DNA from: Flavobacterium galactosidilyticum
Lineage (GTDB): Bacteria > Bacteroidota > Bacteroidia > Flavobacteriales > Flavobacteriaceae
Direction of reading: 5' to 3'
Assembly: GCF_020911945.1 (NCBI RefSeq)
Contig: NZ_CP087135.1
Location: 3,466,396-3,530,395 of the forward strand
Length of the DNA: 64,000 nt
The translations under genes and the position numbers were made by a program. Positions 1 to 64,000 of the stretch are shown here, one piece after another; position 1 is the first letter of the stretch; each line of letters opens with the position of its first letter. The notes under the pieces were generated by a model. It had not been told where the DNA came from. It made no database searches and worked only from the letters and a program-made list of their open reading frames with translations.

Positions 1-625
1 CACTGGTAGTACAAGCTCCCGAAAGATTACCGTCAGCATCCAAAGCGATCATTCCAATAGTATCGTGATTTTCAATATTCGCAATGGGTTTATATTTACT
101 ATCTTTTAGCCATTCCTTCCATTCTTTTTCGGATTCTTCGGTCAATAAATTCTCCTTTTTAAACCCTTGCGATAAGGCAAATTGCAAAGCACCATCACCT
201 ACTAACATCACGTGTGGCGTTTTTTCCATAACAGCTCGCGCCACAGAAATAGGGTGTTTTATATTTTCCAAACAACCAACCGATCCTATATTAGATTGCT
301 CATCCATAATGCAAGAATCGAGCGTTACACGCCCGTCTCTATCAGGTCTTCCGCCGTAGCCCACGCTGCGTTCTTTTGGATCGCCCTCGGGAATTTTCAC
401 GCCAGCTTCTACAGCATCAAGTGCACGGCCTTTATTTTTCAATACTTCCCAAGCCGCTTCATTCGCTTGAATTCCGAAATTCCAAGTAGAAAGAACAATA
501 GGTTTCTTCCCTTTTTTGGAGCTAACGGTATTATTTTCTTCTTCAGACTTTACACCAAATGAATTTAATGCAACAGCCACCGAAGCCGCTGCAGCAGTCT
601 TTATAAAATTTCTACGATTACTCAT
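1..625 (-). CDS. Glycosylasparaginase (N4-(beta-N-acetylglucosaminyl)-L-asparaginase), C-terminus cut by window edge
   Basis: I read this frame by hand; it opens at ATG 625 and runs off the window after 208 codons, where the family has about 340. It starts MSNRRNFIKT, a twin-arginine-like export signal. It continues into an Ntn-hydrolase fold with YGGRPDRDGRVTLDS and HDTIGMIALD. The Asp188-Thr189 pair in the second motif is where this family cleaves itself, making Thr189 the N-terminal nucleophile. The enzyme hydrolyses the GlcNAc-Asn bond of N-glycoproteins, probably in the periplasm. It is the distal gene of the mannoside/N-glycan locus and would do the last step. The family call is firm; whether the missing C-terminus is intact is unknown. 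Confidence 0.88.
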   Translation of the reverse strand, partial: MSNRRNFIKTAAAASVAVALNSFGVKSEEENNTVSSKKGKKPIVLSTWNFGIQANEAAWEVLKNKGRALDAVEAGVKIPEGDPKERSVGYGGRPDRDGRVTLDSCIMDEQSNIGSVGCLENIKHPISVARAVMEKTPHVMLVGDGALQFALSQGFKKENLLTEESEKEWKEWLKDSKYKPIANIENHDTIGMIALDADGNLSGACTTS

Positions 626-662
626 CTTATTATTTTTAATTCATTAAAATCACATCTTAAAT

Positions 663-1592
663 CTAAAAACGAACAAATTTGTCATTAAAACATTCTTTAT
701 AAATCAAACTTGTAGCGCCCAATAAAGCTGCTATCTCATTATTAGAAGAAATGGTAACTTTTACATTGCAGCCTTGCTTTTTAATTTTATCCTCAAATGA
801 AGGTAAGAAAAAAGTACTTGCATTGGCAATTTTCCCACCAATTATAAAACTATCCGCTTCAAATATTTTTAGCCAAGGAGATACAATTGATCCTAAATCT
901 TCTCCAAATTTTTGAAATGCTTCAATAGCCAAATTATCTCCGGCTGTGGCCAAATTAAAAATTTCTAATCCAGTCTCAACTTTAGCTCCACTCAATTTAT
1001 AATAATTATTAATCAATCCACGGGCAGAAACATAATCCTCGGCTACGCTATCTTTATAAGAAGCATTGTATAATTCGCCATCTTTCGGTACATAATTACC
1101 TGTTGAAATTGCTTCTCCCTTTTCTATAAAACAAGCTCCCAATCCAGTTCCAAGTGTAACTGCCATTACCTTTTTCGTTCGGTTTTCAGCATTTTTAAAA
1201 ACTTCTCCTTTACCAAAACTATCGGCATCATTCTCAAAAAGAACCGGAAAATCATACGACAACTCAAGTCGGTCTTGAATTAATTTTCGAACATCTAATC
1301 CGTAAAAATGTTCGTATTTTGTTTGTCCCTTTATCCAACAAATTCCATTTCTGTAATCAAAAGGCCCCGGCATACAAACGGAAATCCCTGAAAACTCTCC
1401 GATTCCGGAGTTTTTCAATGATGTGCGAATCACTCGTTCCCAAATATCCATAACCTGATCAGCCTGAAGATTCGAATCAAATGATTCTTTATATAAAGAA
1501 GACTTAAGCACTTTCATATCATTAACAGCTATAATTCCAGCCGTGATATGGCTTCCACCTACATCTAATCCTATAGCGAATATATCTTTCAT
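663..1592 (-). CDS. ROK-family sugar kinase
   Basis: A 309-residue cytoplasmic protein with the ASKHA phosphate-binding segment LDVGGSHITAGI at the N-terminus, the ROK catalytic segment ENDADSFGKGE and the second nucleotide loop TLGTGLGACF. It probably phosphorylates a hexose released by the locus; mannose, glucose and GlcNAc are the obvious candidates. The CxCGxxGCxE zinc motif of classical ROK kinases is absent; its place is taken by the stretch KDGELYNASYKDSVAEDY. It lies 37 bp before the glycosylasparaginase and 128 bp after the GH20 gene on the same strand, so it is likely co-transcribed. The substrate cannot be read from the sequence. Confidence 0.85.
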   Translation of the reverse strand: MKDIFAIGLDVGGSHITAGIIAVNDMKVLKSSLYKESFDSNLQADQVMDIWERVIRTSLKNSGIGEFSGISVCMPGPFDYRNGICWIKGQTKYEHFYGLDVRKLIQDRLELSYDFPVLFENDADSFGKGEVFKNAENRTKKVMAVTLGTGLGACFIEKGEAISTGNYVPKDGELYNASYKDSVAEDYVSARGLINNYYKLSGAKVETGLEIFNLATAGDNLAIEAFQKFGEDLGSIVSPWLKIFEADSFIIGGKIANASTFFLPSFEDKIKKQGCNVKVTISSNNEIAALLGATSLIYKECFNDKFVRF

Positions 1593-1720
1593 TTATTCTT
1601 ATTAATTGTATGGTCCGCAAATGAAAATCTAATCTTTTTCAAATTAAACTCTCAGTATTGCATACCTATTTCTATACTCTCTATCTTATTTAAAAAATAC
1701 TAATTGATTTTAGTTCTCTA

Positions 1721-4030
1721 TTATTCTACAATAATTTCATCAACAAACAACCAAGCAGCTTGCTTCTCTCCTGGATGACCTACAGGACATTTTCCTAAAT
1801 TTTTAGCGGTAACACGAACTGCTTTTATCTTTTGTTCAGGAAATTTAGTCTTGAAATCTTGTATTTGTGTATCTCTGGCATCAACAGGAATTGTATTATT
1901 TACCGTTTTAATTTCTTTGAAATTAATTCCATCTACTGACACTTCAAACTTTACCCATTGTGGAAAAAACACCCATTGCGGCCAATTTTGAATTGTACCC
2001 AATGAAATACTACTTGCTAAAACTGGAGTTCCTAAATCAATTGTCGCAACCATATCATTTCCACTGAAACCATGCCACTGCTTGCCTATATCTTTAGTTC
2101 CTCTAAATCCGTCAGTCAAAGTATTAACACCATTTGCAGGATAATAACGACTGTTTACACTTTCGTATTTGACAGCTTTTCCTGTAGCTTTATTAAAAGT
2201 AAAAGATTGTTCAGCAGGCTTGGTATTCATCACTTTACCGTTCAAAGCCATTATAGCTTTTACAGTCATAGAAGTCGTTACTACAAAAGGTTTTTCATAT
2301 TTAGTACTTCCAATTGTTGGTACACTACCATCTGTTGTGTAATAAATTACGCCATCAGCATTCTCCGTTTCTAATGCTATAGAAAGTGAGTTGTTTGCAA
2401 CAATTGGTTTAATATCTACCTTATAATTCCCTTTAGAATAATGGAATCCTTTTTGCTCATAACCTACTAAATGAGGCTGTAAACGCTTGTTGAAATTCTC
2501 CCAATTGCGGCTTCCTTTTGAAGACCACAATACTTCTGCCAGTGCGGGCATACGAGGTAAGATCATATACTCAACATGTTCGTAAGTTGGAACATATTCC
2601 GTCCATAGATTCGCTTGAGACCCTAACACTCTTTTTCCTTCCTCCACAGTTAATTCTGCTGGAATTGGTTCGTAGTGATATACTTTTTTCAACGTATTAA
2701 AACCTCCAATTGCTAACGGCTCTGTTTCTGGATCACCTTGATAATGGTCAAAGTAAAGTGGGTAACCCGGTGTCATAATTACATCATGTCCCATTTTAGC
2801 GGCTTCAATTCCACCTGCCTCACCTTGCCAACTCATAACGGTAGCTTCTGGAGCCAATCCGCCTTCTAGGATTTCGTCCCAACCAATCATTTTTCTGTTT
2901 TTAGAAACGATGAATTTTTCCATTCGACGAATGAAATAACTCTGTAGTTCCTTTTCATCTTTCAAATTCTCCGTTTTCATTCTGGCTTGACATTTAGGAC
3001 AGTTTTTCCAGCTCTTTTTGTCAACTTCATCACCTCCAACGTGAATATATTTAGATGGAAAAATAGCCATTACCTCAACTAAAATATCCTGTAAAAAACC
3101 AAAAGCTTGGTCATTTCCTGCGCAATAATTACTTTCTACTTTAGAGGCTAAAAAATTACCTGACTGTGCAAATGTATTTTTAGGATTACAAGAAAGTTCT
3201 GGATAAGCAGCCATTGCAGCCTCAGAGTGACCTGGCATCTCGATTTCTGGAACTACGGTAATATTTCTTGCTTTGGCGTAAGCCACAATATCCTTAGCTT
3301 GCTCCTGTGTATAATACCCTCCGTAAGTCGATTTGCTTCTGTCCGCATTAAATTCTATTCCTGCCCAATCCCAAGGTTTCCCCCAATCCTCAACGCGCCA
3401 AGCAGCTTGTTGTGTCAATTTTGGATATTTTTTAATTTCTAAACGCCATCCTGCACCATCAACTAGATGCCAATGAAAAACATTCATTTTGTAAGTTGCC
3501 AATAAATCTATAAATTCCTTTACCAATTCAGTCGAAAAGAAATGGCGACTCACATCAAGCATCATTCCTCTCCATCCAAAACGTGGATAATCTTTGATTT
3601 CCATGCTTGGGATTTGTACCACATCATTAGTTCTTATAAAAGGCAACGTCTGTAGTAAAGATTGCACTCCGTAAAATAATCCTTTAGAAGAATTAGCTTT
3701 CACCAAAATCCCTTTTGGATTTACCGATATCAAATAGCCTTCGTCACCAATTTCTTTTATTTTTTCGATACTAAAAACAATCGCTTTCGCTTTAGGTTGA
3801 TTTGACTTTAAGGTAAAGCCAGTCACTTTATTTACATATTCTGTAAAAAAATGAACTACATCTGCAACAGCTTTATCGTTTTTTGGAAATTGAACCGTTG
3901 TATTATTATCCATTACAAAATTGCCTTCCTTCATTTCTAAACTCAACGGTTGTGGAATAATATGCACTGCTTGTTGCGCCTGCAGCAGCATCGTGAAGAG
4001 CAAACTGGCTATTAAAATTGTCTTTTTCAT
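1721..4030 (-). CDS. GH20 beta-N-acetylhexosaminidase, secreted
   Basis: A 769-residue protein with the signal peptide MKKTILIASLLFTMLLQAQQ. A GH20b N-terminal domain is followed by the GH20 barrel (about residues 150-500). The catalytic pair Asp334-Glu335 sits in HVGGDEVDK; family enzymes use substrate-assisted catalysis with the N-acetyl group. After the barrel come a chitobiase-type segment (YYTTDGSVPTIGSTKYEKPF) and a discoidin-like domain near the C-terminus, which could bind carbohydrate. It would remove beta-linked GlcNAc or GalNAc. Between beta-mannosidase and glycosylasparaginase in the same locus, the logical bond is GlcNAc-beta-1,4-GlcNAc of the N-glycan chitobiose core; chitin fragments are an alternative. 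Confidence 0.93.
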   Translation of the reverse strand: MKKTILIASLLFTMLLQAQQAVHIIPQPLSLEMKEGNFVMDNNTTVQFPKNDKAVADVVHFFTEYVNKVTGFTLKSNQPKAKAIVFSIEKIKEIGDEGYLISVNPKGILVKANSSKGLFYGVQSLLQTLPFIRTNDVVQIPSMEIKDYPRFGWRGMMLDVSRHFFSTELVKEFIDLLATYKMNVFHWHLVDGAGWRLEIKKYPKLTQQAAWRVEDWGKPWDWAGIEFNADRSKSTYGGYYTQEQAKDIVAYAKARNITVVPEIEMPGHSEAAMAAYPELSCNPKNTFAQSGNFLASKVESNYCAGNDQAFGFLQDILVEVMAIFPSKYIHVGGDEVDKKSWKNCPKCQARMKTENLKDEKELQSYFIRRMEKFIVSKNRKMIGWDEILEGGLAPEATVMSWQGEAGGIEAAKMGHDVIMTPGYPLYFDHYQGDPETEPLAIGGFNTLKKVYHYEPIPAELTVEEGKRVLGSQANLWTEYVPTYEHVEYMILPRMPALAEVLWSSKGSRNWENFNKRLQPHLVGYEQKGFHYSKGNYKVDIKPIVANNSLSIALETENADGVIYYTTDGSVPTIGSTKYEKPFVVTTSMTVKAIMALNGKVMNTKPAEQSFTFNKATGKAVKYESVNSRYYPANGVNTLTDGFRGTKDIGKQWHGFSGNDMVATIDLGTPVLASSISLGTIQNWPQWVFFPQWVKFEVSVDGINFKEIKTVNNTIPVDARDTQIQDFKTKFPEQKIKAVRVTAKNLGKCPVGHPGEKQAAWLFVDEIIVE

Positions 4031-4065
4031 TTTCTTTTATTTTTATTAATTCGTTTATTATTTCA

Positions 4066-4084
4066 TTTGCCACAAAGACGCAAA
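4066..4084. repeat. Short dispersed intergenic motif, copy 1
   Basis: TTTGCCACAAAGACGCAAA lies between the GH20 gene and the next upstream gene. A near-identical 19-mer (17 of 19 bases) occurs at 43882-43900, also between genes, and both are preceded by CA. It may be the remains of a small dispersed repeat; no function can be assigned. Confidence 0.4.
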
Positions 4085-4183
4085 TTTTAGATAATAGTTA
4101 CTTAGTGTATTAAAGTGGAAACCCAGTCAATTACCTGCTATCTTCGCGGATCTTTCGTGATTATACCTAATTATTATAAAATA

Positions 4184-5266
4184 TTATTTTAAAACCTCCG
4201 TGATTTCATTAGCAATTGGATGATCCGCTTTATAAGTATAGCCCAATAATTTAGCTATAGTTTGAGCGAACTGTTTTTGATAGATTTGTCCCTCTGTTTT
4301 GATTTCGCCTTTAGACTTAATATTTGGTCCCATTGCTGCAAACCAAATTTCTGAAGCGCCCTTGATCGAACTATCATGACTTGTCCATTGCCCTTTAATT
4401 ACATCACCACGACCATGATCTGTGGTGAAAATTAATGCTGTTTTGTTTCTATACTGAGGATCATTTTGCACATACTCCCAGATTTGCTTTATCCAAGCGT
4501 CCACCTGATGCGCCGCGTCTAAATACGAACGATACTTCCCAGCATGCGCCCACTCATCAGTTTCTCCGTATGCTATGTATAATACTTTTGGTTTATTAAT
4601 TTTTAGTTCTTCTAATGCACCGTAATGTGTAAAAATATCGAAACACTCCGCACCATGCCATGGTTTATAAGAATCAGCAAGCATATCATTAATCAATTTT
4701 TGACTTGCTGAAGGATTTTTTCCACCAATTGGATCAAAGGCCGAAATAACTGGAATTCCACTTCTTTTTTCGTTGAGAATTCTACCAAATGCTTCCCAGG
4801 CTCCAAAAGCGGCTATTTTGCCTTTCAGCTTTGGTTGTTGATTTAAAAACTCCAAAACAGTAACATGCGGATTGGGTTCATAACTATTAGAATTAATAGC
4901 GGGGTCAGGATAACCAGTCATAATCTCACTATATCCAGGATAGCTAAACCAATGTGGATTAGCGGTAGTAACCAAATTACCCAGCTTTCTATTTCCGTAT
5001 AATTGCCCCTTTGAAGCAAAAACGGACCACATAAAAGGCATTAATTTTTCTCGACGTTCCTGAATATTGTCACTCCAATATTTTTTAAAAATATAAGTAC
5101 TATCGCCCTCATTATATTTTTTATTATTTGCTATTTCAGGATCCATTCCTTGAAATAACTCTTGCCATCTGAGTCCGTCCGTAGTAATAACAATAATATT
5201 CTCTACCTGTTGAGCATTTATGATATTTCCAATAAAACATAGTAACAATAGTAAGATTTTTTTCAT
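4184..5266 (-). CDS. Alkaline-phosphatase-superfamily hydrolase (NPP/phosphodiesterase-like), secreted
   Basis: A 360-residue protein with the signal peptide MKKILLLLLCFIGNIINAQQ. The alkaline phosphatase fold shows in its metal-ligand motifs: IVITTDGLRW near the N-terminus, GETDEWAH mid-protein and IFTTDHGRGD toward the C-terminus. The likely nucleophile is the Ser/Thr region FSYPGYSEIMTG, placed like the nucleophile of nucleotide pyrophosphatases/phosphodiesterases. It would cleave phosphate mono- or diesters in the periplasm. Inside a mannoside locus it could act on phosphorylated glycans, but this is inferred from position only; a nucleotide or phospholipid substrate, or a sulfatase-like role, cannot be excluded. 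Confidence 0.75.
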   Translation of the reverse strand: MKKILLLLLCFIGNIINAQQVENIIVITTDGLRWQELFQGMDPEIANNKKYNEGDSTYIFKKYWSDNIQERREKLMPFMWSVFASKGQLYGNRKLGNLVTTANPHWFSYPGYSEIMTGYPDPAINSNSYEPNPHVTVLEFLNQQPKLKGKIAAFGAWEAFGRILNEKRSGIPVISAFDPIGGKNPSASQKLINDMLADSYKPWHGAECFDIFTHYGALEELKINKPKVLYIAYGETDEWAHAGKYRSYLDAAHQVDAWIKQIWEYVQNDPQYRNKTALIFTTDHGRGDVIKGQWTSHDSSIKGASEIWFAAMGPNIKSKGEIKTEGQIYQKQFAQTIAKLLGYTYKADHPIANEITEVLK

Positions 5267-5301
5267 TTCTTTATTTTTTTTTAAGTTCCTGATACGTTAT
5301 T

Positions 5302-6174
5302 TTATTTTTTCTCGTAAACTCTCACGTAGTCTACTAGAAACTGTTGTGGCAAAACGCTATCATCGATTGGTCCAGGCCAGTTGGCGCCCATTGCTAAATT
5401 CAGCAACAAATAAAACGGTTTTCGAAACGGATTGTCATCTCCTACTCCAGCCGAATCAATAGAAAAACTATGGTATTTATTGTTGTTGAAATAAACATCA
5501 ATCGTTTTCTCATTCCATTCTATCGCATACAAATGAAAATCATTTTTTAAATTTTCTGAAGTAATCTTATTTCCATTCGATTTATTTCCTTCAGCATTGG
5601 GATCTGGAAAATGCATAGTTCCATAAATATCTTTTGGCTGATTACCAATAAATTCCATAATATCAATCTCACCGCATTTGGGCCAACCCACTTCTGATCG
5701 ATTTGTTCCCATCATCCAGATTGCAGGCCATATTCCACCACCATGAGGAAGCTTAGCTTTGACCTCGATCCTTCCATATTTCCAACCTACTTTCCCCAGT
5801 GTATTAATACTCGCCGAAGTGTATTGTGCAGTAGAATCTTGTGTTTTCCAAGTTGGATTTTCTTTAGAATAAAATTCGTTTGGAAAACTTTCCTTTCTAC
5901 CTGTAATAGCTAAAACTCCTTTGCTTACCCACACATTCTCTTTTCTGGCATTGGTATAATATTGTTGTTCATTATTCCTAATGTGTCCTACTTCATAGCT
6001 CCACTTTTTAGGATTTGGAAGTCCGGTATAATTAAACTCTTCCTTCCAAACTAATTTCCATTTATCCTTTTTCTGAGCGTTTGAGGAAGTGCCAGCAATT
6101 AATATCAGCACAAGAAACAATCTGCTAATTAGCGTTGTTTTCTTATTTTTTAAATATTTATTTTTTAGGTTCAT
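5302..6174 (-). CDS. GH16 beta-glucanase (laminarinase-like), secreted
   Basis: A 290-residue single-domain protein with a signal peptide (hydrophobic core LFLVLILIAGTSS, then NAQ). The GH16 signature GEIDIMEFIG places the nucleophile at Glu169, the assisting Asp at 171 and the acid/base at Glu174. WKLVWKEEFNYTG at the start and PIWMMGTNRSEVGWPKCGEI before the active site are typical of the beta-1,3(4)-glucanase branch. It is the only endo-acting glucanase here and the only enzyme not aimed at mannose, GlcNAc or phosphate. It starts 35 bp upstream of the phosphodiesterase-like gene on the same strand. The family is certain; the exact linkage (beta-1,3, mixed or galactan) is not. Confidence 0.9.
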   Translation of the reverse strand: MNLKNKYLKNKKTTLISRLFLVLILIAGTSSNAQKKDKWKLVWKEEFNYTGLPNPKKWSYEVGHIRNNEQQYYTNARKENVWVSKGVLAITGRKESFPNEFYSKENPTWKTQDSTAQYTSASINTLGKVGWKYGRIEVKAKLPHGGGIWPAIWMMGTNRSEVGWPKCGEIDIMEFIGNQPKDIYGTMHFPDPNAEGNKSNGNKITSENLKNDFHLYAIEWNEKTIDVYFNNNKYHSFSIDSAGVGDDNPFRKPFYLLLNLAMGANWPGPIDDSVLPQQFLVDYVRVYEKK

Positions 6175-6228
6175 GTGATTTGGGGGTTATTTTTAACTTG
6201 CTTTTTAAACTTCAATAATCATCCAACT

Positions 6229-7695
6229 TTAAAAATTAAAATCCTTGTTACTTAATATTCTTGGATGATTGATACTTGTATTTACAATCAATTCTCCAAA
6301 CAAAGTATTTGCCCAAGCAAACCATTTACGTGTAAACTGCATCGCATCATCTTTATGGAAAGATTCATGCATAAAACCGGTATTAGCGTGGGTTTTTATC
6401 AACATACTAATACATTTTTTTATCTCCTCCTCATCCACGCTAGTGATGGCTCTTAGAATAATACTCATTGGCCAAATCGTATCCGTTCCTGTGTGTGGCC
6501 CTCCAACACCCTCACCGGCTTTTCCTTTATAAAAGAATGGATTATCCTCTGAAAGCACTAACTTTCTTGTATTGAGATACAATTCATCATCAGGAGCAAT
6601 CGCACCTAAATATGGCAATGACAATATAGAAGGAACATTTGCATCGTCCATCATGTGGAAACTTCCGTAACCATTAACCTCAAAGGCAATTATTTTTCCA
6701 AACTTTGGATGCTGAATAATTCCTTGCTCTTGCAACCCTTTTTCTACTTGAAGTCTTAATTCTTTGGATTTTCTAACCATTTCTTCGTCCTTCAATTTTG
6801 GTGAAGAAAACATCTCTTCTAAATAACCTAGTACTTCAATAGCAAACATATTGCTTGGAATCAAAAAGCCAAATAAAGTACTATCATCACTTGGTCTAAA
6901 CGTAGAAACAATCAATCCGCAGGGTTTTACAGGGTATCCATATCCACTTAACGGAACGCCGTCTGTAGCCCAAGCGGTAGTTCTTTGAAACGTATAAGGA
7001 CCTTTATTATCCCAACGTTGTTGCTCTTTGAATGTTTGCAACACTAGTCCCATTGCTATTTTCCAATCAGCATCAAACATACTGATATCGCCTGTATTTT
7101 TCCAGTACTCATGTGCCAATCGGATAGGATAACAAAGACTGTCAATCTCCCATTTACGCTCATGAATTCCCGGTTGCATCTTGGTCATGTCATTTTTCCA
7201 TTCGCTTATTTCATTAAAATCCTTGTAAAAAGCATTCGCATAAGGGTCTAAAATAATACATTTTGTTTGGCGGTTGATTACTCCTTTTATCAATTCGCGA
7301 AGTTTTGAATCTTCTTTGATAAAAGGTAAATAAGGCCAAATTTGAGCCGTACTATCACGCAACCACATTGCATCAATATCCCCAGTAATTACATAAGTAT
7401 CCGGTTTCCCGTCAATAATTTCAAAATCAACTGTGGTATCTAAAGTATTAGGGAAGCAGTTTTCGAATAACCAAGCCAATTCAGGATTAGCAATTTGTTT
7501 TTTGATTCGGATGATAGCCGCTTCGATTGCTTTACTAGTGAATTTTCTTTGTGCCAATGGCGGTCTGTTACTAACAAAATCTTTCATTGCAAAATTGAAA
7601 GCAGTTCCCTGCGAAGCAAAAACTTGCGATTGAATTGCCAATAAACCGGCTGATAAAATTCCTGTGTTTTTGATGAATTTTCTACGTGATTGCAT
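6229..7695 (-). CDS. GH125 exo-alpha-1,6-mannosidase, secreted
   Basis: A 488-residue protein beginning MQSRRKFIKNTGILSAG, a twin-arginine-like export signal. The rest matches GH125 (formerly DUF1237), metal-independent inverting alpha-mannosidases: AMWLRDSTAQIWPYLPF in the N-terminal third, TAWATDGVPLSGYGYPVKP and FRPSDD (residues 266-271) mid-protein, and GFMHESFHKDD near the C-terminus. Characterised members release alpha-1,6-linked mannose, as on the core of high-mannose N-glycans or the yeast mannan backbone. It starts one base downstream of the GH92 stop codon, so the two are surely one transcript and complementary in linkage. Confidence 0.92.
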   Translation of the reverse strand: MQSRRKFIKNTGILSAGLLAIQSQVFASQGTAFNFAMKDFVSNRPPLAQRKFTSKAIEAAIIRIKKQIANPELAWLFENCFPNTLDTTVDFEIIDGKPDTYVITGDIDAMWLRDSTAQIWPYLPFIKEDSKLRELIKGVINRQTKCIILDPYANAFYKDFNEISEWKNDMTKMQPGIHERKWEIDSLCYPIRLAHEYWKNTGDISMFDADWKIAMGLVLQTFKEQQRWDNKGPYTFQRTTAWATDGVPLSGYGYPVKPCGLIVSTFRPSDDSTLFGFLIPSNMFAIEVLGYLEEMFSSPKLKDEEMVRKSKELRLQVEKGLQEQGIIQHPKFGKIIAFEVNGYGSFHMMDDANVPSILSLPYLGAIAPDDELYLNTRKLVLSEDNPFFYKGKAGEGVGGPHTGTDTIWPMSIILRAITSVDEEEIKKCISMLIKTHANTGFMHESFHKDDAMQFTRKWFAWANTLFGELIVNTSINHPRILSNKDFNF

Positions 7696-7696
7696 A

Positions 7697-9982
7697 TTAT
7701 TTATTTTTTTGTGCTGAATATGAATAAGGAAAACTCGTTGCCGAAGTTCCTCTTTGTTGGTTAGGTGTAGGGATCATTTCAAAATCTAAAGTAGCTCCTT
7801 TGAGCAAATCAAAATGATTTAGATAGTTTTTTGTATAAGTAGAATTGTTCCATTTTAACTCGTCAACATATTTATTAGTCTCTGAATTATCATCTGCTTT
7901 AATGATGAGTTGTTTTTCGTTTTCTAAATTCATTGTTATTTTCTTGAATAGAGGTGCTCCCAAAACATATTCGTCAGAAGCGGGACAAACAGGATAAAAA
8001 CCCATCGCCGAGAAAACATACCAAGCTGAAGTTTGTCCGTTATCCTCATCACCACAATACCCATCAGGTTCCGGTTTATATAAACGGTTCATTACTTCTC
8101 TACTCCAATATTGTGTTTTCCATGGTTGGCCTGCATAATTATACAAATAAATCATATGCTGAATAGGCTGATTTCCGTGAGCATATTGTCCCATATTCAT
8201 AATTTGCATTTCGCGAATTTCATGAATTACAGATCCATAATAACTTTCGTCAAAAATAGGAGGCATCGTAAATACCGAGTCTAATCTATCAGTGAATTGT
8301 TTCTCACCACCCATTAGATCAATCAACCCTTGAATATCATGAAAAACACTCCAGCTATAATGCCAACTATTCCCTTCAGTAAAAGCATCTCCCCATTTGA
8401 ATGGATTAAAACTAGCAGGAAAACTACCATCTTTATTTCTTCCGCTCATTAATCCAACTGCAGAATTGAACAAATTTTTATAATTCATCATTCGTTTTTC
8501 GAACAAATTGATTTCTTTTTTCGGACGCTTCAATTCCTTAGCTAATTTCCAAATTGCAAAATCATCATAGGCATATTCCAATGTTCTTGCTGCATTCTCA
8601 TTAATTTTTACATCATAAGGAACATAGCCCAAAGTATTGTAATACTTAACGCCTTTTCTCCCTACTGCATCCATAGGTCCTTCATTGTTAGCACCATTTA
8701 ACAATGCTTTGTACAATGTATTTATATCATAACCACGCAATCCTTTTATATAAGCATCTGAAACTACTGAAGCCGAATTATTTCCTACCATTACGTTTCT
8801 GAAACCCGGGCTCGACCATTCCGGTAAGAAACCACCTTCTTTATAATCGTTAATTAATCCCTCCTGCATTTCTTTATTTATCGAAGGATACACTAGATTC
8901 AACAAAGGATATAAGGCTCGAAATGTATCCCAAAAACCAGTTCCTGCATACATATAACCAGGTAAAACTTTACCATTATAAGGACTGTAATGCACAATTT
9001 TCCCTTTAGAATTAATCTCGTATTGCTTTTGCGGAAAGCAAGTAGTACGATACAAACAGGAATAAAATGTTTTCAGTTGCTCATCACTTCCGCCTTCAAC
9101 CGCTATTTTTCCTAAAACTTTATTCCATTCTTTTTTAGATTCGGCTACTGTCTGCTCGAAAGAATTCTTTTTTAATTCACTTACTAAATTCAATTCGGCC
9201 TGTTCAAAACTGATGAACGAAGAAGCGACTCTTACATTGATTTTCTCTCCTTTTTTAGTTTTAAAACCTATTACGGCTCCAACATGATCATCTTTTAGTT
9301 CTAGTTTATCTTGTTCTAAAATAGCATCACGCCAAGTATAATTAGTTGCAAATGGCCTATCGAAAACCATCACAAAATAATTTTTAAAATTTGTTGGAAC
9401 ACCACCGCTGTTTTTAGTGGTGTAACCAATAATTTTATTTTCTGAAGGAATGATTTTAATATAAGAACCTTTGTCAAAAGCATCAATTACAACAAAAGAT
9501 TTATCATTTTCAGGAAAAGTAAATTGAAAATGCGCCGCTCTTTCAGTTGTAGTCAATTCCGCTGTTACATCATAGTCAGCAAGATATACACTGTAATAAT
9601 GAGGCTTTACTATTTCTGATTTATGGCTGAACCAACTCGCTCTTTCATCTTCGGTAAAAACCAATTTTCCTGTTACTGACATAATCGAAAACTGACCGTA
9701 ATCATTCATCCATGGCGATGGTTGGTGCGTTTGTTTGAAACCACGTATTTTTTCAGCTGTATACGTATAAATCCATCCATCTCCCATTTTCCCTGTTTGT
9801 GGTGTCCAAAAGTTCATTCCCCAAGGTCTAGCAATTGCTGGATAGGTATTCCCATTAGAAAGACTGTGCACCGATTGTGTTCCCATCAAAGGGTTTACAT
9901 AATCTACTGGATCTTTAGCTTGTGCTTTTGATTCAATAAACAAAAATAAAAGTGCTAATAAAATTAAATACTTTTTTGCCAT
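7697..9982 (-). CDS. GH92 alpha-mannosidase, predicted alpha-1,2-specific
   Basis: A 761-residue protein with the signal peptide MAKKYLILLALLFLFIESKAQA. It is a two-domain, calcium-dependent, inverting GH92 enzyme. Glu536 (in FTEGNSWHY), His587-Glu588 (in VIHEIREM) and Asp645/Asp647 (in GDEDNGQ) have exactly the spacing of Glu533, His584-Glu585 and Asp642/Asp644 as I recall them for BT3990. In BT3990 these are the general acid, the +1 subsite pair of alpha-1,2 enzymes and the candidate bases. The predicted role is trimming terminal alpha-1,2-mannose from high-mannose glycans. The motif near residue 605 is GNQP where the other GH92 here has GNEP; this is not the catalytic acid. Confidence 0.93.
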   Translation of the reverse strand: MAKKYLILLALLFLFIESKAQAKDPVDYVNPLMGTQSVHSLSNGNTYPAIARPWGMNFWTPQTGKMGDGWIYTYTAEKIRGFKQTHQPSPWMNDYGQFSIMSVTGKLVFTEDERASWFSHKSEIVKPHYYSVYLADYDVTAELTTTERAAHFQFTFPENDKSFVVIDAFDKGSYIKIIPSENKIIGYTTKNSGGVPTNFKNYFVMVFDRPFATNYTWRDAILEQDKLELKDDHVGAVIGFKTKKGEKINVRVASSFISFEQAELNLVSELKKNSFEQTVAESKKEWNKVLGKIAVEGGSDEQLKTFYSCLYRTTCFPQKQYEINSKGKIVHYSPYNGKVLPGYMYAGTGFWDTFRALYPLLNLVYPSINKEMQEGLINDYKEGGFLPEWSSPGFRNVMVGNNSASVVSDAYIKGLRGYDINTLYKALLNGANNEGPMDAVGRKGVKYYNTLGYVPYDVKINENAARTLEYAYDDFAIWKLAKELKRPKKEINLFEKRMMNYKNLFNSAVGLMSGRNKDGSFPASFNPFKWGDAFTEGNSWHYSWSVFHDIQGLIDLMGGEKQFTDRLDSVFTMPPIFDESYYGSVIHEIREMQIMNMGQYAHGNQPIQHMIYLYNYAGQPWKTQYWSREVMNRLYKPEPDGYCGDEDNGQTSAWYVFSAMGFYPVCPASDEYVLGAPLFKKITMNLENEKQLIIKADDNSETNKYVDELKWNNSTYTKNYLNHFDLLKGATLDFEMIPTPNQQRGTSATSFPYSYSAQKNK

Positions 9983-10083
9983 GTTTTAAATATTAATGAT
10001 TTATAACCAAGTTTGAAACCATCGGTTCTATTTTAAATTATATGTTGTCCCCAAGGTTAAAGCCTTACGCTATATTTTAAATA

Positions 10084-10935
10084 CTAGATCGAAACTTTGA
10101 TAAATACTGCGGAATGATCTGATAAGAATTTGCCATTAGCAGTTTCCGGAGCAATAATGTGTTCTTTAACTCTTACCGCTTTATTGATAAAAATATAATC
10201 AATGATTGGTCTGTCTTTAAGAGCAACTGATCCAAATCCATTAAACGTCCACTTTGCACCATAAACTTTCTTTGCCACTGCTTTTGAATAAAAAAGTTCA
10301 TTTGAATTACTACGCATGAGCATTTGTTTTATTACAGTTGATTCTGGATCCGCATTAAAATCGCCCATAATAATTTGGGGGAAACCCTCACTTAACATTG
10401 CTGTATTTTTCCTTAATAACTCCACACTTTTTTGCCTTGCCATAGTTCCCTCATGATCTAAATGAGTATTCAAAACAAAAATTATTTTCCCAGAGGCATT
10501 TTCTTTTAATTGTGCCCATGTTGCAATACGTTCACAAGCAGCATCCCAACCTTTTGATGGCACTTCTGGTGTTCCACTCAACCAAAAATAACCCGATTTC
10601 ATAACTGTGAATTTATTTTTCTTATAAAATATTGGGCTGAATTCCCCTTTTGCTTTTCCATCTTCTCGACCTACACCAATGAAATTGTATTCTGGTAATT
10701 TTTCAGTAATATCTTTTAATTGGTTTACCAGAACTTCTTGCGCACCAAGAATGTCAATATTTTCAGCACGAATCAATTTTGTTACAGCTTCCTTTCGATA
10801 CTTCCAATTATTCAAATTATCATCTGGATTATCGTACCGAACATTAAAAGTCATCAACTTCAAATCGAGTTTTACTTTATCCATTGTATTAGATGAAAGC
10901 GCAAAAAATAACACTAAAAAAAATATGTTTTTCAT
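10084..10935 (-). CDS. Endonuclease/exonuclease/phosphatase (EEP) family hydrolase, secreted
   Basis: An EEP/DNase I-like fold with its motifs in order: MTFNVRYDN (Asn), GAQEV (Glu), NTHLDHEG (His), MGDFNADPE (Asp-Asn) and LSDHSAVF (Asp-His), together the metal site and catalytic residues of this superfamily. Translation probably starts at ATG 10935, which begins directly with the signal peptide MKNIFFLVLFFALSS; an in-frame ATG at 10962 adds nine residues. EEP members cleave phosphoesters of nucleic acids, inositides or sugars. Position between two GH92 genes suggests a phosphoglycan role, such as releasing phosphate from phosphomannose, but this is inference. Confidence 0.85.
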   Translation of the reverse strand: MKNIFFLVLFFALSSNTMDKVKLDLKLMTFNVRYDNPDDNLNNWKYRKEAVTKLIRAENIDILGAQEVLVNQLKDITEKLPEYNFIGVGREDGKAKGEFSPIFYKKNKFTVMKSGYFWLSGTPEVPSKGWDAACERIATWAQLKENASGKIIFVLNTHLDHEGTMARQKSVELLRKNTAMLSEGFPQIIMGDFNADPESTVIKQMLMRSNSNELFYSKAVAKKVYGAKWTFNGFGSVALKDRPIIDYIFINKAVRVKEHIIAPETANGKFLSDHSAVFIKVSI

Positions 10936-10987
10936 ACAAGGTATACTCTTTGCAAAATTCATACTTCTAATTTTTAATTAAGAATAA

Positions 10988-13264
10988 CTACAAGGGTCTG
11001 TCTTCCTTTTTAACTCCAAAAGAAGCAGAAGGTTTGCTTCCCATATACAATTTCAGTTCACCACCATTTGCAATCATTTCGTGTGTGATGTATGATTTTG
11101 TATAGGGTTTACCATTGTATTCCACTTTTTGAATGTATATATTTGCTTTACTATACTCTAAAGCTGTCATTTTAAAAGACAATGCATTTTTATGAGTTAT
11201 AACGGCACTTTCAACCAATGGACTCCCCAAAACATAAATCCCATTAGCTGGATTAACCGAATAAAATCCCATAGAAGAAAGAATATACCAAGCTGACATT
11301 TGACCTAAATCTTCGTTTCCGCAAAGACCATCGGGTTTTGAGGTGTAAAATTTATCGGCAATTTCGTGAACTAATTTGGCTGTTTTCCAAGGCTGACCCA
11401 CATAAGCATATAAATAAGGAATATGATGATTTGGTTCATTTCCTTGTGCATATTGTCCAATAAAACCACTAATATCAGGCGAAGCATTATCTCCCACAAC
11501 ACCTTCTTCTAAAGTGAATAAAGTATCGAGTTTTTTGACAAATTTTTCTTCGCTACCAAATAATTTAATCAAACCATACGGATCTTGTGGCACTAGCCAA
11601 GTGTATTGCCATGCATTCCCTTCTACATAGTCATCCTCACGATGCGAAGAAGAAAGCGGATTGAAAGGCTCACGCCATTGTCCGTTTTTCAACTTCCCTC
11701 GCATAAACTCGGTTTTAGTGTCAAAGTACAGCGTATATAATTTGGCTCTTTTAGAGAAATACTCATAATCATCTTGCTTGTTGAGCGCTTTTGCCATTTG
11801 CGCCACACACCAATCATCAATAGCATATTCTAAAGCGTTTCCTACACTTTCCAGTTCCACATCAGCAGGAATGTATTCTAGTTTTTGAACATAATTCATT
11901 CCGGCGCGAGTTTGCATCGATGTTTTTTTGATGGCTTCGTAAGCAAGATCAACATCATACCCTCTAAAACCTTTCATGTAAGCATCTACAATTACGGCTA
12001 TGGAATGGTTTCCGTTCATTGTATTCGTTTCGTTGCCCATCAAATGCCAAACCGGTAATCTCCCTTGTTGCTGGTATATTGCCAGAAAAGACTTTACAAT
12101 ATCATTGATTTTATCTGGATGAGTGATCGTGTATAAAGGATGCAAAGCGCGATACGTATCCCAAAGTGAAAAAGTAGTGTAATTTGTAAAACCGGCATTT
12201 TTATAGACTTTTTTATCTGTTCCTCTATAATCGCCATTAACATCATTAAAAATAGAAGGTGCAAACATGGTATGGTACAAAGCAGTATAAAAAATCTTCT
12301 TGCTGTCTTCGTCTGCTTTAATCTGAATTTTATTTAATTCTGTATTCCATTTTGTTTTGGCTTGTTGCGTCGTTTTAGCAAAATCCCAATGCGGAATTTC
12401 AGCTTTTATGTTTGCCAAAGCGTTTTCATAACTCACTGGAGAAACTCCGACTTTAACCAATATTGTTTTTCCTTTTTTCAAATTAAAATCAAGTACCGCT
12501 TTCATTCGAACTGCCTCACCTTCATTGCCTTTTATGCTAGAAATACTGTCATACAAAGCCATATTAGTTATAGGCTCTGAGAATTCTATTGCAAAAAACA
12601 CTCTTTGATCATCGGCCCATCCTTTAGAAAGTCGATATCCTAGTAAACTATTTTTCCCTGTTTTTTTGATGAATGTTTTTATTGGTTTATCCCAACCAAG
12701 TCCATCAGCTAGGTCCAATAATATATGAGAATCATCAGCACTGTTAAATGAATACTTATGAAAACCAACTCTTTCTGTTGCAGTTAGTTCCGCTTTTATT
12801 TTATATTTATCTAGTAAAACGCTGTAATAACCGGCCTTGCTAACTTCATTTTTATGGGAAAAATAAGAGCCATAACCGCGCTCCATATCGGTTTTAGTTC
12901 CTTTGGTTAGCGGCACTTTTCCAGTAACGGGTAGAATTAAAATATCACTCAAATCACCAATTCCTGTTCCGCTCAAATGCGAATGCGTAAAACCTAAAAT
13001 AGTGTTGCTGGCATAATTGTAGCCACTGCACCAATCCCAACCTTCAAATACATTTACAGGTCCAAGTTGTACCGCTCCAAAAGGAACATTGGCACCTACA
13101 AATACATGCCCGTGCCCTGCAGAACCAATAAAAGGATCTACATATTGGGTAAAATCTGTTATAGTCTGTTTTTTTACTTTCGTTTGCCCAAAAGTATTTT
13201 GGGTAAACAATACGCTAATTGCGGTAAGACCGAAGAAAGCTATTTTTCTATATTGTACAAACAT
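10988..13264 (-). CDS. GH92 alpha-mannosidase, predicted not alpha-1,2-specific
   Basis: A 758-residue protein; the signal peptide covers roughly residues 8-26 (FFGLTAISVLFTQNTFGQ). GH92 motifs are canonical: YVEGNAWQYTW with the predicted general acid Glu548, YAQGNEPNHHIPYLY, and PDGLCGNEDLGQMSAW with the base candidate Asp652. The HEIREM segment that gives alpha-1,2 specificity in the sister gene is missing; ASPDISGFIGQY stands in its place, and the position matching Asp642 of BT3990 is Asn650. I infer alpha-1,3 (or another non-1,2) activity, complementing the alpha-1,2 and alpha-1,6 enzymes next door. It lies in the same unbroken minus-strand run as the EEP gene. Confidence 0.92.
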   Translation of the reverse strand: MFVQYRKIAFFGLTAISVLFTQNTFGQTKVKKQTITDFTQYVDPFIGSAGHGHVFVGANVPFGAVQLGPVNVFEGWDWCSGYNYASNTILGFTHSHLSGTGIGDLSDILILPVTGKVPLTKGTKTDMERGYGSYFSHKNEVSKAGYYSVLLDKYKIKAELTATERVGFHKYSFNSADDSHILLDLADGLGWDKPIKTFIKKTGKNSLLGYRLSKGWADDQRVFFAIEFSEPITNMALYDSISSIKGNEGEAVRMKAVLDFNLKKGKTILVKVGVSPVSYENALANIKAEIPHWDFAKTTQQAKTKWNTELNKIQIKADEDSKKIFYTALYHTMFAPSIFNDVNGDYRGTDKKVYKNAGFTNYTTFSLWDTYRALHPLYTITHPDKINDIVKSFLAIYQQQGRLPVWHLMGNETNTMNGNHSIAVIVDAYMKGFRGYDVDLAYEAIKKTSMQTRAGMNYVQKLEYIPADVELESVGNALEYAIDDWCVAQMAKALNKQDDYEYFSKRAKLYTLYFDTKTEFMRGKLKNGQWREPFNPLSSSHREDDYVEGNAWQYTWLVPQDPYGLIKLFGSEEKFVKKLDTLFTLEEGVVGDNASPDISGFIGQYAQGNEPNHHIPYLYAYVGQPWKTAKLVHEIADKFYTSKPDGLCGNEDLGQMSAWYILSSMGFYSVNPANGIYVLGSPLVESAVITHKNALSFKMTALEYSKANIYIQKVEYNGKPYTKSYITHEMIANGGELKLYMGSKPSASFGVKKEDRPL

Positions 13265-13384
13265 TATTCTTTATTTTAATATTAATAACTGTTAGCATTT
13301 TTAAACTACTAAAAAAATGAAACCATTAAAAAGAGTAATCGAAATTAAACCCTAATTTTCTTAATGGATCAATCGTTTATTCAT

Positions 13385-15382
13385 TTATTTGTATCTATTG
13401 AGAACGTCATATAATGACATCACACTAATAATTGGCTTATTTATTTTACCTTCAAACGAAATTTTTATTTCTTTTCCAGCCTCTAAATCCATATAATTAT
13501 CAGTTAGTTTTCCAGTATAACCCTCAATTTCTATATAAACATATTTAGCTGCTTTGGTAGCTTTTAAAGTAATTTCATTTCCTTTAATTTTCCAAGTAAT
13601 ATTCGGATTTTCCAATGGTAAATCGATTGGTCGGGTTAAGTCAATTTCTGGAACAATATCATCTCGATAGGCTTCTCTCATAGCGTACCAAGCAGCTTTT
13701 GGTTGGCGATTGTAATAATCAGTGACACTCCAACTCGTTGCAGGCCAACAATCGTTAAGCTGCCAAACTAAAGTTCCCATATTAAAAGGCGCTTTGGAAC
13801 GGTGAATTCCAATGATATTTTTAAGCGAATAATATTGCAAACACTGCGTCAAATAAGTATAATCTTTCACATTCATTTTTTCCACTTTAGTGGAGTCAAT
13901 AAAATAGCGATTCAAATAGGAGTTCAGTTTCATAAAACCATTCCCTGCTTTTTGATGCGCTTTTAACACATCTGAAAATAAATGGCGGTCTTCTGGATTG
14001 GTAAACTTTTTAATGGTCGAATAATTTGGCATTGCTTGCATTCCGTATTCACTCACAAAACGACCTGTTCTATTTTTATTATCTTCAATATCAGCTAATC
14101 CCCACCAAGTTCCCCAATAGTGGCTATCACCTTCCGTATAACTTTTCTCTCTTCCCCAACCAAATAATGGTGAACTACTAATATAAGGTCTTGTTGGATC
14201 AACTTCCTTTACCCATTTAGGAATACTATCCTGAAACAAACGCACATAATCTTTCCACATGCGAGTAGAATCTTGTTTGGACATTTTCATCGATTTTTGC
14301 CAACCCCAGTTGTTGAAGGCTTCATCGATTTCATTATTTCCGCACCATAAAACAATACTCTTATGATGGCGCAAACGCTTTACTTGGTATTTCACTTCTT
14401 CTTTAACATTGTCAAAAAAAGCGTCGTCACCGGGAACCATTGCTCCCGCAAACATAAAATCCTGCCAAACATTAATACCATATTTATCGCATAAATCATA
14501 AAAATAATCATCTTCATAAATACCGCCACCCCAAACGCGAAGCATGTTCATATTAGCATCTTTGGCTGATAAAACTACTTTCTCATATTCTTTTTTAGTC
14601 ACTCTCGAAAGCAAAGCATCCGATGGAATATAATTGGCGCCTTTCATATAAACCGGCTTTCCATCAATTTTAAAATAAAATGATTTTCCGAGGCTATCAG
14701 GTTGCTGTACCAATTCAATTTTACGAGTAGGAATAAATTCTTTCTCCTTTGGTTTCACATTATAAGCTTCCAATCGAACTTCTTTCCAAACACCACAAGT
14801 AGTTAATTTTGGTCCCCAATCCCAACCAAAATGGTATGGTGCTTTACGCACATACAAACGAGGATTGTCCGGAAGTACATATGGCAGATCTTTCTTAGCT
14901 AATGAATCAACTACATTTTGCGCCGATTGAAATACAATTTGCAATTGATTGTCTCCAGAACGCAAAATAGATTTTACATCAGTTCTCCATTGACGAAACA
15001 TATTGTCTGCTTTCAAAACTAATTTTCCATTTAGATAAACAGTTGCATAAGTGTCTAGTCCGTCAAAAACTAATTCTGCATGCTTATTTTTTAAGGTTGC
15101 CGGCGTTACCGAAAAAGAAGTTTTATATTCCCAATTCTCTTTTTCCACCCATTGCACTTTTTTCTCGTTGTCACGGAAATAAGGATCTGGAATCATTTTG
15201 TTATTCAACAAATCCGTGTGAACCTCCCCAGGAACAGTGGCTCCATTCCATTTGGCAGTTCCCTGCTGACGAAATTGCCAACCTTTTTTTATAACAACTG
15301 TATTGTTTTGAGCATTAACTCCCAACGAAAAATGGGTTAAGCAAATGAACAAAAACCAGTAAAATCCTTTTATGTTTTTCAT
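13385..15382 (-). CDS. GH2 beta-mannosidase lacking two accessory domains, secreted
   Basis: The start is taken at ATG 15382, which begins directly with the signal peptide MKNIKGFYWFLFICLTHFS; an in-frame ATG at 15409 adds nine residues. An N-terminal GH2 sandwich (GWQFRQQGTAKWNGATVPGE to GVWKEVRLEAYN) leads into the catalytic barrel (GKPVYMKGANYIPSD). Glu351 in WCGNNEIDEA is the acid/base and Glu445 in FVSEYGMQ the nucleophile. The enzyme would cleave the Man-beta-1,4-GlcNAc bond of the N-glycan core. At 665 residues it is about 150-200 shorter than usual. The sandwich joins the barrel through only KPKEKEFIPTRKIELVQ, and the barrel joins the last Ig-like domain through EIDLTRPIDLPLENP, so domains 2 and 4 seem missing, both in frame. 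Confidence 0.88.
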   Translation of the reverse strand: MKNIKGFYWFLFICLTHFSLGVNAQNNTVVIKKGWQFRQQGTAKWNGATVPGEVHTDLLNNKMIPDPYFRDNEKKVQWVEKENWEYKTSFSVTPATLKNKHAELVFDGLDTYATVYLNGKLVLKADNMFRQWRTDVKSILRSGDNQLQIVFQSAQNVVDSLAKKDLPYVLPDNPRLYVRKAPYHFGWDWGPKLTTCGVWKEVRLEAYNVKPKEKEFIPTRKIELVQQPDSLGKSFYFKIDGKPVYMKGANYIPSDALLSRVTKKEYEKVVLSAKDANMNMLRVWGGGIYEDDYFYDLCDKYGINVWQDFMFAGAMVPGDDAFFDNVKEEVKYQVKRLRHHKSIVLWCGNNEIDEAFNNWGWQKSMKMSKQDSTRMWKDYVRLFQDSIPKWVKEVDPTRPYISSSPLFGWGREKSYTEGDSHYWGTWWGLADIEDNKNRTGRFVSEYGMQAMPNYSTIKKFTNPEDRHLFSDVLKAHQKAGNGFMKLNSYLNRYFIDSTKVEKMNVKDYTYLTQCLQYYSLKNIIGIHRSKAPFNMGTLVWQLNDCWPATSWSVTDYYNRQPKAAWYAMREAYRDDIVPEIDLTRPIDLPLENPNITWKIKGNEITLKATKAAKYVYIEIEGYTGKLTDNYMDLEAGKEIKISFEGKINKPIISVMSLYDVLNRYK

Positions 15383-15436
15383 TATTGTCGCATTTTTAAA
15401 ATTATGCAATATCTACAATTAGTAGATTTTTTTTTC

Positions 15437-15444
15437 CAAATTTA
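15437..15444 (-). promoter_or_regulatory. Possible -7 element for the enzyme operon
   Basis: On the minus strand this reads TAAATTTG, matching the Bacteroidota TAnnTTTG consensus, 55 bases before the chosen beta-mannosidase start. No TTG is seen at the expected -33 spacing, so this is tentative. The rest of 15445-15660 is AT-rich with nothing recognisable. Confidence 0.3.
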
Positions 15445-15665
15445 CTTTAGATAAACGTATTAAAGTATAAAAGTGAAGAATCAATTGAACAGTATTTATT
15501 ATAACGTTAATTATTGTTTTTTAGATTAGCGTTTAAAATTCTATTGTTTTTGCAGAAGCCATTATCTAGTTTTTATGCAAAAAGAAGAGAATTAAAACAT
15601 CATTGCTCTTTATTATAATTAAATCTCAATAGTACTGTTAGTTATACTACAACTTTTATTATGAA

Positions 15666-15698
15666 AAATAAGCCGGGTAGAAACTACCCGACTTATTT
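15666..15698 (-). terminator. Rho-independent terminator after susD
   Basis: A 15-bp stem (one mismatch) with a 3-base loop; the arms are CTACCCGACTTATTT and its near complement. On the minus strand it ends in a T-rich run. It sits 30 bp after the susD stop and separates susCD from the enzyme genes. Confidence 0.85.
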
Positions 15699-15727
15699 CA
15701 AACTAACTCTAAATAAAAACCAAATAT

Positions 15728-17632
15728 TTATTTTTTAGCCCACCATAATGGGGTGAAAACATCATCAGCACCGCCTAAGAATCCTACTGCTTGCGCATAT
15801 CCTGCAGCATTTGAATTTCTCAATCCAGAAGGATATTTCAAACGTTGTGGGAAAAATTTAACTTGATTGCTCATGAAATTTCCACTAGTCAAAACAGGCA
15901 TATTAGGCAAAGGAACTTCGACTGCTGGATTTTCAAAGAAAGGCAATCCTAACCTTCTGTGATCACTCCATGCTTCTAAAGGTAACCATGGCATTTGCGA
16001 TATGAATTTTTGCGTAATAATTTTTGTCAACAAATCGTTTTTTACCGTACCATTTTTATAAATAGTATTGTTTGGGTACAAAATTGTTGCCACACCAGCT
16101 GCATTTGTATAACCATCTTTATAGTCCATTGTATGACTTGCAGGTGGTTCAGTAGTGTGGGTCCAACTTACAGAAGTACCAGTTCTATTATAATCTGACG
16201 AAGCAAGATAAGCACCTAGATGAGATGAAACTCCCCAGTATGCAAAGTTAGATTTGATTCCTTCTTCATAAGCATCTTTACCAGTCATAGGAACTGCCCA
16301 GCCTTTTACAGCAGCTTCAGCTAGTAAAAAGTAAGTTTCCCATGGTGCAAAAAAGATACGTTGACTAGTACTTCCTCTAAACTGCTGAGACATACGAGGC
16401 ATCGTTCCATTAAAGCTACGCACTTGATTAGTACTCCCTAATGTTCCCCAATCTCCAGCTGCAAAAGCATTCCAAGTATTTTTAGCATCAATTGTTTTTA
16501 CTACAGCTCCTGTACCATCTAGTAAATCTCTTGATGTTGTTTTTGAACTATTATCCCAAGAAGGATATCCTGAAAAAACTGGGCTAGTAAAATCACCAGG
16601 AATATTAAATGTTTTATAAGCACGAGGATCAATTTTATTAGGTAAACCATCTAACCAATAACCTGCACCAGGCTCATTAGTTTTCATTGAAAAATGATTA
16701 GCAAATTTTAATCCAATGTAATTTGCAGGTTTTACACTTGCATGAAAAGAACTTGCCAATTGATCTGTAGAATTTATTCCTCCCAATCCAATATAAAGAT
16801 TATTTAATGTTGCTGACATGATTTGTTCATTCCATTCACGACTCATTACTCCTGACAAATCGTCCCAACCTGGTCTTTCTTGAACTTTAAATGTATCATC
16901 AACTTCTTTTAACAGAACTCCTGCTGCTGCATCTTCAAACTCTGCTTTAGCTTTAGCTGGATCAACTTCAGATAAACGCATCGCTAAACGCAAACGCATT
17001 GAATTAGCATATTTTTTCCATTTACTGTAATCATATCCGTAAGCTGGATCTCCAGCACTTAATCCACTTGGATTAACTACTGCAACATCTAATTTAGTAG
17101 AAGCATCTTTTAACTCTGCTAACAAAAAATAATAAACGTCTTTTACAGTATTAAACTGAGGATTAGTCCCTTGAAATGCTTCAATAGCAATTGGTCCGAA
17201 ATTATCCGATAGTTCACTCATCAAATAAACTCTCCAGATACGAGCTATTTGAATTAGGTTTTGCGAGTATACTTTCACATCCCCTTTAGCTTGTTTCTCT
17301 TGAGCAACTTCAATAGCAGTATTAGCCGCATTCAACCAGTTTGAACTATAATTATAATATTCGCTTGACCAACCATCATCAGCAGTTCCGCCAGAAATAC
17401 CAGTTCTTAACATTTGATGTCCTGTCGTTTTCCAATACAAAACAAAAGACCTTTCAGCAATATTTGGATCTTGTTGTGCTCCAATGATTGATTTATTAAT
17501 GAAATACTCAATTTGTACTTGATCAGCACTTGCAGCATTAGGGTCTTTATTGATTTCTTCGAAATCTGAACAAGAGGCCAGCATTGCAACCGCTGTCAAC
17601 GCCAGACCAGATTTTTTAAATATATTTTTCAT
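15728..17632 (-). CDS. SusD/RagB-family glycan-binding lipoprotein
   Basis: A 634-residue lipoprotein. The lipobox LASC puts the lipidated Cys at residue 21, followed by SDFEEINKDPN, the usual opening of the SusD-like family. TPR-like helices include YWKTTGHQMLRTGISGG and WKKYANSMRLRLAMRLSEVD; the C-terminus carries EAWSDHRRLGLPFFENP. SusD proteins lie on the outer face of the outer membrane and close over the SusC channel to capture glycans. The gene follows susC by 22 bp and ends at a strong terminator. Its ligand is inferred from the adjacent mannosidases. Confidence 0.93.
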   Translation of the reverse strand: MKNIFKKSGLALTAVAMLASCSDFEEINKDPNAASADQVQIEYFINKSIIGAQQDPNIAERSFVLYWKTTGHQMLRTGISGGTADDGWSSEYYNYSSNWLNAANTAIEVAQEKQAKGDVKVYSQNLIQIARIWRVYLMSELSDNFGPIAIEAFQGTNPQFNTVKDVYYFLLAELKDASTKLDVAVVNPSGLSAGDPAYGYDYSKWKKYANSMRLRLAMRLSEVDPAKAKAEFEDAAAGVLLKEVDDTFKVQERPGWDDLSGVMSREWNEQIMSATLNNLYIGLGGINSTDQLASSFHASVKPANYIGLKFANHFSMKTNEPGAGYWLDGLPNKIDPRAYKTFNIPGDFTSPVFSGYPSWDNSSKTTSRDLLDGTGAVVKTIDAKNTWNAFAAGDWGTLGSTNQVRSFNGTMPRMSQQFRGSTSQRIFFAPWETYFLLAEAAVKGWAVPMTGKDAYEEGIKSNFAYWGVSSHLGAYLASSDYNRTGTSVSWTHTTEPPASHTMDYKDGYTNAAGVATILYPNNTIYKNGTVKNDLLTKIITQKFISQMPWLPLEAWSDHRRLGLPFFENPAVEVPLPNMPVLTSGNFMSNQVKFFPQRLKYPSGLRNSNAAGYAQAVGFLGGADDVFTPLWWAKK

Positions 17633-17654
17633 GTTATATTTTTTTTTAATTTTA

Positions 17655-20600
17655 TTAAAAACTCACTGTAAGATTCATCAAGAAAGTACGAGTTGTTGGT
17701 GCTCCACCATTTTCAAAACCTACTGCATTAGTACCCGTTGCGTAAACAGATTCTGGATCAAGCCCATTCATGTGACTTTTAATCATCCAAACATTATTAC
17801 AAGAAAATCCAATTTGAGCCTTCTGAACTGCAATTTTACTTAATATTTGTGATGGGAAATTGTAGTTAAGCTGCACATTTCTTAAACGAACATTAGAAGC
17901 ATCATAAATATTAGCTTCAGTAACTCCAAGATTACCACTTCCTGCTACTCTATTCCAATACAATTGAGGACTAACTGCCTTTGTGTTTTGAACATAACTG
18001 TTACCGCTCATTACAACACCATTAGCTATCATATCAGCTCTTGATCCATTCACAACAGTTTCAGATGAAGTTCCTGCTAACTGCATTCCTGCCAAAGTTC
18101 CTGAAAATATTTCTCCTCCAATTCTTGCATCAATTTGAAAAGATAATGAAACTGCCTTGTAAGCAAAACTGTTTGTAAATCCAAGCATCGCCTTAGCCTG
18201 TTGATTTCCTAAACGAACAATTTTTGAATCAACAAGTGGTAACCCATTATTATCTACTATAATTTCTCCAAATGAAGGACTTGTTTCATCCGCAACTCTT
18301 AAAAATTGAGAACCATAAATTTCTCCATACGCTTTTCCTACTTCAGCAAAAACAGAAACATTGTCGAATCCGCCTAAAGGATATTGTGATACATCTTGGT
18401 ATAATGAAACAATTTTACTTTTGTTAGTAGAAAAATTAAATTGTGTATTCCAAGTCAATGAACTAGCATCAGTTAATATTTTTCCATCCAATGTTACCTC
18501 AACTCCAGAATTCTGAATATCACCAGCATTTATTTTCTTGAAATTATAACCACTCAATGGATCCATAGGAAGATTAATCAATTGATTAGTTGCGTTAGAT
18601 TTATAAACAGATACATCAAGACCAAGTCTGCTTTTGAAAAAACGAAGTTCAGCTCCAAACTCAGTAGATTTAATTAATTCACTTTTCACATTTGGATCAA
18701 ACAATGTTTTCCCTCTTGATGAAGTTAAATTACCATTTGGATCTTTGTCTATGTAATAAACATTATACAATTGATAAGGCTCAAGATCATTACCTACTGA
18801 TGCGTAACTTGCTCTTAACTTTCCATAAGAAAACCAGTCAGGCAAATTGACATCCATACTATTTAGCATATCAGTAAATACATAAGAAAGACTTAAAGAT
18901 GGATAAAAGAAAGAACGATTTGCTTTGCTTAAAGAAGAAGACCAATCATTTCTAAAAGTAGCATCAAGGTATAAATAACCATCATAGTTAATTTGAGCCG
19001 ATCCAAATACAGAATTAATTGATTTGTTATAAATATTCTCTTCAGCAAAAGTATTTCCTAAAAAGTTCTTTACAGAGAAGTAGTCAGGAACAAGAAGTTC
19101 ACCATTTCTAACAATTAAAGAAGATGATTTACGATCCATCAAGTTTCCTCCTAAAGTTGCCATACCTCCAAATTTACCAAAAAGATCATCTTTTTTAGCT
19201 ATTAATAAAGCCTGGTAATTAGTCTCCATAAAAGTTCCTTTAGAAGTACCATATCTACCTGTGTTAGGAGCTAGAGGGCTTCCAGCGTATGTTTTTTCAT
19301 AGGTAGTATTCGTGTACATGTCAGCACCACCTTTAATTTCAGCGTTAAGCCAGTTGTTAACTTCATATTTCAAAGACGCATTCATCATAAAACGATCTCG
19401 TACGTCTTGATTAAGTTTATATTTGCTAGCCCAATATGGGTTAATTGCACTACCGCTACCATACCAAAGCATTTTCCCATTAGCATCAGTCGCATCTTTA
19501 AACTGAGTAATATCTAATGATGTTGGAAAAACATTTAATAGTGAAAATGGGTTACTACTGTTAGCGCCATTTGAAGTTCTATTATTGGCTTTTGCATTAG
19601 TATATTGTACTTTAGTATCTAAAGTCCAACGATCAGTATCTCCAAATTTAGTTAGCGCTTTAGCCATTAAATTCGTTCTAGCTAATCGAGCTCCAGGAAT
19701 CATGCTCTCGTCTTCCATTCGGTTCAAAGAGGCATAAATAGAAGTTTTTTGGACTGCTTGCTGAAAAGATATACTATTGTTTTTAGTAATTCCAGCACTA
19801 TTGAAGTAATTTTCCACGTTGTCGTAAGAACGTAATTGCTCAGTAGCACCATTCCAGTTTGTTACATTTTGTCCTTCAATTTTAGGTCCCCAACTTAAAC
19901 CTGAAAGCGGTTCAAAAAGATTATTATTACCTTGACCATAACTACTTTGCAGTTTAGGCTTAGTAAAAATACTTTCAAAACCAAGTGAAGAAGAAACAGT
20001 GATTCCTAAACCTTTCTGTTTCTTACCTGATTTAGTAGTAATTAAAATCACACCATTACCTGCCCTAGATCCATAAAGCGCTGATGCAGATGGCCCTTTT
20101 AAAACCGAAAGACTTTCGATATCTTCTGGATTGATGTCTGATATACCATTACCCATATCAAAACTTGGGTTCCAATAATCATTGTTAGATGCTCCTGTAA
20201 AGTTATCCATAGGAACTCCATCTACAACAATTAAAGGTTGGTTATCACCTGTTAAGGAATTAAAACCTCTTAACACTAATTTAGACGAACCACCTGGACC
20301 AGCACTTGATTTTACTACTTGTAAACCAGCTACTTTTCCGCTTAAAGCGTTAGCAATGTTGGGTTCTCTAGCTTCAACTAAACTTTGACCTTTAATTTCT
20401 TGAACTGCATAACCTAAAGATTTTTTCTGCTTTTTGATACCTAAAGCCGTTACAACAACCTCTCCTAGCTCCTGAGTACTTTCTGCTAAAACGATAGTAA
20501 TATTACTTTCACCTGCGGCAACATCTACTGATTTAGAAATAAAACCAACTGATGATACTGCCAGAGTAGTTTTACCTGCGGGAACGCTTATGGTAAACTT

Positions 20601-20777
20601 CCCGTTAAAATCTGTAATGGTACTAATGGACACTCCTTTTACCTTTATGGTAGCGGAAACAACTCCCTTGTTGTCCGCATCTGCGACTACGCCCGTTATA
20701 GACCTGTTTTGCGCAACTGCACTAAGGCAGCTAAACAACACCAATCCTAACACTGCTAAAATTCGTTTCATAAGCAT
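17655..20777 (-). CDS. SusC/RagA-family TonB-dependent outer-membrane transporter
   Basis: A 1040-residue protein with a signal peptide (ILAVLGLVLFSCLSAVAQ). It has a carboxypeptidase-regulatory-like N-terminal domain (SITGVVADADNKGVVSATI to about residue 100), the TonB-interaction stretch LGEVVVTALGIKKQKK, a plug domain (ALSGKVAGLQVVKSSAGPGG, LIVVDGVPMDN) and a C-terminal beta-barrel ending in LMNLTVSF. It imports oligosaccharides captured by the SusD partner. It is first in the operon, and a 16-bp palindrome lies 123 bp upstream. Confidence 0.95.
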   Translation of the reverse strand: MLMKRILAVLGLVLFSCLSAVAQNRSITGVVADADNKGVVSATIKVKGVSISTITDFNGKFTISVPAGKTTLAVSSVGFISKSVDVAAGESNITIVLAESTQELGEVVVTALGIKKQKKSLGYAVQEIKGQSLVEAREPNIANALSGKVAGLQVVKSSAGPGGSSKLVLRGFNSLTGDNQPLIVVDGVPMDNFTGASNNDYWNPSFDMGNGISDINPEDIESLSVLKGPSASALYGSRAGNGVILITTKSGKKQKGLGITVSSSLGFESIFTKPKLQSSYGQGNNNLFEPLSGLSWGPKIEGQNVTNWNGATEQLRSYDNVENYFNSAGITKNNSISFQQAVQKTSIYASLNRMEDESMIPGARLARTNLMAKALTKFGDTDRWTLDTKVQYTNAKANNRTSNGANSSNPFSLLNVFPTSLDITQFKDATDANGKMLWYGSGSAINPYWASKYKLNQDVRDRFMMNASLKYEVNNWLNAEIKGGADMYTNTTYEKTYAGSPLAPNTGRYGTSKGTFMETNYQALLIAKKDDLFGKFGGMATLGGNLMDRKSSSLIVRNGELLVPDYFSVKNFLGNTFAEENIYNKSINSVFGSAQINYDGYLYLDATFRNDWSSSLSKANRSFFYPSLSLSYVFTDMLNSMDVNLPDWFSYGKLRASYASVGNDLEPYQLYNVYYIDKDPNGNLTSSRGKTLFDPNVKSELIKSTEFGAELRFFKSRLGLDVSVYKSNATNQLINLPMDPLSGYNFKKINAGDIQNSGVEVTLDGKILTDASSLTWNTQFNFSTNKSKIVSLYQDVSQYPLGGFDNVSVFAEVGKAYGEIYGSQFLRVADETSPSFGEIIVDNNGLPLVDSKIVRLGNQQAKAMLGFTNSFAYKAVSLSFQIDARIGGEIFSGTLAGMQLAGTSSETVVNGSRADMIANGVVMSGNSYVQNTKAVSPQLYWNRVAGSGNLGVTEANIYDASNVRLRNVQLNYNFPSQILSKIAVQKAQIGFSCNNVWMIKSHMNGLDPESVYATGTNAVGFENGGAPTTRTFLMNLTVSF

Positions 20778-20899
20778 TTGTTTTTTTTAGTTTTTGTTTT
20801 TGGTTTGTAAAAAATATTGATAAAAAATTTGAACTCAATTTTAGTGTACATTTTAGCAATCTCTATCTTTTTAAAAATTTGATTAACTTTTAAAAAACT

Positions 20900-20915
20900 A
20901 CTAAAACGTTTTAGT
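20900..20915. promoter_or_regulatory. Probable LacI-family operator before susC
   Basis: ACTAAAACGTTTTAGT is a perfect 16-bp palindrome with a central CG, the usual architecture of LacI-family operators. It lies between susC and the LacI-type gene. Its half-site CGTTTTAG recurs at 22040-22047 upstream of the LacI gene itself. Confidence 0.7.
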
Positions 20916-20974
20916 GTTTCAACAAAAAAATAGAAAATCTTCTTTTTTAAAATTAAAAATACTTTAACTTAAAA

Positions 20975-21985
20975 CTATACGGATTCTCTTATTACTAATT
21001 TCCCTTTTTGAAGCACCTTTTCAACAACAGCATCATTTTCATTTGTAATTTGCTTCATTAGCAAATCAACCGCTTTAACCGCAATCGTGTTTATAGGCTG
21101 CTCTACCACTGTAATAGCAGGCGAATGCAATCTAAAACTATAATGATCATCATAACTAATGATTGATAAATCTTCTGGCATTTTAATTCCCATTCTATGA
21201 AAAGCCTGAAGTCCCGCTAGTCCCATATAATTTGCTAGAAAAAGCACACCATCAATACTTTTATTATTTTCAAAAAAACGAATTACCTCTTCTACTTTTT
21301 CTTCTTCCGTACTATGATAATTGATATGTAGGACAAGATCTCCATTATAAAGACCCGCTTTTTTCATCGCATCGATATAACCGTTTTCTCTTGATTGCAT
21401 TTGGATCATACCAGAATTATTATTAATTACAGCGATATTGCGTCGTCCTTTTTCAATCAAAAGTTCAGTTGCAATATAAGCACCTTCATAATTATTCATA
21501 ACTACATGACTAACCTCTTGATCTGGGAAATACCTGTCGATTAAAACCACCGGTATTTTCATTTTTAAAAGCTGACCAATACTTTTCTCTAAATTCTCTG
21601 TAGGCGTGATAATAAAACCATCTACATTAGCCTGAAGCAAACTTTGTATCAACTCTGCAGCTCGGTCATCGTCATTATCTGTACTACAATAAAAAACTCT
21701 ATACCCTAACTTTCCAGCTTCTTCCTCAATTCCTTTGGCAAGGACTGAAAAAAATTGATTAGATATATTTTCAATGATAAGACCTATCGATCTTGTTTTG
21801 CCGGTCCTAAGACTCGTTGCTGTCATATTAGGTCGATAGTTTAATTTTTCAACTATATCTTGTACCTTTTTAATGACTGCCGCACTAATTCCCATTTTCT
21901 CTCCTTTATCGTTAAGCACAAAAGAAACGGTAGAGATAGAAACTCTTGCCTCAATTGCAATATCTTTAATGGTGATTTTTTTCAT
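20975..21985 (-). CDS. LacI-family transcriptional regulator
   Basis: A 336-residue protein. An N-terminal LacI helix-turn-helix (ITIKDIAIEARVSISTVSFV, about residues 3-22) and hinge (LNYRPNMTATSLRTGKTRSIG) are followed by a periplasmic-binding-protein-like effector domain (IGLIIENISNQFFSVLAKGI to the end). It is first on the strand of the locus, 197 bp ahead of susC, so it most likely represses or activates the glycan genes in response to a released sugar. Many Bacteroidota glycan loci use hybrid two-component or sigma/anti-sigma regulators instead; none is seen here. Confidence 0.92.
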   Translation of the reverse strand: MKKITIKDIAIEARVSISTVSFVLNDKGEKMGISAAVIKKVQDIVEKLNYRPNMTATSLRTGKTRSIGLIIENISNQFFSVLAKGIEEEAGKLGYRVFYCSTDNDDDRAAELIQSLLQANVDGFIITPTENLEKSIGQLLKMKIPVVLIDRYFPDQEVSHVVMNNYEGAYIATELLIEKGRRNIAVINNNSGMIQMQSRENGYIDAMKKAGLYNGDLVLHINYHSTEEEKVEEVIRFFENNKSIDGVLFLANYMGLAGLQAFHRMGIKMPEDLSIISYDDHYSFRLHSPAITVVEQPINTIAVKAVDLLMKQITNENDAVVEKVLQKGKLVIRESV

Positions 21986-22015
21986 TAGAATGTTAATTTT
22001 TTCTTAGCGCTATCA

Positions 22016-22053
22016 CAAATATATACAAAAAATTATTTCCTAAAACGATTTTG
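22016..22053 (-). promoter_or_regulatory. Promoter and possible self-operator of the LacI-type gene
   Basis: TATATTTG on the minus strand (22016-22023) fits the TAnnTTTG -7 box, 31 bases before the LacI start. CAAAATCGTTTTAG (minus, 22040-22053) overlaps the -33 zone and carries the same CGTTTTAG half-site as the susC palindrome, suggesting autoregulation. The remainder of this 306-bp gap up to the fabH terminator shows nothing else. Confidence 0.5.
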
Positions 22054-22210
22054 CAACTATTTTTTTCAACTATATGTTTTTTTAAATACTAATAAATAGC
22101 AAAATCACAACAAAAACGAACAATCGCAGAAATATTCAAAAACATAAAACTTCCTATTTCGCTTAAAAATCAGCTTTCGACCGATGCTTTTTCAATTTTT
22201 TTTAACCAAA

Positions 22211-22240
22211 AAAACCCAAAACGATTCGTTTTGGGTTTTT
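22211..22240 (-). terminator. Rho-independent terminator after fabH
   Basis: A perfect 13-bp stem, AAAACCCAAAACG paired with CGTTTTGGGTTTT around a 3-base loop, with a T-run on the minus strand. It lies 52 bp beyond the fabH stop and insulates it from the LacI gene. Confidence 0.88.
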
Positions 22241-22291
22241 CTACTTAATAAAATCTAATAGTTTTACTTTTTAAAAAAGAACTCTCGATCA

Positions 22292-23299
22292 TTACCATTT
22301 AATGATTGCACTAGCCCAGGTAAATCCACTTCCAAAGGCAGCTAACACAACTGTATCACCAGGTTTGATCTTACCTTGCTCCCAAGCTTCTGTCAATGCA
22401 ATAGGAATTGATGCTGCGGTAGTATTTCCGTATTTCTGAATATTATTAAATACTTGATCATCATTTAGTTTAAATTTGTTTTGGATAAACTGAGAAATTC
22501 GCAAATTAGCTTGGTGCGGAATCAACATGTCAATATCAGAAACTTGAAGATTATTAGCTTCTAGTCCTTCATTAATCACTTCACTAAAACGAACTACTGC
22601 ATTCTTGAATACAAATTGACCGTTCATGTGAGGGAAATAACTTTCGTCATCTGGATCGTTATCTTCCAAAATATCAGATACCCAACGACCACCCATTCCT
22701 GGTGCTTTCAATACTAATTCCTCAGCATGCTGCCCTTCTGAATGCAAATGAGTCGATAAAATTCCTTTAGTTAAATCCTCTTCTCGGCTTAAAATAGCGG
22801 CTCCTGCTCCATCTCCAAAAATTACAGATACACCTCTTCCACGAGAGGTCATATCTAATCCAGTTGAATGCACTTCAGAACCAATAACCAAAACATTTTT
22901 ATACATGCCAGTTTTGATGTACTGATCCGCAACCGACAAAGCATAGACAAAACCAGAACATTGATTTCGAACATCTAAAGCACCTATAGTTCTCAAACCT
23001 AAATCTCTTTGTACTAAAACACCTGGTCCTGGAAAATAGTAATCAGGACTTAATGTAGCAAAAACGATAAAATCAATATCTTCTTTAGCTACTCCTGAAC
23101 GTTCAATTGCAATTTCAGCAGCTTTTACACCCATTGAAGTCGTTGTATCTTCACCTTTAATGATATGTCTTCGCTCTTTGATACCTGTTCTTTCCTGAAT
23201 CCATTCATCATTAGTATCTATGATTTTAGATAAATCGTCATTGGTAACTACATTTTCAGGAACATAAAAACCTAGTCCTGTTATTTTGGAATGGTACAT
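22292..23299 (-). CDS. fabH: Beta-ketoacyl-ACP synthase III
   Basis: A 335-residue cytoplasmic thiolase-fold enzyme that condenses an acyl-CoA primer with malonyl-ACP to start fatty acid synthesis. The catalytic triad is visible: Cys in VRNQCSGFVYA, His in IPHQANLRISQ and Asn in YGNTTAASIP. The N-terminal GLGFYVPENVVTNDDLSKII and the ERTGIKERR loop are typical. It stands alone with its own terminator, away from other fab genes. Flavobacteria often carry more than one FabH; this may be a secondary copy. Confidence 0.92.
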   Translation of the reverse strand: MYHSKITGLGFYVPENVVTNDDLSKIIDTNDEWIQERTGIKERRHIIKGEDTTTSMGVKAAEIAIERSGVAKEDIDFIVFATLSPDYYFPGPGVLVQRDLGLRTIGALDVRNQCSGFVYALSVADQYIKTGMYKNVLVIGSEVHSTGLDMTSRGRGVSVIFGDGAGAAILSREEDLTKGILSTHLHSEGQHAEELVLKAPGMGGRWVSDILEDNDPDDESYFPHMNGQFVFKNAVVRFSEVINEGLEANNLQVSDIDMLIPHQANLRISQFIQNKFKLNDDQVFNNIQKYGNTTAASIPIALTEAWEQGKIKPGDTVVLAAFGSGFTWASAIIKW

Positions 23300-23592
23300 A
23301 TTTCAGTGTTTTATTAGAATTAAAATTTACGAATTAGCTGTTTTACAGGACTTAAAATTAGAATAACTTAAATTTAATTGCAAATTCGTTTGATACTACA
23401 AGTTTATGATTTTTTAACTGATTTACAGCTAGCTGTTTCAAATAAAATTCAACAAAAACTATAGTATTAAATTAGAATCTTGAATTTTACATGAAGCGCA
23501 AAGGTTAAAAATGTAATTTTATTTCCAAATATACTATCATTCAACTATTTTAGACCAATAATTGCTAACGCTAATTTAAAATCATTCGAACT

Positions 23593-26004
23593 ATGAAGTT
23601 AAAAATTCCATTTTTTCTATTCCTTGGATTGAGCTTAACCGCCTTTGCTCAAGAGAATTTAAGTTATCAAAAACCATCTAAATCCATTCTAGAACTGGCC
23701 GATTACGAAAGAGCGCCATCTGTTTCTATGGATACTAAAAAAGAATATCTATTATTATCTTACAGAAACACCTATAAATCTCTTGACGATTTAAACCAAG
23801 ACGAATTGCGTTTAGGAGGTTTACGAATAAATCCTGTTACAAATATTTCCAGCACCGTTACTTACGTCAACAATCTTAAACTCCGAAAAGTAAGTGACAA
23901 GAACGAACTTCAAGTTGCCGGCTTGCCCTTAAACCCTAAAATTAGCAATATAACTTGGTCACCAAATGACCAAAAAATTCTTTTCTCTCATACAACAAAT
24001 TCAGGAGTGGAACTATGGGTGATTGATGTTGCTTCGGCGAAAGCCACAAAACTAACGGAAGCAACTGTAAATGCGAATCTGGGGAATCCTTTTAGCTGGA
24101 TGAATGACAACGAGACTATCTTAGTAAAAATGCTGCCAAAAAATAGAGCAGCACTTTTAGATGCAAAAAACGATTTACCTACTGGTCCGATTATCTCAAA
24201 TGCTGATGGGGAAAAATCTCAAAACAGAACGTATCCAGATATGTTGAAAAACAAGAACGATGAGATCAATTTTGAAAACATAATGACCTCTGAGTTGTAC
24301 AAAGTAAAATTGAATGGAACGGCTACTTTATTCAAAAAAGCAGATATGTATGCTGGAGAAAGTTTTTCACCTGATGGAAATTATTTGATGCTAAATACGA
24401 TTCAAAAGCCATTTTCATACATTGTTCCACTGAGTCGTTTTCCTATGAAATCAACCGTTTATGATACTGCTGGAAACGAAGTAAAAGTAGTTAATGATGT
24501 CCCATTAACTGAAATTATCCCTAAAGGATTTATGGCCGTTAGAAAAGGAAAAAGAAACATGAGCTGGAGAGCAGACAAACCAGCAACTTTAGTATATGCT
24601 GAAGCTTTAGATGGTGGAGATCCAGCCAATAAAGTAGATTTTAGAGACGAAGTTTTTCTGTGGAATGCTCCTTTTACTGCTACACCAACATCATTAGTAA
24701 AAATACCACAGCGTTACAGCCGAATAATTTGGGGGAACGAAACTGTTGCAATTGTTACTGATGAATGGTATGATACGCGTAACACTAAAACCTATATAAT
24801 CAATCCGTCGAATCCTAGTCAAGCTCCAAAATTAATTTTTGATAGAAACTCTCAGGATTCTTATTCCAATCCAGGAAACTTCGAAACTAAAAAAAATCAA
24901 TATAACAGGAATATTTTAGCGATCGAAAATGACAATGCATTTCTTATTGGCGATGGTTTTACTAAAAACGGTCAATTCCCTTTTATCACAGAGTATAATT
25001 TAAAAAATTTAGAGTCAAAACGACTTTATACTTCATCGTACAAAGATAAGAAGGAAGATATAATAGAAATTGAAGACTTCAAAAAAGGAACTGTTTTAGT
25101 GCAAATTCAGTCTAAAAATGAATATCCAAATTACTACATTAGAAACATTAAACAAAAAAATAAGCTAAAGCCAATTACTGCTTTCAAAAACCCTTTTGAA
25201 AGCATCAAAAACGTGAGTAAAGAGGTTATTAAGTACAAGCGTAAAGATGGTGTTGAATTGTCTGGAACTTTATATTTACCTGTAGGTTATGATAAAGCTA
25301 AAAAGGAAAAAATGCCATTATTGATTTGGGCATACCCTGCTGAATACAAAGACAAAAATTCAGCAGGACAAGTCACTCAAAATGCAAATGAATTTACATT
25401 TCCTAGCTATGGTTCTTTTGTGTATTGGGTAACTAAAGGATATGTGGTTTTAGATGATGCTGCTTTTCCTATCATTGGTGAAGGAACTACTGAACCTAAT
25501 GATAATTTCATCACACAATTAGTCGATAATGCTGAAGCAGCAATCAATGCAGTAGATGCTTTAGGATATATCAATAGAAAAAAAGTAGCAGTTGGCGGTC
25601 ATTCTTATGGAGCTTTTATGACTGCAAACTTATTAAGTCATTCTAACTTATTTGCTTGCGGAATCGCTCGTAGTGGTGCTTATAACAGAACGCTAACTCC
25701 TTTTGGTTTTCAAAGAGAGCAACGTAACTATTGGGAAGTTCCTGAGGTTTATAATACCATGTCTCCGTTCATGAATGCTGAGAAAATGAAAACGCCTATG
25801 CTTTTAGTTCACGGAGAAGCTGATAATAATCCTGGAACATTTACACTACAAACAGAACGTTATTTCCAAGCGTTGAAAGGATTAGGTGCTCCGGCAAGAA
25901 TGGTGATTCTCCCTAAAGAATCTCATGGATATGCAGCTAAAGAAAACATACTTCACTTGCTATGGGAACAAGATCAGTTTTTAGAAAAGTATTTAAAGAA
26001 TTAA
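23593..26004 (+). CDS. S9-family prolyl-oligopeptidase-like serine peptidase, secreted
   Basis: An 803-residue protein with the signal peptide MKLKIPFFLFLGLSLTAFAQ. A beta-propeller-like N-terminal region (ITWSPNDQKILFSHTTNSGV, SFSPDGNYLMLNT) leads into an alpha/beta-hydrolase domain. The nucleophile is Ser671 in GGHSYGAFMTAN, with Asp in HGEADNNPGTF and His in ESHGYAAKE. It resembles the glutamyl-endopeptidase-like branch of S9 and would cleave oligopeptides in the periplasm. The 293 bp upstream, shared with divergent fabH, has no clear promoter. A bidirectional terminator follows. Confidence 0.9.
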   Translation: MKLKIPFFLFLGLSLTAFAQENLSYQKPSKSILELADYERAPSVSMDTKKEYLLLSYRNTYKSLDDLNQDELRLGGLRINPVTNISSTVTYVNNLKLRKVSDKNELQVAGLPLNPKISNITWSPNDQKILFSHTTNSGVELWVIDVASAKATKLTEATVNANLGNPFSWMNDNETILVKMLPKNRAALLDAKNDLPTGPIISNADGEKSQNRTYPDMLKNKNDEINFENIMTSELYKVKLNGTATLFKKADMYAGESFSPDGNYLMLNTIQKPFSYIVPLSRFPMKSTVYDTAGNEVKVVNDVPLTEIIPKGFMAVRKGKRNMSWRADKPATLVYAEALDGGDPANKVDFRDEVFLWNAPFTATPTSLVKIPQRYSRIIWGNETVAIVTDEWYDTRNTKTYIINPSNPSQAPKLIFDRNSQDSYSNPGNFETKKNQYNRNILAIENDNAFLIGDGFTKNGQFPFITEYNLKNLESKRLYTSSYKDKKEDIIEIEDFKKGTVLVQIQSKNEYPNYYIRNIKQKNKLKPITAFKNPFESIKNVSKEVIKYKRKDGVELSGTLYLPVGYDKAKKEKMPLLIWAYPAEYKDKNSAGQVTQNANEFTFPSYGSFVYWVTKGYVVLDDAAFPIIGEGTTEPNDNFITQLVDNAEAAINAVDALGYINRKKVAVGGHSYGAFMTANLLSHSNLFACGIARSGAYNRTLTPFGFQREQRNYWEVPEVYNTMSPFMNAEKMKTPMLLVHGEADNNPGTFTLQTERYFQALKGLGAPARMVILPKESHGYAAKENILHLLWEQDQFLEKYLKN

Positions 26005-26016
26005 TTCAAAGCATAA

Positions 26017-26049
26017 AAAACCCCGAAAGTCAAGGACTTTCGGGGTTTT
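26017..26049. terminator. Bidirectional terminator between convergent genes
   Basis: A perfect 15-bp stem (AAAACCCCGAAAGTC and complement) with a 3-base AAG loop, flanked by A- and T-runs, placed between the stops of the S9 peptidase and the ABC ATPase. Confidence 0.92.
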
Positions 26050-26054
26050 GTTTT

Positions 26055-27002
26055 TTAAGCTAACATTAAGTCAACTTCTTGATTGACTGCTAATTCCATA
26101 TCGTGTTCAAAAAAAATAGCTCTTCGTTCAAAAGCTGCTTTGATTAAATAATGACTCCCTTTAAAATAGCATTGTTTTACTACCACTTGCATCATACCAT
26201 TCTCAACCACTTTTAATTGATGTGGATACAATAAAAGAAGCTGATCTTCCTCTGGTTCAACATCTATCAGTTGTGTTAAGCGCAACTCATTTACTTCCCC
26301 AAAAAGAGAAGCGATATATTTAGTAGTTGGATTTTCGTATAATGTTTTTGAATCTCCTTTTGCGACTACTTTCCCATTTTGAACAACAATAGTTTCATCA
26401 GAAAAAGACAATGCATCCGTACTATCGTGTGTTGCGATGATACAAGTAACTCCTTTATCTTTTAAGTATCGAAACAAATTACGACGCAAGGAGTTCTTTC
26501 TAAAAGAATCAATCTGACTAAAAGGTTCGTCAAGTAAAAGAATTTCAGGTTCTAATGCTAAAACTCTTGCGAGTGCAACTCGTTGTTGTTGACCACCACT
26601 CAAGAATTTTGCTTTTACTTTTGCAAAAGCAGTCATTTCGACCATATCTAATAATTCTTGAACACGAATTTTCTTTTCTTCGGGAAACATATTAGACAAG
26701 AACTTACCCACATTTTCCTCAACGGTTATGTAAGGCATTAGATCAAAATCTTGTGCTAAATATTTAATGTAATCTTCTCCAGGAACAAGATTGTATTTTG
26801 GACCCAAAATAGGCTTTTCATTATAGGTAATTGATCCACTATTCAAATCATATAATCCGTAAATGAGTTTTAGTAAAGTACTTTTTCCACAACCACTTTC
26901 ACCAATAATAGCGGTGTTTTGACCTTTACCAATGGTAAAACTAACTTCTTCAATAACGGGAGTTTCAGTGTAAGTAAAGGATATGTTTTTTATCTCGAGC
27001 AT
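26055..27002 (-). CDS. ABC transporter ATP-binding protein, no permease nearby
   Basis: A 315-residue ATPase. Walker A is GESGCGKSTLL, the signature LSGGQQQRVALARVLALE, Walker B EILLLDEPFSQID and the switch His lies in IIATHDSTDAL. About 90 C-terminal residues after the ATPase core (ELRLTQLIDVEPEED onward) resemble the accessory domain of PotA/FbpC-type importer ATPases. No permease or binding protein is adjacent, so the substrate is unknown. A -7-like TAAATTTG (minus, 27021-27028) lies 19 bases upstream. Confidence 0.85.
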   Translation of the reverse strand: MLEIKNISFTYTETPVIEEVSFTIGKGQNTAIIGESGCGKSTLLKLIYGLYDLNSGSITYNEKPILGPKYNLVPGEDYIKYLAQDFDLMPYITVEENVGKFLSNMFPEEKKIRVQELLDMVEMTAFAKVKAKFLSGGQQQRVALARVLALEPEILLLDEPFSQIDSFRKNSLRRNLFRYLKDKGVTCIIATHDSTDALSFSDETIVVQNGKVVAKGDSKTLYENPTTKYIASLFGEVNELRLTQLIDVEPEEDQLLLLYPHQLKVVENGMMQVVVKQCYFKGSHYLIKAAFERRAIFFEHDMELAVNQEVDLMLA

Positions 27003-27053
27003 CGTCTTAATTTAAGAGTGCAAATTTACAATGTTTAATTTAAAGTTTGGCAC

Positions 27054-27082
27054 AAAAAAAGGCTGCTTCTTGACGAAACAGC
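27054..27082 (-). terminator. Terminator after the OmpA-like gene
   Basis: On the minus strand GGGCTGTTTC and GAAGCAGCC form an imperfect stem around GTCAA, followed by seven T residues. It lies 26 bp after the OmpA-like stop. Confidence 0.75.
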
Positions 27083-27107
27083 CCTAGTTTTATAAAGTAA
27101 TTTTAGC

Positions 27108-27803
27108 TTATTTTTTACTTTCAGCTTCTGCGTCTTTAATCATTTTCTCATTTGCAGTAATTGCAAATTCAACACGACGGTTTTGGCTTCTACCTTCAAC
27201 TGTTTCGTTTGATGCAATTGGATCAGCAATTCCTAAACCAGTAACTTGAAATCTACTAGAAGAAACACCTTTACTGTTTAAATAATTCTTAACTGCAGCA
27301 GCTCTTTCTCCAGACAGTTTTAAGTTATAATCAGCTTTACCAGTACTATCGGTATAACCATAAATAGTTATATTAGTATCTGGATATTCAGCAAAAACAG
27401 GAACTAACTTATCTAAATTAGCTTTTGCAGCAGCAGTCAAAGATGATTTGTTAGTATCAAAACGCACTGCATTTTCATTCAAAACTAATTTGATTCCTTC
27501 TCCTACACGCACTACTTCAGCACCTGGAAGAACTTCATCAATTTGTCTCGCTTGTTTATCCATTTTGTTACCAATAACACCACCAGCAACTCCACCAACA
27601 ACTCCACCAAGTACAGCTCCCATTGCTCCTTTACCACCTTTACCAAGATTGTTCCCAAGAACTCCTCCTAGAACAGCACCTGCTACAGCTCCAATTCCTG
27701 CTCCTCTTTGTTTATTATTAGTGTTTTTTACAGCTTCACAACTAGTAAACATAGAACCTACAACCATTATTGTTGCCATTGCAACTATCGAAATCTTTTT
27801 CAT
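27108..27803 (-). CDS. OmpA-family lipoprotein with glycine-zipper domain
   Basis: A 231-residue lipoprotein (FTSC, lipid Cys at about residue 22). Residues about 33-82 are glycine-zipper repeats (GAVAGAVLGGVLGNNLGKGG) that may insert in membranes. The C-terminal OmpA domain carries NITIYGYTDSTGKADYNLKL and GLGIADPIASNETVEGRSQN, the peptidoglycan-binding signature. It resembles YiaD-type proteins and probably ties the outer membrane to the cell wall. It follows the lipocalin-like gene by 18 bp and ends at its own terminator, so the two form an operon. Confidence 0.92.
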   Translation of the reverse strand: MKKISIVAMATIMVVGSMFTSCEAVKNTNNKQRGAGIGAVAGAVLGGVLGNNLGKGGKGAMGAVLGGVVGGVAGGVIGNKMDKQARQIDEVLPGAEVVRVGEGIKLVLNENAVRFDTNKSSLTAAAKANLDKLVPVFAEYPDTNITIYGYTDSTGKADYNLKLSGERAAAVKNYLNSKGVSSSRFQVTGLGIADPIASNETVEGRSQNRRVEFAITANEKMIKDAEAESKK

Positions 27804-27821
27804 CTTTATATTATTTTATAA

Positions 27822-28298
27822 TTAATTTACTTTTTGAAACTGGTATACTACGTCAGTCATTTTTCCTCCAACATCGATTCTATCAACCAATTGAAAAGAA
27901 GATTCTGTTTGATTGGCTAAGTTCAAAACGTAACCATCTCTTACTTTTTTTGCTTTTATTCCAGCATCTAAAATTTTAAGTACAAATTGTCCTTTATCAT
28001 TAACGAACCAAGTAATTGGTGAACTAAATGCAGCACAATTAGATTTTGTCAAAGCCATTGTTCCTTTGTTATTGTTAGAAACAAACTTCCACGTACTTCC
28101 TACAAAACAATCTGAATCTGCTAGTTGGAAAGTCTCTACTTTGATGTACTGTGAACCTGGATAAGTTACTGAACTGATTTCCCAGTTTCCTTTGATTGCA
28201 ACCTGCGCTTTTCTATCTGTATTTGTACTAGTCGCTGATGTTGATTTACATGCAAACATAAAAACTGCTAACGTGCATACTAAAATTACTTTTTTCAT
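27822..28298 (-). CDS. Lipocalin-like lipoprotein
   Basis: The start is placed at ATG 28298, giving 158 residues that begin MKKVILVCTLAVFMFACKST, a lipobox with Cys at residue 17. A longer frame from 28403 is rejected because a TATCTTTG -7 box at 28330-28337 lies inside it and the extension is not signal-like. The mature part (GNWEISSVTYPGSQYIKVET, STWKFVSNNNKGTMALTKS, VYQFQKVN) looks like the lipocalin-like beta-sheet domain common in Bacteroidota. The ligand is unknown. It is the first gene of a two-gene operon with the OmpA-like lipoprotein. Confidence 0.8.
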   Translation of the reverse strand: MKKVILVCTLAVFMFACKSTSATSTNTDRKAQVAIKGNWEISSVTYPGSQYIKVETFQLADSDCFVGSTWKFVSNNNKGTMALTKSNCAAFSSPITWFVNDKGQFVLKILDAGIKAKKVRDGYVLNLANQTESSFQLVDRIDVGGKMTDVVYQFQKVN

Positions 28299-28329
28299 TT
28301 CTCTAAATTTTAATGAATTAATACTTACA

Positions 28330-28337
28330 CAAAGATA
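28330..28337 (-). promoter_or_regulatory. -7 box of the lipocalin-ompA operon
   Basis: The minus strand reads TATCTTTG, a full match to TAnnTTTG, 32 bases before the ATG at 28298, with a TTG about 24 bases further upstream. It decides the start codon of the lipocalin-like gene. Confidence 0.6.
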
Positions 28338-28478
28338 CATTGCATTATGATAAATTTGTTTCAAAATTATATTATTTTTTATCAAAATTAACACTTGCGA
28401 CAATTTGTCACTTCCCTTACAATTGGTATTCTATTTGAAAGAATAGTAGGCTATAAAACAAACTTAAAAACTCAAAAT

Positions 28479-30380
28479 ATGACAACAGGTAAAATTAATG
28501 TTTCGGTTGAAAACATCTTTCCCTTAATCAAGAAGTTCCTATACAGTGACCACGAAATTTTTCTACGTGAATTAATTTCTAATGGTACTGATGCAACTTT
28601 AAAATTAAAGCATTTAACTAGTATTGGCGAAGCCAAAGTCGAATATGGCAACCCAATTATCGAAGTAAAAATCGACAAAGAAGGGAAGAAATTACACATC
28701 ATCGATCAAGGTTTAGGAATGACTGCCGATGAAGTAGAAAAATACATCAACCAAGTAGCTTTTTCTGGTGCTGAAGAATTCCTTGACAAATACAAAGATT
28801 CAGCTAAAGATTCTGGAATTATTGGACATTTTGGTCTTGGATTCTACTCTGCTTTTATGGTTGCCGAAAAAGTAGAAATCATCACTAAATCGTTCAAAGA
28901 CGAACCAGCTGCGCACTGGACCTGTGATGGAAGCCCTGAGTTCACATTAGAACCAGCTGACAAAACGACTCGTGGAACTGAAATTATATTACATATTGCC
29001 GAAGATTCTCTTGAATTTTTAGAAGAATCTAAAATAAGCGGTTTATTGAATAAGTACAATAAGTTCATGCCTATTCCGATTAAATTTGGAACAAAAACGG
29101 AGAAAATTGAACAAAAAAAGGGCGAAGAAGTTGCTGAAGAAGATAAAGATAAAACTTTTACAGAAGTAGAGGTTGACAATATCATCAACAACCCAAATCC
29201 AGCTTGGACCAAACAACCAACGGAATTATCTGCTGAAGATTACAAGAATTTCTACCATGAATTGTACCCAATGCAATTTGAAGAACCTTTATTCCATATT
29301 CATTTGAATGTTGATTATCCGTTCAACTTAACTGGTATTTTGTATTTCCCAAAACTAGGCTCTGATTTACAAATTCAGAAAGACAAAATCCAATTGTACC
29401 AAAATCAGGTGTATGTAACGGATAATGTAGAAGGAATTGTTCCGGAATTTTTGATGATGCTAAAAGGTGTTGTTGATTCACCGGACATTCCATTGAACGT
29501 ATCTCGTTCTGGATTGCAAGCGGATGCTGCGGTGAAGAAAATTTCGAACTACATTACTCGTAAAGTAGCCGATAAATTGAAATCATTATTCACTGAAAAC
29601 CGTGCCGATTTCGAACAAAAATGGAATGACATTAAAATCGTTTTAGAATACGGAATGCTTTCTGAAGATAAATTCTATGAAAAAGCAGGAGCGTTTGTTT
29701 TGTATCCAACAGTTGACGATAAATTCTACACACTTGAAGAATTAAAAACAAATCTTGCCGCTAATCAAACGGATAAAGACGGAAAACTAGTGGTTTTATA
29801 CGCTGGAAACAAAGAAGCACAACACTCATATATCGAAATTGCGAAAGAGAAAGGATACGAAGTATTATTGCTTGATTCTCCAATTATCTCCCATTTAATT
29901 CAAAAAATTGAAGGCGATAACAGCAACATGACTTTTGTACGTGTAGATTCAGATCATATTGATAATTTAATCAAAAAAGAGGAAACGACCATTTCTAAAT
30001 TATCAGAAGAAGAGCAAACCAACTTGAAAACGGTTCTGGAAACGATCGTTCCTAAACAAACCTATTCAGTTCAACTGGAAGCTCTAGACAGTAATGCTGC
30101 GCCATTTATCATCACGCAACCAGAATTTATGCGCAGAATGAAAGAAATGAGTCAATCTGGTGGTGGCGGAATATTTGGAATGGGCAATATGCCTGAAATG
30201 TACAATTTAGTAGTCAACACTAACTCTGAATTGGCAACAAGCATTCTAAACAACAAAGACAAAATCGCACAGGAAAGTTTGGTCAAACAAGCGCTTGACT
30301 TAGCGAAATTATCCCAAAACCTATTAAAAGGAGAAGCATTAACCGCTTTCGTAAAAAGAAGTTTTGAGTTAATCAAATAA
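28479..30380 (+). CDS. htpG: Molecular chaperone HtpG (Hsp90)
   Basis: A 633-residue protein from ATG 28479; the frame is open back to 28395, but Hsp90 homology begins at TGKINVSVENIFPLIKKFLY. The GHKL ATPase domain has ELISNGTDATLKLK, DQGLGMTADEVEKYINQVAF and GHFGLGFYSAFMVAEKV. Middle-domain Hsp90 motifs include DSPDIPLNVSRSGLQAD. The charged linker (EKIEQKKGEEVAEEDKDKTF) is short. It is a cytosolic ATP-dependent chaperone for client folding under stress. It is monocistronic, with a strong terminator 35 bp after the stop. No heat-shock regulatory element was recognised upstream. Confidence 0.97.
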   Translation: MTTGKINVSVENIFPLIKKFLYSDHEIFLRELISNGTDATLKLKHLTSIGEAKVEYGNPIIEVKIDKEGKKLHIIDQGLGMTADEVEKYINQVAFSGAEEFLDKYKDSAKDSGIIGHFGLGFYSAFMVAEKVEIITKSFKDEPAAHWTCDGSPEFTLEPADKTTRGTEIILHIAEDSLEFLEESKISGLLNKYNKFMPIPIKFGTKTEKIEQKKGEEVAEEDKDKTFTEVEVDNIINNPNPAWTKQPTELSAEDYKNFYHELYPMQFEEPLFHIHLNVDYPFNLTGILYFPKLGSDLQIQKDKIQLYQNQVYVTDNVEGIVPEFLMMLKGVVDSPDIPLNVSRSGLQADAAVKKISNYITRKVADKLKSLFTENRADFEQKWNDIKIVLEYGMLSEDKFYEKAGAFVLYPTVDDKFYTLEELKTNLAANQTDKDGKLVVLYAGNKEAQHSYIEIAKEKGYEVLLLDSPIISHLIQKIEGDNSNMTFVRVDSDHIDNLIKKEETTISKLSEEEQTNLKTVLETIVPKQTYSVQLEALDSNAAPFIITQPEFMRRMKEMSQSGGGGIFGMGNMPEMYNLVVNTNSELATSILNNKDKIAQESLVKQALDLAKLSQNLLKGEALTAFVKRSFELIK

Positions 30381-30415
30381 TCCTTCCCTAACCCTTTTAA
30401 AGAAGGAAGAACTGA

Positions 30416-30450
30416 GACCTGCGAGTGCAAACTTGCGGGTCTTTTTTTTT
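30416..30450 (+). terminator. Rho-independent terminator after htpG
   Basis: An 11-bp stem with G-U pairs (GACCTGCGAGT with ACTTGCGGGTC) followed by nine or more T residues, 35 bp after the htpG stop. Confidence 0.9.
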
Positions 30451-30484
30451 GGGAGCACAACAAGTGTTTTTCATAAGAAGTTTT

Positions 30485-30574
30485 GTCCCGCTATACGCTG
30501 CAATCTTTTTTTAGGCTTCCAGCCTTTGAAAGGCTGGAAGCCTAAAAAAAAGGATTTTCACTGCTATCGGGGCT
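30485..30574 (-). repeat. Dispersed bipartite repeat, copy A, with long perfect hairpin
   Basis: On the minus strand it opens with AGCCCCGATAGCAGTGAAAA and closes with GATTGCAGCGTATAGCGGGA, the same ends as copies at 51866 and 57978. Its interior is a perfect 22-bp inverted repeat around one base (30506-30550), built on AGGCTTCCAGCCTTT. It lies in the 427-bp gap between htpG and the next gene. The remainder of that gap holds the htpG terminator and a promoter. Confidence 0.75.
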
Positions 30575-30729
30575 CCAAAGAACTTTTTATTTTCATAATA
30601 CTATTTGTTAGATTTTGACATCAAAATTTAAAATGTACGGATGATTTGTAAGAAAAAAAGCAATATATTTGAAACAAATATTGTGTGATTATCATCACAC
30701 ATACCTACCCATTATCGGGTGGCTTTATG

Positions 30730-30737
30730 TAACTTTG
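30730..30737 (+). promoter_or_regulatory. -7 box for the hypothetical secreted gene pair
   Basis: TAACTTTG matches TAnnTTTG and lies 71 bases before the ATG at 30808. No convincing -33 TTG is seen. Confidence 0.45.
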
Positions 30738-30807
30738 TCAGATATATAAACGAGTTACTGGCTAGTTAACCGCAACTTGGGAGAAATGAATGACAAAATA
30801 AATTATT

Positions 30808-31188
30808 ATGAAAAATTTGAAAAATATATTTATAACCCTTCTATTATTATCTAGTATTTATTCAAAAGGTCAAACGAAATATTTTAATACATTCACTTTA
30901 ATCGTTGATGGACAAGGAAAAGATGTAAAAGATAATATTTACTTAGATTATAGTAATAATAAACTTAGTTTAAAATGTAATACATTCAATTTTAAAAATG
31001 CTATAAAAACTGGAAAAAAAGAAACATATATTGATTCGAAAAACGAAGAAATTTTAGCTACCCAGTATAAAACTAATTATTATGAGGTTATTTTAATGAG
31101 AAATATCGAACATCCAGAATTTGTTTATTTAAAAATTATTGATATAATTGATAATCAAACTTACCTAATTCACTTGCACAACAAATAG
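30808..31188 (+). CDS. Hypothetical secreted protein
   Basis: A 126-residue protein beginning MKNLKNIFITLLLLSSIYSKGQ, a clear signal peptide ending near residue 22. The mature part is short, basic and rich in Asn, Lys and Tyr (FNTFTLIVDGQGKDVKDNIY, YLKIIDIIDNQTYLIHLHNK), with alternating hydrophobics that suggest beta-strands. I do not recognise a family. The gene is more AT-rich than its housekeeping neighbours and lies beside a transposase element, which fits acquired DNA. The next gene, similar in size and signal, starts 57 bp downstream. Confidence 0.6.
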   Translation: MKNLKNIFITLLLLSSIYSKGQTKYFNTFTLIVDGQGKDVKDNIYLDYSNNKLSLKCNTFNFKNAIKTGKKETYIDSKNEEILATQYKTNYYEVILMRNIEHPEFVYLKIIDIIDNQTYLIHLHNK

Positions 31189-31245
31189 ATAAAGATCAAA
31201 AGTGTAAATTTGATAAATTATAATTATAAAAAATTTGAAATCTAT

Positions 31246-31689
31246 ATGAAAAAAAATATTTTAATCTTATTCTTAATAATGAATATTACAATGATATATT
31301 CCCAATCACCTGTAGAAGATGACCATCTTCGTGTAAAAGCTTTTTATGGAGAAAAAGTAATTGTTAATAAAAAAGTAGTATCGTATACAATCACAGGAAA
31401 AACAACTTATTCTAATATCAATATCCCATTCAATATTTTTATTACTTCAAATGACCTATCAGGAACTATAAGGATTAATTCTAAAAAATTACGTGAAGAT
31501 ATTATGTTGAGATTTAATTGTATCCATAAAAAAATGACATATCTTGGTCTTATGTATAGTTTTTATGATGATGATGGTGAAGTGGCCTCTTATACAATTC
31601 CCAAAGACGGAAGTCATCAAGAATTGTACATGTCATTTAAAGATGGTAGTTCCTATCTTTTTACAATTTCAAAGTATGACCAATTGTAA
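31246..31689 (+). CDS. Hypothetical secreted protein
   Basis: A 147-residue protein from ATG 31246, chosen because MKKNILILFLIMNITMIYSQ is a signal peptide; the frame is open back to 31210. The mature part contains VVSYTITGKTTYSNINIPFN and SYTIPKDGSHQELYMSFKDG, suggesting a small beta-rich domain. No family is recognised. It follows the hypothetical gene at 30808 on the same strand and is similarly AT-rich, so the two probably form a small operon. It ends 41 bp before the first repeat of the transposase element. Confidence 0.6.
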   Translation: MKKNILILFLIMNITMIYSQSPVEDDHLRVKAFYGEKVIVNKKVVSYTITGKTTYSNINIPFNIFITSNDLSGTIRINSKKLREDIMLRFNCIHKKMTYLGLMYSFYDDDGEVASYTIPKDGSHQELYMSFKDGSSYLFTISKYDQL

Positions 31690-31729
31690 TTTTTTTAATA
31701 CTTGTCAGTATAATACTTAAAAACGTTCT

Positions 31730-32000
31730 CCCGACCGCGCCGATATCCTACAATCGTTAGCGCAGTTTTGCAAACTGTGCCCACAATAATGAGCAAACAA
31801 TAGTGAGCCAATAATACAAATAACACAAAAAATGTCTGCAAAGTATAAAGCCACAACAACCGAAGACGCTTATTTCATCACTATAACTACAGTGGGTTGG
31901 GTAGATGTTTTTACACGATTAAACCCGACCGCGCCGATATCCTACAATTGTTAGAGCAGTTTTGCAAACTATGCCAACAATAATGAGCAAACAATAATGT
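31730..32000 (+). repeat. Two extra left-end copies of the RAYT element
   Basis: Two incomplete left ends lie in tandem. L1 (31730-31923) carries the left end plus the first 31 transposase codons. L2 (31924-32000) carries only the left end. Each begins exactly at CCCGACCGCGCCGATATCC, as does the complete element at 32001. Each contains the 31-bp inverted-repeat arm built on CGCAGTTTTGCAAACTGTGC (31751-31781 and, with four mismatches, 31945-31975). Confidence 0.88.
31832..31954 (+). pseudogene. Truncated 5' copy of the RAYT transposase
   Basis: The first 31 codons (starting MSAKYKATTTEDAYF) match the intact transposase at 32103 with one residue change. After codon 31 the sequence jumps into the next left-end repeat and stops at 31954. 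It lacks the His-hydrophobic-His motif and catalytic Tyr. Confidence 0.85.
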
Positions 32001-32724
32001 CCCGACCGCGCCGATATCCTACAATCGTTAGCGCAGTTTTGCAAACTGTGCCCACAATAATGAGCAAACAATAGTGAGCCAACAATACAAATAACACAAA
32101 AAATGTCTACAAAGTATAAAGCCACAACAACCGAAGACGCTTATTTTATTACTATAACTACAGTGGGTTGGGTAGATGTCTTTACACGATTAAATCAAAA
32201 ACAAATCATTATCCAAGCACTCCACTATTGTCAAGTTCAAAAGGGCTTAGAAATCTATGGATATTGTATTATGCACAGCCACATTCACTTGCTCTGCAAA
32301 GCAACAAACGGTTTTATATTATCCAATATTATGCGTGATTTTAAAAAATATACCTCTAAAAAAATTATTCAAACTATTATAGAAGAACCGGAAAGCAGAA
32401 GAGAATGGATGTTGGATTATTTTAAAAAAGCGTGTCAACATTTAAAACAAGAACAACAGTACAAAGTTTGGCAAAACGGCTATCATGCGGAACATATTTA
32501 CAGCAATAAATTTATAAAACAAAAAATGGATTATATACACAACAATCCTGTAAATGAAAAAATTGTAACGATGCCGGAAGATTATTATTTCAGTTCTGCA
32601 AGAAACTATGCTGCATTAGAAAATGAATTAGAAGTGGTTTTATTAGATTTATTTTAGTTGCCTGTTGAAATCGGCACAGTTTGCAAAACTGCGCTAACGA
32701 TTGCCTGTAAATAAGAGCTATCGG
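32001..32724 (+). mobile_element. Complete RAYT-type element with inverted ends
   Basis: The unit runs from CCCGACCGCGCCGATATCC to GAGCTATCGG and encloses the intact transposase. A 31-bp arm at 32022-32052 recurs as its exact reverse complement at 32673-32703. Both ends carry CCGATA outermost. The boundaries are set by three left ends and two right ends that break at the same base. No target-site duplication was identified. Confidence 0.8.
32103..32657 (+). CDS. REP-associated tyrosine transposase (RAYT, Y1/IS200-like)
   Basis: A 184-residue Y1 transposase. The HUH metal motif is in YCIMHSHIHLLCKA (about residues 55-68) and the catalytic Tyr in MDYIHNNPVNEKIV near residue 144. The N-terminal ITITTVGWVDVFTR and C-terminal YYFSSARNYA segments match the TnpA-REP branch. 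These single-strand nucleases act on hairpin ends and are linked to the spread of REP-like palindromes. The frame is intact and flanked by inverted arms containing CAGTTTTGCAAACTG, the likely recognition hairpins. Copies at both sides suggest recent activity or local rearrangement. Confidence 0.92.
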   Translation: MSTKYKATTTEDAYFITITTVGWVDVFTRLNQKQIIIQALHYCQVQKGLEIYGYCIMHSHIHLLCKATNGFILSNIMRDFKKYTSKKIIQTIIEEPESRREWMLDYFKKACQHLKQEQQYKVWQNGYHAEHIYSNKFIKQKMDYIHNNPVNEKIVTMPEDYYFSSARNYAALENELEVVLLDLF

Positions 32725-32891
32725 AACATATTTACAGCAATAAATTTATAAAACAAAAAATGGATTACATACACAACAATCCTGTAAATGAAAAAATCGT
32801 AACGATGCCAGAAGATTTTTATTTCAGTTCTGCAAGAAACTATGCTGCATTAGAAAATGAATTAGAAGTGGTTTTATTAGATCTACTTTAG
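32724..32891 (+). pseudogene. Truncated 3' copy of the RAYT transposase (last 55 codons)
   Basis: It reads EHIYSNKFIKQKMDYIHNNP onward to a stop matching the intact gene, with a few substitutions such as DFYF for DYYF and DLL for DLF. It keeps the catalytic Tyr region but lacks a start and the HUH motif. It joins the preceding right end at TATCGG. Confidence 0.85.
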
Positions 32892-33065
32892 TTGCCTATT
32901 GAAATGGGCACAGTTTGCAAAACTGCGCTAACGATTGCCTGTAAATAAGAGCTATCGGAATTAGAAAATGAATTAGAAATGGTTTTATTAGATTTATTTT
33001 AGTTGCCTATTGAAATAGGCACAGTTTCCAAAACTGCGCTAACGATTGTGTAAATAAGAGCTATC
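32725..33065 (+). repeat. Two extra right-end copies of the RAYT element
   Basis: Two incomplete right ends follow the full element. R2 (32725-32958) has 168 bp of transposase 3' end; R3 (32959-about 33065) has 42 bp. Each has the inverted arm (32907-32937 exact; 33018-33048 with one change) and the tail GTAAATAAGAGCTATC. From 33066 to the -7 box at 33243 nothing is recognised. Confidence 0.87.
32961..33002 (+). pseudogene. Shortest 3' remnant of the RAYT transposase (13 codons plus stop)
   Basis: It encodes LENELEMVLLDLF and a stop, against LENELEVVLLDLF in the intact copy. Confidence 0.75.
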
Positions 33066-33242
33066 AGGTTAAATTTAAAAAAGAATAAAACCCGTAGTGC
33101 TTAAAAATCAGAAAGAGGTACTATCAGAAAACCTTAACTTAAAGAAATGGAGCACGACCGTCCCGCTCATACCTAAAATAAATCGCAACTATCAGAACTT
33201 TTTCGCTCTAAAACTAATTCAATATCTCAACAAATTTAATTG

Positions 33243-33250
33243 TAGTTTTG
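33243..33250 (+). promoter_or_regulatory. -7 box for the VTT-domain gene
   Basis: TAGTTTTG matches TAnnTTTG and lies 73 bases before the ATG at 33323. Confidence 0.45.
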
Positions 33251-33322
33251 CGGTTCAAGTGCAGTTGCAAACAGTTAGCACAACATTCTGCTTTAACTTC
33301 ACAATAAAAAAAAACCAAAAAT

Positions 33323-33916
33323 ATGTGGTGGCATTATCTTTTAGTTTTCTTGGGTGCAGTATTATTTGACATAGTACCCTTTCCATTTGCACCAGCTTTT
33401 ACGATAATGGTATTTCTTCAAATTCTTTTTGATTTGAATGTTTGGGCTGTAATAGTTATTGGAGTCCTAGGTTCCGTTTTAGGTAGATATATTCTTTTAT
33501 TATATGCTCCATTATTGGCTAACAAATATCTAAAATCATCTAAAAATGATGATATTAAATTTCTAGGTGATAAGATGAATGAAAATAAGTGGAAAGGCGT
33601 TTTAGTAGTCCTGGCTTATTCTTTATTACCGCTTCCTACCACACCACTTTTTTTAGGTGCCGGTATTTCAAAAATAAAACCTATTTATATTATTATTCCT
33701 TTTTTAATTGGAAAATTCACCAGTGATTCTATAGCTCTGCACTTAGGCAAATTTGCCGTAGAAAACCAACAAGATATTATTGATAATATTTTTTCTTGGG
33801 AGTCAATCGCTAGTTTTACATTGGGTTTTGTAATGTTATTTTGTTTGTTTTTCGTTGATTGGCGGACCTTAATTCAAACTAGAAAATTAGCCTTTGATTT
33901 TAAAATTTTAAATTAA
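33323..33916 (+). CDS. VTT/DedA-like (SNARE-associated) membrane protein
   Basis: A 197-residue integral membrane protein with about five hydrophobic segments. The segment LVVLAYSLLPLPTTPLFLGA matches the re-entrant loop motif of the VTT/DedA family, and GVLGSVLGRYILLLYAPLLA is the matching first half. DedA-type proteins move or flip lipids, including undecaprenyl phosphate. The gene stands alone between the transposase repeats and a gene-poor stretch with its own -7 box. The specific lipid is unknown. Confidence 0.75.
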   Translation: MWWHYLLVFLGAVLFDIVPFPFAPAFTIMVFLQILFDLNVWAVIVIGVLGSVLGRYILLLYAPLLANKYLKSSKNDDIKFLGDKMNENKWKGVLVVLAYSLLPLPTTPLFLGAGISKIKPIYIIIPFLIGKFTSDSIALHLGKFAVENQQDIIDNIFSWESIASFTLGFVMLFCLFFVDWRTLIQTRKLAFDFKILN

Positions 33917-34187
33917 AACTCTTCTTTTATTTTTTCTCATCGCCGTAAAACATCAAAGTAGGTATTATGATTTAGAATGAAATTCCATCTTTATTACAAC
34001 TATTTACTTTTGACTTTCCTAACCCATTGACATAGCTAAAAATAAACGGGTTGTTCATTCACTTATAGTTTGTTGCTTTTTTTTTCATAATTTAGTAATC
34101 AAATAAAGTCATCAAAAGCTTTTGGTCTAACTTGCTTTTACAAAGCTTTAGACAGCATAAAATAATCATCGGTTTGTCAATCTTTGA

Positions 34188-34307
34188 CATCTAGATCAAT
34201 TGATTGCCGAAAAGATAGCGCAGCTTGAAAACAAAGAATTTGATTCCGATAATAAATTTCTAAAAGTTAAGAAAAGAAAAATAATCTATTGCGATTCAAA
34301 AGGTTAA
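34188..34307 (+). pseudogene. Possible 3' remnant of an unknown gene
   Basis: In the 586-bp stretch 33917-34502 without a gene, one frame reads HLDQLIAEKIAQLENKEFDS on to VKKRKIIYCDSKG and a stop, with protein-like composition but no start codon. A terminator-like hairpin follows seven bases after the stop. This looks like the tail of a decayed plus-strand gene; the family is not recognised. The rest of the stretch shows nothing. Confidence 0.35.
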
Positions 34308-34313
34308 TTTATT

Positions 34314-34345
34314 AAAATCCTGCTTAAGCCATTTTGCAGGATTTT
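34314..34345 (+). terminator. Terminator-like hairpin after the gene remnant
   Basis: A perfect 10-bp stem, AAAATCCTGC with GCAGGATTTT, around a 12-base loop; T-rich at its 3' arm. Confidence 0.5.
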
Positions 34346-34502
34346 CTAATTGATACTTAATTCATTAAACCTTTTGAAAAGAAACAAGTCCTACTCACAC
34401 TTTAAATCATAAGCGATATAGTAAATGCTAATTTTATTACGTTGATTGGCGTACTGAGCGACTACTTTAATTGATTTTCGACATTAATCCAACCTTAAAA
34501 AT

Positions 34503-35891
34503 ATGGATAATAATATACTTTGGTCATTACGTCTTGGTTTTTCTAGTAAGGAAGCGCAAGCGATTTCAGACTTAGGTTTGAAAAAATTCCTTGAAAGGTC
34601 TTTTGAATCCAAACCACAAACAAAGAACCCAGATTTTCTTGAAGATAGTCCAAAAACTATTGAAGATTTCAAGCAAATCCGCATGCAATACAAAGAAAAT
34701 AATACCGAAGCCAGAAAGCAATTACGAATTACTGAAGCCAAGGTTTCACAAGACATGAAAGCATGGTGGATTGATAAAATGAGAACGGATGAATTCCCTC
34801 TTCGCGAAAAGATGACTTGTTTTTGGCACAATCATTTCGTTGCTACTTTTCAAAAAGTAAAAGTCAATTATTACATCTACCAGCACCATCAAATAATAGA
34901 AGAAAATGCTTTTGGCAATTTTAAGGAATTGACCAAGAAAATACTCAAGAGTAATGCCATGGTACGATATCTTGATAATACAGATAATAAAAGAGGAAAA
35001 AATAACGAAAATTTAAGCCGTGAGTTATTAGAATTATTCACACTAGGTATTGGCAATTATACTGAAAATGATATTAAAAATGGAGCCAAAGCTTTAGCTG
35101 GTTTAGGAATTGGACAAGATGGAGCGCAATACCGCAGAGCTCTTGAAGATAATGATTCGAAAACCTACTTTGGAAAAACTGGAAATTTCAAGTGTGATGA
35201 TTTGGTCGATATTATTTTCGAACAAAAAGAAATCCCTTACCTCCTTACACGAAAAATTCTGGGATGGTTTATTTACGATACGCCAAAAGATGAATTGGTT
35301 AGATATTACGGTGATTATTTCCGAGAGATGAATTTTGAAATCAAACCGTTATTAACAAAAATTTTTAAAGAAGAATACAGCAAAAATAATGCAGGTTCTA
35401 AGATAAAAAATCCGCTAGAATACATTTTACAATTAATGTCTGAACTACACATTGACAATTCTAATTCCAAAGCGGTTGCTTTTTTTATAAAAGAACAAGG
35501 AATGGATTTGTTCAACCAACCCAATGTAAAAGGATGGGTTGGAGGAAATTCGTGGCTGACGTCACAAGTATATTTACAACGAAATAACATGGCTGATTTG
35601 CTGTGTAGCGGACGCGGTTTAAATAGAAAAAATTTGAAACCAAACGAAGAAATGACTGGCAAATCATTTAACAAAAAAGGCGCTACAATCGATTGGGATA
35701 ATAATGGAAACAACAAGAAAATTATAGCTGAACTAAAAGATAGATTGCTCTGTGAGGCAGATGCTGTTTCGCAAAAAGACTTTGAAACGATTATAAAATA
35801 CGATTTTAATCCAAAAGCAGAAAATGCTAATCAGGTTGTTTTACGATTGTTTAATGCCATGGTAAAAATGCCAGAATATCAGTTGATTTAA
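34503..35891 (+). CDS. DUF1800 family protein
   Basis: A 462-residue protein with family motifs EFPLREKMTCFWHNHFVATF, ENLSRELLELFTLGIGNYTE and VKGWVGGNSWLTSQVYLQRN. The biochemical function is unknown. DUF1800 genes are nearly always followed by a DUF1501 gene, as here 17 bp downstream, and the pair is taken to work together in the envelope. No signal peptide is visible at this start (MDNNILWSLRLGFSSKEAQA). The 586-bp region upstream has no clear promoter. Confidence 0.9.
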   Translation: MDNNILWSLRLGFSSKEAQAISDLGLKKFLERSFESKPQTKNPDFLEDSPKTIEDFKQIRMQYKENNTEARKQLRITEAKVSQDMKAWWIDKMRTDEFPLREKMTCFWHNHFVATFQKVKVNYYIYQHHQIIEENAFGNFKELTKKILKSNAMVRYLDNTDNKRGKNNENLSRELLELFTLGIGNYTENDIKNGAKALAGLGIGQDGAQYRRALEDNDSKTYFGKTGNFKCDDLVDIIFEQKEIPYLLTRKILGWFIYDTPKDELVRYYGDYFREMNFEIKPLLTKIFKEEYSKNNAGSKIKNPLEYILQLMSELHIDNSNSKAVAFFIKEQGMDLFNQPNVKGWVGGNSWLTSQVYLQRNNMADLLCSGRGLNRKNLKPNEEMTGKSFNKKGATIDWDNNGNNKKIIAELKDRLLCEADAVSQKDFETIIKYDFNPKAENANQVVLRLFNAMVKMPEYQLI

Positions 35892-35908
35892 ATTTAAAAC
35901 CCCACAAA

Positions 35909-37075
35909 ATGAATAGAAGAAACTTTTTGACACTTACTGGTACATTTACTGGAGGCGCAATGCTTTTACCTGATTTTCTGCATGCTTTTGGTTCACAACA
36001 AAACGTAGTTATTGGTGATCAATGTGTCGTTTTTGTGCAATTAAATGGCGGAAACGATGGACTGAATACCTTTGTTCCTTTCGATAATCCTTTGTATTAT
36101 GCCTTACGACCGCAAATCGCATTGTCTAAAGACGCTGTTATTGGGAAAAATAAAGGAATGGCTTTCCATCCTGCATTAAAAGGCTTTGCAGAAATGCAGC
36201 AAAATGGTGATTTATCGGTTATACAAAATGTGGGTTATCCAGAACCAAATCGTTCTCATTTTCGCAGTCAGGAAATTTGGCAAACCGCTTCAGATTCCAA
36301 TAAATATATTAATGAAGGTTGGTTAGGACGCTATCTAGATTTGCAATGCAAAGACCACCAACCTACCGCCGGAATAAACTTAGACAGTATCGATAATTTA
36401 TCCTTAAAAGGATTGGAACCGAATTCTATTACTGTAAAAAACCCAAACGTTTTTAAAACTAAAAATCAGAAAGAAGAAGCAGGTACCTTATCCGATAATC
36501 CTCAGTTAGATTTTGTTCGAAAAATTGCCAATTCAGTTACAGAAGGTTCAGATGAAATCCAGAAAGCATTGGCTAAATCGACTGCTGAAATCAGTTATCC
36601 TAAAACGGGTTTGGCTACAAATCTAGCGTGGATTTCTCGCTTAATCAAAGGGAATTTGAATTCAAAAGTATATTATACTTCGCTAAATGGATTTGATACG
36701 CATGATAATCAATTAGCTGTTCAAAATAACAAATTAACCGAATTGAATGATGCTCTATTTAGTTTTTATACAGATTTAAAAAAAGCTTCATTAATGCAAA
36801 ATGTGACAATCGTTGTGTTTTCTGAATTTGGTCGTCGCGTAAAAGACAATGGTAAAGGTACAGATCATGGAACCGCAGCACCAATGTTTATTATTGGAGG
36901 AAACAACCGCGGAAAAATCATCGGTAACAACCCCAATCTTTCCGATTTAGATCAAGGTGATTTAAAATACGAAACTGATTTCAGAAGTGTATATGCTAGT
37001 TTATTACAAAAGAAACTAGACTTTGATTACACTAAAATAGGAATTCAGAATAAAGCGTTGCAAGGACTTTTTTAA
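35909..37075 (+). CDS. DUF1501 family protein, Tat-exported
   Basis: A 388-residue protein starting MNRRNFLTLTGTFTGGAMLL, a twin-arginine signal. The DUF1501 fold is related to sulfatases/alkaline phosphatases and shows VQLNGGNDGLNTFVPFDNPL, YPEPNRSHFRSQEIWQTASD, GFDTHDNQ, FSEFGRRVKDNGKGTDHGTA and FIIGGNNRGKIIG. The last segments give conserved His and Asp. The substrate is unknown. It is the second gene of the DUF1800-DUF1501 pair, 17 bp after its partner. Confidence 0.9.
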   Translation: MNRRNFLTLTGTFTGGAMLLPDFLHAFGSQQNVVIGDQCVVFVQLNGGNDGLNTFVPFDNPLYYALRPQIALSKDAVIGKNKGMAFHPALKGFAEMQQNGDLSVIQNVGYPEPNRSHFRSQEIWQTASDSNKYINEGWLGRYLDLQCKDHQPTAGINLDSIDNLSLKGLEPNSITVKNPNVFKTKNQKEEAGTLSDNPQLDFVRKIANSVTEGSDEIQKALAKSTAEISYPKTGLATNLAWISRLIKGNLNSKVYYTSLNGFDTHDNQLAVQNNKLTELNDALFSFYTDLKKASLMQNVTIVVFSEFGRRVKDNGKGTDHGTAAPMFIIGGNNRGKIIGNNPNLSDLDQGDLKYETDFRSVYASLLQKKLDFDYTKIGIQNKALQGLF

Positions 37076-37199
37076 AGATTTTTGATTGCATAGTAACAAT
37101 TTTTGATTGCAGATTTAGGGGTTGAACATAAATTGTTTCTTTATCGATATTCCCACATCAGAAATCAAAAATCTTGAATAAAAAATCTTGAATAAAAAA

Positions 37200-39308
37200 T
37201 TACTGATTCAAATTTCCTTCGCCATCTTCTTTCTTTTCTTTATTTAATAAATTTGGATCTTCTTTAGCCAATTTATTTTTAGTTGGGATTTTATAATTAA
37301 TACTAAAACCAAATCGGCGTGAGTCATTTTTATTAGATAATAGCAACGGGGTATTGTACGAACTCACTACAGTACGATTAGAATTGAAGATATCATTAGC
37401 ACTTACGGAAACTGAAACTTGATCTTTGAAAAACTTTTTAGAAAAAGTCAAGTCTACATTATTTCTCATTGGCTTCTCAACAATAAAATAAAAATAATTC
37501 CCTTTTGGAAACATATAATTAAAGTTGGCTACAAATTTAATTCCTTTTGGCAGCACGGTTTGTGACATCAAATTAAACATCCAGAAACCATTAGTATTAA
37601 TATCTGGAATTTGGTGGTATTGATACGCTGTGTAAACATATAAGAAGTTCATCGTATCTGGATTGACATTCATTTTCATTGTTTCTTTAAGTCCTTCCGT
37701 AAATAGCATATACGGAATAGGCAATCCCACATTAAAATTATGAACTTTTATTTGTGGCACATTGACACTTGTATTGACAACAACATCATTTGTCAGCAAC
37801 ACTCTATTTACTACCTGATTTTGGGCTGAACTTACATTATATCCTATAAAAGCATAATCAAAAGCGCTTAATTTCACTTCGTAATTATCAAAAATAGTAG
37901 GTTGCAAGTTTGGATTTCCAGAGTAATCTACATTTGGATTTTGATAATTGGTATTATTCGGATTTAAAGCTGAAGTGCTCGGTAAACTAATCTTTTTGTT
38001 GTAATTAGCATTAAAATAAATGGAATTACTAAAATTATATTGCGCGCTTGCATTTGGAAAAAAACGAAACTGCTTAAATGGAATTAATTCTTCTGTGTTC
38101 GTTTTACCCTTAATGTTATAATCTTCGGCTCTACCGCCAACAATAAAATTGAACTTATCAAATTTAGTTTGAAATTCAGCATAAGCTGCCGCTGTTTTTC
38201 GTTGATAATCTAAATTGACAACATTCTCACTCTGCGTTTCAAAAAATAATCCTTCATACAAACCTCCAAAACTTAATTTTCCTTCATCAGAAAAATTTAT
38301 TGGCTGAGAATAATCAATTTTTGCATTCAATAATTGTTGGTCTGACTTATTATCTAAAACAGTAGTATTGGTAGTTCTTGAATCCAATACGAAATCATTT
38401 TTATTGTCATTATAATTAACTTTAAATTCTAATTTTTTAGCTCTGTCCTCAAACTTTTTTTGGTAAGTAACCACAAAATCCTGACGTAAAGCATCCGTGT
38501 AAGAGTCATCATCAGTACTGAATCCTGGGCCATTCCCTTTAGTATTGCTACTATTGTTACTGTAATTTAAATCATAATTAAGCAATAATCGATCTTTTCC
38601 AATATCAAAAGTCACTCCTGATTTTATGAAATTTGTTCTTCCAATGCGATCTGCATTCGTAGCAGAAACTAACGAATTAACATTGTTTACGTTTTTAGTA
38701 ACCGTGGTCCACAAAGCACTTTCGTAATAACTTTGTCCAAGATTCAGTTGCCAACCAAAATATTTATTTTTAGCACTCAACAACAAACTATTGTTTACGC
38801 GCCATCTCAAATGATCGTAACTAGTAATATTAGTGCTATTAGTGTAGGTTGCGCTTAAATATTTTTTGGCGTTAACATTCGTAATGATATTCATAATAGC
38901 TCCACCAGAAGTTGCAGGAAATTCTGCACCAGGTTGCGTAATGATTTCAATTTTCTCAATGGCGTTTGCCGGCATTCCTTCAAGAAAAGCATTCAGTTCA
39001 TTAGTTGTAATATTTAGAGGTCTTCCATCTAAATAAACATCTAATTGCTTGCCTTGATACATCATTCCAGCCACATCTGAAGCAATGAGTCCGGGTAATT
39101 TTTTAATTCCATCTAAGACAGATCCAGAATTTAAACTCGGCTGACTGGCAAAATCAAATATGGTTCTATCTGCTTTTTGCTCTACTGCTTTCTTCACTTT
39201 TACAATAGAAACTTCGTTTAATTCGACCGCTTTTTTTTCTGTTTCTTGCGCTGTAAGTGTAGAGACTAAACCTAAAAATAGAAATGCCAGTAAGTGTTTG
39301 TTTTTCAT
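37200..39308 (-). CDS. Outer-membrane TonB-dependent receptor-like protein (OMP_b-brl_3 type)
   Basis: A 702-residue protein with the signal peptide MKNKHLLAFLFLGLVSTLTA. A plug domain follows (SGSVLDGIKKLPGLIASDVA, YLDGRPLNITTNELNAFLEG, IEIITQPGAEFPATSGGAI) and then a beta-barrel with aromatic-rich strands to about residue 675. The tail is acidic and hydrophilic (NLLNKEKKEDGEGNLNQ). The carboxypeptidase-like N-terminal domain of SusC proteins is absent, and no SusD partner is adjacent. The ligand is unknown. Confidence 0.85.
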   Translation of the reverse strand: MKNKHLLAFLFLGLVSTLTAQETEKKAVELNEVSIVKVKKAVEQKADRTIFDFASQPSLNSGSVLDGIKKLPGLIASDVAGMMYQGKQLDVYLDGRPLNITTNELNAFLEGMPANAIEKIEIITQPGAEFPATSGGAIMNIITNVNAKKYLSATYTNSTNITSYDHLRWRVNNSLLLSAKNKYFGWQLNLGQSYYESALWTTVTKNVNNVNSLVSATNADRIGRTNFIKSGVTFDIGKDRLLLNYDLNYSNNSSNTKGNGPGFSTDDDSYTDALRQDFVVTYQKKFEDRAKKLEFKVNYNDNKNDFVLDSRTTNTTVLDNKSDQQLLNAKIDYSQPINFSDEGKLSFGGLYEGLFFETQSENVVNLDYQRKTAAAYAEFQTKFDKFNFIVGGRAEDYNIKGKTNTEELIPFKQFRFFPNASAQYNFSNSIYFNANYNKKISLPSTSALNPNNTNYQNPNVDYSGNPNLQPTIFDNYEVKLSAFDYAFIGYNVSSAQNQVVNRVLLTNDVVVNTSVNVPQIKVHNFNVGLPIPYMLFTEGLKETMKMNVNPDTMNFLYVYTAYQYHQIPDINTNGFWMFNLMSQTVLPKGIKFVANFNYMFPKGNYFYFIVEKPMRNNVDLTFSKKFFKDQVSVSVSANDIFNSNRTVVSSYNTPLLLSNKNDSRRFGFSINYKIPTKNKLAKEDPNLLNKEKKEDGEGNLNQ

Positions 39309-39460
39309 GATCCTTTTTATAATACCTATTAAGTCTCATTAATATACAAAACGTTACTAAAAATAGGACTAATTTTCTGATATAGTTCTATTTATTGATG
39401 TATCAATATTGATTCCTCACTTTAACCACTGTTTATAACTCATAAGTAGGAACTAAAGCC

Positions 39461-39468
39461 TATCTTTG
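39461..39468 (+). promoter_or_regulatory. -7 box for the EamA gene
   Basis: TATCTTTG fits TAnnTTTG, 23 bases before the ATG at 39491. Confidence 0.5.
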
Positions 39469-39490
39469 CCCGCTTTTTAAAATTTAAAAA

Positions 39491-40414
39491 ATGACAAAGA
39501 ATAACGTATTAAAAGGAGTTTTTCTAGTAGCATTAGGCGCAACTAGCTACGGAATGTTGGCCACTTTTGTGAAAATAGCATACGGCGATGGTTATACTAC
39601 TGCAGAGGTTACGACTTCTCAATTTATATATGGAATTATAGGAATTCTAATTTTGAATTTAATTCAGAAGGTTAAAAACAAAAACAAAACTCCAAAAGCA
39701 TCAAAAAAAAATATTTTTCAGTTGATGCTAGCTGGAACTTCATTAGGAATGACAAGTATTTTCTACTATCTAGCCGTGAAATACATTCCTGTTTCTATAG
39801 GAATTGTATTGTTGATGCAAACCGTATGGATAGGTGTTTTACTAGAGTGGTTTTTAGATAAGAAAGCACCTTCATTTCAAAAAATAATTTCGGTATTAAT
39901 TGTTTTAATTGGTACAGCATTAGCAATAAACATCTTCAAAATCGACTTTAATGATTCCAATAATAATTGGCCGTTAGGGATTTTGTTTGGCTTACTAGCT
40001 GCTGCTTCCTTTACAACAACTATGTTTACTGCAAATCGTGTTGCAACTGCTATTTCGCCTACACAACGAAGCTTGTATATGATTCTTGGAGGTGCTGTGA
40101 TTGTATTTACATTTGCTATATTCACACAAGTTACTCCATTCAACTTTGAAATCTTCGCAAAATGGGGAATTATCATGGCACTTTTTGGAACCATAATTCC
40201 ACCAATGTTATTGAATGCTGGTTTTCCACTTACAGGAATTGGATTAGGAAGTATAGTTTCTGCACTGGAACTTCCTGTTTCGGTTATGATGGCTTATACA
40301 TTGCTAAATGAAAAAGTAGATCCATTACAGTGGTTTGGTATCGCTTTAATCATTCTGGCCATTATCATTATGAATGTTAATTTAAAAAAAAAGGCTGAAA
40401 CACCTGGCCATTAA
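39491..40414 (+). CDS. EamA/DMT-family transporter
   Basis: A 307-residue inner-membrane protein with about ten transmembrane segments in two EamA repeats. The first spans GVFLVALGATSYGMLATFVK to about residue 150; the second begins at WPLGILFGLLAAASFTTTMF. The repeat-ending motif is visible as PVSVMMAYTLLNEKVDPLQW. DMT transporters export or import small metabolites; the substrate cannot be told. It is followed on the same strand by DoxX-like, AlkB-like and fatty acid hydroxylase genes with short gaps. Confidence 0.9.
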   Translation: MTKNNVLKGVFLVALGATSYGMLATFVKIAYGDGYTTAEVTTSQFIYGIIGILILNLIQKVKNKNKTPKASKKNIFQLMLAGTSLGMTSIFYYLAVKYIPVSIGIVLLMQTVWIGVLLEWFLDKKAPSFQKIISVLIVLIGTALAINIFKIDFNDSNNNWPLGILFGLLAAASFTTTMFTANRVATAISPTQRSLYMILGGAVIVFTFAIFTQVTPFNFEIFAKWGIIMALFGTIIPPMLLNAGFPLTGIGLGSIVSALELPVSVMMAYTLLNEKVDPLQWFGIALIILAIIIMNVNLKKKAETPGH

Positions 40415-40476
40415 AACCTTAAAAAACATAAATAAACTCATTGATTTTTTATAAATTCGTAACAAACACTCTTATT

Positions 40477-40830
40477 ATGAATTTACCTTGGCATTTATAT
40501 GTAATGGCTTTTATTTATTTCGTTGCAGGAATAAACCATTTTAGGAATCCACGACTTTACATAAAAATCATTCCACCTTCTTTTCCAAATCCAAAATTAC
40601 TGAATATAATAAGCGGTTTGGCAGAAATACTTTTGGGAATTGGATTATGTATTCCAATTATTTCGAATTATGCTGCCTGGGGAGTAATCGCTTTATTGAT
40701 AGCTGTTTTTCCTGCAAATATTTATATGTTTACCAATCAAAAAGCGAGTATGGGTCTACCCAAATGGGTTTTACTTTTGCGAATACCTTTGCAATTACTT
40801 TTAATTTTTTGGGCTTACCAATATACTTAA
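40477..40830 (+). CDS. DoxX/MauE-like membrane protein
   Basis: A 117-residue membrane protein of about four transmembrane segments (WHLYVMAFIYFVAGINHFRN, IISGLAEILLGIGLCIPIIS, LLRIPLQLLLIFWAYQYT). The start is ATG 40477; the frame is open to a TTG at 40441, but the hydrophobic domain begins at MNLPWHLY. Small DoxX-like proteins have no settled function. It ends five bases before the AlkB-like start, so the two are likely co-transcribed. Confidence 0.75.
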   Translation: MNLPWHLYVMAFIYFVAGINHFRNPRLYIKIIPPSFPNPKLLNIISGLAEILLGIGLCIPIISNYAAWGVIALLIAVFPANIYMFTNQKASMGLPKWVLLLRIPLQLLLIFWAYQYT

Positions 40831-40834
40831 TCGA

Positions 40835-41443
40835 ATGAATTCCTTATTTGACTTTGCATCCGAACCACTATTTCTAGGGTTGCCAGATGCTGAAATTATT
40901 TATTATCCTGAATTTTATGATAAGCCAGCAGCTGATTTAATGTATACTGAATTAGTGAAAGACATACTGTGGCAACAAGATGAGATTAGAGTATTTGGAA
41001 AAATTCACCCGCAACCTAGATTGACTGCTTTGTATGGAAATGAAGGAAAATCCTATTCCTATTCCAATATAAAAATGCAACCCCATCCTTGGAATTTGCT
41101 TTTGCAAAAGATAAAATCAGAAGTTGAGAAGGTCGCCGAAACACATTTCAGCACTGTTCTACTGAATTACTATCGAGATGGAAAAGACAGTAACGGTTGG
41201 CATGCTGATAACGAAAAAGAATTAGGATTGAATCCGATAATAGCTTCAGTAAGTTTTGGTGCTGAACGAGTTTTTCAGCTAAAACATAATTCTGATATAG
41301 GACAGAAACAAAATATCGTTTTACAACATGGAAGTTTATTATTGATGAAAGGAACAACTCAACATTTCTGGAAACATCAAATTCCAAAAACTGCCAAACC
41401 TATTGGCTCCCGAATAAACCTCACATTCCGATTGATAAAGTAA
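40835..41443 (+). CDS. AlkB-like 2-oxoglutarate/Fe(II) dioxygenase
   Basis: A 202-residue protein with the AlkB iron site: His and Asp in NGWHADNEKELG and a distal His in MKGTTQHFWKHQIPK. The 2-oxoglutarate-binding Arg is in SRINLTFRLIK at the C-terminus. The central FGAERVFQLKH is also typical. Members remove alkyl groups from DNA or RNA bases by oxidation. It is four bases from the DoxX-like stop. This is the ALKBH2/3-like short form found in many Bacteroidota; direct-repair activity is likely but not shown by the sequence alone. Confidence 0.9.
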   Translation: MNSLFDFASEPLFLGLPDAEIIYYPEFYDKPAADLMYTELVKDILWQQDEIRVFGKIHPQPRLTALYGNEGKSYSYSNIKMQPHPWNLLLQKIKSEVEKVAETHFSTVLLNYYRDGKDSNGWHADNEKELGLNPIIASVSFGAERVFQLKHNSDIGQKQNIVLQHGSLLLMKGTTQHFWKHQIPKTAKPIGSRINLTFRLIK

Positions 41444-41490
41444 TTTACGTACTGAAATTGTGTTATATTTGAAAGTAACTTTTTTTAATT

Positions 41491-42309
41491 ATGAACGAAA
41501 TCATTTCCTATTTTTCTACCATTCCATCTTCACACAGAAGTTTAATCCTTGTGGGCGGAATTACATTATTTTGGTTGATTGAAAATGCATTTCCGCTTTT
41601 TAACTTCAGTTATAAAAAATGGCGTCACGCCAGCATCAATATTTTCTTGACTGCTACTACTATTGTAGTTAATTTTTTCTTGGCTTTCATTTTATTAAAA
41701 ACTGCCAATTGGACCATTGCTAACGATTTTGGCGTTTTACAATGGCTACCCGAAATGTCTATTTGGCTTTATGCACTTATTGGATTGCTATTGTTGGATT
41801 TAATTGGCGCTTATTTAGTTCATTTAGTAGAGCATAAAGTAAAAATATTATGGCGTTTTCATATCATTCATCATACGGATACTTGGGTAGATACTACTTC
41901 TGCAAATAGACATCATCCGGGTGAAAGTGTTATTCGGTTTGCTTTTACAACTCTAGGAGTCTTAGTAGTGGGAAGTCCCATGTGGATGGTATTCTTGTAT
42001 CAAACACTATCCGTCATTGCTACACAATTCAATCACGCTAACATTTCATTGCCTAAAAAATTAGATACTGTTTTGAGTTATTTTATCGTATCACCAGACA
42101 TGCATAAAGTACATCATCATCACGTTCTTCCATACACGGACAGTAATTACGGAAATATATTTTCAGTTTGGGATCGTTTATTTAGAACATATAAGACACT
42201 TCCAAGGGCGGAAATCAAGTACGGAATTGATACTTATCCCGATCCAAAAGAACACAACAACTTAAAAATTTTATTAAAAATACCCTTTCAAAAACCACCA
42301 ATAAAATAA
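41491..42309 (+). CDS. Fatty acid hydroxylase/sterol desaturase family membrane protein
   Basis: A 272-residue membrane protein with the histidine clusters of di-iron hydroxylases: HLVEHKVKILWRFHIIHHTD, SANRHHPGES and DMHKVHHHHVLPYTDSNYG. Several transmembrane helices lie in the N-terminal half (SLILVGGITLFWLIENAFPL, LIGLLLLDLIGAYLVHLVEH). It probably hydroxylates or desaturates a lipid in the inner membrane. Its substrate is unknown. It starts 47 bp after the AlkB-like gene on the same strand. Confidence 0.9.
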   Translation: MNEIISYFSTIPSSHRSLILVGGITLFWLIENAFPLFNFSYKKWRHASINIFLTATTIVVNFFLAFILLKTANWTIANDFGVLQWLPEMSIWLYALIGLLLLDLIGAYLVHLVEHKVKILWRFHIIHHTDTWVDTTSANRHHPGESVIRFAFTTLGVLVVGSPMWMVFLYQTLSVIATQFNHANISLPKKLDTVLSYFIVSPDMHKVHHHHVLPYTDSNYGNIFSVWDRLFRTYKTLPRAEIKYGIDTYPDPKEHNNLKILLKIPFQKPPIK

Positions 42310-42434
42310 AAGAAGCAAAAAATATAAAAAAAAATATTTTTTGTCAAAACGTAATTTTTTTTTCTTAATATTGGTACAAATTAGAAATGTAATTTATTAA
42401 TCATTAACAACTTATTTGAATTAATTTTCACGTG

Positions 42435-42713
42435 ATGAAAAAGAGTAACCGAAAAGAATTAAACTGGGAGCAAACAGAAAAACTTGTTACAATGGCTTTA
42501 GAAGAAAAAAATCCTTTTGAAATAATTAAAAAGGAATTTGGTCTGGCCGAAAAAGAGATTCTGGAAATCATGAAAAAGAAGATGCCAGCAGAAAAATTTG
42601 AAATGTGGAAAAAGAAAGCCGTAGCAAATAAACCAAAACCGAAACCAGTTAAAATTGATGATTTTGACGAAGATTTGGATGGTAAATACTATATAAAAAA
42701 TAAACTTGATTAG
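42435..42713 (+). CDS. DUF2805 (TIGR03643-like) small protein
   Basis: A 92-residue cytoplasmic protein from ATG 42435; an overlapping GTG at 42432 would add one residue. RKELNWEQTEKLVTMALEEK, NPFEIIKKEFGLAEKEILEI and MPAEKFEMWKKKAVANKPKP match DUF2805, a small helix-turn-helix-like family of unknown role. A strong terminator follows five bases after the stop. Confidence 0.8.
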   Translation: MKKSNRKELNWEQTEKLVTMALEEKNPFEIIKKEFGLAEKEILEIMKKKMPAEKFEMWKKKAVANKPKPKPVKIDDFDEDLDGKYYIKNKLD

Positions 42714-42717
42714 TTTT

Positions 42718-42748
42718 AAAGCTCCTGTACTTCAGGAGCTTTTTTTTT
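42718..42748 (+). terminator. Rho-independent terminator after the DUF2805 gene
   Basis: A perfect 10-bp stem, AAAGCTCCTG with CAGGAGCTTT, a TACTT loop and a T-run. Confidence 0.92.
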
Positions 42749-42844
42749 AATTGATAATAAAACTGAATTTAGTAAACGAAAAAATCCAATCTATGAAATT
42801 ACGATTCACAGATTGATTTTTTTTTTATTAAGACTATAATAATG

Positions 42845-43711
42845 CTAATTGGCTACTTTTTGAAAATCTTGTCTAATTTTCTGTTCTTTCAAAATATTTT
42901 CTAGAAAAGGCTTCGTTACATTTTCAATTTCAGTTTCGGAAATAGTTAATGCTTTAGGATTTTTAGCTAATTCTAACCATGGTTTAGGAGCTTTGAAATC
43001 ATAACTACCAAAAACAATTACTGGTGTTCCTTTTACTTTAACCGTTTCTGGATTAGACAATTCCCATTGGTCTGCGAAATCATATAATTTACGAGCATCT
43101 TTTTCTTGAAGTCTCAAACATGAATGGGAAGCGGGATAACCTGGCAAAGTATATTGGTGCCATCCTACACCTAATTTATTTTCGATATTAAAGTTCCAAC
43201 GTAATTCCCATTCATCATCAAAAGTACTCGTTGTTTCCTCTGCTTTCCAATTTGTAAAAAAGAGACCTGTAGGAGTTTTATCTTTTTCTCTTCCCATATT
43301 AGTAGGCCCTGTATAAACTAATTCTCCTTTTTCATAAGCCGCAAATGTTTGTGTGGGGTAAGAAAAAAAGACGATTTTATTAATATCTTTCAGTGCCGAA
43401 ACGGTTAGCGGGAATGGCAAATAAAATTCAATGTCACCAGTTAAATCATCTGGAATAACTACAGAATCCATTTTTTTAAAATTCGCAGCATCCGTCCTAT
43501 TTACGGCGTAGGCAATGTGGAATTTAGTACTATCAGTAGCATTTTTTGAGAGCCAGTCTTTGGCACTTTCAAGATGATAAGAAGTTTTTTTAGGTTCATG
43601 CCTTTCTTTGACAACAACTTTTTCAGCAGTTGACTCAGTTTTATTTTCTTGCTTACAAGCAACAAATAATAATGCAAGACTAATATTTAAAATCAGGGCT
43701 ATTTTTTTCAT
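42845..43711 (-). CDS. L,D-transpeptidase (YkuD) lipoprotein
   Basis: A 288-residue lipoprotein (LLFVACKQ, Cys at about residue 19). The YkuD domain shows GPTNMGREKDKTPTGLFFTN and the active site LPGYPASHSCLRLQEKDARK with the nucleophile Cys. L,D-transpeptidases cross-link peptidoglycan through 3-3 bonds or anchor lipoproteins; some Bacteroidota members only cut. It stands alone, convergent with the DUF2805 gene across its terminator. Confidence 0.88.
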   Translation of the reverse strand: MKKIALILNISLALLFVACKQENKTESTAEKVVVKERHEPKKTSYHLESAKDWLSKNATDSTKFHIAYAVNRTDAANFKKMDSVVIPDDLTGDIEFYLPFPLTVSALKDINKIVFFSYPTQTFAAYEKGELVYTGPTNMGREKDKTPTGLFFTNWKAEETTSTFDDEWELRWNFNIENKLGVGWHQYTLPGYPASHSCLRLQEKDARKLYDFADQWELSNPETVKVKGTPVIVFGSYDFKAPKPWLELAKNPKALTISETEIENVTKPFLENILKEQKIRQDFQKVAN

Positions 43712-43881
43712 AATGGAATATTTATTTTGATTTTTAAGTTCCGATAAACTTTTATTTTACAAACTTCAGCCATTTAACTGACCTTACTGTTATATAATTA
43801 ACCCGTATTCTTATCAAATTATGAGATGAGTAAAATTAGTATTTTTGGATTACACCACTATTTTAATAAGTCTGTATTGCA

Positions 43882-43900
43882 TTTGCCACGAAGACACAAA
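43882..43900. repeat. Short dispersed intergenic motif, copy 2
   Basis: TTTGCCACGAAGACACAAA matches 17 of 19 bases at 4066-4084. It sits in the 410-bp gap 43712-44121; apart from this and a -7 box at 44090, nothing was recognised there. Confidence 0.4.
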
Positions 43901-44089
43901 GCCCCAAAAACAATCATTAGATTATTAATAAATCAAAGTTGACAATGCCTTTGTGAGTTCTTGACTTAGTGTCAACAAACATACTTGTAAACCAAACTCT
44001 ACATAGTATAATCAGTTTTTATGATAATAATCAAAAGTTAATAGTATCATATTTTACTTTTTAATAACAGTTAAAAAAAGGGAATGGTT

Positions 44090-44097
44090 TAACTTTG
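44090..44097 (+). promoter_or_regulatory. -7 box for the SDR gene
   Basis: TAACTTTG fits TAnnTTTG, 24 bases before the ATG at 44122. Confidence 0.5.
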
Positions 44098-44121
44098 TAA
44101 ATCATATTAGAAAAAGAAAAA

Positions 44122-44838
44122 ATGAACGATTTAAAAAATAAAAATGCACTTATTACGGGTGCCGGAAAAGGAATTGGAAAAGCAGTCGCTATTGCATTAG
44201 CTAAAGAAGGTGTAAATGTAATTTTAATGGCAAGAACGCAATCTGATTTAGATGAAGTAGCTAAAGAAGTAAATGCTCTGGGAGTAAAATCCTTGACTTT
44301 AATTGCTGATGTAGCTGATATTACTTCAGTAAATACGGCAGTTGAAAGAGCTTTAGGAGAATTTAAAACAATTGACATATTAGTCAATAATGCTGGAGTT
44401 GCAGCATTTGGAAAATTCTTAGAATTAGAACCTGTGGCTTGGGAAAACATTATTAAGGTAAATTTAATGGGAACGTATTATGTAACACGTGCTGTTTTAC
44501 CTAACATGATTGAAAGACAAACGGGCGATATCATCAATATTTCTTCAACAGCAGGATTAGCTGGAAATGCTTTGACGAGTGCTTACAGTGCTTCAAAATT
44601 CGCTGTTTTAGGTTTAACTGATTCGTTGATGCAAGAAGTTCGTAAGCATAACATTAGAGTAACCGCTTTAACGCCAAGTACCGTTGCTACTAATATGGCG
44701 AAAGAATTAAACCTTACGGATGGTAATCCTGCTAAAGTGATGCAATCCGAAGACATGGCAGAATTAATTATCGCTCAATTGAAATTAAACCGAAGAGTTT
44801 TCATAAAAAACAGCAGTATTTGGTCTACAAATCCTTAA
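44122..44838 (+). CDS. Short-chain dehydrogenase/reductase (3-oxoacyl-ACP reductase-like)
   Basis: A 238-residue classical SDR. The nucleotide-binding [11 protein letters not shown] lies near residue 12, NNAG in [12 protein letters not shown], the catalytic Ser in [12 protein letters not shown] and YSASK in [12 protein letters not shown]. It resembles FabG but is not with fab genes, so its substrate is uncertain. A FabG-like oxidoreductase of unknown specificity is the safe reading. It is monocistronic between its own -7 box and a bidirectional terminator. Confidence 0.88.
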
Positions 44839-44891
44839 GTCATTGTCTTTAAAGATATAAGACAAAGAAGGTAATACTTAAAATAAAAAAA

Positions 44892-44948
44892 CATTAAGAG
44901 AATAAGTTTAATTAAGTTTTGTGCTTAATTAAACTTATTCTCTTAATG
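44892..44948. terminator. Long bidirectional terminator hairpin
   Basis: Two perfect 25-base arms (each contains TTAAGAGAATAAGTTTAATT or its complement) around a 7-base loop, between the convergent SDR and mtaB genes. It is AT-rich and unusually long. Confidence 0.8.
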
Positions 44949-44986
44949 GTTTAAAACTAAATGACTTATTTTTTTAAATATTTATT

Positions 44987-46315
44987 TTAAACTAAAGCCG
45001 AAATAAAATCCATACGAACGCTTCCATCTTCGTCAATTTTAGTCAAATTAATGTCGTGTAATGTATTCACTAATTCTGGATTCCACGGTGTTTTTACTTT
45101 TACGTAATTCTCCGTAAAACCATGAATATACCCTTCTTTATTTTCACTTTCAAAAAGTACTGTTCTATTTGTTCCTAACTGACTTTCATAAAAAGCACGA
45201 CGTTTTTTAACGGATAAGCCACGCATCATTTTACTTCTCTTTGCACGAACATTAGCAGCAACAACTCCATTCATATCAGCAGCTTCTGTATTGTCACGTT
45301 CTGAATACGTAAAAACATGTAAATAGGAAATATCCATTTCGTTTAGGAAATTATAAGTCTCCAAGAAATGCTCATCAGTTTCACCAGGAAAACCAACAAT
45401 CACATCCACACCAATACAAGCATGTGGCATTACTTCGCGTATTTTATTAACTCTTTCAGTATAAACTTCTCGCTGGTAGCGACGCTTCATCAACTTTAAA
45501 ATAGCATTACTTCCTGATTGCAAAGGAATATGAAAATGGGGTACAAAAGTTCTGCTTTTTGAAACAAATTCTATCGTTTCATTTTTCAATAAATTAGGTT
45601 CTATAGACGAAATTCGCAAACGCTCAATTCCTTCTACTTTATCTAATTCTTGAACTAATTCCAGAAAAGTATGCTCATGCTTTTTATTCCCAAATTCACC
45701 TTTTCCGTAATCACCAATATTTACTCCGGTCAGAACAATTTCTTTAATATTTTGTTTCGAAATTTCCGATGCATTTTTCAATACATTTTCCAGTTCATCA
45801 CTTCTAGAAATCCCCCTTGCTAACGGAATCGTACAATAGGTACATTTGTAATCGCAACCATCCTGCACTTTCAGGAAAGCGCGCGTTCTGTCACCAATGG
45901 AATAACTTCCTACATAAAAATCAGCCTCAGAAATCTCGCAAGAATGTACTTCGCCCATATCATTTTTGGACAAATCATTAATATAATCAGTGATTTTAAA
46001 TTTTTCAGTAGCCCCAAGAACTAAATCGACACCATCAACTGAAGCTAATTCTTCTGGTTTTAGCTGTGCATAACAACCTACCGCCGCAATAAAAGCCTTG
46101 TTATTTAACTTCATTGCTTTTTTTACAATCTGCTTAAATTGTTTATCTGCATTTTCAGTAACGGAACATGTATTTATCACATACATATCAGCAACTTCCT
46201 CAAAGTCGACCCGATCAAAACCTTCATCTTCAATAGAACGAGCAATTGTCGATGTTTCCGAAAAATTTAATTTACAACCAAGCGTATAAAAAGCAACTTT
46301 TTTTCTATTTTCCAT
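44987..46315 (-). CDS. mtaB: tRNA t6A37 methylthiotransferase MtaB
   Basis: A 442-residue radical-SAM enzyme from ATG 46315 (an ATG at 46327 would add four residues). The N-terminal MTTase domain supplies three Cys in [21 protein letters not shown] and AAVGCYAQL. The radical-SAM cluster is [15 protein letters not shown], and a TRAM-like domain closes the C-terminus. MtaB converts t6A37 to ms2t6A37 in ANN-reading tRNAs. TLGCKLN and the overall order favour MtaB over MiaB. The start lies 158 bp from the divergent S9 peptidase start. Confidence 0.92.
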
Positions 46316-46343
46316 ATTGACAATCAAGAACTTACATAATTTA

Positions 46344-46371
46344 TTGTTAAATTTACATTGTTGTAAGTTTG
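46344..46371 (+). promoter_or_regulatory. Bacteroidota-type promoter for the second S9 peptidase
   Basis: TTG at 46344-46346, a 17-base gap, then TAAGTTTG at 46364-46371. It lies 102 bases before the ATG at 46473 and is one of the best promoter matches in the window. A minus-strand TAAATTTG at 46377-46384 could serve divergent mtaB. Confidence 0.55.
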
Positions 46372-46472
46372 GTTTGCAAATTTACAAAGAAAACCCAAGA
46401 AATAAAAAATTTAAATTTTATAACTTTTTCACAGTAATGATTAGAACTTTAATCCATTTAAAAAAAAATTAT

Positions 46473-48506
46473 ATGAAAAAAACTATTTATTACCTCGTTA
46501 TATTACTAATTTCAATTAGCAATATGAATGCCCAAATTGTCACCAATCAAAAAACTGTTCCTATTTTAGATCGAGAATTATTTTTTGGTAATCCTGAAAT
46601 TTCCGGTGGACAATTAAGCCCAGACGGAAAATGGATCTCATTTATGAAAGCTTATGATGGGATAATGAATATTTGGATCAAAAAATTTGATGAACCTTTT
46701 GAAAAAGCAAGACCACTCACTAACAGTAAACGTCCAATGCAAGGGTATTTCTGGACTTATGACGGCAAATACATTTTGTATGTAAAAGACGAGAATGGAG
46801 ACGAAAATAGGAATGTTTTTGCAGTTGATCCTATGGCAAAACCAGTATCCAACAGCGTCCCTATATCCAGAAATATAACTCCTTTAAAAGATATAAGTGC
46901 ACAAATTGATTTGGTTAGTATAAAAAATCCAGACTTATTGATGGTTTCTTTAAACGATAAAGATAAAGCTTGGCATGATTTATACCAACTTAAAATTTCT
47001 ACAGGAGAGCTCACAAAAATATATGAAAACAAAGATAGAGTTACAGGTTATATTTTTGACTGGGACGATAATCTAAGAATCCTTTCTAAAACTGACGAGA
47101 AAGGAACGACAACCTTCTTCAAAAAGGAAGGTGACAAACTAACTTCCATTTATGAAACTCCAGTAACAGAACAAGCATATGTTGCCACTTGGACTCCAGA
47201 TAACAAAGAAGCCTATTTTGTAACTAACAAAGGTGATTTAGACCTTTCTTCATTATTTTTAATGGATATGGATACTCAAAAAATGAAAAAAATTGAGAGT
47301 GACCCAAAAAACAGAGTAGATTTTGGTTCTTTGAGTGTTAGTGATTTGACCCGAGAATTGATAGCTACTTCTTATACTGATGACAAAACAGAATATCTAT
47401 GGAAAAACAAAAAATGGGAAAATAATTATAAATTCTTAAAGTCTAAATTCCCTGGTAGAGAAATTTCTTTTCAAAGCCAAACTAAAGACGAAAGCAAGTT
47501 TTTAATTGCCGTATCTGGAGATAAATATGCCGCAGAAGTATATTTTTTTAATGCTGAGACTAAAGCATTAGTATTGCAATATGTGCCTAGGCCTGCTCTA
47601 AAGAAAGTGGAAAAATATTTAGCTCCTATGAAACCCATACATTATAAAAGTAGTGATGGTTTAGAAATTACAGGATATTTAACCTTGCCCGTAGGTAAAG
47701 ACGGAAAGAATTTACCAACCGTAATTTTAGTACACGGCGGACCTAAAGGACCACGAGATAATTGGGGATACAATTCTATCGCTCAATTTTTGGCTAATCG
47801 TGGATATGCTGTTTTACAGCCTAATTTTAGAGCTAGTGGTGGTTATGGTAAGAAGTTCTTAAATGCAGGCGATTTACAATGGGGAAAACTAATGCAAGAT
47901 GATATTACTTGGGGTGCGAAATATTTACTCTCAAATGGCATATCAAATAATGATAAAATAGCTATTATGGGTGGAAGCTACGGCGGGTATGCAACTTTAG
48001 CTGGACTTGCATTTACACCGGACCTTTATGCATGCGGTGTGGATATCGTAGGGCCAAGTAATATATTTACCTTATTAGAATCGGTGCCTGCTTACTGGGA
48101 ATCTGGTAGGGCCTTTTTATATGGTATGGTTGGCGATCCAAATACAGAAGTTGGAAAAAAATTGATCCATGCTGCAAGTCCTATTTTTAGTGCGGACAAA
48201 ATTGTAAAACCATTACTAATTATTCAAGGAGCAAATGATCCAAGAGTTAAAAAAGCAGAGGCCGAGCAAATTGTAGTTGCATTAAGAGACAAAGGGAAAC
48301 AAGTGTCTTATATTTTAGCTGATGATGAAGGACATGGTTTTGCAAAACCAGTAAATAATATGGCAATGTTTGCTGAAACTGAAAAATTTCTAGCAGGAAT
48401 TTTAGGTGGCAGGTATCAAAAAGAAATGCCAGAAAATGTAGCCAAACGCTTAAAAGAAATGACCGTCGATGTTAGGACAGTAACATACGTACCTAAAATA
48501 AATTAA
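46473..48506 (+). CDS. S9-family (prolyl oligopeptidase-like) peptidase, secreted
   Basis: A 677-residue protein from ATG 46473, whose [20 protein letters not shown] is a signal peptide. The frame is open back to 46317, but that extension contains the promoter and is discarded. A beta-propeller ([40 protein letters not shown]) precedes the hydrolase domain with Ser502 in [13 protein letters not shown], Asp in [15 protein letters not shown] and His in DEGHGFAKP. This is the dipeptidyl/acylaminoacyl peptidase branch, probably periplasmic. A strong terminator follows. Confidence 0.92.
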
Positions 48507-48507
48507 A

Positions 48508-48557
48508 AAAATATCCGATATATAATAGTGTCACCACTATTATATATCGGATATTTT
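48508..48557 (+). terminator. Long terminator after the S9 peptidase
   Basis: Two perfect 23-base arms (containing ATATCCGATATATAATAGTG) around TCAC, one base after the stop codon, ending in a short T-run. It could also act on the convergent HAD gene. Confidence 0.85.
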
Positions 48558-48672
48558 CTATTCCATCAATTCTATATTTTAAAAACTCGGAAATTAAATT
48601 TCATTCCAGCTTTCTCATTCTTAATATTTGTGCAAGAATTAATTATACAAGAAAAATACTATTAGTTAAAAT

Positions 48673-49476
48673 TTAATTCAAGATAAAACGTCGCACAACC
48701 TCAGCCACACCATGATCATTATTTGAAGCAACAATCACATCTGCCCTATCTCTCAATTCTGGATCTACGTTGTCAACCCAAACACCTAGTCCCGCATATT
48801 CAATCATCGATAAATCATTACCAGCGTTACCAACAGCAATGATTTCACTTTGGAGAATATTCAGTTTCTCGGCTAAGAATTTCACACTTGCTGCTTTATC
48901 AATTCCATTTTGAGCCACTTCTAAGAAAAAAGGTTTTGACATAGAAACACTCAAATGAGGCATCGCCACTTTTAAGTCGGCTTCAACCTTTCTAAGGTAT
49001 GTTGGTTCTTCCAATAAAATACATTTTACCGCAGATGAAGTAACTGCATCCTTGAAATTACGAACTTTATTATGCTCTAAGCCTGTAATATTTTTTTCTA
49101 TTTCAATATATTCCGAATCGGTTTCGCTAACAATTTTCCCATCTACGTACGTAATAATATGGGTTTTACTTTTTAAACTGTAATCGTACAACTCATGAAT
49201 TTGCTGTTGTGTTAAGGTTTGTTCAAACAACACTTTATCTTCTTTTAAATCCGTAATAACAGCTCCGTTAAAAGAAAGCATAAAAGAATTATTAATATCT
49301 AATTTCAATTCTTTAGCAAAAGTAGTCATTGCTAATGTAGGCCTACCCGAAGCTAAAACTACATAAACACCTAATTCTTGGGCCTTAAATAACATTTCCT
49401 TATTCTCTTCTGATATTTTATGGTCATCAGTCAACAAGGTATCATCCATGTCCAGAACCAACATTCTATATTTCAT
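48673..49476 (-). CDS. Cof-type HAD phosphatase
   Basis: A 267-residue HAD-IIB hydrolase. Motif I is VLDMDDTLLTDDHKIS (nucleophile and acid Asp), motif II ASGRP, and motif IV AVGNAGNDLSMIEYAG; the C2-type cap lies between. Such enzymes dephosphorylate sugar phosphates or cofactors such as FMN and pyridoxal phosphate; the substrate is not readable here. It is followed on the minus strand by nothing before the S9 terminator. Confidence 0.9.
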   Translation of the reverse strand: MKYRMLVLDMDDTLLTDDHKISEENKEMLFKAQELGVYVVLASGRPTLAMTTFAKELKLDINNSFMLSFNGAVITDLKEDKVLFEQTLTQQQIHELYDYSLKSKTHIITYVDGKIVSETDSEYIEIEKNITGLEHNKVRNFKDAVTSSAVKCILLEEPTYLRKVEADLKVAMPHLSVSMSKPFFLEVAQNGIDKAASVKFLAEKLNILQSEIIAVGNAGNDLSMIEYAGLGVWVDNVDPELRDRADVIVASNNDHGVAEVVRRFILN

Positions 49477-49505
49477 CTAATTCTTTTAGCAATTACATTT
49501 TGAGT

Positions 49506-49724
49506 TTAGATACTCATTCTAAATTCTTCGATAACCGGATTTACTTTAGCAAACTCTGTTTCTTGAACGAACAGTTCAACTGCTAAATCCGAATTTCCAA
49601 AACCACCCAATCGAGCTGACTGTATGTTGTTTTTTACTACTACATCTATTCCAACAGCTTCAATTTTTTGTTGTAAAGCTGTAGCTAAAATTTCACTTCC
49701 TGAAAATACTTTCATTAATCCCAT
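49506..49724 (-). CDS. DUF2007-family small protein
   Basis: A 72-residue protein containing MKVFSGSEILATALQQKIEA, VVVKNNIQSARLGG and AVELFVQETEFAKVNPVIEE. DUF2007 proteins are small alpha/beta-fold proteins proposed to be signal transducers; the role is unproven. The start could also be the fourth codon (MKVFSG). It lies 29 bp before the HAD gene on the same strand, probably in one transcript. Confidence 0.75.
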   Translation of the reverse strand: MGLMKVFSGSEILATALQQKIEAVGIDVVVKNNIQSARLGGFGNSDLAVELFVQETEFAKVNPVIEEFRMSI

Positions 49725-49841
49725 GATATTATTTATTTTACTGATTAATATTAATTTCTAAACTTAGCTCCTCTAAATATCTAGCTTTGAAGAAGCGTAA
49801 AAAGGTTTCATGACCTTATAAATTAAATTACTTTTCCATAA

Positions 49842-49870
49842 GCTCCGCAAAGTTTCCTAATTTGCGGAGC
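49842..49870 (-). terminator. Hairpin after the DEAD-like gene
   Basis: A perfect 10-bp stem, GCTCCGCAAA with TTTGCGGAGC, six bases past the stop on the minus strand; the T-run is weak. Confidence 0.6.
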
Positions 49871-49875
49871 GAGTA

Positions 49876-50568
49876 TTATTCTTCTTCTCCTTCTATATCG
49901 TCCTCATCTTCTTCATTATTATCCTCTTCATCAAATTCTTCCTCATCTTCGTCTTCCTCATCCATTTCGAATACAAAAGGTTCAAGTAGCATTTTATCAA
50001 CTAATATTTCTACTCGTTCTGTTAACACATCTGAAAAAACAATGCGTTGCGTTTTACTAATACTATTTGAAATACGCATAATTTTAGTTTCATTACGCAA
50101 TTTCAAAATAGGATCGGCATCATCCAGAATAAACATTTTTAACCTATTGACGTTGAAACCTGCCGTAGTAAACATATCATTCAATTTAGTTGCAGTTCCA
50201 ATTAACACATCGACTCCAGTAGAAATATAATTTTTATCATATTCCATGTCGCCTTTATCATGCACCCCAAACACTTGAAGATCCGTATATTTACCATACT
50301 TTTCAAAAAGGGCTTCCATTTCTAAAACCTTAGCTTTATCTTCAACAATAATTAAAGCACGTGGAGATTCTTCGGTTTCCTTAGCCAATTGCTGAATCAC
50401 ATTCAATACAATTGTCGTTGTTTTTCCACTTCCTCTTTCGGAAATAATAAGACAATCTGCGCCACTTTTTATTGTCGAAAAAGTTTCTTGCTGTAGTGCG
50501 TTAGCTACAGTCAAACCGTTCTCAATTAGACCTTCTTGTAACTTCTCGTTTATTTTTTTTAATTTCAT
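49876..50568 (-). CDS. Single-domain DEAD-box-like protein with acidic tail
   Basis: A 230-residue protein equal to only the first RecA-like domain of a DEAD-box helicase. It keeps a Q-motif-like stretch (ANALQQETF), Walker A (SERGSGKTTT, residues 43-52) and a DEAD-position motif altered to DDAD (residues 149-152). The SAT position reads FSDV. The second RecA domain with its Arg finger is absent, so ordinary unwinding is not expected. Residues 203-230 are almost all Asp and Glu. It may bind nucleotide and RNA or protein rather than unwind. The gene ends cleanly with a hairpin, so it is not an obvious truncation by mutation. Confidence 0.75.
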   Translation of the reverse strand: MKLKKINEKLQEGLIENGLTVANALQQETFSTIKSGADCLIISERGSGKTTTIVLNVIQQLAKETEESPRALIIVEDKAKVLEMEALFEKYGKYTDLQVFGVHDKGDMEYDKNYISTGVDVLIGTATKLNDMFTTAGFNVNRLKMFILDDADPILKLRNETKIMRISNSISKTQRIVFSDVLTERVEILVDKMLLEPFVFEMDEEDEDEEEFDEEDNNEEDEDDIEGEEE

Positions 50569-50613
50569 TTTTTTATAGCTTAAAGCTCAATTCAATAATT
50601 TATTCGAATGTCA

Positions 50614-51777
50614 TTATTTACTGGCAAACAATTTAACATCACTTTCGGAAATTTCGCTTCCGCCAAGGATTATCAAACGTTCCACAACATTTCTTAACTC
50701 ACGGATATTTCCCGTCCAATCATATTCTTTTAACAAGCTTATTGCTGCTGCCGAAAACTTCTTCACTGCATTTCCTTGTTCAGAAGCAATTTTATCTGCA
50801 AAATGGCTAATCAACATTGGTATGTCATCGCGTCTTTCGTTTAACGCAGGAACTTTTATTAAAATCACTGCTAATCTATGGTACAAATCCTCGCGGAAAC
50901 GACCTTCGGCAATCTCTACTTTTAAGTCTTTATTCGTTGCAGCAACCACACGAACATCTACTTTTATATCTTTATCAGCACCTACTCTCGTAATCATACT
51001 TTCTTGTAAAGCACGCAACACTTTAGCTTGAGCCGAAAGACTCATATCCCCAATTTCATCTAAGAAAATAGTTCCTTTGTCAGCCGCTTCAAATTTTCCT
51101 GCACGATCTTTCACTGCTGATGTAAAAGCTCCTTTTACGTGACCAAACAATTCACTTTCTATCAATTCTGATGGGATTGCAGCGCAGTTCACTTCGATTA
51201 ATGGGAAATTAGAACGTACACTTTTTTCGTGTAATTGATGCGCCACTAATTCTTTTCCAGTTCCGTTTGGTCCTGTTATTAAAACCCTAGCTTCAGTTTC
51301 TGCTACTTTATCAATCATCACTTTGATGTGATTTATCGCTTCACTTTCACCAATCATTTCGTAGTTTTTACTAACCTTTTTCTTTAAGATTTTATTCTCT
51401 ACTACGAGTTGTTTTTTGTCTAAAGCATTACGAACCGTATTCAATAAACGGTTTAAATCTGGTGGCTTTGAGATGTAGTCAAATGCTCCCAAACGCATCG
51501 TATAAATAGCCGTTTCCATATCGCCGTGACCGGAAATCATAACCATAGGTATTTCAGGTTTGATTTTTTTAACTGCTTCTAAAACCTCAACACCATCCAT
51601 TTTTGGCATTTTGATATCACACAAAACTAAATCGTAGTCGTTATTTTTTATTTTTTCAAAACCAACAACACCATCTTCTGCTTCTTCTACTTGGTAAGTA
51701 TCGTTTTCTTCTGAAAGTATTTTGCTGAGTACTCTTCTGATTGCAGCTTCGTCTTCTATTATTAGTATTTTTGGCAT
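50614..51777 (-). CDS. NtrC-type sigma-54 response regulator without DNA-binding domain
   Basis: A 387-residue protein. The N-terminal receiver (VLCDIKMPKMDGVEVLEAV with the phospho-acceptor Asp) is followed by a sigma-54 AAA+ domain: Walker A LITGPNGTGKELVAH, the sigma-54 loop ELFGHVKGAFTSAVKDRAG and the sensor region GNIRELRNVVERLI. The loop reads GAFTSA where the consensus is GAFTGA. The protein ends 20 residues after the AAA+ core, so the Fis-type HTH is missing. It probably activates RpoN-dependent promoters without specific enhancer binding. No sensor kinase is adjacent. Confidence 0.9.
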   Translation of the reverse strand: MPKILIIEDEAAIRRVLSKILSEENDTYQVEEAEDGVVGFEKIKNNDYDLVLCDIKMPKMDGVEVLEAVKKIKPEIPMVMISGHGDMETAIYTMRLGAFDYISKPPDLNRLLNTVRNALDKKQLVVENKILKKKVSKNYEMIGESEAINHIKVMIDKVAETEARVLITGPNGTGKELVAHQLHEKSVRSNFPLIEVNCAAIPSELIESELFGHVKGAFTSAVKDRAGKFEAADKGTIFLDEIGDMSLSAQAKVLRALQESMITRVGADKDIKVDVRVVAATNKDLKVEIAEGRFREDLYHRLAVILIKVPALNERRDDIPMLISHFADKIASEQGNAVKKFSAAAISLLKEYDWTGNIRELRNVVERLIILGGSEISESDVKLFASK

Positions 51778-51865
51778 GTTTTTATTTATTTTTTTAAGGC
51801 GAAAAGATTACAAATATTCTAATTATTTCTTATCACGGCCATTCTTATATCAAAGAATATGCCCT

Positions 51866-51933
51866 AGCCCCGATTGCAGTGAAAATCCCACGCTTTTAGG
51901 CGTGGATTGCAGCGAAAAGCGGGAAACAGCTCC
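51866..51933 (+). repeat. Dispersed bipartite repeat, copy B
   Basis: It begins AGCCCCGATTGCAGTGAAAA and ends AGCGGGAAACAGCTCC. The interior is a compact hairpin (CCACGC, TTTTAG, GCGTGG). This is the shortest of three copies and lies between the ABC permease and the NtrC-type gene. Confidence 0.75.
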
Positions 51934-51975
51934 TTAAATTAATTAAACTTTATCGAAAAATCAATTAGTCAAGCT

Positions 51976-53292
51976 TTAATATTTTAACCATTTGTATAAT
52001 TCACCCCAACTCGGTTTTTTTCCATACATCAATATTCCTATTCGATATATTTTTGCAGCAAACCAAACTACTGCAAAAAAGCTAGCAAATAATAGCGTTA
52101 CTGATATGGCTATTTGCCACAAAGGTACGCCAAACGGAATTCGCATTAGCATTACGATAGGTGAAGTAAGTGGAATCATTGAAAAAACCACTGCTACCGT
52201 GCCGTGTGGATCATTAATAACGGTAAAAAAACCGATGTAAACACTCAACATTAATGGCATAATTATAGGCAAAAGAAACTGCTGCGAATCAGTTTGATTG
52301 TCAACTGCCGCACCAATTGCCGCATAAAACGAGCTGTATAAAAAATAGCCACCAATGAAATAAACGACAAAACCAATCAGGATACTTGCAATGGGCAAAT
52401 TCCATAATTCCTTAATATACATTTGCGCAGTGCCAGATATTTCTTGCTGCGCAGCTTGCATTAATTCAGGTGAAATTCTCGCCGTTGGTCCAACATTTAC
52501 ACCTAAAAATACCGAAGCTGCAAACATGAGCGAGAGTCCGATTATTGTCCAAATGAAAAATTGTAGTAAACCCGCTAATGATGTACCAATGATTTTCCCA
52601 ATCATCAGTTGGAATGGTTTTACAGATGAAATAATAATTTCGACAATTCTGCTGGTCTTTTCCTCTATTACACTTCGCATTACCATATTGCCATAAATGA
52701 TAATAAACATCATGATCAGATAGCCAAAAGCACCTCCAATACCAATTTTTATTTCATTTAATCCCTTCACACTTTCTTCTCCCGATGTTTTTGTCAAGTT
52801 GATATTTACATTGGCCTTTGCTTTATTAATAGCTAAGGTGTCTAAATTAGCTTTGATCAGATTATCTTTTGTTAGCTTAGAGGCAATTTGATCTTGGATG
52901 TTTTCGATAAATGAAATGCTTGGACTGTCATTTGAAATGAACTGAATCTTACTTTCAAAATCCCTTGAATTGCTAACTTTAGGAATATACAGAAGTCCTT
53001 CATAACTTTCGCTAATGATACTATCTTTTAACAACTTTAAATCGACAAGAGATAAATCAAGGTATTTATATTCTCCATTTTCCTGATTTTTAGTTGTAAA
53101 TTCTTGAACAAACAAACCAGACTCATCGTGAATTGCAATACTTTTTGTATCGGCTTTCATAGCACTAAGGTATGCTACGAATCCCATTAATGCCACAAAT
53201 AATAATGGACTTAAAAAAGTCATAACTATAAAAGACTTGTTACGAACCTTCGAAATAAATTCTCTTTTTATGATTAATGAAATTATACTCAT
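51976..53292 (-). CDS. ABC-2 type exporter permease (NatB-like)
   Basis: A 438-residue membrane protein. An N-terminal helix (FIVMTFLSPLLFVALMGFVA) is followed by an extracytoplasmic domain of about 150 residues and five or six C-terminal helices. EEKTSRIVEIIISSVKPFQL marks the NatB/ABC-2 permease family. It follows its ATPase (53357-54280) by 64 bp. Such pairs export sodium, drugs or lipids; the substrate is unknown. Confidence 0.9.
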   Translation of the reverse strand: MSIISLIIKREFISKVRNKSFIVMTFLSPLLFVALMGFVAYLSAMKADTKSIAIHDESGLFVQEFTTKNQENGEYKYLDLSLVDLKLLKDSIISESYEGLLYIPKVSNSRDFESKIQFISNDSPSISFIENIQDQIASKLTKDNLIKANLDTLAINKAKANVNINLTKTSGEESVKGLNEIKIGIGGAFGYLIMMFIIIYGNMVMRSVIEEKTSRIVEIIISSVKPFQLMIGKIIGTSLAGLLQFFIWTIIGLSLMFAASVFLGVNVGPTARISPELMQAAQQEISGTAQMYIKELWNLPIASILIGFVVYFIGGYFLYSSFYAAIGAAVDNQTDSQQFLLPIIMPLMLSVYIGFFTVINDPHGTVAVVFSMIPLTSPIVMLMRIPFGVPLWQIAISVTLLFASFFAVVWFAAKIYRIGILMYGKKPSWGELYKWLKY

Positions 53293-53356
53293 ATGTTTTA
53301 ATTATCAAATATTAAATTCCAATATTTGGAAGATTTGGAATTTTAAAAATCAGGAC

Positions 53357-54280
53357 TTATTTATCGCTTACCGTTTGAATGAAAATATCATTAACGCTTG
53401 GTATTTTTTCCACGAAATGATTGACTTGACCTCGTTTTGTTAAGATATTCAACAATTCGTTTGGTGTTGCATTTCCTAATTGGATTTCTAATTTTAATGA
53501 ATCATTTAATGACTTAAACTTAGCGGGACTAACTGTATATTTTTGTGTAATATCATACATCAAGCCTTCAACATTGTCTGACAAAATGCCAACTTCATAA
53601 CTATTGGTTTTGAATTGTCTTTTCACATCATTCAACTTTCCTTCAATCAACTTGTTTGATTTGTGAATTAATGCAATGTGATCGCATAATTCCTCGACAC
53701 TTTCCATACGGTGCGTTGAGAAAATTATAGTAGCTCCATCTTCACGAAGTTTTAAAATTTCATCCTTAATAACATTCGCATTTACAGGATCAAAACCAGA
53801 AAAGGGTTCATCAAAAATCAATAATTTAGGCTTGTGCAACACACATACAACAAACTGAATTTTTTGCGCCATTCCTTTAGATAATTCTTGAATTTTCTTG
53901 TTCCACCAACCTTGAATATCCAATCTTTCAAACCAATACTCCAATTGTTTTTTGGCTTCAGCCTTAGAAAGTCCTTTCATCTGCGCGAGATACAAGCACT
54001 GCTCTCCTACTTTCATAGTGTTGTAAAGTCCTCTTTCTTCAGGAAGATACCCTATATATTGTACATGTTTAGGTTGTAATTTTTCACCATCAAGAATAAT
54101 TTGACCACTATCAGGTAAGGTAATTTGATTTATAATTCGAATAAGAGATGTTTTTCCAGCTCCATTTGGACCTAATAGTCCGTAGATACTCCCTTTTGGG
54201 ACAGCTAATGTAACTTCGTTCAGCGCTACATAATCACCATATCGCTTTACTACTTTATTAACCTCAAGTATATTACTCAT
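53357..54280 (-). CDS. ABC exporter ATP-binding protein (NatA-like)
   Basis: A 307-residue ATPase. Walker A is GLLGPNGAGKTSLI, the signature LSKGMAQKIQFVVCVLHKP, Walker B LLIFDEPFSGFDP, and the switch His lies in IIFSTHRMESVE. The C-terminal DUF4162-like region (about 230-307) is common in NatA-type proteins. The signature LSKGM rather than LSGGQ is usual for this branch. It is upstream of and partnered with the ABC-2 permease. A terminator separates it from dnaJ. Confidence 0.92.
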   Translation of the reverse strand: MSNILEVNKVVKRYGDYVALNEVTLAVPKGSIYGLLGPNGAGKTSLIRIINQITLPDSGQIILDGEKLQPKHVQYIGYLPEERGLYNTMKVGEQCLYLAQMKGLSKAEAKKQLEYWFERLDIQGWWNKKIQELSKGMAQKIQFVVCVLHKPKLLIFDEPFSGFDPVNANVIKDEILKLREDGATIIFSTHRMESVEELCDHIALIHKSNKLIEGKLNDVKRQFKTNSYEVGILSDNVEGLMYDITQKYTVSPAKFKSLNDSLKLEIQLGNATPNELLNILTKRGQVNHFVEKIPSVNDIFIQTVSDK

Positions 54281-54344
54281 GCTTTGTTTTTAATTGATGT
54301 AAAAGTAAATAATTAGTGCCGAAATACTTATAATTGTTACACAA

Positions 54345-54378
54345 AAAACCCATCCTTGTCTAATTAAGGATGGGTTTT
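54345..54378 (-). terminator. Rho-independent terminator after dnaJ
   Basis: A perfect 13-bp stem, AAAACCCATCCTT with AAGGATGGGTTTT, and an 8-base loop; T-rich on the minus strand. Confidence 0.88.
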
Positions 54379-54415
54379 AGATTATTTATAAGTTTGCTTT
54401 AAATTGCAAACCTAT

Positions 54416-55531
54416 TTATGAAAACATATCTTTTACTTTCTCGAAAAATGATTTGTCTGATTTTTCTGGATTTGGAATAAAGTTATCATCCGTTAAAGCA
54501 TTTTCAAAAAACTGTTTTTGTTCTTTATTTAATGTCTTTGGAGTCCAAACATTAACATGAACTAACAAATCTCCGTTGCCATAACCGTTAATACTTGGAA
54601 TTCCTTTCCCTTTTAACCTAAGAATTTTACCTGATTGAATTCCTTCCTCAAGTTTGATTCTTACCTTACCATTAATTGCCTCGATATCCTTAGAAATTCC
54701 AAGAACCGCTTCAGCAAAACTGATGTATAAATCAAAATGTAAATTTTCACCTTCGCGTTTCAAGAACTCATGTTCTAGTTCTTCAATGGCAACAATTAAA
54801 TCTCCTGGAATGCTATTTCCTGGAGCATCATTTCCTTTACTCGAAACTTTCAACTGCATTCCATCAACAACTCCCGCAGGTATTTTGATAGAAACAGTTT
54901 CATCTTCAAGAATCATCCCTTGCGAATCCGCATTAGACGGTTTTTTATCTAAAATTTGACCTGAACCACTACAAGTAGGACAAGTTGAAGCAGATTGCAT
55001 ACGTCCTAAAATAGTATTAGTAACACGCATTACTTGCCCTTGACCGTTACAAGTAGAACAGGTTTTATAAGTTACGCCAGGCGCTTGAACCTTACGCTTT
55101 ACTTTTACTTTTTTCTCAACACCATTAGCAATTTCTTCTAGTGTCAATTTTACTTTAATACGAAGATTACTTCCTTTAGCACGACGAACTCCGCCTCCAC
55201 CTCCACCTCCGAAGCCACCAAAACCGCCTCCGAAAATATCACCAAATTGACTGAAAATATCATCCATATTCATGCCACCGTGTCCACCACCTCCGAAGCC
55301 TCCTGAACCATCAAAAGCTTGATGACCGTATTGATCATATTTCGCTTTTTTCTGCGGGTCGCTTAAAACTTCGTATGCTTCAGCAGCTAATTTAAATTTT
55401 TCTTCTGCCGATTTGTCTCCAGGATTTTTGTCAGGGTGATGCGCTATAGCTTGCTTTCTATATGCTTTTTTAATTTCGGCAGCATCAGCACTCTTTGTAA
55501 TGCCTAATATTTCGTAAAAATCTTTTTTCAT
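54416..55531 (-). CDS. dnaJ: Chaperone DnaJ with a half zinc domain
   Basis: A 371-residue Hsp40. The J-domain (residues 1-70) keeps HPD in IAHHPDKNPGD, a Gly/Phe region (GGFGGGGHGGMNMDD) follows, and then the two substrate-binding beta-domains. Only two of the usual four CxxCxGxG repeats remain: CSTCNGQG and CPTCSGSG. Both are the central pair, which forms zinc site 2 in E. coli DnaJ; site 1 is lost. It stimulates DnaK ATPase. It follows grpE by 56 bp, and a terminator ends this stress operon. Confidence 0.95.
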   Translation of the reverse strand: MKKDFYEILGITKSADAAEIKKAYRKQAIAHHPDKNPGDKSAEEKFKLAAEAYEVLSDPQKKAKYDQYGHQAFDGSGGFGGGGHGGMNMDDIFSQFGDIFGGGFGGFGGGGGGGVRRAKGSNLRIKVKLTLEEIANGVEKKVKVKRKVQAPGVTYKTCSTCNGQGQVMRVTNTILGRMQSASTCPTCSGSGQILDKKPSNADSQGMILEDETVSIKIPAGVVDGMQLKVSSKGNDAPGNSIPGDLIVAIEELEHEFLKREGENLHFDLYISFAEAVLGISKDIEAINGKVRIKLEEGIQSGKILRLKGKGIPSINGYGNGDLLVHVNVWTPKTLNKEQKQFFENALTDDNFIPNPEKSDKSFFEKVKDMFS

Positions 55532-55587
55532 TTTTATTTTTCTTTCAAAAGTTCAGACGCAATGAATTGCTTCTTTACTTATACGTA

Positions 55588-56166
55588 TTACTGACCTATA
55601 ACAACTTTTGGGAAACGAATAATTTTGTCGCCTAGTTTATATCCTTTTTCAAGAATATCAACAATTTTACCTTTCATCTTATCAGATGGAGCTGGTATTT
55701 GAGTAATAGCTTCAGCAAAATCAGCATCAAATGCATCACCTACATTTACATCAACTTGCTCTAATCCTTTAGCAGCTAGCGTAGTCTTTAACTTTTCATT
55801 TATAAGCGCTACACCCTCTAGTAAAGGTCCATCATCCGTTTTACTGATTTCTGTAATCGCTCTATCGAAATCATCTAATATTGGCAATAACACCAATAAA
55901 ACTTCTTGATTCGCCGTTTTGAACAACTCTATACGTTCTTTAGTTGTTCTTCTTTTGTAATTTTCAAACTCAGCAAATAATCGAAGATATTTATCTTTCT
56001 CTTTAGCTAAGTCTTGCGTTAATTGCTCTTCAACACTTAATTCCTCAATAATAATTTGCTCTCCATTAGCATTCATCTCTATCGTTGCATCATCTAATTC
56101 TTGATCGATTTCTGTATTTTCAGTAGTCATAGTACTCTTATTTTTAAAAATATTCTTAAAGTTCAT
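55588..56166 (-). CDS. grpE: Nucleotide exchange factor GrpE
   Basis: The GrpE family is clear from YLRLFAEFENYKRRTTKERI, VLLVLLPILDDFDRAITEIS and KMKGKIVDILEKGYKLGDKI. The protein has a long N-terminal coiled coil and a C-terminal beta-domain, and releases ADP from DnaK. The start is uncertain: ATG 56166 (MNFKNIFKNKST) is chosen, but ATG 56130 (MTTENTEI) is nearly as good and ATG 56220 is unlikely. It is the first gene before dnaJ. No heat-shock element was recognised. Confidence 0.92.
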   Translation of the reverse strand: MNFKNIFKNKSTMTTENTEIDQELDDATIEMNANGEQIIIEELSVEEQLTQDLAKEKDKYLRLFAEFENYKRRTTKERIELFKTANQEVLLVLLPILDDFDRAITEISKTDDGPLLEGVALINEKLKTTLAAKGLEQVDVNVGDAFDADFAEAITQIPAPSDKMKGKIVDILEKGYKLGDKIIRFPKVVIGQ

Positions 56167-56408
56167 TATTAATCTTTTTTCTGGATTGCAAAAGTACTGC
56201 CAATTCTTTTTAAATGTCAAATTGTCACCTTTTGTTAACTTTATTTTTTAGCCTGCTACTAATTGTTAAAATTATAAATTTTAAGATTATTTTAAGAATA
56301 TATATGTGTTGTTTTTCTATTTTTGTAAACTTAGACAACAAATTTTATTAAATGTAAAAATTTAAGCCTTTAGTCTAAACAATTATTAATTCACCCCCGT
56401 ATTATATA

Positions 56409-56442
56409 AAAAAGCTTCGTTTTGTACAAAACGAAGCTTTTT
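56409..56442. terminator. Terminator after hisS
   Basis: A perfect 34-base palindrome with arms AAAAAGCTTCGTTTTGT and complement, followed by T residues on both strands, 23 bp beyond the hisS stop. Confidence 0.85.
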
Positions 56443-56464
56443 TTATGTTTTAGAACTCTACTCT

Positions 56465-57835
56465 TTACAGCAAAGCAAGTTTTAACTGTTCGAAATCAAG
56501 TAAAAGCTGTTCACCGCTACTTAAGTTTTTAAGTGAATAAGAATTTGTTTCCATTTCTTGCGCTCCTATTATAACCGCATAAGGAATTCCCCTTTTAACT
56601 GCATGCTGAAATTGCTTTGCAACCTTAGCATTATCGGGATATAATTCTACTTTGATTCCTGATGCTCTTAATTTTTGTATCGCTTGCATTGCGTATAAAG
56701 CCTCATTATCACCATAATTAATAAACATGGCTTTTGATGTTGCTGTAACGGTTTCTGGAAATAAATTTAGTTCGTCAATCACTAAATAAATTCGGTCTAA
56801 TCCAAATGAAATCCCAACACCACTCATGTTTTTCAACCCAAAAATCCCGGTCAAATCGTCGTATCGTCCACCGCCTCCGATGGATCCCATAGCAACTGAT
56901 TTTGGAGGAGCAACTTCAAATATAGCTCCAGTATAATAATTTAGTCCTCTTGCCAAAGTTACATCAAGATCTAAAATAGCGCTACTTAATCCTAGTTTTG
57001 CCACATTATCACATATAAAACGAAGTTCCTCTACTCCTTTCATTCCTTCATTAGAAGCCGAAAGTAAATCAGATAGTTTTTCGATTTTCTCTGAAATACT
57101 TCCAGTAAAATTGAATAAAGGCTGGACTTTTGTAATTGCATCTTCTTCAATTCCCTTTTCGATCATTTCTTTTTTAACACCATCCTCGCCTATTTTGTCC
57201 AGCTTGTCTAGTGCAACAGTGAAGTCTATTAATTTATCTGAAGCGCCTATTACCTCAGCAATTCCTGATAAAATCTTTCTGTTATTAATTTTAATTGTTA
57301 CACCTTCTAATCCTAATGTTGTAAAAACAGTATCATATAATTGTACTAATTCTACTTCCTGCCACAACGACTTAGAGCCTACAACATCAGCATCACACTG
57401 GAAAAACTCTCTGAAACGTCCTTTTTGCGGTCGGTCTGCACGCCAAACTGGTTGGATTTGATATCTTTTGAAAGGAAATTCAATTTCATTTTGATGTTGC
57501 ACCACGTAACGTGCAAAAGGAACGGTTAAGTCATAGCGCAATGCTTTTTCGGAAATACTTGAAGTTAACTTTGTACTATCCTTATTTACTAAATGTGTCA
57601 CATTGGCTTTCGCCAAATAATCGCCTGAATTCAAAATTTTGAAAATCAGACGGTCGCCTTCCTCGCCGTACTTACCCATTAGAGTATCCGAATTTTCAAA
57701 CGACGGTGTTTCTATAGGTTGAAATCCGAATTTTTCGAAATTACTTTTTATAATTTGTATAATATACTGACGTTTTGCCACCTCGCTAGGTGAAAAATCT
57801 CTAGTTCCTTTTGGAATACTCGGTTTTGATGCCAT
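56465..57835 (-). CDS. hisS: Histidyl-tRNA synthetase
   Basis: A 456-residue class II synthetase. Motif 1 region: [20 protein letters not shown]. Motif 2: [20 protein letters not shown] followed by [10 protein letters not shown]. The histidine-specific loop is [14 protein letters not shown] and motif 3 [16 protein letters not shown]-terminal anticodon-binding domain follows ([20 protein letters not shown] to the end). Length matches the family. It charges tRNA-His in the cytoplasm. It is monocistronic with a strong terminator. Confidence 0.97.
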
Positions 57836-57977
57836 TTTTATGCTATATGGTTTTTGATATTACAAGTAAGATTTGTATGCTCTTCTTAATAAATCTCAAT
57901 TTGTAAATTATTCTGCAAATATCTTATTTTTTAAATTATTCTAATTACTTAATTCATCATTTTATTGCAAGCCTCAT

Positions 57978-58120
57978 AGCCCCGATTGAAGTGAAAATAC
58001 AGTTGTAAAAAATAATATTGTTTTCTTGCATAAAAGAGCGACCAGAGGAAGCTACTTTTAGGCACTTGAAAACAAATTATTCTTGCTGCTGGATTGTAAC
58101 GGAAAGCGGGAAATAGCTCC
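57978..58120 (+). repeat. Dispersed bipartite repeat, copy C
   Basis: The left end AGCCCCGATTGAAGTGAAAA and right end GGAAAGCGGGAAATAGCTCC match copies A and B, but 90 bp of unrelated sequence separates them. It fills most of the 364-bp gap between hisS and the MacB-like gene; the rest shows nothing. Confidence 0.7.
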
Positions 58121-58199
58121 AGATAAAATCTATTACAAGAAATTAAATTTTAGCTTAAGAAAAATTGTAACAAAAATTGTATTTTCGTGTCAAACTTAT

Positions 58200-59444
58200 A
58201 TGATGTTTAAATTATTTAAAGAAAACGTACGCATTGCCCTAGGTTCTATACGAACGCAATTGCTGCGAACTGTACTTACAGTAATGATTATTGCTATTGG
58301 GATTACAGCTTTAGTTAGTATTCTTACGGTTGTTTCGGCGCTTGAAAACACTATTTCATCTGATTTTGCATCGATGGGAGCTAACACTTTCAACATCAAG
58401 CAATACGAAAACACGACTAGAAACCGTGGCGGAAACGAACGAATTATTGTAAATCCAATTATTTCTTATCCTGAAGCAGTTGCTTTTAAAAATAAATACA
58501 ATTTTCCATTTACGGAAACTTCACTTTCATTTACAGCGACTAGCAATGCTGAAGTAAAATACGAATCGACTAAAACAGATCCCGAAAATTCAATTGTAGG
58601 AGTTGATGAATATTTCATGTCTAATTCTGGGCTAGAAACGAGTTCTGGTCGAAATTTTACTGGATTTGACATTGACAATAATGCGTATGTATGCGTTGTG
58701 GGTTCCGATTTTGAGAAAGGATTATTAAAGGATGTAAACCCAATTGATAAAGTCATTTCTATACGAGGCGCGAAATTTAAAGTTATTGGTGTCTTGAAAG
58801 AAAAAGGTTCCACTTTTGGAAACAGTCAGGATTTACGAGTTTTGATCCCTATTCAAGTGGCGCGTTCTTTATTTACAGCTCCTAACATCAACTATACTGT
58901 GAGTGTTATGGTAGACAAAAAAGAATTACTTGAACAAGCGCTGGACAATGCGACAAGTACCATGCGTAGAGTTCGTAAGTTAAGCCCTGTAAAAGAAAAT
59001 AATTTTGGGGTTGTACGTAGCGACGATTTAATCAACCGAATTTTAGGTATTACAAAATATCTTGGACTTGCTTCTTGGCTTATAGGTATTATAACGGTGC
59101 TAGGCTCATCGATCGCATTGATGAATATAATGATTGTTTCTGTCACGGAACGCACGAGAGAAATAGGTGTTAGAAAAGCATTAGGAGCTAAAAAAACTAC
59201 AATTGCAATTCAATTTTTTATTGAAACTTTACTGATTGGTCAACTAGGCGGCCTTGTAGGTATTATCTTTGGAATCCTTATTGGTTTTGGAATAGCAACA
59301 GCAATGGATTTTGCATTTGTGATTCCGTGGGGAGCGATAATAGCAGCTTTTATTACTAGTTTTATTGTTGCTATTGCTTCTGGGTTATACCCAGCAATTA
59401 AGGCAGCGGTATTAGATCCTATTGAAGCTTTGCGATACGAATAA
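58200..59444 (+). CDS. MacB/FtsX-type ABC permease
   Basis: A 414-residue protein from ATG 58200; the frame is open to 58083, but that part is repeat sequence and is discarded. An N-terminal helix (LLRTVLTVMIIAIGITALVS) and a periplasmic MacB-like domain (about residues 50-270) precede three C-terminal helices with the FtsX motif VTERTREIGVRKALGAKKTT. MacB-type permeases work with an ATPase in lipoprotein or drug export by mechanotransmission; none is adjacent. It ends in LDPIEALRYE as usual. Confidence 0.9.
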   Translation: MMFKLFKENVRIALGSIRTQLLRTVLTVMIIAIGITALVSILTVVSALENTISSDFASMGANTFNIKQYENTTRNRGGNERIIVNPIISYPEAVAFKNKYNFPFTETSLSFTATSNAEVKYESTKTDPENSIVGVDEYFMSNSGLETSSGRNFTGFDIDNNAYVCVVGSDFEKGLLKDVNPIDKVISIRGAKFKVIGVLKEKGSTFGNSQDLRVLIPIQVARSLFTAPNINYTVSVMVDKKELLEQALDNATSTMRRVRKLSPVKENNFGVVRSDDLINRILGITKYLGLASWLIGIITVLGSSIALMNIMIVSVTERTREIGVRKALGAKKTTIAIQFFIETLLIGQLGGLVGIIFGILIGFGIATAMDFAFVIPWGAIIAAFITSFIVAIASGLYPAIKAAVLDPIEALRYE

Positions 59445-59602
59445 TGAAGGTACGAGCTAGCAAAAAAAGCACAAACTATTTAATTTCCAAATCGTTAATC
59501 TAAGAATAAAACTGTCTCTTTTAAACCTATTAGAAATAGATCTACGTTTTAGTTTTAGATTGAATAAATGGACTTATAAGTAGTATCGCAACATTGCAGT
59601 TT

Positions 59603-60457
59603 TTACTTTTCACTTCGAATCATTCTATCATTGCCATAAATATCTTTTCGCAATTCGATATTTTTAAAATTCATTTCTTCTAGTAAATTAATCATTTCTT
59701 GACCTAAATATTGATTAATTTCAAAAAACAACTGGCCGTTTTCCGAGAGGTTCTTTTGAGCTAGTTCTGCGATTTTTCTATAAAAAATTAAAGCATCATC
59801 ATCTTCTACAAAAAGTGCTAAATGAGGTTCATTATCTAAAACATTTTTCTTGATTTCCTCCTTTTCGAGATTTCTAACATAAGGAGGATTTGAAACGATT
59901 ATATCATATTGTAGCTCTAAGTCAACTGTCTCAAGAATGTTTTTATTTGTAAAAGTAACTTCTACTTTATTACTTTCTGCATTTTTTTGGGCTGTATCCA
60001 AAGCATTTTCAGAAACATCAATAGCAAAGACCTGAGCATTCGGAATGTAGTTAGCTAAAGAAATTGCGATGCAACCGCTACCTGTGCCAATATCAAGAAT
60101 CTTTAAACCTTTTGAATTATGATCAACTTGATTGCTTTTGATAATCCAATCGACCAATTCCTCCGTTTCAGGTCTAGGAATCAAAACATTAGTATTTACT
60201 TCGAAATCTAATCCGTAAAAACTAGTTTTCCCAAGTAAATATTGAACTGGAATTTCATTTTTTAATTGTTCTAAAATCGCATTCCATATTTTTATTTCAT
60301 CTTCAGAAAAAGTCAAATCATGCTGTAAAGCCAAGTCAATACGCTTCAATTGCTGTTTATTTTCTAATATTAAATAGAAAAAACTTTCAGCTTCGCCTTC
60401 ATCAAAAATTGGCGTTAATTCTTGAATAAAATAAGATCTATATTCTTTAATTTTCAT
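59603..60457 (-). CDS. prmC: Release factor glutamine methyltransferase
   Basis: A 284-residue SAM-dependent methyltransferase. The SAM loop is LDIGTGSGCIAISLANYIP and the glutamine-binding NPPY motif lies in DIIVSNPPYVRNLEKEEI. The N-terminal helical domain recognises RF1/RF2 (FGLDFEVNTNVLIPRPETEE precedes the SAM loop). It methylates the GGQ glutamine of peptide release factors. The GNAT gene lies 52 bp upstream on the same strand, so the two may be co-transcribed. Confidence 0.95.
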   Translation of the reverse strand: MKIKEYRSYFIQELTPIFDEGEAESFFYLILENKQQLKRIDLALQHDLTFSEDEIKIWNAILEQLKNEIPVQYLLGKTSFYGLDFEVNTNVLIPRPETEELVDWIIKSNQVDHNSKGLKILDIGTGSGCIAISLANYIPNAQVFAIDVSENALDTAQKNAESNKVEVTFTNKNILETVDLELQYDIIVSNPPYVRNLEKEEIKKNVLDNEPHLALFVEDDDALIFYRKIAELAQKNLSENGQLFFEINQYLGQEMINLLEEMNFKNIELRKDIYGNDRMIRSEK

Positions 60458-60509
60458 TTGTTGATTTATATCGAGAAATAAATTAGGGCTAAAAAGTGTA
60501 ACTATTACG

Positions 60510-60995
60510 TTATAATTTTTTCAACATCCAGACCGGACAACTTACATGGCCAGTGCTTCCCATTGGTTCAGCGATAGTTTCAAAGCCAGATTTCCTATAT
60601 AGTTTTTGTGCGTCAAGCATGAAGGGCATTGTTTCCAAATAACAACTTTCAAAACCAAAAGAAATCGCACTTTGCATACACAAATCCATCATTTCACTAC
60701 CTATTCCTAATCCACGAACTTCAGGCAAAAAATACATTTTTTGAAGTTCACAAACTGTTTCTGCCTCATTTTCTAAAGGCGCTATACCAGCACATCCAAC
60801 TATTTTTTCATTATGCTCCACAACATAATAAACCGCTCGAGGCTTATTGTACTCTTCAAACATAGAATCCAAATAAGGATCCGCGTATGCTGTACCCACT
60901 TTTAGAATATCCATTTCGTCAAAAACAGCGCGTATCAATTGAGCCACTGCCTGATTGTCTTCCTTATTAATTTTTCTGATGTTGTAATTCTCCAT
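60510..60995 (-). CDS. GNAT-family N-acetyltransferase
   Basis: A 161-residue protein with the acetyl-CoA motif QKMYFLPEVRGLGIGSEMMD (RGLGIG pyrophosphate loop). The surrounding beta-strands, VYYVVEHNEKIVGCAGIAPL and CYLETMPFMLDAQKLYRKSG, are typical of GNAT. The acceptor is unknown. A promoter of the Bacteroidota type lies just upstream, divergent from that of ribD. It precedes prmC. Confidence 0.88.
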   Translation of the reverse strand: MENYNIRKINKEDNQAVAQLIRAVFDEMDILKVGTAYADPYLDSMFEEYNKPRAVYYVVEHNEKIVGCAGIAPLENEAETVCELQKMYFLPEVRGLGIGSEMMDLCMQSAISFGFESCYLETMPFMLDAQKLYRKSGFETIAEPMGSTGHVSCPVWMLKKL

Positions 60996-61020
60996 TTTAT
61001 AAAAAATCTATTTGCACTCA

Positions 61021-61052
61021 CAAAAATAGAAATTGTTTGGTGTAAATATCAA
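61021..61052 (-). promoter_or_regulatory. Promoter for GNAT-prmC
   Basis: Minus-strand TATTTTTG at 61021-61028 fits TAnnTTTG, with TTG (61050-61052) 21 bases upstream. It lies 26 bases before the GNAT start. Confidence 0.55.
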
Positions 61053-61087
61053 TAGTTTTCAAACTAAATCATAAACTCAAAAATTAC

Positions 61088-61095
61088 TACTTTTG
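61088..61095 (+). promoter_or_regulatory. -7 box of the ribD operon
   Basis: TACTTTTG fits TAnnTTTG and ends only four bases before the GTG start at 61100, which would give a leaderless or near-leaderless transcript. No -33 TTG is seen. Confidence 0.5.
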
Positions 61096-61099
61096 CAAT

Positions 61100-62143
61100 G
61101 TGAAAATACAGGAAAAATATATAAAAAGGTGCATCGAATTAGCCAAAAATGGATTAGGTACAACCTACCCAAATCCAATGGTAGGTAGCGTGATAGTTTA
61201 TGACGGGAAAATTATTGGTGAAGGTTGGCACAAAAAAGCAGGAGAACCACACGCAGAAGTAAATGCTATAAATTCCGTTAAAGACAAGTCGCTTTTGCAA
61301 AAAGCGACTATCTATGTGAGTTTAGAACCATGCAGCCACTTTGGCAAAACACCACCTTGCTGTAATTTGATTATCGAAAACAAGATTCCGAATGTCGTTA
61401 TTGGAACAGTTGACTCCAATGTGAAAGTAGCCGGAAACGGAATAAAAAAATTAATAGAAGCCGGAATTCAAGTGAATGTTGGAGTTTTAGAAAAAGAATG
61501 TCACGACTTAAACAAGCGCTTTTTTACCTTTCACGAAAAGAAACGTCCTTATATAATATTAAAATGGGCTCAAAGCCAAGACGGTTTTATTGCACCATCT
61601 GAAAAATTAGAGAAAAAACCAGTTTGGATTACCAATCCGTATTCTAGACAAATGGTTCATAAATGGCGAAGTGAGGAACAGGCGATTCTAGTAGGAACGC
61701 AAACAGTGATTGATGATAATCCAAAATTAGACACTAGAGATTGGGCAGGAGATAATCCAATTCGATTGGCTCTTGACCAAAACAATCGCATTCCAGAAAA
61801 CAGCCAAATTCTGAATAACCAAGTTAAAACTATCCTATTTTCCAAATCTAAAACAGCTGTTATAAAAGAAAATACTACCTTTGAGTGTATCGATTTTCAA
61901 AAAAATGTAGCTAAACAGATTGTAGAATCACTATACGAGCACCAAATCCAATCTGTTATCATTGAAGGCGGCAGCCAAACCCTACAGACATTTATTGATG
62001 CTAACCTTTGGGACGAAGCTCGAGTCTTTATTGGAAACATCCATTTTACTAACGGAAAAAAAGCCCCTCAACTCGTGAGTAAAGAAGCAGAGAAACGATA
62101 TATCGGTGCAGACGAACTTATAATTTCAAGAAACCATGATTAA
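61100..62143 (+). CDS. ribD: Bifunctional diaminohydroxyphosphoribosylaminopyrimidine deaminase/reductase RibD
   Basis: A 347-residue protein starting at GTG 61100; the alternative ATG at 61098 meets a stop at once. The N-terminal deaminase has the zinc site HAEVNAI and PCSHFGKTPPCCNLI. The C-terminal reductase (KRPYIILKWAQSQDGFI onward) includes VIIEGGSQTLQTFIDANLWD. It carries out steps two and three of riboflavin synthesis in the cytoplasm. The stop overlaps the next gene (HAD) by eight bases, indicating translational coupling. Confidence 0.95.
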   Translation: MKIQEKYIKRCIELAKNGLGTTYPNPMVGSVIVYDGKIIGEGWHKKAGEPHAEVNAINSVKDKSLLQKATIYVSLEPCSHFGKTPPCCNLIIENKIPNVVIGTVDSNVKVAGNGIKKLIEAGIQVNVGVLEKECHDLNKRFFTFHEKKRPYIILKWAQSQDGFIAPSEKLEKKPVWITNPYSRQMVHKWRSEEQAILVGTQTVIDDNPKLDTRDWAGDNPIRLALDQNNRIPENSQILNNQVKTILFSKSKTAVIKENTTFECIDFQKNVAKQIVESLYEHQIQSVIIEGGSQTLQTFIDANLWDEARVFIGNIHFTNGKKAPQLVSKEAEKRYIGADELIISRNHD

Positions 62144-62738
62144 CACTATAATTTTTGATTTTGGAGATATTTTTATCAATTTAGATAAAGAAGCGACCAT
62201 TACTGCTTTTAAAAAATTAGGATTAAGCGAATGGAATACTGATTTGAATAATTTGAACATGCAATTTGAGACTGGAAAAATTTCCCGCGAAAATTTCCTT
62301 TCGGGAATTCAAAAACACATTCCAAATGCTAGTATTCAAGAAATTGAAACTGCTTGGTGCACAATACTTCTTGACTTTCCTCTCTATCGCTTAGAGTTTC
62401 TTCAAATACTTTCTCAAAAATACCGTCTATTTTTACTATCAAATACAGATGCAATTCATATCGAGTCATTTGAGCAAAAACATGGAATTTCTTTTTATAG
62501 CGATTTCTATCAATGTTTTGAAAAAGTGTATTTTTCGTATGAAATTGGTTTACGAAAACCTGATTTAGAAATATACAAGCATTTAATTAACAATCATGAA
62601 TTAGATCCAAAACGCACATTATTTGTTGATGACAAAAAAGAAAACACTGATGCGGCTCATAGTTTAGGATTTAACGTTTATAATTTACAAGTAGGAGAAG
62701 AAGATGTAATCCATTTATTAGACAGAACAATAATTTAG
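62136..62738 (+). CDS. HAD-family hydrolase coupled to ribD
   Basis: A 200-residue HAD-IA hydrolase. Motif I is IIFDFGDIFINLD with the nucleophile Asp8, motif II FLLSNTDA, motif III Lys in LRKPDLEIYKH and motif IV LFVDDKKENTDAA. The ATG lies inside the ribD 3' end (8-bp overlap), so the two are co-translated. It is a good candidate for the riboflavin-pathway phosphatase that acts on the RibD product, a step served by HAD enzymes in other bacteria; this rests on context only. Confidence 0.85.
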   Translation: MINTIIFDFGDIFINLDKEATITAFKKLGLSEWNTDLNNLNMQFETGKISRENFLSGIQKHIPNASIQEIETAWCTILLDFPLYRLEFLQILSQKYRLFLLSNTDAIHIESFEQKHGISFYSDFYQCFEKVYFSYEIGLRKPDLEIYKHLINNHELDPKRTLFVDDKKENTDAAHSLGFNVYNLQVGEEDVIHLLDRTII

Positions 62739-62751
62739 AAATAGAACACTT

Positions 62752-63381
62752 TTGGACATTAAAGACACTTACAAAACCATTGATTTTTCACCAGAAGAGG
62801 TGCTTTTCAAAGAAAAAAATAGTAAGTTTTTTGGATACGCATTTCCAATCCAGTCGGAGGAAGAAGTCAAGCCACTAATTGATACTCTACGTAAGCAACA
62901 TCCAAATGCTGGCCATTTTTGTTACGCCTATCAGTTAGGCACAGATATTATTTCTTATCGTGCTAATGATGATGGAGAACCAAGCAATACTGCCGGAATG
63001 CCTATTTACGGCCAAATTCAATCTTTTTCAGTAACTAATATACTAATTGTAGTGGTACGGATTTTTGGCGGTGTTAAATTAGGAGTCGGTGGATTAATTT
63101 CTGCTTATAAAACAACGGCACAATTAATTCTTGAAGGTTGTGAGATTACTGAAAAAACCATCGATATTCATTTTACAATCTCATTTGATTACAAAAACAT
63201 GAATAAAGTAATGCGAGTAGTTAAGGAAAAGAAGCTCGACATTGTGAATCAAGAAATGGAAATAAATGAAATTTCGGGACTTCCAATAGGCAAAATAGAG
63301 ATAAAAACACGAAAAAAAAATGCCGAAATGATCTTCGACATTTTCAATTCAATGTTTGAGATTGAAATAAAACGAATTTAA
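62752..63381 (+). CDS. YigZ/IMPACT-family protein
   Basis: A 209-residue protein starting at TTG 62752; no in-frame ATG lies between it and the preceding stop. The UPF0029/IMPACT domain shows HFCYAYQLGTDIISYRANDD, GEPSNTAGMPIYGQI and VVRIFGGVKLGVGGLISAYK. A C-terminal DUF1949-like domain follows. IMPACT relatives act in translation control; the bacterial role is unknown. It follows the HAD gene by 13 bp and closes the ribD operon. Confidence 0.9.
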   Translation: MDIKDTYKTIDFSPEEVLFKEKNSKFFGYAFPIQSEEEVKPLIDTLRKQHPNAGHFCYAYQLGTDIISYRANDDGEPSNTAGMPIYGQIQSFSVTNILIVVVRIFGGVKLGVGGLISAYKTTAQLILEGCEITEKTIDIHFTISFDYKNMNKVMRVVKEKKLDIVNQEMEINEISGLPIGKIEIKTRKKNAEMIFDIFNSMFEIEIKRI

Positions 63382-63410
63382 ATTCAATCGAAACAGTATT
63401 ATTTTGAACT

Positions 63411-63815
63411 TTATTCAAGTGTTTTGAACAACTCTAAAATATTATCTGGTGGAGCTGTCGGTCTTCCCGTTTTTAAAGACACAAAAACCAAAATAAAATG
63501 GGCAGTTGTTAATAACTCATCAGACTCATTATAAATAGCGCAGTCAAATTCTATCTTTACAGCGGACCTACTTTTAAAAGCAGTATGAACTGTTAGCAGC
63601 TCATCATAGCGCGCTGATTTCTTATAATTTATATTCATAGAAACTATAGGAAGTGCAATTCCATTTTCTTCCATAGATTTATATGAAATCCCTTTGTTTC
63701 TGAGCCATTCGACGCGTCCAATCTCAAAATAAGGGATATAATTCCCATGATATACAACACCCATTTGGTCTGTTTCAGAGTATCTAACCCTAACTTCTAT
63801 TTGATGATTTTTCAT
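63411..63815 (-). CDS. Acyl-CoA thioesterase (4HBT/YbgC-like)
   Basis: A 134-residue hotdog-fold protein. The 4HBT motif is VRYSETDQMGVVYHGNYIPY with the catalytic-region Asp and Tyr, followed by FEIGRVEWLRNKGISYKSME. It hydrolyses short acyl-CoA or acyl-ACP thioesters; the acyl group is unknown. It is convergent with yigZ with a 29-bp gap. A minus-strand TAGTTTTG at 63940-63947 could be its -7 box. Confidence 0.88.
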   Translation of the reverse strand: MKNHQIEVRVRYSETDQMGVVYHGNYIPYFEIGRVEWLRNKGISYKSMEENGIALPIVSMNINYKKSARYDELLTVHTAFKSRSAVKIEFDCAIYNESDELLTTAHFILVFVSLKTGRPTAPPDNILELFKTLE

Positions 63816-64000
63816 TTATTATATATTAAAAAATTTAATTCTAAATAACCCCTTACGACAATAATTCGTAAAATTATACCCCCTTTAATTTTTTTTTACA
63901 GAAAATTGTTCACATATTTGTTACCCCGATAATAGATAACAAAACTACTTTTATTTAGTAAGATAAAAATTACCAATTAAAAAACAATTTAATAGAATAT
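63816..64000. other. AT-rich intergenic end of the window
   Basis: There is no gene within this stretch. It is very AT-rich, with the possible thioesterase -7 box at 63940-63947 and one sequence, TTGTTCACA (63906-63914), that differs by one base from the DnaA-box pattern TTATNCACA. Nothing firmer can be said. Confidence 0.3.

Follow-up and report, generated by a model that had tools for sequence, protein, structure and literature searches.

Animal lysosomes degrade N-glycans with exo-glycosidases and an aspartylglucosaminidase. Among bacteria, the high-mannose N-glycan operon of Bacteroides thetaiotaomicron combines the GH18 BT3987 with three GH92s (review PMC10154615), Elizabethkingia meningoseptica is described as possessing PNGase F, PNGase F-II, Endo F1-F3 and a glycosylasparaginase (PMC10154615, PMC6960285), and the PNGaseRz operon is listed as containing PNGaseRz, fucosidases, a mannosidase, a GH18 and 'an asparaginase' (PMC12381499). 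AsnA2 from L. casei, 28% identical to the E. meningoseptica glycosylasparaginase, shows that glyco-asparagine can be used as a nutrient by way of a bacterial glycosylasparaginase; according to the same source, a PNGase requires a peptide of more than two residues and a glycosylasparaginase a single asparagine (PMC6960285).

The locus considered here, from Flavobacterium galactosidilyticum, lies at the left end of the window, that is, of the whole 64,000-nucleotide stretch of contig NZ_CP087135.1 that was analysed. A single strand (-) carries its LacI, SusC, SusD, GH2, GH125, GH20 and glycosylasparaginase (AGA) genes and both GH92 genes, arranged as follows:

1..625, - strand: glycosylasparaginase (AGA), of which the window holds the N-terminal 208 aa; judged by eye, a Tat-like RR signal; HDT at residue 187
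663..1592, - strand: ROK family sugar kinase; inspection by eye shows no signal peptide
1721..4030, - strand: GH20 beta-N-acetylhexosaminidase with C-terminal accessory domains (409.1 bits)
4184..5266, - strand: metalloenzyme/phosphodiesterase (NPP-like) superfamily protein; weak PDB matches only
5302..6174, - strand: GH16, closest to laminarinases and beta-glucanases; EIDIME motif
6229..7695, - strand: GH125, a family with alpha-1,6-mannosidase activity (555.8 bits); Tat-like signal by eye
7697..9982, - strand: GH92-A (574.5 bits); nearest 2wvx (BT3990), 1202 bits
10084..10962, - strand: endonuclease/exonuclease/phosphatase-fold (EEP) protein, relative of the 'mannosyl-6-phosphatase' 4c1r (158 bits)
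10988..13264, - strand: GH92-B (601.3 bits); nearest the alpha1,3-mannosidases 7zgm and 6f8z; HE pair absent
13385..15409, - strand: GH2 beta-mannosidase, 674 aa, aligning to BtMan2A (2je8) with 514 bits
15728..17632, - strand: SusD-like lipoprotein
17655..20777, - strand: SusC-like TonB-dependent transporter
20975..21985, - strand: LacI family regulator

Gene families, gene order, motifs and, by the profiles used, presence or absence in the genome are matters of direct observation. Pfam scans and alignments found every family named in an earlier, sequence-only reading of this DNA at the place and on the strand given there; that reading had overlooked the Exo_endo_phos gene, the GH16, the metalloenzyme-superfamily gene, the ROK kinase and, past the edge, CutC. 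The AGA gene extends left of the window to contig position 3466022 (332 aa in full), and the CutC gene starts 1 base downstream of it, beyond the window edge. The intergenic gaps from SusC to CutC measure 1-318 bases, and a single transcription unit spanning this row is therefore plausible; a promoter and terminator scan returned sites not above those in shuffled sequence (67 versus a mean of 75.0; 4 versus 10.4).

The resemblance to the B. thetaiotaomicron operon lies in SusCD-type import, which that operon also has, and in predicted GH92 alpha1,2- and alpha1,3-mannosidases, GH92-A being a relative of BT3990, one of the three GH92s of that operon. A SusCD pair together with a BT3990-type GH92 is present, whereas the GH18 endo-beta-N-acetylglucosaminidase of such loci is absent, and GH125, GH2, GH20, AGA, CutC, the EEP relative and GH16 are found here. 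As in E. meningoseptica, one genome holds a PNGase F-II type enzyme and AGA, but here no Endo F-type gene was found with PF00704 or PF16141, and an exo-acting PUL adjoins AGA. The PNGaseRz operon likewise joins a mannosidase to an 'asparaginase', with the difference that its PNGase and GH18 sit inside the operon and neither does so here. Exo-glycosidases with an aspartylglucosaminidase at the end also recall animal lysosomes, although the enzyme families are mostly others and this genome encodes a PNGase as well. Finally, the L. casei alf-2 cluster (AlfC, AsnA2, SugK) pairs a glycosylasparaginase with a sugar kinase for glyco-asparagine; it is described as cytosolic and directed at fucosyl-GlcNAc-Asn, and the source names no mannosidase in its account of the cluster (PMC6960285). 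The layout of exo enzymes with a closing glycosylasparaginase stands beside known N-glycan loci that include GH18 or PNGase.

The AGA product is a predicted glycosylasparaginase (EC 3.5.1.26) hydrolysing GlcNAc-Asn, on the evidence of full-length homology to characterised enzymes and of a His-Asp-Thr autocleavage site at 187; its best PDB match is the N4-(beta-N-acetylglucosaminyl)-L-asparaginase 3ljq (533 bits over residues 40-329). Across 80 AGA loci, GH20 occurs at most four genes away in 44 and GH2 in 49, and these two together are the enzyme set for the Man-GlcNAc2-Asn core. The GH2 of the present locus keeps WCGNNE and SEYG, and its alignment to BtMan2A omits two stretches of about 100 residues each; the third aligned piece is not significant alone, and a PF17753 match supports the C-terminal domain. 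This alignment and the lengths of GH2 proteins in AGA loci suggest that two domains have been lost, a question for which the structure model, with a mean pLDDT of 42, is too low in confidence.

Among the mannosidases, GH92-A shows the +1-subsite signature of an alpha1,2-mannosidase, keeping the SPW and IHE motifs common to the alpha1,2-mannosidase BT3990, which we take to hold the Trp, His and Glu meant by the published rule. That rule asks for an N-domain Trp and a C-domain His and Glu at the +1 subsite (PMC9522356). GH92-B is devoid of SPW and IHE and, with no common +1 motif known for alpha1,3 enzymes, its tentative assignment to this linkage follows its best PDB matches, 7zgm and 6f8z. A role of the GH92s as mannose-1-phosphate enzymes of the CcMan5 type was ruled out, since the general acid position is occupied by Glu in each of them, where CcMan5 has Gln.

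The absence of GH18 and GH85 remarked upon in the sequence-only reading is correct for the window and extends to the whole genome for GH85 and for BT1044-type GH18 (PF16141), with 0 matches to either profile. PF00704 has one match genome-wide, at C1:2455872, about 1 Mb from the locus and in the company of SusCD and GH20; the best 60 of its 139 PDB matches are mostly chitinases and chitotriosidases, which rules it out as an Endo F type enzyme. Nor does an endoglycosidase gene lie directly beyond the edge, the finding that would have overturned the earlier proposal: left of AGA, CutC is followed by a second PUL (with genes for a sigma factor, FecR, a split SusC, SusD and a GH16-like protein), by an outer-membrane protein and then by ArgS/Ffh/FolD, and no candidate was seen among the scanned genes left of base 1. 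In the further-left 20 kb, with 20 ORFs of at least 150 aa, two proteins were Pfam-scanned and the rest were covered by the genome-wide GH18 and GH85 searches.

The claim of a purely exo strategy fails for the organism as a whole, since a glycan-releasing enzyme is encoded elsewhere: a full-length PNGase F-II homologue at C1:172306, with PF22252, PF09112 and PF09113 (the N-terminal F-II domain and two N-glycanase domains) all over the cut-off. Its YDR and GHGGWGNGDEF motifs fit the aromatic-D-positive and His/Glu substrate-binding loops (PMC12381499), and it is predicted to be of the amidase type that frees whole N-glycans. For E. meningoseptica PNGase F-II, a requirement for core alpha1,3-fucose is reported (PMC12381499) or, in wider wording, for alpha1,3- or alpha1,6-fucose on the core (review PMC10154615); hence, the exo route may still be needed for high-mannose glycans that carry no fucose. 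The idea that Man9GlcNAc2-Asn is dismantled from its tip to asparagine survives insofar as the exo enzymes it calls for are represented at family level, with AGA at the end of the row. The gut Bacteroides loci invoked for contrast are not the nearest comparison, AGA having full-length matches of up to 91% in named Flavobacterium species.

Taken together, the gene content makes it fairly probable that the locus serves N-glycan utilization in this flavobacterium, with mannose-rich glycans as the target. We infer linkage specificities, location, order of action and the roles of ROK and CutC as follows. SusCD would import glycans, glycopeptides or glyco-asparagine, and in the periplasm GH92-A would take off alpha1,2-mannose, GH92-B alpha1,3-mannose, GH125 alpha1,6-mannose, GH2 the core beta-mannose and GH20 the outer GlcNAc, leaving AGA to cleave the remaining GlcNAc-Asn once proteolysis has freed asparagine. 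The PNGase F-II homologue would release glycans, probably core-fucosylated ones, from larger peptides, and AGA would complete what PNGase cannot reach. The released sugar would be phosphorylated by ROK, and CutC, coupled to AGA, probably handles the product of the AGA step in the cytosol. Such a natural enzyme set could, by its predicted activities, take high-mannose glycans down to asparagine. Several observations count against the N-glycan reading. The PNGase gene sits at the opposite contig end (about 0.21 Mb from the locus if the chromosome is circular) with neighbours on the other strand. The locus glycosidases show no lipobox by eye and no T9SS tail in Pfam scans, leaving the cell-surface step unexplained. 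In two Flavobacterium genomes, moreover, AGA occupies the same chromosomal site next to KAS III with the PUL absent between them; AGA is therefore not tied to the exo set and may be a mere neighbour.

That last observation also suits a fungal mannoprotein or alpha-mannan locus, in which the GH92s, GH125 and a mannosyl-6-phosphatase-like enzyme would strip phosphomannan side chains, GH16 would cut the attached beta-glucan and AGA would be incidental. The kinship of the EEP protein to 4c1r and of GH16 to laminarinases speaks for it; indeed, a target in fungal cell walls would account for the EEP relative, GH16 and the NPP-like gene no less well. Precedents are the joint action of GH92, GH125 and phosphatases of B. 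thetaiotaomicron on yeast mannan and a Salegentibacter operon with GH76, GH92, GH2, GH125 and GH43 (both in review PMC10154615). We nonetheless consider this alternative unlikely, because GH76 and GH99 are missing among the scanned proteins of the locus and left flank, both GH92s keep the general acid Glu, and GH20 and the GH2 beta-mannosidase serve the N-glycan core. A sister row, GH92-GH92-GH125-ROK-AGA, hand-picked from the 80 AGA loci in eight Flavobacterium genomes, points the same way: seven of the eight are without EEP, GH16 and NPP-like gene, and the eighth (L076) has EEP and NPP-like genes and no GH16.

The sister rows also bear on a purely exo, lysosome-like route, whereby imported high-mannose glycopeptides would be trimmed by GH92, GH125, GH2 and GH20, with AGA last, and the glycan would never be cut inside or freed. 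GH2 heads six of the eight rows (the other two loci begin inside GH92-B), and a PNGase F family match is present in just two of the eight genomes and absent in six; these counts favour such a route, as do the chitinase-like nature of the sole GH18 found here, the lack of GH85 and BT1044-type GH18 and the fucose requirement reported for F-II type PNGases. Against it, none of the eight rows contains a gene labelled GH20, which would place the chitobiose step elsewhere, and GH18 genes occur in all eight genomes, mostly chitinase- or polysaccharide-synthase-like apart from a CBM6/T9SS type of 545 aa and a frame of 429 aa. Flavobacterium sp. 245 has a GH18 of 340 aa that is of the same type as 6xyz, a 'candidate chitinase' (543 bits). 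The search for releasing enzymes covered GH18, GH85 and the PNGase F family in the present genome, and GH18 and the PNGase F family in the eight sister genomes. Furthermore, three relatives (G133, G127 and G013) group AGA with PNGase, GH18, GH20 and GH92 at a single locus, so that AGA complements releasing enzymes there. The PNGase F-II homologue in the genome itself also tells against it, and a purely exo route for high-mannose glycans appears quite unlikely.

Least probable, and indeed very unlikely, is that AGA cleaves beta-aspartyl peptides or does general GlcNAc-Asn housekeeping independently of the PUL, for although 83 of 176 AGA genomes are without GH92 and the KAS III site carries AGA alone in two genomes, AGA matches glycosylasparaginases far better than isoaspartyl peptidases (533 versus 144 bits) and is often adjoined by GH20 and GH2.

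The N-glycan reading includes CutC as a candidate partner in GlcNAc-Asn catabolism, and its tie to AGA is a testable lead on a family whose exact role is unsettled. Membership in this family (PF03932) is evident from profile and fold; reports of the family range from a minimal cell derived from a mycoplasma to humans, and the literature on CutC as a copper homeostasis protein is mixed in the sources consulted. CutC adjoins AGA in 55 of the 80 AGA loci and, conversely, AGA is adjacent in 15 of 30 fetched CutC loci and one gene away in another. Among 395 Bacteroidota, AGA occurs in 114 of 124 CutC genomes (odds ratio 38, with kinship handled just by counting families and genera), as compared with an odds ratio of 4 for GH92 and AGA; the CutC, AGA and GH92 counts were joined on the assumption of a single set of 395 genomes, given their agreement in number and identifiers, and up to five candidates per genome were scored for AGA. 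The tie is not solely an echo of GH92, for it holds in GH92-free genomes (AGA in 39/40 with CutC versus 44/215 without) and in GH92 genomes (75/84 versus 18/56). Counting against it, 62 AGA genomes are without CutC, AGA and CutC lie more than 10 kb apart in 48 of the 98 genomes that have both and listed AGA positions, and the CutC profile also matches the E. coli, Lactococcus lactis and Caulobacter controls.

The predicted product of AGA, 1-amino-GlcNAc, decays only slowly near neutral pH. It is a glycosylamine unstable at acid pH (PMC6960285). One may speculate, and we do so with considerable doubt, that CutC is an enzyme of GlcNAc-Asn catabolism rather than a copper protein, hydrolysing or rearranging 1-amino-GlcNAc or the 6-phosphate of this sugar, perhaps once the ROK kinase has acted; if true, CutC could have an equivalent role in the human cytosol, where glycosylamines arise through NGLY1. 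Against such an enzyme stand the spontaneous decay of the glycosylamine, the description of the L. casei pathway, which does not include CutC, the AGA genomes without CutC and the presence of CutC in E. coli. CutC folds as a TIM barrel, and the folds closest to it outside its own family belong to proteins acting on phosphorylated sugars, including PRAI/TrpF, the substrate of which is a phosphoribosyl-amine.

The window corresponds to G000:C1:3466396-3530395 of a genome assembled as a single contig of 3,530,395 bases. Read from right to left, its minus strand encodes LacI, SusC, SusD, GH2, GH92-B, an Exo_endo_phos protein, GH92-A and GH125, and the same row continues with GH16, a metalloenzyme-superfamily (NPP-like) protein, GH20, ROK and a glycosylasparaginase (AGA). 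The families listed in the sequence-only reading (two GH92, GH125, GH2, GH20 and AGA) are thus all found in one direction behind SusCD. AGA crosses the window edge and is complete in the genome at 332 aa; the intergenic gaps from SusC to the adjoining CutC gene are, in row order, 22, 318, 120, 25, 101, 1, 54, 35, 153, 128, 37 and 1 bases.

13385..15409, minus strand: GH2
10988..13264, minus strand: GH92-B
7697..9982, minus strand: GH92-A
4184-5266, minus strand: NPP-like protein
L067:1338-2021 (G000:C1:3465337-3466020): CutC, beginning 1 base past AGA

A second SusCD-glycosidase locus lies just beyond CutC, left of the window (L003:9510-17916), with a sigma-70-like factor, FecR, SusC, SusD and a GH16-like protein. 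Its SusC is read in two frames, 14678-15961 and 12490-14688, which overlap, and a frameshift is the likely cause.

The AGA product scores 533 bits against crystallised glycosylasparaginases versus 144 bits against isoaspartyl peptidases, and is up to 91% identical, over its full length, to proteins of named Flavobacterium species (94% over residues 50-332 in F. araucananum), which points to Flavobacterium as the most probable genus. GH92-A aligns to 2wvx (BT3990) with 1202 bits and retains the SPW and IHE motifs; GH92-B has neither at the aligned positions, and its closest structures, 7zgm and 6f8z, are both alpha1,3-mannosidases according to PMC9522356. The GH125 members characterised so far are described as alpha1,6-specific in PMC10154615. 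The GH2 aligns to BtMan2A and carries the WCGNNE and SEYG motifs, skipping two stretches of about 100 residues each (chain residues 201-301 and about 661-757). Because the short form is common to six sister rows of named Flavobacterium genomes (662-664 aa, 77-80% identity), its sequence argues for a conserved compact beta-mannosidase; most GH2s adjoining CutC have 820-864 aa, the shorter pieces amounting to six frames in four loci. PDB matches of the Exo_endo_phos protein are 3g6s (223 bits), 3mpr (158) and 4c1r, a 'mannosyl-6-phosphatase' (158), and those of the GH16 are a GH16 entry and laminarinases. The NPP-like protein is 76% conserved in Flavobacterium sp. A45, where it adjoins GH125.

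The sequence-only reading had no GH18 or GH85 endoglycosidase in view, and this holds genome-wide as far as the profiles used reach among Endo F types: searches of the whole genome gave no match for GH85 or for BT1044-type GH18, and PF00704 matched a single GH18, a 362-aa protein encoded next to GH20 and SusCD that finds its highest-scoring PDB matches among chitinases. The proposal of a purely exo-acting, lysosome-like breakdown of N-glycans nonetheless fails for the organism as a whole, since the only PF09113 gene (C1:173551) encodes a full PNGase F-II homologue of 558 aa, with all three domains and 671 bits to 4r4z. PNGase F-II requires core alpha1,3-fucose, as stated in PMC12381499, and whether an exo-only route stands for high-mannose glycans depends on the substrate range of this PNGase.

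GH125 occurs in 14 of 199 family genomes, G000 included, and among these 14 GH18 (PF00704) is present in five and the PNGase F family in seven, G000 being counted in each. When GH125 surroundings of up to 40 kb were mapped in the other 13, AGA was found in two (G133 and G117); the G133 row also has GH18, PNGase, two GH20-like frames and three GH92 frames. The relatives G127 and G013 were mapped where PNGase and GH18 occur on one contig, and there AGA, GH20, GH92, PNGase and GH18 lie together within about 28 and 17 kb, respectively. AGA and glycan-releasing enzymes therefore share loci in G133, G127 and G013.

From 80 AGA loci of a genome-collection scan (described below), eight in Flavobacterium were picked for the row GH92-GH92-GH125-ROK-AGA (L069, L072, L075, L076, L077, L088, L090 and L102). 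Six of these rows begin with GH2, the other two (L076 and L102) start within GH92-B, and no GH20 label falls inside any of the eight; L076 (strain A45) has a GH20 beyond AGA on the opposite strand, and Exo_endo_phos and NPP-like genes within the row. The PNGase F family is present in two of these eight genomes and GH18 in all. On length, motifs and visual inspection, their GH18s group into proteins like the G000 chitinase, proteins of about 1600 aa with a double domain, chitinases of the 6xyz type, a CBM6/T9SS type of 545 aa and long fusions that seem to carry deacetylase and glycosyltransferase domains; a single 429-aa frame fits none of these groups.

Bacterial feeding on glyco-asparagine through a glycosylasparaginase is already known in L. 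casei (PMC6960285), and an N-glycan operon including an asparaginase has been published (PMC12381499). Since no paper joining glycosylasparaginase with polysaccharide utilization was found in the literature searched, which left out most subscription journals, a locus combining exo-mannosidases, core glycosidases and AGA without a releasing enzyme appears, by that literature, to be a new layout.

The unexpected part of the analysis is the tie between AGA and CutC, usually named a copper protein, in many Bacteroidota. A genome-collection scan with AGA returned at least 592 stretches, at least 584 of them from relatives, and the neighbours in the best 80 were assigned by best BLAST match to a reference set, some loci ending at contig ends. 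Within four genes of AGA, these best 80 have CutC in 66, GH2 in 49, GH20 in 44, GH92-B type in 15, GH125 and ROK in 10 each and GH92-A in seven; CutC directly adjoins AGA in 55. One of the 80 loci has a GH18, and BLAST placed the reference PNGases in none. One contig titled as a Bifidobacterium breve MAG (L087) has the row GH20-AGA-CutC-GH2 with an AGA 86% identical to that of the window, and is probably mislabelled or contaminated.

Published views of CutC differ. The copper phenotype of the E. coli cutC deletion has been attributed to loss of MicL. This sRNA is lost in the deletion because the cutC region also encodes it (PMC8216713). A review (PMC11083455) considers human CUTC 'unlikely' as a copper chaperone and states that all available evidence places it in copper homeostasis, because its silencing increases copper sensitivity. 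According to PMC4993169, an essential cysteine is missing from the CutC of the Syn3.0 minimal cell, and the metal bound by this protein may be a different one. No paper naming aspartylglucosaminidase together with CutC was found in the literature searched; asparaginase and 'copper homeostasis protein CutC' co-occur there in one proteomics paper.

The S9 peptidase and KAS III genes to the right of the locus are conserved in Flavobacterium glaciei (L068; 91% and 93%) and F. tiangeerense (L082; 86% and 92%). There they are followed by AGA, at once in L082 and past two small opposite-strand frames in L068, and the PUL (663-21985) is absent between KAS III and AGA in both. Hence, the 21-kb PUL was either inserted in G000 or lost in these two species, and AGA can exist without it. 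In L068 CutC comes directly after AGA, with zero gap; in L082 it is not the next gene after AGA. The outer flanks of L068 and L082 (HSP90, OmpA and ABC types; on the far side ArgS, Ffh and FolD types), matched by order and size only, agree.
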